DNA of 64,000 bases from the NCBI RefSeq assembly GCF_964340395.1, contig NC_135549.1, positions 14,687,342 through 14,751,341 on the forward strand, given 5' to 3'. Both the position numbers and the translations under genes were made by a program. Shown here one piece after another: positions 1-64,000 of this stretch. The DNA comes from Glandiceps talaboti (taxonomy: Eukaryota > Hemichordata > Enteropneusta > Spengelidae). Position 1 is the stretch's first letter. Every line of letters starts with the position of its first letter. The notes under the pieces were generated by a model that saw only the letters and a list, made by a program, of their open reading frames with translations, was not told the DNA's origin and ran no database searches.

Positions 1-144
1 GTGTTTATTCCCCAGTTGTCAATAATCCAGCTGTAGACATTGGTGCAGCAAATGTTCCTTTACGACTGGCAATAAATACAGCACAATATGGTCGAGTCTT
101 TCAAGATCGTTCACATCTCTTCAAATTCAAGCCAAGACCAGCAG
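1..144 (+). CDS. Internal exon, DD3-3-like protein (partial)
   Basis: One reading frame (starting at base 3) is open through this stretch and ends at a good donor, GCAG|GTCAGT at 144/145. The peptide contains [20 protein letters not shown], then [12 protein letters not shown] and a KPRP end. From memory of the family, the [16 protein letters not shown] block is typical of DD3-3-like proteins, first known from Dictyostelium and present in many marine invertebrates but not in vertebrates. A pyrimidine-rich TTTATTCCCCAG could be the acceptor, putting the exon start at 16; otherwise the exon begins before the window. I saw no following exon of this gene before the opposite-strand transglutaminase begins at 2881, so the gene may end with a hard-to-see exon or this may be a relic. 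Coding status is fairly sure; the family name is moderate. Confidence 0.5.
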
Positions 145-534
145 GTCAGTGTAATTGTTTTATTGATTTTATTTTTAACTGACCAAGAAGTACCGGTAAA
201 CAAATGTACAACAAAATAGGAAAAAGTGTGAATCACTCCTGGCCATAAATGTTTTTTCTTTTCACAGTATACTTTGTAATATGCACATATTTCGCTAATT
301 GTTTTGCATGCTAACGAGCAAAATTTCACAGATTTTCTAAAATATATGTGACCACAACACATCAAAGTGTTTATAATGCTGTTTTTGAGAAAATGATGAC
401 ACAGACACACACACACACATCACCAAAACAGAACTTTCCCTAATACAGAAGGTAGAAAGTTAGCCAGCACCACATTTATAGTGTGTTAACAATATGAAAG
501 AAATGGTTTGATTTTGGTATTAAAATTATTTGAA

Positions 535-720
535 TTTTAAGGTCAAGATCATGGTCAAAGGTCAAGTTTTAAAAGAGAGCATTGCCCGGATACTATAGGG
601 GTAGACTCTTGAAATGAGTCTGTATATACTACAGTTTTTGTGTACATATACAGCCACTTTGATCATTATTGTGAAGCTAAAGTTATATGTAACATATAGT
701 CAGAGAATGAGGTATGAAAA
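535..720 (+). repeat. Dispersed repeat A, copy 1
   Basis: It starts with GGTCAAG..GGTCAAAGGTCAAG and runs through a GGGTAGACTCTTGAA block into a CAGAGAATGAG end. The same order of blocks occurs at about 19845-20090 in intron 1 of the transglutaminase gene, so this is a diverged interspersed element. Confidence 0.5.
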
Positions 721-2219
721 CTACATTGTCTGGGGATTTTTTTTATAAGACTTCATTATACTCGCACAATGTTGTCATATCATTCATAGCAAAGTGAAAA
801 CCTTGACAGCATGAGTTTCTTTCCAGCCTTTTTATTTCCCGCAAGCACCATTCAAATTTATAATAGCAAAAAACAGATTACAATGACATTGATAACAGTA
901 CCAGTTTCTTAACAACAAATAGCTATATTATTACATCAACTATAGTCTAGATATGTACTACACATTGTATTATAAAATCATCTCTTTACCACCGTCTAGC
1001 TCAACGAGAAATTATGAACTAAAAGTTGTTCATGCAAATGAGTAAACTTCAACTGTTAGATTATCTAAGTGTCCTGGTATGATAAATCTACCATATTTGG
1101 ACATTATGTACCTGCTCCAATAAACACTAAGTTATCATTGGGCAGAACTCCATGATTGATTAACAAAGACATGCTGCCTGTGTGGGTAGCTTCGTTTGAA
1201 TTTGAAATTTCCTCTCAGAACCTCACTGAGCTAGATGTAAAGAGAGATCTTGAGATCTGATGCCAGGTAGTACTAGACTACATTAACTACATCACACCTT
1301 TAACACACGCTTTATGTTGCAGTTAACATCCCCAACTCATAATAATATATTCTGAATCTATTTCAGATTACTAAAATGTAATTTTGCCAATGCAGTGTAC
1401 TTTAATAATTCTGCTCATAATTTATTGAAATAACAATCTTTCAATATTTATCATATTATATTAAATCTTTAAATCATTAGATTAATTTCAATCACATCTA
1501 AAAATCAAAAGATTGACAATACAAGACTGTTTTAATAACATAGTACTGTAAATATAACAATTTCAAAACTAATATATTCATACTTCATTCTTAATATTGC
1601 TGGGGCAACATTTAAAAAGGAAAACTGCAAAAATCAAGTCACTCAAGGTATACGATCTTAAATCTATAAACCAGATCCCTATACACACTGTATCATATTA
1701 ATAATTTATACAGATTATATCAACAATTATGTAACCTAATTAACAACAATACATCATTTGTAAATGAAAATCTTGAATAATTAATTATATTACTAGATTC
1801 CTTGATTATAAAAATGATTTTAATTCTTCTATTTACTCTACCTTACATTACACAGATCATGTACTATTTTAATGGTCAGGAGATCCTGATTTCTTTACTT
1901 ATTTAATGTATCATTATATTTGGAAATCAAACAATACTGTCATTTCATTCTCTTGAACGTTTGGCACTCATATTCAAACTAATACAACAATGTTCCCAAC
2001 AGCCTTCTAAAAAAAACTATTTTTCATTTGTTCTGGTACATATGATGCTGTCCACAAAGATTCTGAAGATGCCATTTGACTTAAAGACAAAGAGCTTGAA
2101 TATGGACAAGTATAAAAGGCAGGATAGTACAAAATTAATTAATACATCTGAAACAAGGTAATGTCCATAGGCATCTTAACCTCAAGGGGCTTTATTTATT
2201 TGTTCATTTGTTAATTTGT

Positions 2220-2450
2220 CTGTCTCTCTGTCTGTCTGTACAGGAGTAAGTGATCATTACAGCTATATAGACTTCCACATGCTGGCATGTTTGTTTGTTT
2301 GTTTGTCTGTCTTAACCTTACAGTGTCAATATTTGTTTGTTTGTTTGTCTGTCTGTCTTAACCTTACAGTGGCAATATTTGTTTGTCTGTCTTAACCTTA
2401 CAGTGGCAATATTTGTTTGTCTGTCTGTCTGTCTGTCCGTCTGTATTAAA
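2220..2450 (+). repeat. GTTT/GTCT tetranucleotides within a short tandem repeat
   Basis: Runs of GTTT and GTCT are joined to a CTTAACCTTACAGTGGCAAT block that is repeated about three times between 2310 and 2415. Confidence 0.75.
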
Positions 2451-2880
2451 GCCTCAGTATTTCTTCATTGATTTGTTCACATTTTTTCCTTTCATATTTC
2501 TTCATTTTATGGCTATTATGACTGACATGTTGATTTTAGAGGCTGAGATGATGATGTCAGTCATAAATAACCTTACAAATAATAATATGGCATCAACTGA
2601 CTTTGTCTTCGTAGAAGGAAGTACTAGTACATCAAATTTCATCATATGACTATTCTATACTTTTGGGGATATCATTTCAGTATTACATTTGCAGTCTCTT
2701 ATAAATCCAAAACTGACAAGAATCAGTAACTTTCCTTTAATTACTTTGTTCAAACTTTCTTTTATAAATGTATGTCTACTAAATGTCAAAGTTTGATATG
2801 GAAAAAACGAAATGGAATAAATTGCATGCTGGGAAAATGATTTCACTTGCGTCAGCTTTCCTATGAAACTGATGGGATAT

Positions 2881-3028
2881 TTAGACAGATGGTTTAATTT
2901 CAAGATCCACATATCCTGTTATTCCAAATAATTCCTTGGAGTGGAGTGAGGCTATCAACTTTCTCTTTCCAGCTTTCTGAGGTGTCAGAGAGATGTTTAT
3001 ATTGGCCACTTGCTTTGATTTAACATTC
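2881..3028 (-). CDS. Transglutaminase exon 13 (stop)
   Basis: Last barrel strands, [18 protein letters not shown].. to EIKPSV and TAA at 2883-2881. Acceptor TCTTTTCAG|GAATG. No poly(A) signal stands out immediately downstream. Confidence 0.9.
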
Positions 3029-6000
3029 CTGAAAAGAAGTGAATATGATTTTAATTTTAAAACATGTAACACAGAATGACTCACACTATCAAGGTTTGAA
3101 AAGTTTGCGATTATTAGTACACCTGAAATAAGACAATTGCAAACCACTCCTGAAACAACTGTGGATTTGTTGAAAACAATCATGGGATTCACACAAATTA
3201 TGTAGGTGAGAATTTACTCAACATCCGATGAAATGATGTCTTTTAAATGTTCCTCCATTTTTTTAAAAGACAAAAGAACAGACTGCACACCTACCTATGG
3301 GTTATGATTTTAGTTTTCTGTATGCCCGGACCTTCAAGGATAAACTTTAAATCAGTAAGACTCTTATCCAATGGGTTCACAAAGGAAACTGATACTGGAA
3401 TCTGCCCACCAACTGTTGCTGTGGAGGACTCCTATATACACAATAAGTTGAGAAATGCTAGTTGAATTAATAGCAAAAACCAATGACCAGGTACTGACAA
3501 TCCAATTATAAAATTAATCACTGCATGCTTATCATTTCACATTACTATTAAATGCAAACTTTTTAAATTGTGAAAAGGTTTCATTACAAGTGTACATGTC
3601 ATTATTATGTTAATTTTCATATTAAACTTTACTATAACTGCAAGTAGAAACTGTCACTTTCTACAAATTATTATAGCATCAAAAGAACTGTCACTTTTAT
3701 TAAAGATTTCATGGGGGCATGTGCCTAAACAATCTTACACTGTCTTGATTTTATAGATACAGTAATGTATATAACAGTATATTACCTTCACTTTGATATC
3801 AAGAGATGGGGGAGTCAACGAGAAGTCATCCTGTTCAGCAAATATTTCATTGCTTTCCTCTATCTGTCCTAGCACATACGTTTTCATTGTGGCATGTTCA
3901 AGGGACACATCAATATAGTCTGTGTGGTGTACATGTAGAGATACCTCAGTAGCTATAAAATAAGGATGAAAGAAAGAATTTGTTTGTAAAGTGACTAATA
4001 TAAAGTAACATTTAGATATCTTAATGACAAAAACTATTGAAATAAATGATATTTTTGGTATAAATTTGTTCAAACAAAAGTACAACACCATACAGCTATT
4101 ACATAATATATTGCGGTGGGAAAGGCCTTTATCATTTTACATTTAAATTTTGATGATATTTTCCTTAATGTTTCTGAGGATCCTGTCACTGAATAGCCAC
4201 TGCCTCAACATACAAAGTCTATCAAGGAAGACTTACATGAAGAAGTTGTGAAATCAGAAAGAGCAATCTACAGAAAGGTATAAAAGTTCAATATACAATT
4301 TCATCATAATGACATACTATAAAGTTAGTAGACGAAACTATAATGACTTATGAATGTTCTACGATTTAAAATTTCAAATTGCCAATAACTATGTATTTAA
4401 TTTCACTGCCAATGCTGCAGCTAAATAATTCATGATCTAACAGAGATGCTAAATAAATAAATAAATATGTAAATAATTGTATAAACAATTCAATAAATTA
4501 ATAAATCGCTTACTTTCATTTGGTTTGACAGTGACGTAATCAAACTTTCCTTTCTGGCATCTTTTCACAACTACTCCAGTATACTGGCACATATGACAAG
4601 AAATGAACAGATGAGTAATTGTACACGACTTCATGCCTTCATTCTGTAACTTGACTGTAACGTCGAAGTCATCACCAATTTTGACATTTTCCTTCATCAT
4701 GACTTGGCATTTGATGTCATATTCAGATTTATCGGTGACGTACGTCTCAGGTTTGCTGCCATGACTACAAGCATGTTGCACAGCTAGACGTTCCTCTGCT
4801 GAACCTGAAGGGAGTAGATAATACGAAATTGATCTTTAAAACTGGATAAAATTATGATCACAGTATTATGGAAAAGCATCAAACTGTGCCAAAAGATTCT
4901 TATTCTTAAATGTGTCTTCATTCATCATGTTTAAATAATATAATTTTTTCTATATACAATATCTCACTGAACAAAGTAAATTTTTTTAAAACCAAAGCAA
5001 ACGAAATCTTTTCAAATATTATTTACCCCTATCATTGGAAATGAGGGCCTCAATGGAAAAAAGCATTTTATTTACTTTAGTACTGTTACACTACTCTGAA
5101 AAAATATATTTTATTATTATTATTAAACATTAGGGCAAAAAAAGTACTGTCGCAAGATTTCAATGTGTACTATTGATCACATTGAAAATTTAACAAGTTT
5201 GTGCGGCCGCGGTAACTCCTGATCATTTTTTAAAATTTTTAACTGAGAATGGGTTGGAGTTTCTTGAACAAAGTAACATGAAAATTTGAACATTTTGTTT
5301 CCAAGGTGCATTTCACATTAAGGAGATCAAATTAGTTGAGTTCCCAATTTCTTAATTATGTCTACTAATTCACACCAAATATTATGATTACGGTATTCAA
5401 TGGCCACCGGGAAACTTTTAATTTTATTGCTTTTCCCATTTTTCCATTTTTGACATTCTAGTCTGTTTTCTGAGGTTTTCAAACCAATAGCAAAAACACT
5501 TAGCAGTGGTTGTAGTACATATCAGTAGCAAATTGTTACCTTCAGGGAATTTATACAGATTGGTTACATCTTCAGACTGGTCTACACCAACAGCTTTGGT
5601 GAGAATAGCTTTCCCAACACGACTCTTCTCAACATACACTTTCTTTTTTGCAGCAAGAGAATTGTCTTTTAGGTTTGCCCTCCAGTGAACTTTGTCTGCA
5701 TTTACTTCAGCAAATCCAAACTCTGTGTCATAATTGTAGTACACATGTCCTTGTTTAATGGCCATCAGAGAAGCAGGACCAGTTTGGTAAACACCTATAA
5801 AAGTTAAATGGACACAAACTGAGTTAAATTTTGGATTTTTAATTAATAAAACAATTTTATCATTGCTTCCTACTTGAAAAATCAATGTGAAACAACATTT
5901 AATAACTAAGTCTGTGTTTGTAACTCAATACATTGCAGAAAGCTATTAAAAAGGCGCAATAAGTTTGTTATTGTAACATACAACATATCTATTAATAGTT

Positions 6001-9000
6001 TGCCATTTATAGAAGTACTAACATGGACTTGGCATTATGATGTTTCACATTGATTTTTCACATTGGAAGCCATGATAAAACTGTCTTATAACTTAAAATT
6101 CCAAAATAAATACCCAATCCTCATCTGTATGACCACTTCATGATGACATTATTCATTAAACACAACAAAATATTAAGTAAATTCCTACCATGCAATACAC
6201 TGTTTTAACAGATGCATGAAGACATTATTGTAATGTCATACAAGTCATACATCGACATTAATATTCAAAAGTAGACTTTTTTAAAGTTACAACTGAGAAA
6301 CCGAACAGAGAAGTGTCATATTTTTAACAGAACAGAGAATTATATTATTAACAGAACAGAGAATTTTTATATTTTTAACAGAACAGAGAATTATCATATT
6401 TTTAACAGAGCAAAGAATTATCATATTTTACAGAACAGAGAATTATCATATTTTTAAATTTAATGGATATTTTTAAGTAAATGTTGTTTGATGTGAATAT
6501 TGGATACTTTATAATCGTATTACTTATTGATAAAATCATTGGGATTGTTTTAATAGACTGAAAGTGTATATTTTCATGAATTTCCCACGAAAGACTGGAT
6601 TTTTATGACCTTTTTTAGTGGAAATCAGCACTCAGTTCCAAGCAATTATATAAAATAAGTAAATCAGACCAAACAGTGAGATATAATGAGATATGACATC
6701 AAGGACAATAGTATTACCATCACTAGTTTCTTGAGGTGTTCCATCCACTAGTTGCCAACCACCATATCCTGTTGGTAGATCAGGTCTTGCCATCCAACAT
6801 TCATTCCAAACATGGAAGTTCCTGAGGAGGGTGTCATAACATAAACAGTTTGACTGTGATGTAGGGGTTGTATATTTAGAGAATTATAATGACATAATAA
6901 GTTTTTATATAAACAACTGAAATCTAGAAATCACAAAATAGCTATAATCCACAATTGCTTTACATATACTCGGGCACTTTTCAGGAGTTTAAATATGTAA
7001 TGAATTCAAATACCTTTGAATTTGAAATTATATTACATTTATATTATATCATATATATTATATTATATTATATTATATTATATTATATTATATTATATTG
7101 TATTATATTATATTATATTATATTATATTGTATTATATTATATTGTATTATATATTATATTATATTATATTATATTGTATTATATTATATTATATTATAT
7201 TGTATTATATTATATTATATTATATCATATATATTATATTATATTATATTATATTATATTATATTATATTATATTATATATTATATTATATTCATTCATA
7301 TCATATCACATCACATCATATCATATATATCATATATCATACTATAGCATATTATACCATATTACATTATATTACAATATATTTTAGCATATTATATTAT
7401 ATCATATTTACATTATAATTTATATTTATATTGATTTATCAATTGTATAGCCTGCTATAAATGATGCACAACTTTGGGATATTACAGTTAAGAGATTCTT
7501 TTGGTTGCCTAAGATGTTTGCATTATACTTGTAGTAATTATATACAAATAAGAGTAAAATATAAATTTCCTTTTTCAAGTTTTACAAACTTACCAAATAG
7601 AGTCTGAATTCCAGTCAGTGATAGGATTAGACTCTTCATCCCAGTACATATCTATGGTCATGCTACAATCAGTATCGTGAGCTGAACCAAAGTTTGTAAC
7701 ACTACGTGCTGGTATACCAAGACATCGTAACACTACAGGTAAACCAAAGTGGAGAGGAGTCATGAACAGAGCCATCACCATTGTACATTTGTTCTGGCTA
7801 TTATCATGGTTGCTAGGGATGTTTATTAGAAATATGAGTCATTCCAAAACCTACCCATAATCATATTTTTCTTAACACCCAGAATCCTTAGAGGTCAAGC
7901 AGTTGCTAGGGTACAATTATGGTTGCTATGGATTTTTAAAGCTTTTTGAATACTCACATCATTCTTTAAAATTCCTTTTAGCAGTTGCTATGGCATACTA
8001 AGTGGTTGCTATGGTTTGTTGCTATGGTATACTAGTGGTTACTATGGTTTGTAGTTTGGCATATTGTTTCCAACCCAACAACCCCTAGGAACTGTGATTG
8101 TCAAATTTGCACACTGATATTATCAGCTTGATCATCTTCACTTGAACAATTTTAAAAAATCATAACAACCATGAAAATATCCTCACCAAGTATCACACTA
8201 TTATCCACCCAGTAAGTTTTGAGACTAAAAATGTACCCACCATAAGTAAAATGTTCCACCCAAAATAGTAATTTGACAGTGATTTAGCAACACCAGAAAA
8301 TATATTACCTGAGGTAGTTACCCCAGAAAATACCCAACACTGCCCATAACAGACTGGTTGTTTTGACTTTCCATAATCCCTTAGTATACTAACACTGCCA
8401 ACCCAGTCGGTGGGCTTTATACCATCAGCATACTCTCCAGACCAGTTACCAACCAGGACTCCATCATCATCTTGACAATTCACCTTGAGGTGAAAGAAGA
8501 ATACATTGACTATTAGAAGTTAATCCTCAAATTTGTGATTAGAGAAAGAAAATGTCAATCCACAAAATTATGTTCGTTTTATATAAACAAGTTGAACACT
8601 AGAGGGCACTGTCAAACAAGAAGCAGCTTGGTGGTGCACTCAGTCAGTATGCCAATCCACTGAGTGGTTATTCATCTACCCATCTGCATATACATGTACT
8701 TCTTATTTCCATATTTCACTTTCACTTTTAAATATGTCAAATGATATTTTGGGTTTTCAGATTATCTGTAATTTTTATATATTTTTCAACTGAAGAATCT
8801 TATTAATAGCTGCTATCTCATAACTAACAATTACAAGTACTGCTACCTTAAATTTGCATCTATAAATTCACCAACATTCAAATAACTGTCAATACTAGAA
8901 TATGAACAAACTGATAAAGTACTTAGTATAGTACTTAGTCTGCAAAACACAATGCATGTATGCATTGTCCACTAGTACTGACCAGATTGTAGGCACTCAC

Positions 9001-12000
9001 ATATTTAATAACTCTACTAGAATGCTCAAATAAAATTCCTGAATCTTCATATATGATGCAAACTATCAAAATCTATATATAAATGAACAATTGATTGAAG
9101 AATTACTAGGGACACAGGATAGGTTTATCTGCCAACCACTTGGGGAAATTATTGCTGTACTCTGTACTAATTATAACTATAGCATTTGTATTTAGTTTAT
9201 AATTTAACATAATTTTTTTTTAAAAATTATATTTTGTATGAGTTTTTGCCCTTGAATGATGTATTCCAGATGTAGTTTTGTAACAAACAAAATATACTAT
9301 ACTATACTATAGTACTATAGACACAGTAAAGACTTCAAACTGTGCCAGTGATCTGAATCAGCTGTGGTGCAATCACACCGATGTAAATTCCAAACTCTCC
9401 AAGCAGCCAGTGAAGTTGTAATGAAGTCACCATCATGCAGTTATATATATATATATCTGTAGGTCATCCTCAATGCAATAATAGCCAAAAATAAACAACC
9501 CTATATGACTCACCAGATGTTATAATTTCACTACTACGTTACACTTGACTCAATGACAGCTGATACGCACATTCACTACATACATGTAATATTAGATTAC
9601 TCTAACAGTCAATGAGGAATGCCATATGATATATAAAAACTATGCAAGTAAAGTCAACTGTCTAGCTTTCACCACAAGTAATCCTTGTCTAAATCAATAC
9701 TAAGAACTCTTGAAACTTAAAAGTTCATAATTCATAGATATTAATAAAGAAATTTTACAAAATTAAATTATCTTAAACATGTTAATCCTTAAACGGACAG
9801 TTTGACAAAGCCATGTCGATCTGAACAGGCGAAACGTTACTTCGAGTATACTCGTATAAGCTTTCAAACTGATTTTTTTTTACTGTTTAAGCCAGCACAA
9901 CTGGCACCATATATCATGCTTATAGGATGCAAACAATACATTTGCTAGTCTTTATATGTTAACAGAATTCTATCTGTATGTGAACAATTTTAAACAGTTC
10001 GGTCAGTACATTTATGAAAAATTACTGTACACTTCATGGAGATGACGAAATCTAAGACCTCAATGTATGTTTGACATTTTTAGAAAGGCATGTTGTTGTG
10101 GTAGCATTGAGACATTGTGTTTTATTAGAATATTAAAGTAAAGAGTTGGACCCAGTTTGGTTGCATTTTAACTTCTGCAGGAAAATAGATTAAGTCAAAA
10201 TAAACTATTTGATCATGTATGAATGATTTATTGAAATTCCTCTCAGAGTTACAAGACTTTCAATCTTTCATCTACGGTGTTGCACAACTTTTTTTAAAAC
10301 TCAAACTTGAACTTCCTGTCTCTTGTTTCATGATTTCTTTTTATTTCATTTAGATTTTTCTATTGCTTAAGCAACCACTTCAAATGTTTACCTACACACC
10401 CTTTCCTGTCAAAAGTAGTTCCCCCATGCTACCATAAGACTTTTGATTTTTCTACCCGCATGCTTCTAACTAAAAGTTGGCAACCAACCAATTTTAACAC
10501 AGACAAGCTTTGTTCTTCAAAACACAGCTTAGCTAGAATTCTACAAAATAGACTGAATAAAACTGAAAGACATGACATTCTAGGTAATATATTATTTCCT
10601 CTCAAGTTTTACCTTGAAAACATTTCTCCACTTTCATATTTACAGCTTTCACAATATTTTTCAGTAGTGGCATTCTATAACTACTGTCAACCACATGACT
10701 TCCATAACCTGGCAACAGACTGACTTCTAGTTCTTAGGCATCATATAAATTAATGTTTCCTTCTGACTGCTTTGGCTACATGCAGTAATTGAAAACTACT
10801 GTCACAGTGGAAACCTGTTTTTCATTACCATAGAGATTAAATCACAGTGTGATGGCCATTTTGTATCAATATAAATTATGATCCAATTATATATAGTCAA
10901 TTAAAAAGTACTTTTTTTGCAGCAATTTAATTACCACATGGGTTGAAGTTACATTGAACTTAGTAGTGGCAGCAAATTTGTTAAAGTTCTTTATACATTA
11001 TATACATGTATATATCATATGTTATAAAACAAATGGGCTTCAACATGACTTGACAAACAACTAGATATAATCAAGTCTCTGGGCTTTTTTCACTATTTAT
11101 AAAATTCTTTTTTAACACAAGTGTCTTGTTTGTATATTAAAACAGTGACCTGAGGGTGGATTGTGAACAGTTTGGTGAATGTCTGAACCCTTGGGAGTTA
11201 ACTCATAAATGGGGAAAAATAAAAAAAACTGTTGAGGACTTTCTTCCTTTGCAAAACTTAGAATAATAAATTCTAAACCTTTGAAGATTATAAGACTTTA
11301 AGAAAAATTCTCCCAAGGGACTAGTGTCAGTCTATCAAACAACCTAAAGCAGTGTACTGTGAACCAAATGCAGTTTTTCTTTTACCAGCTTGGAATGAAA
11401 ATTAATGACCACAATTCAGTCATAACTTTTTGTTGACCAAACATCCAAACAGAATCTAACATGCAGACATAACAGTTTCTCATATGGCCACTAATTCATA
11501 AAATGTTATAGTGGCCATATGGACAAGAAACGATATCAATTCTGGATTCTAATAATGTGAATAAATTTACTATATTTTTCTACTTGAAAATCAATCAACA
11601 TACCAAGTTTTACATAGACCACATTATAAACTATTATTACATTATGAAATAAAAACACAAAAACCTTATCTAAATTGTTCCATATTGGTTTTTTAACTAA
11701 AAAGTATATAGTAAACTCGGACTTGGTCTTTGTTGTTTCATGTTGTTTTGTCAAGTAGAAAAGCATGAAACAGTCATGCTATTTAAAATAAATACCAATT
11801 TTGCATCCATATTAGGCATTTTAATAATCTATCAACTGCACTTCTTATGTTTAAAAAATGGTCAAATTATACAAATTGTGCATTTTGTATGACAAACTTC
11901 AAAACAGTAGAATTCAGGAGAGCTTTTTAAAGGATTTTGTTTCTGGTATGTATGTGATATTGTACTCTAAAATACAGTGGCTGCCTTTAAAAGGTTAATT

Positions 12001-15000
12001 TTGATTTTCAAGGAGCACATGAGAGATAAAATTCTGATTTTCATGGAATGTGACAAACATTCAGGGGTATGCAGTTATGAAATGTAATGATCATGTGAGA
12101 TTGGTGGTATGTTGTTACAGCCTTACTAAAGTTTCAATGACAAATTCATACTTTCTGGTATGTAGACAATTAAAACTTTTGTTTCCGAAAGAAGATGCCT
12201 TGCCGTGAAAGTATTCAACAATGTTCAACCAAGACAGACACAATACTGCAAGCACCATAAATCTGTATTGAACAAATAGTGAGCGTCACAGGTCAAAGTT
12301 CACACTGAGAGAAATACAGCTGCAGGTCAATAAAATTGAAAATTTCACTTCTCACTTTGTAACACTTTAACTTTATTACGTGATATGTACACAATAACTT
12401 TGAACTATTGACTACAAATCATTAACAAGTAGACAGTTTTAGTATTTTTTTAATTTGAACAGAATATTGTGTAAACAGTGAATACTGGTTGCTGCATAGC
12501 AATGAGGTAATTTAATTCCTAACTCTTACAATTCAAGCTAAGTCTACAGTGTGTGCACTGACCTTACAGTACACTTCTCTCTTTTTTTTACTCCTAACCT
12601 TTCTCTGTGAAATCTGATCAACAACAAATTATATCTATTATACATATATAAGCTGTACACCAACTTTATAATAAAGCATATCTTATTTGCAAAACCTGTT
12701 TTATTTCAAATAAATGAAAAATTATTGTTTTTCTTATAATGGCATATGGCTATAGTGGTGTAGAGATAGAAGGGAAGGGGAACCTTATACATATAAATAT
12801 AAATATATATATATCTATATATAAATTAATTCATATGTTATATGAATTAATTTATATATAGAAATATATATGTTTATATGTATAAGGTTCCCTTTCCCTT
12901 CTATCTTTACACCATATACACCCACTGTACATGTAGCTGTATGCCATTATAAAGTGTCTAACTGGAGAGAACAGTGCTCGATGCAGTATTAGTAGCAGAG
13001 CATTGTAGACTTAATTCAAGGAATAAGGATGTTATAAGTCACTACTCAGAGTTTCACGCTTCTTTAGCAACCATCTGATGACTGTTAAATTGAGATTGTC
13101 CAGGTCAATATGTACAGGTAAATGTTTGTATATTCATTCCATAACAATATGGTTAGACTAAACTTTTTCTTACGGAGGTTTACTTTTATAGTTGCTAAGG
13201 AAATATTTATTTTCATGGCGGAGTTTGGAGACTAATTCGGACTTTTGTTCAATAGCATATATATATATATATATATGTGTGTGTACGTACGTGCATGCAT
13301 GCGTCCGTCCGTCCGTCCGTGTGTGTGTGTGCATGTAGTCTATATATGCATGCAGTTACACCTTTTTAAGAATTGTATTATTCCACATGTAATGGAATAA
13401 TATATGTTACAAATGTAGTGCAATAATGTAGGATAGCAAATAAATACAGTGAATCAGAGCATATTTCATCCACTCATACACCAATCCATACTATTGAAGT
13501 ATAAATGTGGTTATAAATATAGTTCTTACCATTGCAGACATACGTCTACAGACTTTAACTGGATTAGATCTCCCCTGTACTGCTAAACCTGACTCCAACA
13601 AGTTCATAGTGGCTTCAAATACCTCATCTTCAAACTGTAGGAGACAAAAGAAAATGAAATAACAAACAACTGATTTTCTTTTTTTGACCACTTGGAAACC
13701 ATTATCACTGATTTTTCAGAATGATACAAAATAACCAAGGCAAAAAGCCGTTGCTGAAATATTCATTGCTTTCGATGGTATATTACACTTTAGGTAATCT
13801 TGGATTCATAAGTCAAGCATATACCATTAGTTATCCTATTTTTTTTTTAAATTAAAAACTACCCCCATTTTCGAAACTTGATGATTGGATTAACCCAACT
13901 CCATTCATTAACAGCTCCCCCCCCCCCCAACCCCGACCAACATACTTGAGTTGAGTCCTACCTGACCAAAGTTCCATGGCCTTCCTGTAGGGTTACGATG
14001 GGAACCAACATAAATGAAACCAGTGTCGTTAAGAACATACTCTTCAAGCTGTTCTTCACTATCCAAATAAACTGCATCCTCTTGAAATGTAAAAGTACAA
14101 TGATTTATGTCAACAATTATTTGAGACATGCATAAAATGTTAATTATATGGACACCGACTCTGTAATAGTAGCAACATATTTAGAGTTGAAGTTATAACA
14201 TGGCAATTCCTACAAACTGATTATCAATTCTGCTTGATATATATATATTTCATTTTAATATTTACAATAATACTGTAAACCTAAATATTTTCACCACTAA
14301 ATTCTGTGATTTTACAGTCTTTAGATTGTTGGTGGTAGACTAATTTTTACTAATTACCAGACTTGTACATAATTGTACATGTTCATGTATAAAAGGGCAT
14401 TTTAATCCCTACCTATTTGTGTGTGTTTCTAGCGATATAAGTGAAAATAAGTCTTTAGCAAAAATTTCTAAGTTTACAGTTCTATCATAATATCTAGAAT
14501 TCTACTAAAAAACTATGTAAATGGAAATCAGTACCTTTACACCATGGGTTAAACAGCATGTACACAGGTTTGGATTGCCAAAGTGAGACGTACTCCTCAA
14601 GTCCATTATCTGTTTTACCAGCTCGGACAGATAAATTAAGGAAACATTTTCCAACAATGGCTGATGATGGCGACAGAATAGATAAAGACATAGTGCTACC
14701 AGATGCCTTCATCACCTGCACCTCCCATTTACCACTGTAATCTTCTCCATTGAATGGTATACGTATCAAGGTATCTTTCTTTAATGATGGACTCTCCCCT
14801 GAAATGTAATAAAAAATTATTTTCTTTAATGATGGCTTCTCCCCTAAATGAAAGATGAATTACTTACTTTAATAAATAGATTCTCTTCTGAAATGAACTC
14901 CCTGTACATGTATACAGGGTATCTTCCTTTAATTTGTCACTTTCTCCTTAAATAAAAAGATACTACACAAAGACTCCTTTTTCAATTATAAATTCTCTAC

Positions 15001-18000
15001 TGAAAACGAACTTTATATGTCTTTCTCTAATTGTTGATTCTCTCCTGAAATATCACAAAAAGCATAAACAGGTTGTCCTTCTTTAGTGCTGTTTTGCTCA
15101 CCTTATATTCTGTTTCTATGGTGTTGGCAAACAAATATGACACACCCCATCCAACCCCATCATCATCACACATTTTAATTATAATCTAGTTACTCTCTAC
15201 AAATATTCTATTAGTGGATATTATTTTCAATTATTCTGACATTAAAACAAAAATTAAGAGGCTATAAATTACTTGTACATTAAAGTTTGACACAGATATA
15301 ATTTCAAACCTACAAAAAAAGTACATGAGAGACAATCATGCCAGATGTTTATATAAAATGTCTGACTTTTAAAAATATTACATCAATCTTGTTATTTTTT
15401 TTAGTAATTTAAAACACTAAACCTGCAGCACCTGTGCATAAAACACAGACATTAGTTATTGAAACATGTCAAATTATAAACCATGGTGCAGACTAATTAG
15501 CTTTTATGGTGTATTCATATATACATGTATGGCATAAATTGAAGTAGACTTAAAAATAGATCACCATCTGTAATGACTATTCCTTCAATAACACTTTATA
15601 GCTACATAATATATCTCATCTTTTAATCCTAAATCATGTATCTTGTCAAACAAGCATCTGGACTATTTTGACATTTGTGTGCAGTACGTAGAACTTAAGT
15701 ATCATTATGGGTGAATTGCATGGTATGCTGTGTGCAGTATGTATAACTTAAGTATGGGTGAATTGCATGGTATGCTGCAGTTTGTTCATAGTCGTGTAAA
15801 CAGAACTAAAATTATTCAGGGATCAAAGGTCACATTGAGGTCACCAGTTGAAAGACTCAATTTCAGTGGTATTATCATGCACTTTGTTACCTCGACCAGA
15901 TATATTATGTCAATTCAGTAGAGCGCCATGACTTGTCTCTCGGCAATGAAATAAAAATATATTGATTGTGACCGTGAGAGTCATGCACTTTTGCTTTCAA
16001 GATATTTCTGGAAAATTTATTCTAATTTCATACAGAACATTACCATTCAAAGAATATATAAAAATAACAAATTACTGACTGGTATATAAACGCATAAGTG
16101 TAATTTTGACAAAATTTTAATACAAATAAAATAAAGATTTTTTTTTGCAACTGTAACAACTATTATCACTGAATCAGTTTTAATTATTCTTGAAAATAAC
16201 AAAGACAATTGTTTTTCACACCAAAATTTATTCTTAATCTGAGAATTTCTTTAAATACCTCAGAATGTTGAGAAAAGATTCAACGTGTAATTGTAATGTA
16301 AAATGTCATAACTCATATCGATATATTTATCCATAACAAATTATATAAAAATTGTGATCTTCAAATTTGATATTATAAACGTATGATGTATTGTAACCAT
16401 ATAAATTATTCAGTCAAACCATATTATAATATTCACTTTATTAAGTTTTAAGTCTTCAGTGTTTTTCTCCTGACATCTTACCTTCTCACCTTTTGTTTTG
16501 ACAAAATATGTCCTAAATATGATAGGGCGTTACCCATACATTATAAACATCTATTTAAAGAATTAATTAATTCAAGGAGACACCAGTTCAGTAGTATCAT
16601 ACCAGGCCCATGACCTTTGACCTGAATGAGGCTGCTGTGTTATGATGCCCTGCATCCCATATAGTAAACACATTTTGCACGCAAAATATGGAAGTTCGAT
16701 TTAGATTTTACGCTTCAAAGAATTTCATTCACTGAGTTCTGCAGTATAGCATATTCAGAATGGTTTAAAATTTTTTACATGCACTAAATATCCAGGCACT
16801 TAGTTTTAAGTAAGATATCATATTTTTAACTCTTCTAAATGCAACTCAAACACATAGTGTTTTGAACAAACTAAATGGCACATATACCTGAAAGACATGA
16901 AGCCCAAGTTAATGTGCGATTACAATTTCAACAAATAATGTTTTGAAATCATCACAATTCCCTGCAATCTATTAAACATATCCATAATCTTAAAGTATAC
17001 TTAAAGTATACTTGTCTCCTCAAGTTCATCAGTGAGGTTTTTTTTTTTTAAATATGACATATCCCAATCTTACTTAAAGAATGCTTATCTCTTGAGGGTT
17101 TTTTAAATGACATATCCCTAACTTGTCTCAAGTTCATTAGAGGACTGTGGTTTTTTAAGTGTGTTACAGAACGCAATATTAGGGTTCTTAAAATGAACCT
17201 TTAAAAAAGTGACATTAACACTCATATCCTTAGTTTTACTCAATAATACTACTTTATCTAAGTACAAAATGAAAGTAATGTCTTCTTAATCTTGTTCCAG
17301 CTTACTTTGTATATCATAATTTCCAAAAGTATCAAAACATACAACTTACCTAGAAGAATCTCCAAATTCACTTCTTGTTCATCAAGATTTACTGGTTGTT
17401 CAAACTCAACAACGATATAAAAGGACTGTCCCCTTCTAATGATTAGATTTGTCACTTCATAATCTGAAGTGTGATGTGCTGCTCGATTTGCTTCACATTT
17501 CAAATCAACTGATTTCACAACTGGTAGCTTTGCAATCTTTGGTTCTGGGAAAAAATTACAAATATTAAAAGTACATAATTATACATGTCAATAAATTAGT
17601 GATAAAATTAACTCTTTTGGAATCTAGTCTTTGAAGTGACTGTAGCTTTCATCTGAATCACTTTAACGTCATCAGTGTATTAGGATGTTATGCCGCTTAT
17701 GATGATTCAGACAACAGGTACACATATTTCAAAACTAGATTCCAAAAAGATAACTTGATCACTATTACATACACAATGTAATAAAATATCAAATCCAATT
17801 CAACTTCAATAAGGTGTATGAAATGATACCAACAGCATTATTTACGATAAAACAGACAGAATATACTTTTATCTCACAATTAGTTCTTTTACATTTTGAC
17901 TATATTAAATTACTTATAATACACTGAAAAGCAGAGTCTATACATTAATAACTATTAGTGAATTATATTTTGTCCATATGTCTAGGAAAGAAACAAAGAT

Positions 18001-20335
18001 GGCAGTCTCAGCACATTTTCCCATGGAACAGAAAATTGTCGCAATTCTACCATTTAGAATTATACAACTGTGGGCATTATTAAACAAAGTAATTTAAGAT
18101 CTATGTGCAAAATCCTTTTTTTTCTATACTGACCATTAAAAAAGCTTTTATAGTATTCAAAAGAATAAAATTTAAAACACTCTTCTGATGCCCATAGAAG
18201 TCTTATCAAGGTATGGCAAATAATCTCAGGCTGCAACAATATTAAAACTTTTATGGTATTCAAAGAATAAAATCTTTTCTGATTCCCATTGAAGTCTCAT
18301 CAAAGTCATACATACACAATTCATGGTGTCACTGTAATAAGGTCATAAATTGTATAGCAGATACGACCTTATTGCACTAAGGCTATGAATTGATCTCAGG
18401 CTACAACAAAATATAGCAATGCTAGGACAGCATGGAACTAATACAGCTGTCACTGTTAACAGGAGGAGGTTGGTCATTAATTAACATGAAATATACTGTG
18501 GAAATAAACTGCTTAAACTTTTGCTGTTATTTTGTTCAAGAAAACCTATTCTCAAGGATCACGATACAAATTTTTAAAATAGGGATCAAAATGTTATCAA
18601 AATTAAGTCATTTGAGAATCCAATATGGCTGCCGAATATTATGTTAATTTATAGGAAAATAAAACATTGTTAATTTCCTTGAAAACGAGACGATGGACCC
18701 CCAAATTTCTTTAATCATTTCAAAAGGAACAGACATTAGCTTCCATTTGGCAAAGTTATGAGAAAAAAAGAAAAAAGTTTGAGAGATTTTAAGAACTTTG
18801 ACCTTCGGTGAAATTCACGCCCAAGGTGCCTTGAACTTTGACCTTCGGTGAAATTCATGCTCAAGGTGCCTTGATCAACAGGCATTATAGAAGACTTGTT
18901 GATGCATCAGATAACACAACATAGATCAATATATCAACCAATTCATTCTCCTGGTAGTGAGATGCGTAGTGGGGCTCAGTGTGCTATGTTGGGGTCAACA
19001 CAGTCTAGATTTGAATAAAATAACTATAAATAGTTCCAGACAACAAAACAAATGTACTACATTATCAATATAGATGAACAAGTTTATCATATGCTGGTTT
19101 TTTTTTTTACTTCTATGGGTACTTTGATGAAGGCTACTGGAATTTCAAATTTTGCAAATTCAGGTATATACCATTTTACATGCAATTCATAGTCGAACTT
19201 AATTAGTAGCTTACTCTTGAATAATTCATAAAATTAATTTCAGCAACACAACATGTGGCAGATATTGTACATTTTGATACAGTGTTTTTGCTAAAGTTGG
19301 GGAACCATGGTAACAGAAAGAGGGGGGGGGGGTAAAAGTAGCAGTGTTGCCAATAGATTCTGTTTGAGAACCCAGTAAAATGGCATGGGAAACCCTGTAG
19401 ATTTTACCTACTTACCAACCTTAGCAAAAACACTGTGGTAGAAATATTCTTTAATACACACACATGTGGTCAAATTAACATACAGTGGAATGCTAATAAT
19501 ACGTAGTTTAGGCATACTTTCCCTTATGTAAATATGCTCTCCCTGCTCAAATAAAATCAACCATGTTGTTTTTGTCATTCAGTAAAACTATATTTGAGAT
19601 ATGTATTCCCTACACTTGAAAGCCATTTAGACAATCACCATCAGTTAGTTTGAGATGCAAATTAGCACATTTATATACATGTAAAGAATAATGAACTGAA
19701 ACAAGTCTTCATAGAAGATACAATAAGCCCACAAATACTTTACTTTATTAACTGAATGGACACATGATTTAATGAAATTGGTGGAAACATATAATTACTA
19801 CAAAGTGTCTGTGATATGCATGAAATGGCTTGATTTAGATAACTAACCCTGAAGGTCAAGGTCAAAGGTGTCTTAAAAGAAAGCTTGCTCCTGATAATAC
19901 CAGGGTAGACACTTGAATGACATCTATATATATTAGTTTTCGAGTTATGCAGTAAATATTTATTTTTAACTACAAATATGGCCACCATTTGGTCAAATTT
20001 GCATATGTTGCAAAACAAAGTGGCATGTATATGTCCCATATGATATGTCACCTTTGTGCAATGTTTTATTGAAATTGCATATCAGAGAAATGAGTATTGT
20101 ATTGCAATCTACAAATCAGCATTTTTAGTTTGCAATCTTTTTTGGGGGAGAAATCAAATTTTTAACCAATTTTTGATAGAAAATATTACACCATGGTCAC
20201 CTTGTCTTGAACACTTATCACTTTGCTAATATACAAAAAAATATACAATTAGAAATATCCCCATGAAATTTGTGACCATTCTCATTGTTTGTAAGTTTTA
20301 AGCCTTCTAACAAAACCACTCCACTCCAAACCAAA

Positions 20336-20367
<32 letters not shown>

Positions 20368-21074
20368 CAAGCCAAACCCAAACAAAACAAAATCAATTCA
20401 CAGCGACGTCCAGTAGATGGAATTATTTTCAGACATAAGTGTATATTGAACAATGAACACCTCTTCATCTGGACAACATTGTGTTACACCCACCCCCTCC
20501 CCATCAAATTTCAGACCTAGCCAATATGTGTTATATTTTTTTGAGCTTTTGACACATTTTTTTCATTTTTTAAAACCAAAATTGCACATCTTTCATCTTG
20601 ACATTGCCACATGCGTTAAAAGTACAAACAACAAAAATTGAATATGCGACATTTCTTCTGAATCAAAAATAAATATTTTAGTGCCAAAAACAAAAGTTTC
20701 AGTTTCTTGGAAGTCGGTAAAATGAATGTATGTGTTTGGTCATTTTTTTCTGCAGTGATGTAAGATTTAAAAAAAAAAATAACAATTGCAATAAATTGAT
20801 TAGCTTGGTAGAATCTATAAATATTGATACTTTACTCCAGTTACTTACTGTTTTCCTTGTTATCCAGCACAGTACGAGGTTGCATGATCGGTTTGGGCGA
20901 CCACCAATCAAACAAATAACGACGTAACATTGAAAGAAGTGTATTATCAATGTCTGTTATTTTAGTAGTAACTGGTTGTTCACAGCGACGTCCAGTAGAT
21001 GGAATATTTCGTCTAACACGTTCATCTCTACCACCACAGCCGCTCGTCCTCGGAAGAACCGGTAGAGAAGTCAT
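2881..21074 (-). CDS. Transglutaminase, complete 13-exon gene
   Basis: Calcium-dependent protein-glutamine gamma-glutamyltransferase, which forms glutamyl-lysine cross-links between proteins. Exons in coding order: 20849-21074, 17350-17544, 14535-14798, 13962-14080, 13530-13634, 8309-8483, 7594-7732, 6718-6821, 5540-5794, 4514-4804, 3786-3952, 3295-3431, 2881-3028. All have GT/AG ends and join in phase to 2325 nt (774 residues plus TAA). The N-terminal beta-sandwich has NRAAHHT near residue 95 and LIIRRGQSF near 110. The catalytic core has YGQCWVF (Cys about 352), WNFHVWNE (His about 411) and Asp about 434. The Cys-His and His-Asp spacings of 59 and 23 match factor XIIIA and TGM1. Two C-terminal beta-barrels follow. 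An in-frame TAA lies 18 bases before the ATG, supporting this start. No signal peptide is evident. Which vertebrate paralogue is closest cannot be decided here. Confidence 0.93.
3295..3431 (-). CDS. Transglutaminase exon 12
   Basis: Second beta-barrel: [20 protein letters not shown] then EGPGIQKTK, matching the NPL.....F..EG.G pattern of the family. Acceptor TATATAG|GAG and donor CATAG|GTAGGT. Confidence 0.9.
3786..3952 (-). CDS. Transglutaminase exon 11
   Basis: First beta-barrel: [16 protein letters not shown] through [14 protein letters not shown]. Acceptor TTATAG|CTAC and donor AAG|GTAATA. Confidence 0.88.
4514..4804 (-). CDS. Transglutaminase exon 10
   Basis: Acidic link ([15 protein letters not shown]) into the first C-terminal beta-barrel, with [19 protein letters not shown]. 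Acceptor CCTTCAG|GTTC and donor GAAA|GTAAGC. Confidence 0.9.
5540..5794 (-). CDS. Transglutaminase exon 9
   Basis: End of the core: [49 protein letters not shown]. The FAEVNAD and D.SED.T..YK.PEG blocks are conserved and include calcium-site residues in known family members. Donor GAAG|GTAACA. Confidence 0.93.
6290..6455. repeat. Short tandem repeat in transglutaminase intron
   Basis: About five diverged copies of a 30-34 bp unit containing TTTTTAACAGAACAGAGAAT, in the intron between exons 8 and 9. Confidence 0.8.
6718..6821 (-). CDS. Transglutaminase exon 8, catalytic histidine and aspartate
   Basis: Encodes [20 protein letters not shown] followed by [13 protein letters not shown]. The His of FHVW and the Asp of LVDGTP, 23 residues apart, complete the triad. 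Confidence 0.95.
7040..7440. repeat. TATAT/TATTA low-complexity array
   Basis: About 400 bp of near-pure ATATT pentamers with sporadic G and C, in the intron between exons 7 and 8. The tyrosine/isoleucine reading frames it creates are not genes. Confidence 0.95.
7594..7732 (-). CDS. Transglutaminase exon 7
   Basis: Encodes [20 protein letters not shown] and ends in DSIW, a highly conserved stretch after the active cysteine. Acceptor CTGTAG|TG and donor TTG|GTAAGT. Confidence 0.95.
8309..8483 (-). CDS. Transglutaminase exon 6, catalytic cysteine
   Basis: Encodes [18 protein letters not shown], then PTDWVGSV and the active-site [10 protein letters not shown]. The cysteine is about residue 352. 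Acceptor CCTCAAG|GTG and donor CAG|GTAATA. Confidence 0.95.
11475..11531. repeat. Short inverted repeat
   Basis: GTTTCT.CATATGGCCACTA at 11475-11493 is mirrored by TAGTGGCCATATGG..AGAAAC ending at 11531. The spacer is short and AT-rich. Confidence 0.7.
12734..12953. mobile_element. 220-bp palindromic MITE-like element
   Basis: The left half starts TTATAATGGCATATGGCTAT and the right half ends as its imperfect complement, TGTATGCCATTATAA. The arms also share GAAGGG..GG.AACCTTATACAT, and the centre is an AT-rich palindrome near 12838. No coding capacity. The end palindrome TTATAA could be part of the target site. Confidence 0.65.
13037..13085 (-). ncRNA. Decayed hammerhead-ribozyme relic
   Basis: On the minus strand, GAAAC (13055-13051) is followed by a three-pair stem III and GTA. 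The GTGACTT after the predicted cleavage site can pair with AGTCA upstream (stem I). The first core box reads CAGATGG instead of CTGANGA, so it is probably inactive. The family tail ATCGAGCACT lies at 12982-12973, 61 nt after the predicted cleavage base at 13043, as in the better copies at 38.8 and 51.3 kb. Confidence 0.5.
13256..13335. repeat. AT/GT/GTCC microsatellites
   Basis: (AT)n followed by (GT)n, TGCATGCATGCG, (GTCC)n and (GT)n. Confidence 0.95.
13530..13634 (-). CDS. Transglutaminase exon 5
   Basis: Encodes [16 protein letters not shown] and then [14 protein letters not shown] (35 codons, phase 0 at both ends). Acceptor CTCCTACAG and donor GTAAGA. Confidence 0.92.
13962..14080 (-). 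CDS. Transglutaminase exon 4
   Basis: Encodes [19 protein letters not shown] and GFIYVGS, ending in PWNFGQ. This is the usual entry into the catalytic core. Acceptor TTTCAAG|AGG and donor CAG|GTAGGA. Confidence 0.92.
14535..14798 (-). CDS. Transglutaminase exon 3
   Basis: Rest of the beta-sandwich, including GKWEVQV, then [12 protein letters not shown] and YMLFNPWCK. Acceptor CATTTCAG|GGG and donor AAAG|GTACTG. Confidence 0.92.
14799..17349 (-). other. Transglutaminase intron 2
   Basis: No coding sequence seen. It includes degenerate CTTTAAT/TCTCC..TGAAAT blocks just upstream of exon 3 (about 14780-15070) and a tandem duplication at 15677-15777. Confidence 0.7.
15677..15777. repeat. Two-copy tandem duplication, about 50 bp
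   Basis: GTGTGCAGTA.GTA.AACTTAA followed by GGGTGAATTGCATGGTATGC occurs at 15677-15729 and again at 15730-15777. The copies differ by a 6-bp indel and a few substitutions. Confidence 0.85.
17350..17544 (-). CDS. Transglutaminase exon 2
   Basis: Start of the N-terminal beta-sandwich: [19 protein letters not shown], then [11 protein letters not shown]. Acceptor TTTCCCAG|AACC and donor CTAG|GTAAGT. Confidence 0.92.
18790..18874. repeat. 40-bp tandem doublet
   Basis: GAACTTTGACCTTCGGTGAA with AAGGTGCCTT is present twice in a row, with two or three differences. Confidence 0.9.
19845..20090 (+). repeat. Dispersed repeat A, copy 2
   Basis: GAAGGTCAAGGTCAAAGG, CCAGGGTAGACACTTGAATG and ATATCAGAGAAATGAG follow the same order and spacing as in 535-720. 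Confidence 0.5.
20339..20372. repeat. (AAAAC)n microsatellite
   Basis: About six AAAAC pentamers. Confidence 0.95.
20397..20423. repeat. 27-bp copy of a transglutaminase exon 1 segment
   Basis: Identical over 27 bp to 20979-21005, which lies inside exon 1. Similarity fades on both sides. Confidence 0.85.
20849..21074 (-). CDS. Transglutaminase exon 1 (start)
   Basis: ATG at 21074-21072; donor A|GTAAGT. It encodes about 75 residues of basic, low-similarity N-terminal extension ([15 protein letters not shown], later LRRYLFDWW), longer than in TGM2 and comparable with TGM1 or factor XIIIA leaders. Part of it (20979-21005) is duplicated in intron 1. Confidence 0.8.
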
Positions 21075-21949
21075 CTTGTGGAATGCTGTTTATACCCCGC
21101 GACCGACCGTACCTGTATTATGTTTGGCCCGATCTCAGTCTAATGAATGGTGTATTTTGAAAGTTTACGGTGCTGGCAGATCGAAGGTGGAACCAGTCAC
21201 ACGGTCTGTCTGCAAGTACAACCGTCCGTCGAGCGTCTGTGCAAGCGTACGTGTGGTTAACTTTAGTGGTACTGGTAGGAATGCTCAGTTTGACACAATA
21301 TATAATACGCTCCCGATCCCCACAAAACCTACGCGATGCGGGTGTCCAGTATACTAGTACTACTCGACTCCGAGACACCGGATGTAACATCAAAAATTTC
21401 AGCATCCATATGGGTACTTTACATAAAAGGAAATGAAGAGTGAATGGCAAGTTGCTCCCAAGACGTAAAGGTCATTCAAGGACTGACCGTGAACACCGCA
21501 AAATATGTGTGCAGATCATGAATGTTTTTACTTGCTATATCGAATATCGAATATCATGGGCAGCGCCCTCGGTGTTGATAATTTTATTAGGGTTTAAGCC
21601 TTTGCGAATTAAAACGGCAGATCAAGATTTCTGAGGTGGAGAAATTATCTGAGAATGATGTAAACGGGTTCATTAATCTAACTACTCTCGTTTAGAGGGA
21701 AGCTTTAGTTTTATAAATGAAAACTTACCTAATAAAATACTAGCTTACAAGTTCAAATTATCATTCTCAGTAGTGCTCATGAAAATGTGGCGAAATATTG
21801 CAAAGTGAATTGTTGACTTCTACAACAGTTGTACGTTGATATTCACCCCTCTTCCAACATCACATATGTTGTCATGACTACGACCCGAAGACATATCCAC
21901 GTTCTAGTCATCAACCAAACAACTAGAAATCATACCATCACGTTCTCCC
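21075..21949 (-). promoter_or_regulatory. Upstream region of the transglutaminase gene
   Basis: It contains noticeably more CG dinucleotides than its surroundings (about 20980-21360). On the minus strand TATAAA lies at 21094-21089, only 15 bases before the ATG. That is too close for that hexamer to serve as a TATA box and that ATG to be the start at once, so either it is not a promoter element or transcripts begin elsewhere. No other gene is seen here. Confidence 0.35.
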
Positions 21950-23910
21950 AATGGAACCTGTTGCAAGATTACGTACACAGAAAAATAAACCAAAAAAGGG
22001 GGACAAACCAGGACAAAAAGTTACAGCGGCACAGAGTACTTTAAAAGATATCCAATACCAGACTACATTCTTAGATGGGTGCGGAGCTGATTTTATGGAT
22101 AGGGGTAGATTGTTCCATAGAACAGCACCACTGTAGTGAAATGCCCGTTTCCCATATTCAGTTATAAATGTAGGGAATACTAGGGATGTATATGTTACTT
22201 TTACTGGCCTGTCTTGTTTTATGAAGATGAATTTGGTTGGAAAGGCTGAAAATTCCAGTGACGTAACTAGGTGCATTACCTGTTAAGGATTTGTAGACGA
22301 GTTTTGCCAGCTGGTGATTCCTTCTAATTTGAGGTCGAGGGCTGTCCCAACCCAAGTTTTTCATAAACCCGACCCGTACTAGTATCACGGGTAACTTCGA
22401 GGAGCAGTCGACCAGCTCGTTTATGGAGGAGCTCAAGTGTCTTCCAATATTTTTGATTCGTATTACACCATACATTCGCAGCATAATCGAAATGGGGAAG
22501 GACTAAGGTACTGAACATCATCTTCCTAAGTCCCAACGGCAAAACGTGTCTGATTCTCGACAGTAGACCAAGTTTTAGAGAAATTTTAGCAGAAATATTT
22601 CGTTGAAACTTTCAATTTCGAATCCCGCCAACCCCCTATATATTTAAAATCAAACACTTGCTCTGCTAGCTCTCCCTGTACTCGAAGTTGCAAAACTGGG
22701 TTTAGTTGTAGTCTTTGAAAAGAACCGAAAAGCATGGTCTTGGTTTTATTTGTATTCAATGTTAACTTGTTTGAGTCAAGCCAAGCCTTGACATGCATTA
22801 TTTCCTCTGTAGGTGTCACTACAATATCGGCAGCTGATTTGCTTGAATAGAAAAATAGCCGTGCCATCTGTATACATAATTACTTGAGCCTTTATAACTG
22901 TTTCCGGCAAGTCATTGATTTAAAGGGTGAAAAATAAAGGTCCCAGGATTGAACCCGCTTGGGATACCCACAAGAAATGCCCATGCTTTCTGATAATGTG
23001 AAATTTAACTGTTATAATTGTGAACAGAACCATGGCAATGTACTGCCTTGTATACCAAATTGATATAGTCCATGATCGACTGTATCGAATGCTTGCTTCA
23101 GAATCTGATATAGAAATATTGGGTGACCCTAAAACGAATGACAACCCGAATGACGGAAAACGAATGACAGCATTTCCAGTATGTAAACAGTGGAATGACA
23201 CCCTTTTCTACATTCAGTTAGTTGAATGACACACTCTGCACTGTAGAACCACTGGAATGACAGCCGCCACTTTATAAAATAAGTGGAATGACAGCATTTT
23301 TAATGCTTTGGAACTAGAATGACAGCATTTCTAGTAGGTAAACAGTGGAATGACACCCTTTTCTACATTTAGTTAGTTGAATGACACACTCAGCACTGTA
23401 AAACCAGTGGCATGACAGCCGCCACTCTATAAATTAAGTGGAATGACAGCATTTCCAATACTTTGGAACTGGAATGACAGCATTTCCAGTAGGTAAACAG
23501 TGGAATGACACCCCTTTCTACATTAAGTTAGTTGAATGACACCCTCTGCACCGTAAAACCATGCCAGTGGAATGACAGCCGCACCATGACAGTGAGTTGT
23601 TTACGATCAATATTATTCAATAAAATATATTTAACATGATTGAGTAAGAGCCGTTGCCGTGGAGTAACCTGGCCTAAATCCTGACTGATATCTATTCACA
23701 ATGTCATTCTCATCTAGATAGCTGTACAGCTGATCATGGACAGCTCTTTCCAATATCTTAGAGACTTCAAGGAGGATATATAGATATTTGTCGGTAGTTA
23801 CAAACGTAAGTTCCACCCCCTTCTTTAAATAATGGCACAACCCTAGCTCGTTTCCACTCTGCAGGAACCTGTCCTGTAGCTGTAGAGGCAGATTAAACAT
23901 ATATGTCAAT
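21950..23910 (-). mobile_element. Decayed CR1/jockey-like LINE reverse transcriptase
   Basis: Minus-strand fragments appear in the order expected for a non-LTR reverse transcriptase: KILERAVHDQLYSYLDENDI with QSGFRPG (23.75 kb), ILGPLFFTL (22.95 kb), MYTDGTAIF in place of the YADD box (22.9 kb), AWLDSNKLTLNTNKTKTMLF (22.75 kb), PHFDYAANVW (22.5 kb), and the C-terminal KLVYKSLTGNAPSYV with LWNNLPLSIKSAPHPS (22.1-22.3 kb). Several frame changes and stops separate them, and a 155-bp tandem repeat interrupts the element at 23130-23590. It is a dead copy. The superfamily is inferred from motif style, not from a search. Confidence 0.85.
23130..23590. repeat. 155-bp tandem repeat with GGAATGACA motif
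   Basis: GAATGACAGCATTTCCAGTA-like starts occur at about 23163, 23318 and 23473, a 155-bp period with almost three units. Each unit contains several GGAATGACA/GAATGACAC sub-blocks. Confidence 0.85.
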
Positions 23911-24970
23911 GAAGAAGATATACACGGAGCCGCATATTTAAGTAACCGTGCACTGACATTGTCAATACCAGTGGCCTTATATTAGCAATACAGTTTCGAC
24001 AATTGCCTACAAACGTACTCAGTGGTTATGGGTTATAAGAACACTGAAATCTAATATAATTTTAGACAGTAAAACTCCATAAATATGTTGATAATATATA
24101 CAATCACTGTATCCATCAAACCATCTCACTAATTCCATTCACATAAATGTATTATTTATTTCTATTAGAAATATAAAGGGTGTTCAGGTCGGTCGGTTGG
24201 TTAAAATCTTCTTTTTTCTTTAAAAAATAAATAAATATATGAGCATGTATTGGTGATACTTTCAATTCATAATTGTACTTTTAACAGTCTGAATGACTCA
24301 GAAATGACAAAGTGAGAAGGAAACTTTGAATCATGTGTTTTATCACATTTCTAGCAATAAATGATAACTTTCGCTCAGATCCAGACATCGAGACGAGACC
24401 ACGCACTCGAGTGCGAATCTCACATTGTGATTTGTTTATAATCCTGCCGTAGAGGGCCTCAATTTAAAATACTCCAAATACTCACGCCAGCAGAGAACGA
24501 AGAAATGTAGGGTCGGTCGATTTATCAGAAACATAGAATTTAGTAAAGGCCACCCAAATACCATAGAATTCTATTTGAGATTTTCAATAGGTATATCATT
24601 TGGCCACTTAATGTCACGGATACCATAGCCATTAAACCACAACTTACAAATATGCTAATAATATACCAAAGATTACCAATGCAAACTGTACTTGTAGGTG
24701 ATAATTCATTATATTGGTTGTAATATACGCAACTTTATGATAATCCACTACCAAAATAAACATAAACATAAACGTAAACGTTTTAATTTACACACCCCTA
24801 CATGCTTACCTTTACACTTTCCACTATGCACTATTGTGGTCTGACATTCTCGGCAGCATTTAGAGAAAACAGTGAATACACGGTAGTCTTCATAAAGACA
24901 AATTATTTAAAAGTTGGTAGACACATTCTTAAAGATATCATGGCATTCAAATTAAAAATGAATTGATTGA
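23911..24970. other. Intergenic; no gene seen
   Basis: AT-rich sequence with no convincing coding or repeat structure. Confidence 0.5.
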
Positions 24971-24974
24971 TTAA

Positions 24975-25010
24975 TTGGTTGGTTGGTTGGTTGGTCGGTT
25001 GGTTGGTTGG

Positions 25011-25042
<32 letters not shown>

Positions 25043-25093
25043 GTGAGTGAGTGAGTGAGTGAGTGAGTGAGTGAGTGAGTGAGTGAGTGAGTG
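24975..25093. repeat. GGTT/GATT/GAGT compound microsatellite
   Basis: (GGTT)n changes to (GATT)n and then (GAGT)n, each by one substitution of the unit. Confidence 0.95.
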
Positions 25094-26259
25094 ATCGAAG
25101 AAAAAAGTATAGCTATGGGTGAAGTTTAGAGTTGGATAACGCCTGATTGAGGCATTATACATACCAAATGAAGTAAGAATTCGTTCGCAGCTAGACTAAA
25201 AAATCACTCACAATTTCATTCAAAATCATACTATAGATTATATGTTTTGGTCATGAACAACTACTTCCGTTTGAATTTCTTTTGTTATCTTTTTAAAAGT
25301 CTAAAATTCAGTGAAGACCTTGTAGAGTTTGTCCTTTGGCGTGAGTTGGTCTTGTAGAAAATGTCTCACGTTTGTTCATTTCTCCCACTGTATAATTTGT
25401 GACTCAGTGACATACTTAAACATGATATATATGTTGGTTATCATATTAAGAATTTCTTTTAATACCATGTATATATTCTTCGAAAAAAAATTATGCATGA
25501 ACTGCAAAATTATAAAAGAATTTGTAGTTAACATTAAATGTAAATGTTTCCATACCATCCACTCCTTTCTTTTTTTTCAACCAAGCCTTGTCCCGAAATA
25601 CATTGATACTCTTACCAATACCGTTGCCAGGCAACAAAGGGCATGCACATCAGAATATCTTGAAGATGAATCAATGCGTAAAATGTTAAGGAGCCGTCAT
25701 TATTTTACGGACTGACGGAGGTCGGGGAATGGGGGTGGGTGGGGTCACTTAAAAAAATCCACACACACATGGGGCGGGTTACTAGCAAAAATTAGGAAGA
25801 AAAGGGGGGGGGGGGCTTGCAAAAATATGTTGAGTTCATTTGCTATTCATTACTCTAGAGCAGTTGCTCCGACTGCGGGAGGGGATACCATCTCCTACAT
25901 CCTCTCTATCGCTGTAGCGCTACTTTATTTTTACCAACACTAAAACAGAGAATTTGTATTCATAATCATATCGTCATTTAGTGTAAACATAGAAATCCGT
26001 ACTGAGTTCCTGACAGTGTTTTCATTGAAAGCCAATAGCCGGCAAAACTGGACGACTGCAAAGGCATTATCTCCGGCTGGTACAATGTTATGAGAGAGAG
26101 GCATTCTCCGAAATTCCCCTCTTAATTATTGATAATTTGAACTTACAAATATGTTGATTAACATTTCATACAATTCGGTATGTGATTTTGTGCTTCGCTG
26201 CTGGTAAGTGAGAGAGCGAAGCCAAGTCACAGATAAAGATGACAGTATTGCAAAGTAAA
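25094..26259. other. Intergenic; no gene seen
   Basis: It includes a G-rich patch (25720-25820) after GGAGCCGTCATTATTTTACG at 25690-25710, which resembles a transposon end, but no partner end was found. Confidence 0.4.
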
Positions 26260-27060
26260 GCTAGGCTGTCATTCCACTATACAGAGTAGAAGTGTCATTC
26301 TAGACCATTATATACTTCTTATTATAAATAAGGGGATTATAATAAGGGGTGTGTCATTTCCATTTTTGCAGAGTAAATGGTGTCACTCCACTTATATTAT
26401 AGAGTAGAAGCTTTCATTCCACTTTCAATTTAGAGATGAGGTAGTGATCAAACTTGAAAGCTTATCAATGACGTCATTCCACGTGTTAAACTTAACATCA
26501 GGTGGCAATCCATTTCCTTCACAGAGCAAAGGCTGTCATTCAGCTTAGAATTTATAACACATGTATAGGGACTGTCATTCAATCTTTCAAAGACTAAATG
26601 ATGTGTCATTCCACCTCATAGACATATTATCGGGTATCATTCCATTTATATTGTAGAGTAGGGGTTATCATTCCATTTATATTGTAGAGTAGGGGTTATC
26701 ATTCCATTTATATTGTAGAGTAGGGGTTATCATTCCATTTATAATTGTAGAGTAGGGGTTATCATTCCATTTATATTGTAGAGTAGGGGTTATCATTCCA
26801 TTTATATTGTAGAGTAGGGGTTATCATTCCATTTATATTGTAGAGTATGGGGTTATCATTCCATTTATATTGTAGAGTAGGGGTTATCATTCCATTTATA
26901 ATTGTAGAGTAGGGGTTATCATTCCATTTATATTGTAGAGTATGGGGTTATCATTCCATTTATATTGTAGAGTAGGGGTTATCATTCCATTTATATTGTA
27001 GAGTAGGGGTTATCATTCCATTTATATTGTAGGGTAGGGGTTATCATTCCATTTTCTTTA
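26260..27060. repeat. 31-32 bp satellite, TATCATTCCATTTATATTGT type
   Basis: From 26630 to 27055 there are about 14 regular units of GTAGAGTAGGGGTTATCATT with CCATTTATATT. Upstream, 26260-26630 holds diverged units with TGTCATTCCA. The GGAATGACA theme is the reverse complement of that in the 23.1-23.6 kb array. Confidence 0.92.
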
Positions 27061-29373
27061 TAGAGTTGAGGTTCAGTTCACTTTTTATTGAAAGTTTAAG
27101 GTGTTAATCGAGAGTGGAGAAGCGTTCGACCTGAAAAAACTGTCATTTGTATACATAATGTTTTTATTCGTTTTCTGTTCTAAATCTTCCACTTGTCATT
27201 CGTTTTAGTAAAACCCGTGATTTAGCAGGTATGTTCTTTACTTGTTTCGGTGGGGGGGGTGAGTCGGGGGTGGAGTGATATATATAATGGACTGAGTAAT
27301 ATATGACTGAAAGATTCAAAATATATCGATGTTTGTGTGAAGATTGAAGCAATAGGTAGTGAATTCACGTGGTTACGAAGATTGTATCTGTTGTTTTACC
27401 AGTTAGCTCCGGGAGAAGAAATGTTGGACAGACAGTCTTACTTGTCTGTGGTGAAACACAATCAGACAGAGGTTAGAATAGAAATGAATGGAATGGACCA
27501 AGTCCCAAATTGGAATGGTGTCAGAAACGAGTAGAAGGCAAGTGGCAGGAAGTGGGTAGGGTGGACTATAGGTGAAATTAGTCTTGTAAGTTCTAGGAAG
27601 ACCCGGATCTACGCTTGGAAGGATGCCGAATAAAAGCCGAGGATAACAGCCTCTGGTGCGCAGCCCCATGGGCATATGCCCTCGACAGCGGCTTTGTTGG
27701 CGCAATGCAACCTGTGGTCGCATTTAAATTAGCAGAATGACCCTAGGGAGGGGATGGTGGTGAGATGAGAGAATGAAGAAGACTGAGTAACTGGAGAATG
27801 GTTGAATGTATATTGATAGAACACTTAGTATAATAGAATAGAATAGAATAGAATAGAATAGAATAGAATAGAATAGAATAGAATAGAATAGAATAGAATA
27901 GAATAGAATAGAATATGTATCTATCTAATATATATGTATCTATTTACACGAAAGTTATTAGAAACGAAAAGTTAAAGATGATATCGGAAAATAGATGACC
28001 AAGAGAAACGTAGAGGAGGTCGAGAAAGAGTAGGATAGCCAGAGAGAAAGAACAGAGAACCGAAGATAGAAAAGGAAATTAAAAAGGAGGAAGGAAAGAA
28101 AGAAGAAACTTGGGAAAGGTTGAGAAGAAAAGAAAACACTCAGCCACTTGTGCGATATAGTATGAACAGTGGGAATACATTGTTACAGACATGTGATAGA
28201 GTTGGAAGTTGATCAATGGACAGACGTCGAAATCTTCAATTACGTGAACTATGGCCTACGCAGGTCAAGGGAACTGTTAACCTTTACAATGTTGCACTCG
28301 AGTCTAATGGGCACAGCGGTCCTATCACCACCACCACCCGTCCCATTGTATTCCGGAGGATGTAAAACATACAGTGTACTGTCAAGGCGGCGGATGATAC
28401 TCTGTGGCCTCATTTTGAGTCATAATATGTTAATTTTAAACACAGACAACTTCAACTAACATATAAACACCTTACGGACCAGACAGTCAACCACTCCCTT
28501 CCATAATATTGAACCTGTGGTGTTTGACTATTCGTATACCATCGGCGGATTACTATAATTACAATTACAGACCAAGGTAGGTAACACAGTCTATAGTACT
28601 AAAGCAGTATGTCCATTCACATACATTACAGCCTGTATAACTGAACAAACATGACTAATACACATCAACACATACATTTAATTCGTATCCAATGGTATAT
28701 TTTCAATGAAACATACAGGTTTGAAATGGATATGAGCCATTTACGTTGATAATAATTACTAGTTACAAGTATTAATATGGATTCAACATACCATTAGTAA
28801 TATCGGGGATAGTGGACATGTATATGTAGAAATACATACACGGATAATCTGAAACGTGATATGAATAATACCTAAACGTCTCATTATTGCTGGAATAATA
28901 GAAAGGAAATAGGACATATTCTTACAAAGCAGGATGCTGTTTGCACTGAAAGCAAAATTTCTTCAGTATTTTACCAAAATTTCTTACATATAAATCATGT
29001 AGCTCAATCATACACATTACAATGACAGACTAGACACATGCTATGGCTATATTATCGTGTAATGACCCATAACAAAAAGCCAGTCTGGTTAACACATACA
29101 TAGTAGTGTATTTATTGTTCGTACCACACAGGTGTGTTGTCAGTCGTCAACTTCAAATTATCTACATACCCTTTGTACCGACTGCCGAAAGCTTCACGAA
29201 TCTGACACCGGGTGTCACAAATCTATTTATTTTTTGGACATGTTAGTTAACATTCCTTATAATAGGTGTGGGCTGTTCGCTTATGTATTGGGTATTTGTT
29301 GACCTTTTCGTCAAAGTTCACGATCTGTTTCTTTTCCCTTTGTATCATTCCATTAGTGTCGTCCTCCTGAGCA
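27061..29373. other. Intergenic; no gene seen
   Basis: Apart from the AATAG array and a purine-rich tract at 27960-28140, no gene or repeat is recognised. The open frame at 28169-28459 has no recognisable motif. Confidence 0.5.
27836..27915. repeat. (AATAG)n microsatellite
   Basis: About 16 perfect pentamers. Confidence 0.97.
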
Positions 29374-34271
<4,898 letters not shown>

Positions 34272-34845
34272 GATGTGATGTGAACATGACAACAGCATGA
34301 TATGGATAAGACACCCTTCCAAATTACAATATGTCATATGTCATGTATTGTGCAAATATTGTGATCACTGTAATTTTAATAGAATTACCATGAATGGATG
34401 AATGGATAAATGAATGTATTAGGAGAGACTACATCAATGCTATATATTACTAACAACGTATAATGTATATGTAGGTCTAGTAGCTTTTATAGAGTCACAG
34501 CATTGCCGAAAAGTCTGTCAGTATTATTCAAAATTATATATTCCATGCTTTACGCCGATGGTGGTGGTGGGGAATGGGGGTTGGGGTGAGGTAGAGGTGG
34601 GTGTGTCATATTTTACTCTTTGTCGTTGTTTTCAGAACTATGCAGTTTGCTTTAAATACTAGTATTAGGCCTTCTGGCCTTGGATTTCTGGGTACAATAT
34701 ATTCAATTGCCTTAGTACTACATGTACATTGTATATATAATTTTTTTCTGCCGACTGTAATCCCACATACAGATGACGACCACCTGATTTACTTACAAAG
34801 CATTTTGATATAAAATAGACATGATATTAGTTAGTCAGTAAGATA

Positions 34846-34872
34846 CGCCTTGACGGGGCGCCCTCAAGCATC
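34846..34872 (+). repeat. Dispersed repeat C, copy 1
   Basis: ACGCCTTGACGGGGCGCCCT is the reverse complement, with one change, of a segment at 54114-54140. Confidence 0.7.
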
Positions 34873-35037
34873 AGCCCACTCAGGGTTGAGCATTATGACG
34901 TATCCTACAGTCTCGATGTATATATAAGCATGTCAGATACTCGTAGTTTACTTTATATATAATAGTGTATATGATGTGTACAAATGTAATAATTGTTTGC
35001 AAAAAAAGAGGGGAGTGGAGAGAGGTGATTTCAAGTA

Positions 35038-35230
35038 AGGCCAAATAAAAAAAGTTGTTTGGTTCCGGTTACCCGACCCCACCTAGTTTTTCACGCCGAC
35101 CCTAAGCTTTTTTTTAAATACATATTCAAGAACAAAATCAGAAAATCGCGAAAATTGTGAAGTCTCACAAGAAATAGTGGATGCGGAAACTGACATCAAC
35201 TGAAAAAGACAATGTAAAACTGTTCTTAAT
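35038..35230 (+). repeat. Dispersed repeat B, copy 1
   Basis: Shares TTGGTTCCGGTTACC, CTAGTTTTTCACGC, AAAATTGTGAAGTCT and GGAAACTGACATCAACT, in the same order and spacing, with 60785-60966. About 85% alike by eye. Confidence 0.85.
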
Positions 35231-35311
35231 AAATAAATTTGTTTGTTCCACCTAACGTCTTGTTGTACAAGTTGGGTCACATAGTTTCATCTTACTATCA
35301 CTACTACATCT

Positions 35312-35445
<134 letters not shown>

Positions 35446-36814
35446 CGTACTTACCTTCGAAATCGAAATAATAAAAGAAATGTCAAAATTACCATGATGC
35501 TCAAGTTTGGTAAATCATGGAAAGTGTTGGTATGTGTATGTGAAAAGGCTAGCGCTATCATCGACAAAAAAAAATAATGTAAAATTAGTCTTTAAAGACA
35601 GACTGCAATTTTAGGTGTAGTATAGATATGGAAGTCAAATACAGAGATAAGTATTAAAATGTGGTACTGATACTTGTAGTCGTCCACGAAAACTCTGAAA
35701 CCATATACAAATTTTCTCTGAATCTCCGTGTGAGGGCGCAATTTTCAAAAGTTGCGGCAACCACTACTTGGGGATGAGGGACATGCCCCGCGTCATATTT
35801 TAGTAAAAAGAAATTGAGACATCAAATCTAAAACTAGAATGCTAATTTTTAAACAAATTAATACTCACTTTAATTTTTTTCAAATGTACCGCGTGATCAA
35901 CGACTTTCGTTTTCAAAATTGTCTTGTTTCGCATTTTCGGCGGCCGTTTTTGACGGGGGAAAGTTGGAGGCATTGATTAAAAACTCTGTTAGAATGGATT
36001 CCTAATCATCACAGATAACAGTGTGTTGTGAAAGAGAAATTACTTTCATTTGACCTCAGAGATTGGACAAATACCTGAATGTCATGGATGTGTAGGCGTG
36101 TGGCAATATTAATGCTAGTATTCTCAGTAAAAATGTATTGTGTGTTTTTTGTTATTTTGTTTTTTTTAAACAACATTTAATGTAAGTGATTATCTAAATA
36201 AGCAAGGCAATTCTTCCCCGTTGAGAAAAGTATTTAAATGACAAAACATCTAATAAATATATAAAGAAACATATACATAATTACATTTATCTAACCTAAC
36301 GTTTATTGTATAAAACATATTAACTACTATTACTCTAGTTTATACATTTATGAGTTTGTTCTGGCACCAAACACTGTCACAGATGAATGTTGTTTTGAGA
36401 TGCAATAAAGATTCTACTCTATTCTATATATTCTGGTTTATACATTCAACTACACTGGCCATTATATTTCAACCAACAGTGATTAGTATTAAAGGCTATA
36501 CCAAAGGGCATGTTGATACAAGTATTGAGTGTGTGGAAGTATTGAGTGTGTGGAAGTAAGAGTGTAAAAAAATGAAGCAACAAACCCTTTTCCCACTTAG
36601 GGTGTTTGGGAATCATTTTAACGACTAGACTGTGGACGGTCGCGTGACTTCTTGTCAGTATGTACGTGACGTCAGGGAGGGCGGTACGTCGGCAGACAAC
36701 TTGTCTGTGAAACATCGAAAGTACTCTCGGGGTAGAGTTGACTTCTCAGACAGAGCTCAGAGGGCGCAGAGCCTACAGAGCTCAGGGGGCGCAGAGCCTA
36801 CCCTTTGTATTCAT

Positions 36815-37228
36815 ATTACTACATACTACTACATACTGGCTTTGTATTCATAGCACTACATACTACTACATACAGGCGTTGTATTCATAGCACTACATAC
36901 TACTACATACTGGCTTTGTATTCATAGCACTACATACTACTACATACAGGCGTTGTATTCATAGCACTACATACTACTACATACTGGCTTTGTATTCATA
37001 GCACTACATACTACTACATACTGGCTTTGTATTCATAGCACTACATACTACTACATACTGGCTTTGTATTCATATTACTACATACTACTACATACTGGCT
37101 TTGTATTCATAGCACTACATATTATGTAGTGTAGTAGTATGATACTACTGCATACTGGCTTTGTATTCATAGCACTACATACTACTACATACTGGCTTTG
37201 TATTCATAGCACTACATACTACTACACG
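36815..37228. repeat. 37-bp minisatellite, about 11 copies
   Basis: Unit GGCTTTGTATTCATAGCACT plus ACATACTACTACATACT. Two units carry AGGCGTT instead of TGGCTTT and one has a small inverted rearrangement near 37120. It lies just left of the Harbinger-like element. Confidence 0.93.
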
Positions 37229-38174
37229 GCCCCTATACATGTTACAACATACTAGTTAGGGACCGGACAGAATTTACGACAGGGGGGGGGGCCTGGGGAG
37301 AAATTATCTCTGACTTGGTTTTTTTCCTGGCCCCCCCATCCACTGTGACCAAAATTTCACAGCCCCCCCTTTCAAAAGTATAAAAATTTCATGGCCCCCC
37401 CCCCAAAAAAAAAAAAAAAAGAAAAGAAAAAAAGTGCACAATATCCTGCCCCCTACAATAACTAAAAAGAGTACAAATTGTTTTGTTACTGTAGCACAAC
37501 TGTAATATTTCTTTTGGTACTACTATTATGTTACTATTTCAGCCCAAACAACTTAGTAGTTGTAGAGGAAGTTTTTTAGAAAACAAAACAAAATAAAACA
37601 TGTTGACCATACATGTAATCATACACATGTGGTATAATCTTGTTTATTTCCCAACTAGACACCATAAGTAGTCATCACTTAATACCAAAGCATTTGATGT
37701 GGTGGTTTTAACTGTCATTCACTGATACATACACAGAAACACAGACACAGAGTAAACACACATTCACATGCGTGATTTGTGAAAAACTGTAGTGGGGACA
37801 TTTGTGGGGAGTATCTAAGGACATCACATCACCTACATAGTGTATTCAAATATCTATTTATACTCATAACACAATAACTATCTAATGTCAGACATTTGTG
37901 ATGTCATGAAGTGCTAGCAAACTAAGGATTTTATGCACACTGAGGTCTGACAAATATAGCTTTCACTTTCCTACACCAAATGCATTACCAATACACATGT
38001 AAATGTAAGACATTTGTGACTTCATGAAAGTGCAAAGAAATTCAGAATGTTGTGGAATACTTAGATGTAATCAATATGCTTCAGTTCCAAAACCATACAT
38101 ATTTAAACCTATAGTGTCAGGCAAGAGAAAAGAACAATTAGTCAAGCAAAAAGACTGTTGTTAATTGTTTTTAG

Positions 38175-38430
38175 TGAGCAACTTGTGGATAAGGTTGTAG
38201 GAAAATACGGCCAGAAGGCAACTACCAAAGTTAGTGCAAAGTCACTGATGAAAAAACATTTAACACCACGCAGACATCTAAATACTTTACAATATTTAGT
38301 ACAGATAGATGAATTTGATGATGCTGAGGAGGGAAATAGTTTAATTTCACTGGTTTTAGATAGAAAGAAAGACAAGTCTTGCCTCACATCTTCAGACTCT
38401 AGTGAGTCTGAGAGTGAAACTCAAGAATAG
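38175..38430 (+). CDS. Possible terminal exon inside the Harbinger-like element
   Basis: After a candidate acceptor (TTGTTTTTAG, AG at 38173-38174) a frame of 84 codons runs to TAG at 38428-38430. It reads EQLVDKVVGKYGQKATTKVS, later TPRRHLNTLQYLVQIDEFDD, and ends in a Ser/Glu-rich acidic tail (SSDSSESESETQE). The composition looks like real protein, but I do not recognise the family. It may be the remnant of a transposon accessory protein or a captured host exon. Confidence 0.35.
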
Positions 38431-38552
38431 TGTCAAGGAAAGAAATAAAACACCAATCTTAATTAAGCTGGCCAGACGTTTTTGTATTTACATTTTTCAC
38501 CAAAAGGTCACTTTTTAATCACATAAATTACAGGTCCTATGCTAGGATATTA

Positions 38553-38686
<134 letters not shown>

Positions 38687-38717
38687 AGGGTAGAAGAAAA
38701 TCAAGTCGGGTTTTTCG

Positions 38718-38759
38718 TCTCTACAAGCCTGTTTCGTGAGTAAATCACTCGTCAGGAGA
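38718..38759 (-). ncRNA. Type I hammerhead ribozyme motif, mirror copy
   Basis: Exact reverse-complement copy of 38778-38819 in the left arm of the palindrome, so the minus strand carries the same complete core. Its tail is absent, as the arm runs straight into (AT)n at 38682. Confidence 0.75.
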
Positions 38760-38777
38760 TGGTGATGTACATCAACA

Positions 38778-38819
38778 TCTCCTGACGAGTGATTTACTCA
38801 CGAAACAGGCTTGTAGAGA
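38778..38819 (+). ncRNA. Type I hammerhead ribozyme motif
   Basis: CTGACGA at 38782-38788; stem II 38789-38792 with 38798-38801; GAAA at 38802-38805; stem III A38805-T38814, C38806-G38813 and A38807-T38812 with a GGCT loop; cleavage predicted after A38815; stem I 38816-38819 with 38778-38781. All core positions fit. The tiny stem III is typical of metazoan hammerheads in Penelope-like elements and retrozymes. The family tail ATCGAGCACT begins at 38881. Confidence 0.8.
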
Positions 38820-38863
38820 CGAAAAACCCGACTTGATTTTCTTCTACCCTCAACATATACTCC

Positions 38864-38919
38864 GCTCTGCGTGCAGACGTATCGAGCACTGTGCTACGGA
38901 CAAATCTTACCACTGACTT

Positions 38920-38921
<2 letters not shown>
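38864..38921 (+). repeat. Tail of the hammerhead repeat
   Basis: GCTCTGC, then ATCGAGCACTGTGCTACGG and a short run into (AT)n at 38922. Matched by tails at 12973-13001 (minus), 51410-51442, 51565-51590 and 61513-61545. Confidence 0.7.

Positions 38922-38984
<63 letters not shown>
38922..38984. repeat. (AT)n microsatellite
   Basis: About 31 AT dinucleotides directly after the hammerhead-repeat tail. Confidence 0.98.
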
Positions 38985-38990
<6 letters not shown>

Positions 38991-39039
38991 GTATCCTTGA
39001 TGGTAATTACACACTGAACCTGTTTCCACAGTGCTAAAA

Positions 39040-39145
39040 TGTATGTATGTATGTATGTATGTATGTATGTATGTATGTATGTATGTATGTATGTATGTAT
39101 GTATGTATGTATGTATGTATGTATGTATGTATGTATGTATGTATA
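39040..39145. repeat. (GTAT)n microsatellite
   Basis: About 26 GTAT units, followed by (GT)n to 39182. Confidence 0.98.
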
Positions 39146-39525
39146 CATATGTGTGTGTGTAAGTGTGTGTGTGTGTGTGTGTGAACAACTTGGAGTATAC
39201 ATGTATAAGAGTAATTCAGGGTGTATCAAATTAATCTTGAGTAGTGTTTTTATGCTTCACTAAATAGTACATACAAACGTACACACTTCCATTTAATACA
39301 TAAATGAAAGTGTAGACATTCAATATTAAAGGCGATATCAAGTGCTATCTCATGCAATGCTAAATTTTCTAACATATTAATTTTTTTCAATGATAAAATA
39401 TTTCGCGGCCCCCCCTTTCAAACCATGAGAATTTTCATGGCCCCCCCTTCAAGCCTCCCATTTTTTTCATGGCCCCCCCAATTTCTCCCCAGGCCCCCCC
39501 TCCGTAAATTCTGTCCGGTCCCTTA

Positions 39526-41370
39526 TGTACTACTGTGAGCTGTGCTGACAGTGTTGTGCCGGGTGACTGACCATATGACTGACGCCCTCAACGATGACCA
39601 AGGACTGAAATACAAAAAAAATACGAAATCAGAACGAACAAGCAGCTAATACAATAGAAGTACGTCTTTAGACGTCCCTCGTGGTCTTGACTTAGCGACC
39701 ACCTACGAGTTGGGGCTCATAGCCGGATCTTCTACATCTGGACCAAGATATTATCAAGATTGTACCTACCTAACCATACTAACAGCAATTACTTTCAGGT
39801 AAGACTACTTTCGTTGTTATTAAGGAAAACACAAAACTGAAGTGATGTCCGCGTCCGAGCCGGAGTGAATTTTTCCCCTGTAGTGTAGTAGTCGAACTAC
39901 TGCCATAGACGTGACAATGACAGGCGAAAGTTTGTTTAAACAGACTTGTAGCGAGTTTTGAAGATGGGTTGGCTACTTAATATGTTTAGTTTCAAGTGCA
40001 TGTTTGAATTTGTGCTTGAGTATAAAACTCCTACTGGTTGTTGCAAAGTGTTTCACAGAAAAATGATGTTATTTTGGTAGCGTGGTTGCGAGACCACCGA
40101 ATACTACCGAAATTTCGCGCTAAAAATTACAATTAGCGTTATAGGCTTATAGCCCAATGAATTTTTACTAAATTTTGATAAACTCCCCACTTGTTCGAAC
40201 CAAAAGTCCCCGCCCAAACGAGTAGGTTTTGAAAAGAAATTCACGGACTTCATTGAGCAGTTGCCCATCTTTTAAATTTCCCGCCCATGTGGTGTGAACA
40301 AAAGGCCATGGCGATCTTTGCTACCTTTTGATAGTGCTCCGAGCTGCTACCTACTCCAACTCGTCCAATTCACCCTTTCACCTGTTTAATTAAATTTGAA
40401 ATTCTATTTATGGTATTTTCTGCAGTTACAGCAAAATTCGTTGTAATTTTGACTGTTTAAAGCAAATTCAGAAGCTTTCCTTTGTTCAGTACAAAACATT
40501 CTTTGAATAAATTAGCACAGAGTGAATAAATTAAATACTCAGTTCCCAGTTGATGCAGCTTTCAATAGCATTTTTGCTCATTCGCTTGCCCAAAATTCAT
40601 TATTATCCCCAAGTTTACCTATTACAATTATTTGCCTGTGTTTACTTACACTTTGAAACCAAATACTGGTAAATTACTAAATAAAAATATTTTCCCTTCT
40701 CAAAAAATAATTAGTAAATTTATTCAATTCTAGAAAATAGTATACCATTTTACTTTGACTCATTATTTTGTATTTTTTGGGAATTTGGCATCCTACTGCT
40801 GCCACATCGGATAGGGAGAGTGTGAAGGAAGGTTAGGGTAGGTACAATAATATCAGGCCATGTCAATCAAGTTTCTGCTGACAACCATGTACTGAATTAA
40901 TTGTCAGGTGTGATGTGAGGAGAGAAGTCAAAGTGGGTCTCACAGGAGTAGAACAGGAACAGTTGGTATGCTGTTGTTGAGATGTTGATCTCATTCCCGA
41001 CAATATATTGGGAGTGTATCCATCTAGTGTTTGGGTGTTAAAGTTCTTGCTGTTGTGTAAACTCAGTCAGTGAGATCCAATCACTGGTATTGATTAATGC
41101 ACTGCAAATTTAACACATTCTATACAGTGCTAGTAGTTGGGAAATATCCAATACCATTCAAAATGTCAACATGGTGGCAGCGGTGGGATTAAGTCCTTTA
41201 AACCATTGATTCTGGGACTAGTGTCAGCACATAAACCATGTTTTTGAAATATGTTAACAGGGCGAAGGTCAATAGTAATAGAAGGGATGGGGGATATTTT
41301 ACATAACAACCTGGGCCTGACCCCCCCCCCCCATTTACTGATGGCGCCCTTAACTATGTATATCAGTGGG
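39526..41370. other. Intergenic; no gene seen
   Basis: CG-containing sequence at 39540-39960 with a TTACTTTCAG|GTAAGA site at 39798 could belong to a non-coding first exon, but no reading frame supports it. The rest is AT-rich with no recognised features. Confidence 0.4.
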
Positions 41371-41450
41371 GTTTTAGGGTTGTCGTTGGCTGAGCACCTC
41401 TTACCTCTGCAGTCTGGGTTCGAACCTGCCAGGTGACGGCTGTGTTTGAT
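41371..41450 (+). mobile_element. tRNA-like SINE head (fragment)
   Basis: TTGGCTGAGCACCT resembles a polymerase III A box, and GGGTTCGAACCTGCC, about 35 bp later, is a good B box. No full tRNA cloverleaf forms around them, so this is more likely a tRNA-derived SINE head than a functional tRNA gene. Confidence 0.45.
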
Positions 41451-44400
41451 TAAATTTACCATGCTGTATTAAAGTAAGGAGAGTGTCGTTCAGTTTGAAA
41501 TGTCTGACCCAAATCACTCCAAACTGCATATTATTCTTCATCAAGAAGTAAAGGATTTAGGAATGCAAAAACCCCAACAGTTATTGAGTATCAAGCAGTG
41601 ATAATTGTATATGTCAATAACTTCTATATATATAAGAATTTGTCATTGAATACTTAATATTCCACATTTAATGTTAATCTTTTAATTTTTTGTCCTTTCA
41701 GGTAAAAGGACATGGATGGCACTGGTCAATGAATGAAAATCAATCGAGAAATTTCAGTAACCTGTAAGCTGATGAAGATTTGAGACAACCAAGATAAGTT
41801 CAACTAATTGTTATATTTGGATTTCTCAACCATTAAAGCTTTGCTGTTGTCAGATTGCACATACACAAAATTGATTTAAGCTCACTAGATGTTAGAATTA
41901 TCTAATGATAATGTTTATCAACTGGAGTTATGCCTGTTCAGGTCAGATACTAGTAACTTTCAAGTTAAAATATGGAAGCTGACAGCTCTTAAGTTGTACA
42001 GTATTTTTCAAATTCTCTTACAATAATTTGCTATAAAAGCACACAGTGGAACACTGGGTAAATATGTCCATACAAATCTATGAAAACTAAAAACCAATAG
42101 ACGGTGTTTAAATTTCATATTTGGATATTGTTGATATGTATATATTATTCAGGTCGGTTTGCATGTTGCAACACCTGGATGACTGCATGCAATAAAAGAA
42201 ATTTCCACAACATGTGGTAGATTCACCCATCCTCTGTGCTTTGCATTTTGATCGATAGCTTTTACCTTTCCTTGCAAAATCGAATTCATTGAGAATAAAT
42301 GAACATGCAATTGGCTAGAAAGGCACAGTGAAATGAATATGAATTTCACCAGTCATGTAGCATATTATTTTGAGTGTCAGATGAAAGTTAATGACATGAA
42401 CATAGAGACAGATATACATTGGATGTAGGGCATTATTGGGACAATACTTTGATAGTTGCCATAGAAGATATCGGAATAAGAAGACATATGACCAACTCTT
42501 TCACACTGAATCGTGCCACAGCACTTGTAAAACCTTCCACAACTTTACTAGTATTGTCAAACCCTCATTTTTTATGGCACAGCCTGAATGACAACATATA
42601 TTATTTAATGCATCAGATATTGATCACATTGGGTAAACCTTTTTTGATGCAAGTGTACAGGAGAACCAAACATCATGAAGTCCAGTAAGAAATTGTAATA
42701 CATTCTGTTTTATTAATAAGTTCTGGCAGACAAATAGTTTATATAAACACATCACCCTCTGGTTTGTATTGTTGGTTGGTTGATGAGTTGTTTATTTCGT
42801 TTATTAGTTGGATTTGTCATCATTTGGTTGGTTGGTTTGTCGGTTGGTTGGTTGATATTTTTTTTATCTTGATTGGTTTGTTGTCTGCGTTAGTTGGTTG
42901 TCTGTTGTTTAAGTTATTTATTATCTTGTTTATAGTTGTTTGGTAAGTTGGTTGGTCCTTTGAGTTTGTTGGTTGGTTTGTTGGTTAGTCGGTTTGCTTG
43001 TCAAGTTCATTTATTTGTTGGTTGATTTTGTGGGTCACAAATATTGTTGTACATCAATGATGCATTGAATTGGATTAGAGGATGCTGTGACTATGTACAC
43101 CATGGGTTGGTCAAAACTCACCGATAACACACAATGTACAATTGCATTTTCTTTTTTGGCCTCTATGATGTGTGGTCTTTTTGTTCACTTCTACCATCTT
43201 CACTGAAAAAAAAATGTTTATTCAAACTGATCGAAATCTAATGCCTTTGATATCCAGATATGTTGTCAATCAGGCCAGGCCATACAAATTGAATGGGTAA
43301 CAATACTGGTGAAGTTTTAGAAGAGTTAAATGAGCTGATGTGCCCGATTCAGTGTGAAAGAGTTTGTCACATTGCCATCTCTTTCCAATATGTCGTCAAT
43401 GCCAACTGTCACTGTATTGAAACAATAATATCATATTTCCTATATATATCTGTCTCAATGTTGATGGCATGAATTTTCATCTGACACACCTAAGATAGCA
43501 GGCTCCATGATTGGTGAAATTCATATTTATTTCATTGTATCTTTTAATGCCAATTTCATGTTTATTTTTTGTCAATGCAATTAGATTTTACATCGAAAAG
43601 TGAAAGTATTGGTCACGATGCAAAGGATGGAGTATGGATATATCTGCAACATTTTGTAGCGATTTCCTTGTTTCATTTAGCAATGCAGTCATCCATGTGT
43701 TGCTCCATGTGAAGTGAAACAAGTATTTCATTAACTGTTTCCCATTGTCCAGCCACAGTTAATGATCAATCTCAAAGTATTAATCATAATTTGCATACTG
43801 CTCTGCAGACTATTGTTTTTTTATTCGCCAATCAATGTGACATTCTTTGTTCATGAGTTGCAAAATGCTGTCTGCAAGGTGAGTTGATTTCACTTTCTGT
43901 CCAGCTTTCATTCACAAGATCTCTATTATGTTCATCAGTTATAAACTAATGTCCAAGACAGAATGATAATCTGGAGATAATCAATGTATTGATTAGAATC
44001 AATTTATTGTTTTAGCATGACTATGACATGGCTTACCTGTAAGTCTCTCTCTTTCTACTCAGATAACTCAACAAAATCAGAATGTGCAATAGACACCTGC
44101 CAGGATTCAAATATGCTGCAAACTATATGAAAAGGTATTTAGAGCTGATCTTTCTTAGTTTCAAAACCTGTGCTAATATTTGTCTAGTTTTTCGTGATCA
44201 ACACACATTATTTCTATTAGAAACATCTGTTATGCTCTCTACCACAGTTGATTTTGATTATTGTCAGATAGTAAATAAAATAAAATAAAATGAGCTGTCA
44301 ATGACCAACAAGCCATCAAAATAAAAATGCATACATGAGGTTGCCATTACCATTTTGTTATGCATCCTCAATGGCACACAGCTGCCAGAATTGGTGTCTA

Positions 44401-46850
44401 CTGCCCTTCTGCTCATGAAATGTCCTGAACACATTATTTTTGCATTCACTGATATATAGGTGTTAATGATTGTTGAATTGTAGGCATCAGCATTCCACTG
44501 ACCAGAGGCACCTCAATTGTGAACTACATGTATGCCCAATATTAGCTACAGTTGCTGCAGAAATACAATCATAGACTTGGATCCATCACCAAGAACATGT
44601 CACAGACCACAGCAGAGTAAATATTTTACAGGAAGGAGTTGAGACTACAATGCACCATTATATCAAGAACACTTGTCGCAATCCACCACAAGATGAAAAA
44701 TTGTGCAGAAAGAGGAAGAAGTTAAGACTACCAGTTACATCACCAAGAACACTCTTTGCAATCTACCACAGTATTAATGTTGTACAGGAAGAGGAAGAAG
44801 TCTACAGTTACTATCAGGGTTGGTCAGCTTGTCATGGTAAGAATTAATAGTCTGTAACATCTCCAAGTCATTTGGAAGAACTATGCAGCATTTGCGCCAA
44901 CAACGACATGTATTAAATGAGTTACCTATAGCATAGAGGTGGTCTTTATGAGAAACAGAAGTTGTAAAATGAACAAGACTATTGCTCACATTATCAACTG
45001 TCATGTGAAGCATGTATTTATTATTTGTCAACAAATCCATAACCTATTCACGATTGTTTTGTCAAATATCAAATACAATATCAACAATAATTAGTAAACA
45101 ATTCAGCCATTGAAAGAAATAATTAAACTGTTTCCATTGACATGTAGAGTGTATTTGACAAAAAGAAGAATGAAAACTGATTACATACAGTTCCTGGGTT
45201 TGAATATTTGAGATCTCTTTTAAAAGCCATACTAGCTAGAAGATTTGACGGGTTAATACCTGGTATATGATGCCATGGGAAACGTGGGTGTTGAGGAATT
45301 ATTGATTGTAAATTCTGAGAAATTTTATAAATTTTGAAGATTACTGTATCCTTAAACAAGAACAATCTGTCTCTAGATTATTCTTGGGGTTATTTAGCAA
45401 AGCCCTAATCCCCTGCTATGGCCACTGTCTTTTACATTGAATTGACCAGAAGACGAGGGACCTGCATACACTCATAAAGTTGTGTAGTGCCTACATGTGT
45501 TTGTGAATAACTTAAAGCTTGAAATCACTGGACCTACTTCTAAAGTTGATGCATTTGTTTAGGTGTTACTAGGGTGTCAACTTTGGGGAACTTGTTAAAG
45601 ACAAAGTGACTGTACCATAGATGTTGATAAGGTAACATAACAACTTAAAGTTAACCCTAGACACAGCTTAGTTGGAATGTCTGGTACTACTAGACTGATA
45701 ATCCATTTGGTATAATAAAGATGAAAACCTGTTCAGTGAAGGATGAGTGCAAATTTAGTGGAAAAATGTGAAACGTTAACTTGCACCCTAAAATGGCTGA
45801 CGAGATTTGTGTATTTATTGGGGTGTCCAATGAGATTTGAAGTGCACATTAATGGCTATATTACAAAGAGGGGACAAGGGAAACATAACCACCACACTCC
45901 TAGCAATATGTTAACTAATTGATGTTGGGAGTCAAAAGAAGCGAGATTAAATAGGGAACTTGCAAACCCGCCATGTTGAATGTTGCATCATGGGAATGGG
46001 ATAATAAATGCTAAAGAAATTAGTATTGTAAACAATACTGTTACATTGTTTGTAACCACAAATAATCAATTCATAGTCACCCTGACCTTTATGGAAGGTT
46101 TATTTTATTGGTAGCTCCAGATTAGGTATTACGATAACCACACATTATCCCACAGGCCTTTGCATCTGAGCATGCTCGGTCTGGATTCCAAGTGCGCTGT
46201 TTAGTATTATTCTAAGGTATGTAAACCCCAGCAACAATAATAATGATATAGCACATGCAACTTTAAACTCTGCTATTATATCAAGTGACATAAAATTAAT
46301 TCCAGGCCAGCAATTGTGATACAATGTTACAGTGTACTTAATTAGTGCCATCTTGTTATGTTCTAAACTAAAAAAATGTCTTCTCACTTGTTTGATTATG
46401 GAGAATACTTGCTGAGCATTTGCACATAAAATTTGAATTAGAATTACTAGTCATAATTATCGAGAATTTGAAATTCATTATTATCATACCATTACAATTG
46501 AAGAATACCTAACCCATACAAATCTTCAGTGTATTTATTTGGTAGACTCTGTTGCTCAGTCTCTTTGCGTATGCTTTGGTCACCTCTAGTCTAGGCACCT
46601 AACCCTAACCCTTCACCATTAACCAAACTAGCAAATTAACCATAATGTTAATCCTATCTCTAAAGACTAACACAAACCATCTTTGAGTGATTGTTAAGCT
46701 TACGCAAAGAGAAAATACAACTTGTTCTTCCATTTTTAATATAATGATGATTTTTTGGATATAATTAATGCTAGTATACGTTTTGTATCATGTTATTTTT
46801 AATTGTATCGAAAGCTTTGATATAGATTAGAATCCATATGGGTACCGGAA
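41451..46850. other. Intergenic; no gene seen
   Basis: No convincing exon on either strand. It holds decayed GGTT-rich DNA (42765-43020) and a partial internal duplication at 44585-44800 (blocks with TCACCAAGAACA and ACAGGAAGAG repeated). Confidence 0.5.
42765..43020. repeat. Degenerate GGTT-rich tract
   Basis: Scattered TTGGTTGGTTG blocks in a GT-rich stretch; looks like an old, decayed tetranucleotide array. Confidence 0.7.
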
Positions 46851-46869
46851 TTGTTATACCACCTCTATA

Positions 46870-49800
46870 CATCTTTTATTGGGGACAGTTATACATTGAG
46901 TAGGGGAACAGCTATACTTGACTTTTCTGAGGAAATACTTGTACTACTTTCATGAGGCGAGGGTCAATAACGATACAACTACATGTATATTTTTATAAGG
47001 AGATGACTACATTTTACTTTGATTGAGGAACAGTTACACTTTACTTTGATCATGATTGGGGAACAGTTACACTTTACTTTGATTAAGGAACAGTTACACT
47101 TTGATTGGGGAACAGTTACACTTTACTTTGATTGAATAACAGTTGCACTTTACTTTGAGGAACAGTTACACTTTACTTTCATTGGGAATAGATACACTTT
47201 ACTTTGAATGGGAACAGTTACACTTTACTTTGATTGAGGAACAGTTAGACTTTGATTGGGGAACAGTTACACTTCACTTTGATTGAGGAACAGTTACACT
47301 TTACTTTGATTGAGGAACAGTTACACTTTACTTTGATTGAGGAACAGTTATATTTTACTTTCATTGGGAATAGTTACACTTTACTTTTAATGGGGAACAG
47401 TTACACTTTACTTTGATTGAGGAACAGTTACACTTTACTTTCATTGGGAATAGATACACTTTACTTTGAATGGGGAACAGTTACACTTTACTTTGATCAT
47501 GATTGGGGAACAGTTACACTTTACTTTAATTGAGGAACAGTTACACTTTACTTTGATTGGGGAACAGTTACACTTTACTTTGATTGGGGAACAGTTACAC
47601 TTTACTTTGATCATAATTGGGGAACAGTTACACTTTACTTTAATTAAGGAACAGTTACACTTTGATTGGGGAACAGTTACACTTTGATTGAAGAACAGTT
47701 ACACTTTACTTTGATTGAAGAACAGTTACACTTTACTTTGAATGGGAACAGTTACACTTCACTTTGATTGAGGAACAGTTACACTATACTTTGGTTGAGG
47801 AACAGTTACACTTTACGTTGATTGGGGAATAGTTAGACTTTACTTTGAGGAACAGTTACACTTTACTTTGATTGGGGAATAGTTGCACTTTACGTTGATT
47901 GGGGAATAGTTGCACTTTACTTTGACGAACAATTACACTTTTCTTTGAGGAACAGTTACACTTTACTTTGACGAAGAGTTACACTTTTACTTTGATTGGG
48001 GAACAGCTACACTTTATTTTGATTGGGGAACAGTTACACTTTACTTTGATTGGGGAACAGCTACACTTTTACTTTGATTGGCAAACAGTTACACTTTACT
48101 TTGATTGGGGAACAGTTACACTTTACTTTGATTGGGGAACAGTTACAATTTTACTTTGATTGGGGAACAGTTACACTTTACTTTGATTGGGGAACAGTTA
48201 CACTTTACTTTGATTGGGGAACAGTTACACTATACTTTGATTGGTAAACAGTTACACTTTACTTTGATTGGGGAACAGTTACACTTTTCTTTGATTGGGG
48301 AACAGTTACACTTTTCTTTGATTGGTAAACAGTTACACTTTACTTTGATTGGGGAACAGTTACACTTTACTTTGATTGGGGAACAGTTACACTTTACTTT
48401 GATTGGGGAACAGTTACACTATGCTTTGATTGGGGAACAGTTACACTTTTCTTTGATTGGGGAACAGTTACACTTTACTTTGATTGGGGAACAGTTACAC
48501 TTTACTTTGATTGAGGAACATTTGCACTTTACTTTGATTGAGGAACAGCTACACTTTTCTTTGGCGAACAGTTACACTTTACTTTGATTGGGGAACAGTT
48601 ACACTTTACGTTGATTGGGGAATAGTTGCACTTTACTTTGATTGGGGAACAGTTGCACTTTACTTTGATTGAGGAACAGTTGCACTTTACTTTGATTGGC
48701 AAACAGTTACACTTTACTTTGGTTGAGGAACATTTGCACTTTACTTTGATTGAGGAACAGTTACACTTTACTTTGATTGGGGAACAGTTACACTTTACTT
48801 TTAATGGGGAACAGTTACAATTTTACTTTGATTGGGGAACAGCTACACTTTTACTTTGATTGGCAAACAGTTACACTTTACTTTTAATGGGGAACAGCTA
48901 CACTTTTACTTTGATTGGGGAACAGCTACACTTTTACTTTGATTGGCAAACAGTTACACTTTACTTTGATTGGGGAACAGTTACACTTTACTTTGATTGG
49001 GGAACAGTTACAATTTTACTTTGATTGGGGAACAGTTACATTTTACTTTGATTGGGGAACAGTTACACTTTACTTTGATTGGGGAACAGTTACACTTTAC
49101 TTTGATTGGGGAACAGTTACACTATACGTTGATTGGGGAACAGTTACACTTTACTTTGATTGGGGAACAGTTACACTTTTCTTTGATTGGGGAACAGTTA
49201 CACTTTTCTTTGATTGGTAAACAGTTACACTTTACTTTGATTGGCAAAGAGTTACACTTTACTTTGATTGGGGAACAGTTACACTTTACTTTGATTGGGG
49301 AACAGTTACACTTTACTTTGATTGGGGAACAGTTACACTATACTTTGATTGGGGAACAGTTACACTACTTTGATTGGGGAACAGTTACACTTTACTTTGA
49401 TTGGGGAACAGTTACAATTTTACTTTGATTGGGGAACAGTTACACTTTACTTTGATTGGGGAACAGTTACACTTTACTTTGATTGGGGAACAGTTACACT
49501 ATACTTTGATTGGGGAACAGTTACACTTTACTTTGATTGAGGAACAGCTACACTTTTCTTTGGCGAACAGTTACACTTTACTTTGATTGGGGAACAGTTA
49601 CACTTTACATTGATTGGGGAATAGTTGCACTTTACTTTGATTGGGGAACAGTTGCACTTTACTTTGATTGAGGAACAGTTGCACTTTACTTTGATTGGCA
49701 AACAGTTACACTTTACATTGATTGGGGAACAGTTACACTTTACTTTGATTGGGGAACAGTTACACTATACTTTGATTGGGGAACAGTTACACTTTACTTT

Positions 49801-50110
49801 GATTGAGGAACAGCTACACTTTTCTTTGGCGAACAGTTACACTTTACTTTGATTGGGGAACAGTTACACTTTACATTGATTGGGGAATAGTTGCACTTTA
49901 CTTTGATTGGGGAACAGTTACACTTTACTTTGATTGGGGAACAGTTACACTTTTCTTTGATTGGGGAACAGTTACACTTTTCTTTGATTGGGGAACAGTT
50001 GCACTTTACTTTGAGGAACACATTACTTTGATTGAGGAAAGGTTAACCCTTATTTTGATTAGAAATGTTTCTTTACTTTTATTTTGCTAGGGGAATAGTC
50101 TCACTTTACT
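46870..50110. repeat. 27-bp minisatellite, over 100 copies
   Basis: The core GGGGAACAGTTACACTTTAC is joined by TTTGATT to make a 27-bp unit. About 3 kb (47010-50030) is nearly continuous and the edges decay. Because 27 is divisible by 3, long stop-free frames appear on the plus strand (GEQLHFTLI repeats) and in places on the minus strand. Single-base slips switch frame, so they are not taken as genes. Variant blocks recur at about 48540, 49540 and 49805, showing higher-order duplication. Confidence 0.97.
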
Positions 50111-50499
50111 CTGACAGGGAATAGTCTGGATGCCAACTTGGTTTCACACTAAACCACATCTGGTCAAAGTCCCTCAATCCGCACAAAAGGTTGTTCATCC
50201 CATCAGTGAACCCCAGCTGCTATAGTGATGAACAGTGTATAAGTAGCACCCAGAGCTGACAAATATATCATTACATAACTGCCCCAATAACCACTATCTT
50301 TATGAGGGCTGTGTTATTGGTTAGAATTTTGTGATTCATTAAAAATAAAGGTATGATGTCAATGACTGTTTGGGTGGATGTGTATGTATTTTAAATTACA
50401 TTAAATTGCAGTTCGTGCATCTCAGGACTTGTAGTGTAACAACTTTGACTATACTGTGAGTGGAGATGTAAATAGTAACGATTCTGTATAGGAACTAGA

Positions 50500-50790
50500 C
50501 TAACCAGGGAACAGTTGCACTTTACTTTGCTTTTGGAACAGTTACATTTTACTTTGATTGAGGAACAGTTACTCTGTAATTTGATTGGGGTACAGTTGTA
50601 CTTTACTTTGATAGGGGGACAGTAACTGTTTTACTTTAGTTTGATTGGAGAACAGTTACATTTTTTTTTGATTGGTGAACACTTATACTTTACTTTGATT
50701 GGTAAAAGTCATGCTTTATTTTGATGAGGGGAAGAGTTACAATTTACTTTCCTCTAATAACAGTTATACTTTACTTTGATTGCAAGCCTT
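50500..50790. repeat. Decayed outlying copies of the 27-bp minisatellite
   Basis: About nine recognisable but mutated units of GGAACAGTT(A/G)CACTTTAC, separated from the main array by about 400 bp of ordinary sequence. Confidence 0.9.
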
Positions 50791-51316
50791 TACACTCTAT
50801 TTTCATAAGGCAAAAACTGTACATTACTTTTAAAACTTGTGTGTTGAATGGTAAATTGTGGCAATACGGCAATTTTTTATATTTTTCTCCATTGCATTGT
50901 CCATAATTGCTCCTGGTGTACTTTGAATGAGCACTATATTACCTTTGAATAAATGTTAATTTTGTGCCAAACAAACCAAAGTGGTTTTAGCAGTGTATTA
51001 TTACTACACTATACTTGCTACCATGGTAACTGAGCAACATTTGAGTAGATTACGTCATATGATGTGAAACATGATCATCTCGCATGTATGGAGATTTTTT
51101 GTACAAATAATTATTTGTAAAATAAAACTTCTTTTAGTAATTTCCCAATGTATTTCCTTTTGTAAATATTTTTGCCTGGTTTCCATGGCAACCCAATTTT
51201 TTAATAACTTTTATGAATATATATACACACATATGTATTCTGTGTCAGTGAACACACATAAGTTATGTACATAAAGCAGAATGTATTAGCCAACGACTAC
51301 TATTAAACCACACTTT
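50791..51316. other. Intergenic; no gene seen
   Basis: AT-rich; no repeat or coding signal recognised. Confidence 0.5.
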
Positions 51317-51356
51317 TACACCTGACGATCCTTCTGGTGAAACGGTCCGTAGTGTA
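51317..51356 (+). ncRNA. Hammerhead ribozyme motif, second copy
   Basis: CTGACGA at 51322-51328; GAAA at 51339-51342; stem III 51342-51344 with 51348-51350 and a 3-nt loop; cleavage predicted after A51351; stem I of five pairs, 51352-51356 with 51317-51321. Stem II is weak (CC/GG with a U-U mismatch at its base), so activity is doubtful. The tail ATCAAGCACT begins at 51423, 72 nt after the predicted cleavage base, and leads into a GT/AT/AC microsatellite at about 51456. Confidence 0.6.
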
Positions 51357-51455
51357 TTAAATCCACAATGTAATATCAGACTCGTCTTCTTTCATTTTTA
51401 TGTATGATAGCTCTCCAAGGTGATCAAGCACTCTACTTGGCGAAAGAAGAATGAA

Positions 51456-51486
51456 TGTGTGTGTATATATACACACACACACACAG
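51456..51486. repeat. GT/AT/AC short microsatellite
   Basis: TGTGTGTATATATACACACA-type self-complementary repeat after the second hammerhead repeat. Confidence 0.9.
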
Positions 51487-51564
51487 AGTGATCAGTGTGA
51501 TGATTGCAACAGCATGAAACAACTGTTCTTGTGAATGTTGCTTGATACTGTGTTTTTTACACAA

Positions 51565-51590
51565 CTCTACATATGTATTGAGCACTGTTT
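51565..51590 (+). repeat. Tail-only copy of the hammerhead repeat
   Basis: CTCTACATATGTATTGAGCA followed by CTGTTT matches the GCTCT...AT(C/T)GAGCACTGT tail. No ribozyme core upstream other than that at 51317. Confidence 0.45.
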
Positions 51591-51811
51591 ATTCCAGTTT
51601 TGACATTTTACGTATACCGAGTTTATATGTGTACATTATATACTAGTATACATGTATGTTTATTAATATGAAAATGTTTCAACTGTTATATTTTTTGAAA
51701 GGTGATACATTTTTATAGAATTCAATAAAGCATTATTATACTATTGTCACAGTTTCCATTCGTATTTATTCCCACGAGATAGAGCCAGGAAAGGACTACA
51801 GGAATGACGTA

Positions 51812-51883
51812 TACAATAGACACTGGTGGAAAGATAAACAAGGCGGAGCTGCGTTGTATATCTTTCCACCAGTGTCTATTGTA
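51812..51883. repeat. Perfect 25-bp inverted repeat
   Basis: TACAATAGACACTGGTGGAA... at 51812-51836 is exactly complementary to 51859-51883, with a 22-nt loop richer in G and C. Probably a tiny MITE or foldback relic. Confidence 0.9.
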
Positions 51884-52019
51884 CTTATGCCCGACAACTT
51901 CACAGGATAGCAGGATTAGTCCATCTCACCCTTGCTAGACTAGATTAAGATAAAGTACACACTGTCTCACCCCTTGCCAGGCTAGATGAGTGATAATACT
52001 GAGATAAAAGTGTACACAT

Positions 52020-54038
52020 CAGGGCCATAGCCTGACAAAATTGCCAAGGGGGGACAGAACTTTGTCTTGGTGCAATCATGCATTTAAAATTTAGAAAACG
52101 CAAATTTACATAAATTTGCATGTAATTTACATAATGTATATTTTAGCATATGCAATTAAATATATGCAAGGTCAGAAAAAATAAAAAATGCTTGTCAACA
52201 GGTAACCTAACCCATCACATTGGGTAAGTAGGTCGATTTCATTTTTTCACAATGCTTGACAAGGATAAAACAAACCATATATAATGATAGCAAAATATTT
52301 CAGGTCAAGTTTAGATAGAACTTATTCAGTCATCTTGATACTATCTCATGCAATTTATCTGCATAGCTACAGTTAGGAAATGTACACAATTTACGGTTAA
52401 ACAAATGGTGTAGTTCCTCGCACCCTCTCTTCTCGAAAAATGTTAAGCCCCGCCAATTGAAACTCAAGCATTATTTTAGCCACCCCTTCTCAGGCTTCTG
52501 TCACCTACACCACAGTGGAGATATAAAATCATATGATGCATTGGAAGGAGACAACTCCAAAGGTGAAAAAAAAATGAAAATAAGACAGTGTAGGAGGCCA
52601 TTTAGAGGCATAAAATATCAAACCATAGACATAATAAATACCAGAATTGAAACAATTATGCTATGTCTTACATATCATCTGGAAGTGTATTTTGTTGTGG
52701 CAAAGCTGAAAGATATTATGCGGATGTGCACATGGTAAATGACTTCTGAAGTTTAATTTCGTTCCAAAAAATCCTGAATAAAGAGCAAAACATTTCAAGA
52801 CTTTCAGACTTTTGATGGCTCAATGGTCGTAAAGTTTTGTTCAATTCTTTTTAGTGCACATTGGATATTTAATCTCAATTCATACTTGTATGCAATATCA
52901 GAGCCAAGTAAACCACTGTATAAGATAATATATCATTTGCTATAGACTCAAATGTTTATTGTTACCTATACTATTCAGAAAATATAAAGAAATATGCTTA
53001 ATTATGAAAAAAAAGCCCACATGAGGATATATTGCCCATCACCTAATGTCGTATCTTTCAAAGTAGTTGCCGAAAAGATGTCATATTCAAAGTAAAAAAA
53101 AATGGATAATCATTTTCTTTACCCAACTCCCAAAACTGTTATGGCCACGTTTATGTCGGAACCCAAGGTGAACTCAGTGAATTCTCCTTGTCATTATCAT
53201 TATAATGGAAATTATTAAATTTTGGATTTTGGTGTCGAAGGTACTGCTCTGTTTACAAATTCAGGGCCATTCTTTCCATAGCAAATTGTCGCTTCAAAAT
53301 GAATTGCGGAATAACGCCTGTGTCAGTGTGCAATGAGATAATTATATCAAACAACATTTTAACAAAAAACAACGTCGAACACAATTATTGAAAGAAAGAT
53401 CTTCAAATAATGGATCTTAAACTGCGTACCTAGTTTAATAGTTTTTCAGGGCCACCAAATATTCCAAAAAGAGATCTGCCGTTTTATCAGCATGAAATGT
53501 TTTAATACAAGGAACAAGATGTAAATGAGATCGAGCGCATCTTCGGAGTCACGAGTCATTGCATGCAGCATAGCAGGCAACCACACGTTGAACGACTTTT
53601 TACGTCTTTTTTTTGAGTTTCACTCGCTGACATTATAATTGCGACTTGCTATCTTCAAATGAAGGAGACTTTCAAGACTACTGTTACTCGCAGAAAATGC
53701 ACAGTGCATGTGCGCACTTCTTTTGTACTTTCCCGCGCAAATTTTTTTTTATTTGCTGCAAAATGTTTAACTGGACACATTTTAATTCAAAGTTAAGCCA
53801 GCGTACAATAGCGATATAAGATACATATTAGCCATGAGTCAGTTTACAGTCACTTTAGTGAACTATCCATTGAAATCGCGCATGCTAGGAATCGTCACAT
53901 AAATAACGATTTTAATAGCATCGCTATGTATTCAAAAAATAGCTTTTTTTCCTTTCTTTTTTCCAAAATCTCGGGGTGGGTGGGGGGGGGGGCAGCTGCC
54001 CCATTGCCCCCCCCCCCCCCCCGCAGGCTACGGTACTG
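52020..54038. mobile_element. Possible DNA transposon, about 2.0 kb
   Basis: The left end CAGGGCCATAGCCTG and the complement of the right end, CAGTACCGTAGCCTG, are imperfect inverted repeats. Both are followed inward by a G-run and a CAAT/CAA block. CAT lies outside both ends. The interior has no recognisable transposase; a frame at 52457-52738 (SGDIKSYDALEGDNSKGEKK...) has no known motif. Weak but consistent. Confidence 0.4.
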
Positions 54039-54113
54039 CATACTGCAGCCAGTAGCCCTCAACGACAATAGGCTGGGTAACCGACACTAAACGTCGAGCA
54101 CGGAACGTTATAT

Positions 54114-54140
54114 TGAGGGCGCCCCGTCACGGCGTACCTT
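54114..54140 (-). repeat. Dispersed repeat C, copy 2
   Basis: GAGGGCGCCCCGTCACGGCG, inverted relative to 34846-34872. Confidence 0.7.
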
Positions 54141-55631
54141 ACAGACTTGGTCATTGAGGTCACACTATCAGCTGGTTTATTATTAACATAGTTTTTACCC
54201 ATTGCAAGCGCCGTTGCCACATGAAACAGTTGGTAAGTTTTTAAAGAGAGAGGTCATTTTCCTTGAGAGCAGGATTTCGAGAAAACAGTCAGATATATTA
54301 CTAGACAACTTTAGAAGTGAAATTCCTAGAGCTAGCAGAGCTAGCAATCAGGTGTCATTATTTATGTGTGCATGCATGCATGCCTGCATTGTCAGTCATA
54401 GATCATGCCGACTCCGTGTCAAACTGTTTGTTTTTATTCATACACCCATGGACTATTACTGATACACTGTACACAACTTTGACGGCGTGTCTGAATGTTC
54501 GTACTTTGTCATGTCGTGAGAGAGCTTTTCGTTCATCGTTCGAGGGAGAGGGGGCCGTGGGAGGGGGCCGTGGGAGGGGGAGGGGTGTTAGAACGCAAAG
54601 TCCCAAAGCGCACCCCCCGGCACTCCTCCAGCTATGTTGAAAATGGCTAAAAGTAATTGTGCTGTCATAGCCCTGCAATATGTTGAAAAGGACGACAAAT
54701 ACGATGTACTTTAACCTAACGTTATTTCCTCTCACGTGATTGTACACCCTGTCAAGAAGGGTGATGATCGATAATTTGGTATGAACTCAATATGTCGTGT
54801 GACTGTCAACTTTGTGTCAACAGTGTCCCTACTAGTCCAGTACCCTCCCTATTGGGTGGATCGATTTGGAGAACTGTCAAATATGAAGGATGTCACGTTT
54901 TGAAAATCACCCAGTCGATGACTGTACTGCGTCGGGCCAACTGCTCGCCAGTTACCAAGGTATGTAAGAGTTTTCTACGTCCAATGCGTGAAATTTTAGA
55001 AACGCCGTGTTTCATTGAGTATCTTTACTAGTGCTGGTGGTGCCCATATGTTACATACAATACTGAAGAACACAAACAAAATCTTCTGGAAAGGTCAAAT
55101 TTGCATATTTCCTCTAAGTCGGGATTGTATCAAGTGGACTTTTTTTTTGCGGTTTCCACTATGGGAGATTATTGATGTTCCTTCTGCAGATGGTATGTGT
55201 CCAACTTACATATAACTTGGAGTTTTGATTGACGATCAATGACTGATTTATCTTCTCTTGGGGATGGGAGGTGTGGGGGGTTGGGGGGTTGGGGGGCTGA
55301 GTGGTGATAAAAAGAAAATTCCATATTTTATTGGAATAACGTGTAATGTAACAATTTTACACAAATCATCTGCATGGTATATTGCATGGAAATCTATCTT
55401 TTCTACATATCCTGAGTGTGACTGTATATAGCTAGCTCCAAGCTGACATTGACAGAAAAAATATTACCTAACAATACATAATCGCTCATTGGACTCAATG
55501 TGTGCAATACTGGTGGTTTGATGTTTCACTTATTATGATGAGAGCTGTGAAAGAAATATTTTGTTAATTAGTATTATTAGTGCAATTTGGAGAGAAAGCC
55601 ATATGGAAGAATTTTCACTACACCATACTTA
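54141..55631. other. Intergenic; no gene recognised
   Basis: It includes a G-rich/CpG-containing patch (54530-54620, GGGGGCCGTGGGAG repeated) that could be promoter-like. Open frames at 54202-54640 and 54792-55031 show no known motif. Confidence 0.35.
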
Positions 55632-56538
55632 GATTGCGATTCACTTCGTCCCAATTTCAACTCCTCCCATTTCAACTCTCCCCAATTTCAACTCACCCCA
55701 TTTTCAACACGCCCCAATTTAAACTTACCCCATTTTCAACTCTCCCCAATTTAAACTCGCGCTATTTTCAACTCTCCCCAATTTAAACTCGCTCTATTTT
55801 TAACTTGCCCCAATTTAAACTTGCCCCATTTTCAACTTTCCCCAATTTAAACTCACCCTATTTTTAACTCGCCCCAAATTCAACTCACCCCATTTTCAAC
55901 TCGTCCCAACAACACTAGTAAATGGTTATCTAAACAATACATGGACTCGAAGTACAAGGACCAAAAAAATTACATGATTTTATGTACGTGGCCAGTCGAA
56001 GCATAGCAAATATAGCATTTCATAGCAGAAAGTGGTGGTCGTATGCATGTGGGTTTTGGCAAGGTGTTTGCTAGATCTAGCACTAATACTAGCACAGATA
56101 GACAACGGTGTTTACAACTTTTTCCCAGTCATGAAATATCACTTTTCGCATTATGACTTAATGTTTACAATGCAAATAATAATGATAATAACCAGGGAGA
56201 ATATTTGTGACTGACACGCTTACGACTTTTGCGTACTGTAGGTTTTGGAGACGCGTCTCCTCTCCTGAGTTAACGCAACTGGTTTGAATAACGGAAGTAT
56301 TGTAGTACATACTGTATATCCTGTTTACAGCACAAGTGGTACTTCATTTAGTGGAATACAATATTCCATAGACCCTCCAAACTGAGTACTACTAGCTTTG
56401 AGTTTCATATATGCACAAGTAAATTGTAATGTGAAGAGTTGGGGAGAGTTGAAAATGGGGCGAGTTGAAATTTGGGCGAGTTGAAAATGGGGCGAGTTGA
56501 AATGGGACGAGTTGAAATTGGGACGAGTTGATCCTACC
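55632..56538. mobile_element. Putative element with long repetitive inverted ends
   Basis: The left 280 bp is a degenerate tandem of CCCCAATTT(A/C)AACTC / CCCCATTTTCAACTC units; 56440-56530 carries the same units in the opposite orientation (GAGTTGAAAATGGGGCGAG). The direct repeat CCATACTTA flanks the whole (55623-55631 and 56539-56547), suggesting a 9-bp target-site duplication. No coding capacity. Mutator-like is possible; unconfirmed. Confidence 0.5.
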
Positions 56539-56989
56539 CCATACTTAAACCTTAATATCTTAGCTGTCTGAGTCTGTATGTGTATATTTAGTTAGCTATT
56601 CTATACTGTATACAATGTACTAATGCTAATTAGGTCAGGCCCATAGCCTCAAGCTAAAGTGTCAGCATGCACACTCTCAGGACTTTTAAGTGTTAGTACC
56701 TTACTGTGCAGTAGCCTGTTTATGCACAACACTGTAAACAGGCTAGTACTACATGTAAACTGATATTTCAAATTGTTTTAGAGTGAAACCCATAATCTAT
56801 TTTTATATGTATACAGCACCAGGAATAGCTTTTAGGAGAATATATCGTACAGTAGGGGGTCCTATGTCTGGAAAGTTCCATATTAGGTGGTAGATTAGGA
56901 TATGTGGTTCTCCTTACATGACACCTACCAACCATGTCACTTGCTACCAAGCAAACATGTCAGAAAGATTTTGTCCTCATTCAATCTAT

Positions 56990-57150
56990 CATTCACTCAC
57001 TCACTCACTCACTCACTCACTCACTCACTCACTCACTCACTCACTCACTCACTCACTCACTCACTCACTCACTCACTCACTCACTCACTCACTCACTCAC
57101 TCACTCACTCACTCACTCACTCACTCACTCACTCACTCACTCACTCACTC
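56990..57150. repeat. (ACTC)n microsatellite
   Basis: About 40 perfect tetranucleotides. Confidence 0.98.
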
Positions 57151-58769
57151 AATCTATTAACCGATCAATTAATTTATAAAACTGACTAAAAATACTATTA
57201 TGAGTTCAGAGGCTGTGTACAGTTACAATTTAAGTTGAAGGCTTGAACCAGTCTAAGCTATTGATAAATGTTTAGGTTCTCAGTTTTGCCATGTAAGATA
57301 AGATAAGATAACACTTTATTTTAGCTGTTTAGAAAATTTTACATTTCTAATTTGGTATTTAAACAAAATAAAGTTAATAATGATCTATGAAATATAAATA
57401 TTAAAATATACAGTAGTTCTAGTGTGTGTCTATTGACTACATGTATCATCCAGGTATATGTAGAGAGCGGTTATAATATCCTTATGTTTTGATTGTAGTA
57501 TATATCTAAATTGCTCTCCTCTATCTAAGTTTATAAAGTTTGAGTTGAGGGTAGTGATAATACTAAACATTTTTTCTCTTTGTTTTGTATATAATTTACA
57601 ATGAATTAGATGTTGTAATATAAAGTAGACATAGTGATAGTGCTATACTCAAACTAAGGTACAGCCATCCCATGCATGGATAGCACTTTGTTTCTGTAAT
57701 GTGTAAGGTATGGCGTTACGGGGTACCCTCATATATAGGTCAACCTATCTAGGAGGGGAACAACACTACATATCTTGTAGACTATATAATACAGTCTAAT
57801 TTACCTCATGTAACCAAGTAAAGCCTGTAAACAGGGTATACATATATGGTAATTTGTTAGTTATGATAATCAGTAATGGGATATCCCAAAATACCAGCAA
57901 ACATCACATTAAAATGAATACATAATACACTGGTCAACAATCAGGAACATTTGAGATGGTAGTTCTAATTTGATCCAAATATTTATTTTGCTGTAATGTA
58001 CTGGTATACATTGTATTTGTCAACTTGTTCAATTGAAATACGATTTTATATGAATGGATAGATGGGTATGTTGGTCTGATGGAGGGATGGAGGGAGGGAG
58101 GGAGGGATTATGGATGGATGGATGGATGGATGGATACATATGACTGTATTTGTGTAAGTTTGATATATTACCTGTTTGAAGGAGTTGTAACATTTTGTTG
58201 ACTGCTCACGTCTCCATTATTGACCTGCATATCTGCATATCACTTACATGCCAGCTACAAACTGATAAAATGTATACACTTTGTGTAAGGTTTCTCATGG
58301 TAACAGTAGTTTACTTTGCTTTGTAAGCTAGAAACTTTGCCCAGGTATTTACAGACACTACATTAGCAAGTTCACTTTTAAGGAAGGTGATAAAATCATA
58401 GGGTCTATGATAAAATCTACTTGATGTCAAAGGTCAAAGGTCAAAGACAAATATATATTAATATACATACAGATGTATATGTACATGTATATGAACTGCG
58501 CATAGTTTCAGCTGGTAGACTTTAACATATAATACAATTGTTACTTTTACCATGGAAAGCTTTATTATGAATATTTTAAAATATATTATTAATTGCAACA
58601 ACGCTCAATACTTCCCATAGCTTAAAAAGATAGAGGGAGAAACAGAAATAAAAAAACACACAAAACAGAATTCTTAACTCCCAGATTTAAAACAAAAAAG
58701 ACAAAGCTGGCAATACTATACATGGAACATGTGATATAAACCACTGGATATGACTTTGACATGTTATAC
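57151..58769. other. Intergenic; no gene seen
   Basis: AT-rich with a short GGAG/GGAT microsatellite at 58078-58134. Confidence 0.5.
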
Positions 58770-59220
58770 TATGAGAAACACTGAAGTAAAGCACTTTCTC
58801 TATGTGGTACACTCATTTATAGCATTCACATTACAGTGAGTAACACTGAAGTAAAGCACTTTCTCTATGTGGTACACTCATTTATAGCATTCACATTACA
58901 GTGAGTAACACTGAAGTAAAGCACTTTCTCTATATGCTACACTCATTTAATTTATAGCATTCACATTACAGTGAGTAACACTGAAGTAAAGCACTTTCTC
59001 TATATGCTACACTCATTTATAGCATTCACATTACAGTGAGTAACACTGAAGTAAAGCACTTTCTCTATGTACTACACTCATTTATAGCATTCATATTACA
59101 ATGAGTAACACTGAAGTAAAGCACTTTCTCTATGTACTACACTCGTTTATAGCATTCATATTACAATGAGTAACACTGAAGTAAAGCACTTTCTATATGT
59201 GCTACACTCATGTACAGCAT
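58770..59220. repeat. 64-66 bp tandem repeat, about 7 copies
   Basis: Unit AACACTGAAGTAAAGCACTT with TCTCTATGTG, TACACTCATTTATAGCATTC and a TTACAGTGAGT joint. Sequence drifts gradually toward the right end. Confidence 0.93.
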
Positions 59221-59221
59221 T

Positions 59222-59334
59222 CATATCAAGTATAAATGTATACTGTTTCAATTGATTTATTTACAAGCCTAGCATGTGGCCTTTCTAATTTAGTCAATTA
59301 GTAAATGAAACAGTATACTTTTACACTTGATATG
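59222..59334. repeat. 29-bp inverted repeat
   Basis: CATATCAAGTATAAATGTAT... (59222-59250) is complementary at 27 of 29 positions to 59306-59334. It directly follows the 65-bp array. Confidence 0.85.
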
Positions 59335-60423
59335 GATGCTACAAATAATAGTGGTACATACAGAAAACGCTTTACTTTTGGTGTTATGAGTTATATAAGG
59401 TGATACTAAGTAAAGACTCTATTTTCATTTCAGTACACGTTTAACCTTTGTACACATTTGGATGCCTAACACTATTTATTGTTCTTGACAGGCAAACTAT
59501 TAAATTGTTTTTCCATCTTCGATAAGTTACAGTTCGAAGTTTGACTAAACATATTCTAAAACATTGTGCCATGTAATTGTGAGTAGAGAACAATGGACAA
59601 ACCTACATACATGCTGTCGATAAACATGACATGTTTACAGAAGTAAAACAAACTCTCCTGTCTTTATTTATTTGTTTAGTTTCATTGCATAAACCAACAA
59701 CTAATACATTGAATGTCAGTAATAATAGGTACTAATCAAGTTGAATTATAGGACCATGGTTGAAATCACTCACTAATCTGTCAAACCATGTATACACAGC
59801 TGCAAATATATCAGTCAATGTGTTGCATAGATTTACATTGTTCTTGTAAAGAAAGAATCAATCATTTGAAACTTACACAATCAAAAAGTCTATAGATATA
59901 TAAATGTAATATAATAATTTATTTATTGTAATAATTGATTCTTTATTATTTATTTATTCTTTATTATTTATTCAACAAAAATGAGTGTTTATTAAAAAGT
60001 AGTCGTAAATAAAAAGGGACTTGCAATAGGTTATATATTTGACTTTTGTTTGGATTGTCTAATTTATACTGCCATACAGCCATGACATAACTTGTCAGTA
60101 TGCACAGTAGTCTCCTTAGAACGTTGGACAAGTAGAACTCATAACAAGTAGTTACGTACATGTAGAAGAACTAGGAAAGAGTATCTGATACCATTTTTGC
60201 AGAAAATGAGGTTGACGAGTATTATGATTTTCATTTTATATCGAGAGGATTTCTATAAATTACATGAGTGCTTGGCTGTTCTTACTTTTTTTTCAGGGAG
60301 AACACGTAGTCAAATTGAAGAATTCTTTTCTTTTCTTTCAGTGTTTTAGATTTCAGTTTTCATCATCTTCAATAATGTAGTGAAAAAGTTAATTTCAATT
60401 ATTTATTTTTGTTTCCATAACAG
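59335..60423. other. 5' flank or first intron of the SLC26 gene
   Basis: No coding sequence. The acceptor TTTCCATAACAG at 60423 shows that at least one non-coding exon lies upstream, but I could not place it. Confidence 0.5.
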
Positions 60424-63400
60424 GTAATACCATGAATGATAAAACAGGTTTAGATTCAGAATGCGTGGAACTCCACCAAAGAGCAACTTATCATGTTTCC
60501 AGACCAATATACACCGATGATGAATTCAAGCAGGGATTCTTACTGCCTAAAAAAGAGGAACCCAGCCGGTGTCAACAGGTTGGAAAATATTTAACAAAAC
60601 AATGTGCATGTTCAACCACATGTTTGAAAAACTTTCTCTTCAGCAAGTTGCCGATTTTGGAGTGGTTACCAAAGTACCAGATACGAGATGACTTGCTGGG
60701 TGATATTTTGGCCGGATTTACGGTGTCTGTTTTGAACATACCACAAAGTAAGTGACTGAATGTGAGTCTTAAAATGACATAAGGTCTAAAAAAAAATGCT
60801 TTGGTTCCGGTTACCTGACCCCATCTAGTTTTTCACGCTGACCCTAAACTTTTTTTACGTATTCAAGAAAAAAGTAATAAAATTGCAAAAATTGTGAAGT
60901 CTTGCAAAAAATAGTAAATACGGAAACTGACATCAACTTAAAAAAGACAATATGAAACTATTCTTCCAATCTGTAATGGTTGTATATCAGATGAGAAGTA
61001 TTAATCAATACCACAGAGACCGTTTGGAAAACAGCGGAAAACAAAACTACCTGAACTAGACATTCACAAATAATAATTTTTTTGTTAAATCTACCTACCC
61101 CCCCACCTATTCTAAAATTGAGTGTAATCGGAACCACCCAATCTTTTTTGTTAGGCCTAATAGTAATGTTGACGGATGTATTTATAGTGATAACAATTTT
61201 TGAAGAATTGCACACTGTTACAGAAAATATGATACACCTGTATAAATATATTATTAGATTCCATATGTAACTTTGGTCTGGGACAGTTTTTGTATTTGCA
61301 TATTTATATGTTCCCAATTTTATGTTGGCCTGGAGCCATAGTCAAACAATAAATAATCATATATATATAATTTATAATTAAATTATAAATTATATATATA
61401 TATATATTATTTTTTTTATATATAATTTATGTAAATGAATAAATATATAATATAATAAAATAATATAATCGAAAGTTGAGGAGATCAGAGATTATATATT
61501 ATATAATGATATGCTACTAATATTGCATTGAGCACTGTTCTCTCTAGAGAGATGCCTTTATTACTATAACAGTACCACCTGTCAAACAAGTCATTTATAC
61601 ACAAAAACAAAACAATTCACATTTTTCATTGACTTTTCAAATATATTTTTCTGATTATTTTATATTATAGGTATGGCATTTGCTATGTTGGCCAATATGC
61701 CACCTATCTATGGACTTTACACAGCTTTCTTTCCCATATTAGTGTATGCATTCTTTGGTACTTCAAGACATATGGCATTTGGTAAGATATGTGTATAGTT
61801 CTAAACATTTGGTGATTGTGTAGTCTTTAACAAGTCAAACTTTTTGCTGGTTGTCATAGAAATGTTTAGACTATAGCATACGTTGTGTCCCTCTCCCGCC
61901 CTCGCTGGAGAGGGGTTGACTGATGTGTGAGGGTGACCATGGTGTAACTTACAGACTAAAAAACGTTTCATAAGATTAACTTTGCTACAAAAAATTCAGA
62001 ATAATGTAAAATGAAGCGTATATTTGCTGTCTATCTAACTGTCTCTCTGTCTGTCTGTCAATACCATTAGACCGATTGCCTTTGCATTTGGTGGGGACAT
62101 ATCTCATGTATTTGGTGAGTGTAGATAGGGAATTGTTCAAATCAAAATAATCACAACAGAGGTGTGTGATTTGGGTCAAAAAACCATAACCTCAACTGAA
62201 ATTTGGTTAGTATGAGTATAAATCTGAGTATGAATCAACTTTTCAAGACAGAATAAAATCTTTCCAAACAAATCCTGGAAATTACATCATCAATCATTTC
62301 CCAAACACCAAAGTTGTGCTACAACACCATTGGCACTATTTTTTTTAGTCCCCGCCAGACGAAGTCCGGGACAGGGACTTATGGATTGGGTTCCGTCTGT
62401 CCGTGCGTCCGTCCATCCGTCCGTCTGTCCATCCGTCCGTCCGTCTGTCCCCAGCCGTTTCTTGGAGATGCCTGGACCGATTTTTTTCAAACTTGGTACA
62501 GGGGCAACATACGGCATACATATGCACGTCAATTTGTTTCATGATACGATCCAATATGGCCGCCTGGCAGCCATTTTGTTTGCAAATTTTCCCTGTCTAA
62601 AGCCATAACTCATACATGCTTGAACAGATCTCATTCAAAGTTGGTATTAGGACATTGTTCTATGACATACATGTGCACATTCATTGTTGTCATGATACGA
62701 TCCAATATGGCCGCCTAGCAGCCATTTTGTTTGCGAATTTTCCATGTCCAAAACCATAACTCGGACATGCTTGAACAGATCTCATTCAAAGTTGGTATTA
62801 GGACAGTGTACTATGACATACATGTGCATATCCATTTCATCGTGATACAATCCAATATGGCCACCTGGCAGCCATTTTGTTTGCAATTTTTCTATATCCA
62901 AACCCATAACTCAGACATGCTTGAACAGATCTCATTCAAAGTTGGTATTAAAACAGTGTTCTATGACATACATGTGCATATCCATTTGTTGTCATGATAC
63001 GAGCCAATATGGCCGCCTAGCAGCTATTTTGTTTGTGAATTTTCCATGTCCAAAGCCATAACTCGGACTTGGTTGAACAGATCTCATTCAAAGTTGGTAT
63101 TAGGACAGTGTTCTATGACATACATGTGCATATTCATTGTTGTTGTGATACGATCCAATATGGCCGCCTGGCAGCCATTTTGTTTGCGATTTTTCTATGT
63201 CCAAAGCCACAATTCAGACATGCTTGAACAGATCTCATTCAAAGTTGGTATTAGGACAGTGTTCTATGACATACATGTGCATATCCATTTTCGTTGTGAT
63301 ACGATCCCCCATACATGACCCATCCTTTATTGTTGTAGGCATGTTCCATGTCCAACAAGCAGACACAACATATCTAAGTCTGTTTGATTTAGGTTCACAA

Positions 63401-64000
63401 GTGTTGTTGCATGATCAGAGTAGTGATAATTCCTTAAAACCCAATCGTAGTGGGGACTATGTCATTCTCAATGACTTGTTAATTCCTGACTCCAAACAAC
63501 AAGAAATATCTTGTCTGCAACATGTTTCAAATTGCTTTATGTCTTCTGTAAAAAATGGACTGACACATGTTCAAGGAAAAGTCAGATTTGTTTCTTTACC
63601 AAGGTGATATTTTATCACCCAAAAACAAAAGTTGATAGAAATAATCGATACAAATGTACAAAGGGCAAACATAAGTTTGACTGGACTTTTCCTGTTACTC
63701 AGTTATGAATTTAGTCATGTCGAGGCATTTTTTCATCAAAATGTTTCACTTGCGGACGTATACTTTCTAAGTTCATAATTCATATTCTAATTTGCATATT
63801 CGTGATGCCTATTTTGCACACATTCATACATTTCAAGTTACAAATCTTAGATTTTTATATTCATAGGTACATTTGGAGTTGTCAGCTTAATGGCTGGTGG
63901 TGCCGTTGCCAAAGTGATTGGTCCACCCCCTGATGAAGCCCCTACCATGGGTGGAAATGATACTGCCCTATTTTACAATATGAGTAATTCCACAGATGAT
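60424..64000 (+). CDS. SLC26/SulP anion transporter, first three coding exons (cut by window end)
   Basis: Membrane anion exchanger family (sulfate, chloride, bicarbonate and others). Coding exons: 60432-60747 (exon begins 60424, ATG at 60432), 61671-61781, and 63867 onward past 64000; all junctions are GT..AG and in phase. The N-terminal cytoplasmic part has [13 protein letters not shown], like the RP.Y....F motif of SLC26 proteins. The membrane domain starts at [20 protein letters not shown], continues as [20 protein letters not shown] and [11 protein letters not shown] (the SulP signature region), then [19 protein letters not shown]. An extracellular loop follows with three glycosylation sequons (NDT, NMS, NST), as in many SLC26 proteins. 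The STAS domain would lie beyond the window. The paralogue cannot be assigned. Confidence 0.92.
60432..60747 (+). CDS. SLC26-like exon with start codon
   Basis: 105 codons plus one base; donor CAAA|GTAAGT. Includes a Cys-rich stretch ([18 protein letters not shown]) before the conserved [19 protein letters not shown]. Confidence 0.92.
60785..60966 (+). repeat. Dispersed repeat B, copy 2
   Basis: Direct-orientation relative of 35038-35230, in SLC26 intron 1. Confidence 0.85.
61355..61410. repeat. AT-rich palindrome
   Basis: ATATATAATTTATAATTAAA mirrored around about 61381; simple AT content makes this weakly informative. Confidence 0.6.
61513..61545 (+). repeat. Tail-only copy of the hammerhead repeat
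   Basis: GCTACTAATATTGCATTGAG then CACTGTTCTCTC closely matches the minus-strand tail at 12966-12998. No intact ribozyme core is seen upstream. Confidence 0.55.
61671..61781 (+). CDS. SLC26-like exon, SulP signature
   Basis: Acceptor TTATATTATAG and donor TTTG|GTAAGA. Encodes [20 protein letters not shown] through FGTSRHMAF. Confidence 0.95.
62345..63305. repeat. Interspersed repeat with five 151-bp tandem units
   Basis: It starts with CCCCGCCAGACGAAGTCCGG and a GTCC/GTCT microsatellite (62395-62452). Then GATACGATCCAATATGGCCG-type unit starts occur at about 62543, 62694, 62844, 62996, 63147 and 63298, a period of 150-152 bp. It lies in SLC26 intron 2. Frames inside it ([13 protein letters not shown]...) come from the repeat and are not treated as genes. 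Confidence 0.93.
63867..64000 (+). CDS. SLC26-like exon (truncated by window)
   Basis: Acceptor ATATTCATAG. Encodes [18 protein letters not shown], then [11 protein letters not shown] and [15 protein letters not shown] at the window edge. Confidence 0.9.

Follow-up and report, generated by a model that had tools for sequence, protein, structure and literature searches.

The 64,000-nt window that we analysed from Glandiceps talaboti (NC_135549.1, assembly GCF_964340395.1, positions 14,687,342–14,751,341 of the forward strand) holds transglutaminase and sulfate-permease exons and is rich in microsatellite DNA. A satellite of ~27 bp units (TACACTTTACTTTGATTGGGGAACAGT, >110 copies) occupies positions 47008–50782, and a tandem array with a 151-bp unit (~5 copies) lies at 62515–63307; all coordinates are positions within the window. 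Five copies of a short element, named u13, u38, u51a, u51b, and u61, are found at the positions given in Table 1. One of these, u13, is situated between exons for the transglutaminase domain, and u61 has a match to the sulfate-permease domain (~61670–61798) ~100 nt downstream of it; both are therefore probably intronic.

Table 1. Positions of the five copies and of their parts within the window.
Feature	Positions	Strand	Remarks
u13 unit, (AT)n tract to 3' end	12940–13256	−	3' end placed by likeness
u13 decayed hammerhead	13038–13081	−	core CAGATGG; cut position 13043; alone not above chance
u13 tail motif ATCGAGCACT	12973–12982	−	61 nt past cut position
u38 inverted arm, head to head with direct arm, without tail	38678–38768	−	outer 5 nt also within (TA)n
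u38 second, antisense hammerhead, in inverted arm	38716–38760	−	cut after 38722
u38 direct arm: hammerhead, spacer, tail, element 3' end	38769–38921	+	(TA)n begins at 38922
u38 hammerhead motif	38777–38821	+	cut after 38815; core CTGACGA...GAAAC; GUA site
u38 tail motif ATCGAGCACT	38881–38890	+	66 nt past cut
u51a insert	51232–51463	+	bounded by 14-nt direct repeat TATATATACACACA, 51218–51231 and 51464–51477
u51a hammerhead motif	51317–51356	+	cut after 51351; U.U at stem II base
u51a tail motif ATCAAGCACT	51423–51432	+	72 nt past cut
u51b, adjoins u51a	51487–51617	+	3' end placed by likeness
u51b decayed hammerhead	51497–51527	+	core GTGATGA; cut position 51527; stem I unformed; relaxed scan
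u51b tail motif ATTGAGCACT	51577–51586	+	50 nt past cut position
u61 truncated copy, tail only	61512–61568	+	motif 61527–61536; 3' end placed by likeness; 33 nt 94% like u13

Hammerhead motifs and the tail that follows them

The tail motif, AT(C/T)(G/A)AGCACT, occurs at five sites in the window; 200 Markov shuffles gave an expectation of 0.74 and never more than 3. Four of the five tails have a hammerhead, or the relic of one, upstream on the same strand at a distance of 50–72 nt. The layout of hammerhead, spacer, and tail claimed in the preliminary description for three loci, with cuts at 38815 (+), 51351 (+), and 13043 (−) and spacings of 66, 72, and 61 nt, was reproduced, and the fourth pairing is that of u51b (cut position 51527, 50 nt). 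Hence, of two copies previously taken to consist of a tail only, u61 indeed has no hammerhead, whereas the tail at 51577 is preceded by a decayed one. Searched as a single pattern, hammerhead plus tail matched twice in the window and not once in 100 shuffles. When the five tails were placed randomly in 200,000 draws, at most two of the five ribozyme cuts had a tail 45–80 nt downstream, compared with the four of five observed; this test is partly post hoc, because the 45–80 nt range was picked after the spacings had been seen, 13043 was supplied by the preliminary description, and 51527 came from a relaxed scan. In addition, u13 and u61 have 33 nt in common at 94% identity. Thus, the dispersed family is genuine.

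The hammerheads were compared with shuffled sequence in three scans. A strict scan returned two sites, both inside the 38.8-kb palindrome (none in 40 shuffles), and missed 51351 and 13043. Scored scanning gave 28 for both 38815 and 38722 and 24 for 51351, compared with 22.5 for the best site of 20 shuffles; 13043 scored 16, and sites scoring at least 16 were present in 14 of the 20 shuffles. By itself, the hammerhead at 13043 is within chance, and nothing but its location ahead of a tail makes it credible. The relaxed scan, which did not recover 13043, found four sites (shuffle mean 0.93, maximum 3, 30 shuffles), all of them within the described units and two in one palindrome.

Hammerhead cores are intact at two sites in u38 and one in u51a, decayed in u13 and u51b, and absent from u61. 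The ribozyme sequence varies among copies, with stem II pairing kept despite the change (GUGA/UCAC, CC/GG, UGC/GCA, and GCU/AGC); stem I is broken in u51b. A U.U stands at the base of stem II in u51a, u51b, and u13, and in the motifs a short helix III with 2–3 pairs is possible. Judged by sequence, the motif is a minimal type I hammerhead, and these sites are putative ribozymes. The u13 core, CAGATGG, departs from CTGANGA by two changes in the invariant core, so the 13-kb ribozyme is presumably dead. Minimum-energy folds of the isolated segments contained a complete hammerhead in 0 of 4 cases. Rfam returned no match in the window at the gathering threshold, and the 27 weak matches at E up to 10 included no hammerhead.

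The palindromic copy, the 3' ends, and the flanks

The u38 copy contains a 182-bp palindrome whose 91-nt arms (38678–38768 and 38769–38859) meet between 38768 and 38769 and differ by a single mismatch (38762/38775). Because of the palindrome, both strands carry an intact hammerhead core. The tail is present on the direct arm only, which extends 62 nt past the palindrome before (TA)n begins; the inverted arm passes into (TA)n 39–44 nt after its own cut. This arrangement of a head-to-head inverted arm, palindromic junction, and one-sided tail is found in one of the five copies; a search for an inverted arm at the other loci (11-nt exact seed) returned none, only AT/GT tracts and short palindromes. 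With one mismatch in 91 paired positions, the u38 copy looks young. The earlier characterization of the family as old and repeatedly mobilised suits the decayed copies at 13, 51.5, and 61 kb and does not seem to suit the one at 38.8 kb. Palindromes of 12 nt lie upstream of the ribozyme in u38 (38763–38774, TGATGTACATCA, at the palindrome centre) and in u51a (51263–51274, TTATGTACATAA); palindromes at the 5' ends of pseudo-LTRs (pLTRs) are known in some Adineta Penelope-like elements (PLEs), as described in passages of PMC3846280.

The 3' end of u38 was set where (TA)n begins and that of u51a where a GT/TA tract begins; those of u13, u51b, and u61 were placed by likeness to the other copies. 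Measured in this way, the element ends 106 nt after the cut in u38, 103 nt in u51a, 103 nt in u13, and 90 nt in u51b, and the stretch from tail start to element end, inclusive, is 41, 32, 43, and 41 nt in u38, u51a, u13, and u51b, respectively. The simple repeat had been thought to come straight after the tail motif. Instead, these four inserts run on for another 22–33 nt beyond the 10-nt motif (with the ends of u13 and u51b placed by likeness), and in u13 ~70 nt of ordinary sequence precede the AT-rich palindrome.

The 5' flanks are 83–100% AT in all four copies measured, compared with 65.6% for the window, and the fifth copy, u51b, follows a TA/CA tract. The AT content of the 3' flank is 100% for u38, 63% for u51a, 53% for u13, 73% for u51b, and 63% for u61, exceeding the window value in two of five copies. 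An AT-rich target preference is therefore only half borne out: it holds for the 5' flanks and not clearly for the 3' flanks. The truncated copy u61 begins inside the tail region, adjoining AT-rich DNA. The direct repeat that bounds u51a has no further occurrence on the + strand of the window and may be a target duplication or a coincidence within microsatellite.

Coding potential, relatives, and origin of the units

Pfam searches found no reverse transcriptase (RT) or GIY-YIG domain at E up to 0.01 in six frames over ~47.3 kb of the 64 kb, which included at least 2 kb on either side of every unit; across 4.9–10.6, 29.7–36.5, 46.2–50.1, and 63.7–64.0 kb (~16.7 kb) the screen covered single ORFs, and a decayed PLE RT may escape Pfam. 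It follows, for the part screened, that no coding part links these ends to a PLE and that the copies are not autonomous PLEs; PLE ends are still allowed, as absence of the coding part is expected after 5' truncation. Elsewhere in the window, an ORF at 23631–23981 (−) resembles by eye a fragment of a LINE reverse transcriptase, with no match in Pfam.

In searches for relatives, no part of the window was similar to the anole PLE template (best blastn E 1.1) or to the start of its protein (best tblastn E 2.0). A protein search with the reading frame through u38 gave no match. In IMG/VR, the u38 ribozyme pattern and two tail patterns each had 0 matches. A search there for hammerhead plus tail gave 21 stretches, which were rejected, as none resembled the window elements and ribozyme-like stems I and III were present only in contig L015; the hammerhead-like motif of that contig (7114–7228, −) has a 6-bp stem I, an 8-bp stem III, and a stem II one base out of register. 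Twelve matches in a genomic contig collection, all to bacterial records, were also set aside, the rough chance estimate being ~14 with stem pairing not part of the count. The plasmid collection gave no match. Overall, no relatives were found in viral, bacterial, archaeal, and plasmid collections, and a string search of the literature for letter strings from u38 and u13 found no occurrence.

From their anatomy, on which membership of the window copies was judged, the units are probably the 3' ends (pLTR plus the 3' extension known in the PLE literature as the tail) of 5'-truncated PLE insertions or short non-autonomous derivatives of PLEs. The preliminary description had offered two readings, a retrozyme and a PLE end; the inverted arms, the one-sided tail, the ribozyme-to-3'-end distance that is similar in three units, the AT-rich 5' flanks, and the truncation favour the second. 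Metazoan non-LTR retrozymes are short and non-coding, bear a type I hammerhead, form circular RNA, and are mobilised in trans by PLEs or LINEs. The window units are likewise small and non-coding, with a short helix III that has a 3–6 nt loop and, in u51a, u51b, and u13, a U.U at the stem II base as in an axolotl retrozyme hammerhead (passages of PMC7229834). Those passages report retrozymes as ~150–450 bp tandem repeats with a ribozyme in each monomer and, in what they cover, do not mention a constant 3' tail or an inverted arm; in the window, no tandem array (periods up to 500) lies over any unit. Moreover, inverted arms with a palindrome have been described for PLEs (passages of PMC3846280). 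The adjacent u51a and u51b show no blastn similarity beyond microsatellite among the best 60 matches listed. Lacking tandem monomers, the units fit a retrozyme less well, and we consider that origin unlikely.

It is less probable still that the units are a SINE-like family with a hammerhead, whose 3' end was borrowed from another retroelement and whose tail is the recognition end. The copies are short and dispersed and have a common 3' end, and the schistosome Sm-alpha repeat (named in PMC6155905) is a comparable SINE-like hammerhead family; however, the ribozyme varies between copies, and ARAGORN, the sole Pol III-related check, found no tRNA in the window. That the 38.8-kb copy is a DNA element of foldback or MITE-like type, with chance likeness of ribozyme and tail elsewhere, would explain a near-perfect palindrome within a TA tract but is very improbable, given a tail that lies outside the palindrome, a motif repeated at four other places, a ribozyme-tail combination absent from the 100 shuffles, and at most two of five pairings under random placement.

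The units are most likely truncated PLE insertions, with 3' ends that mark internal initiation of reverse transcription. On this model, PLE copies standing in tandem, or partly so, would give transcripts that bear the hammerhead, and the PLE protein would nick AT-rich DNA and begin reverse transcription within the RNA, ~100 nt past the ribozyme cut. An early stop of cDNA synthesis would then leave copies truncated at the 5' end. The head-to-head inverted copy without a tail at 38.8 kb may have arisen when the cDNA, or else its template, folded back on itself.

A candidate tail hairpin and comparison with known elements

We also considered, as a tentative and rather doubtful proposal, that the tail forms a bulged stem-loop preserved among ribozyme-bearing families that have diverged, where it would act in cis as a signal for PLE protein binding and internal RT start, hammerhead and hairpin together forming one conserved 3' module. 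The candidate hairpin consists of a lower stem GCUC/GAGC, a two-nucleotide pyrimidine bulge, and a variable inner stem. Under shuffling, P was 0.002 for u38, 0.054 for u13, 0.138 for u51b, 0.177 for u51a, and 0.788 for u61, and the sum over the four copies without u61 gave P = 0.0008 (shuffling) and 0.004 (compared with random window stretches), for an architecture drawn after inspection of the copies. In u51a and u51b, the top-scoring pairing differs from the local hairpin drawn by eye. These values are a lead, hinting weakly that the tail holds a conserved bulged hairpin. The E-values that nhmmer gave the five tails were discarded as evidence, the profile having been made from the same five (next best match, E 2). 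A similar tail may be present in cnidarian genomes.

If the tail is an RT start signal, the start of insertion relative to the ribozyme could be read from sequence in another animal genome, and the anole in vitro result would thereby become comparable across animals. As a genome signature for PLE remnants without coding sequence, we suggest a hammerhead, 50–72 nt, the tail, and a 3' end ~30–40 nt further on.

The units look like a known kind of mobile element and not a new kind, and the copy at 38.8 kb looks like a good head-to-head pLTR-like pair. They are similar to PLEs of the Penelope/Poseidon type in having a type I hammerhead close to the 3' end, 5' truncation, and AT-rich 5' flanks; in parts of a curation guide (PMC8969392), the traits named for PLEs are truncation at the 5' end, inverted pLTRs, and short extensions at the 3' end. 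Unlike PLEs, the window units have no attached ORF, and unlike PLE hammerheads, described as being without helix III or without tertiary contacts, those in the window can form the short helix III. Terminons, which are relatives of PLEs, also have hammerheads beside simple repeats at the 3' end (passages of PMC6431247), but in the window these repeats are not telomeric, being TA/CA microsatellites, and the screened part of the window has no large ORFs.

For the anole PLE (PMC11167929), the stated position of the hammerhead cut is 26 bp beyond the start codon, and reverse transcription begins at 111–118 of the ORF, which places the cut 82–92 nt before RT start, a range that depends on how the 26 is counted. 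The distances from cut to 3' end in the window, 103–106 nt in three units and 90 nt in u51b, are of the same order. The anole element has AT-rich targets, a trait not clearly seen in the 3' flanks of the window units, and two RT start sites enclose its genomic "tail"; its hammerhead cleaves only with protein added, and cleavage is dispensable for insertion in vitro. The closest match that we found is between u38 and the Adineta PLEs, whose inverted pLTRs, according to passages of PMC3846280, are mostly head to head, with junction palindromes and an optional 31-bp tail on one of the two, and were attributed by the authors to self-priming. The u38 tail runs 62 nt past the inverted arm, compared with the published 30–40 bp, and its head-to-head arms, palindromic junction, and one-sided tail are those of the Adineta elements.
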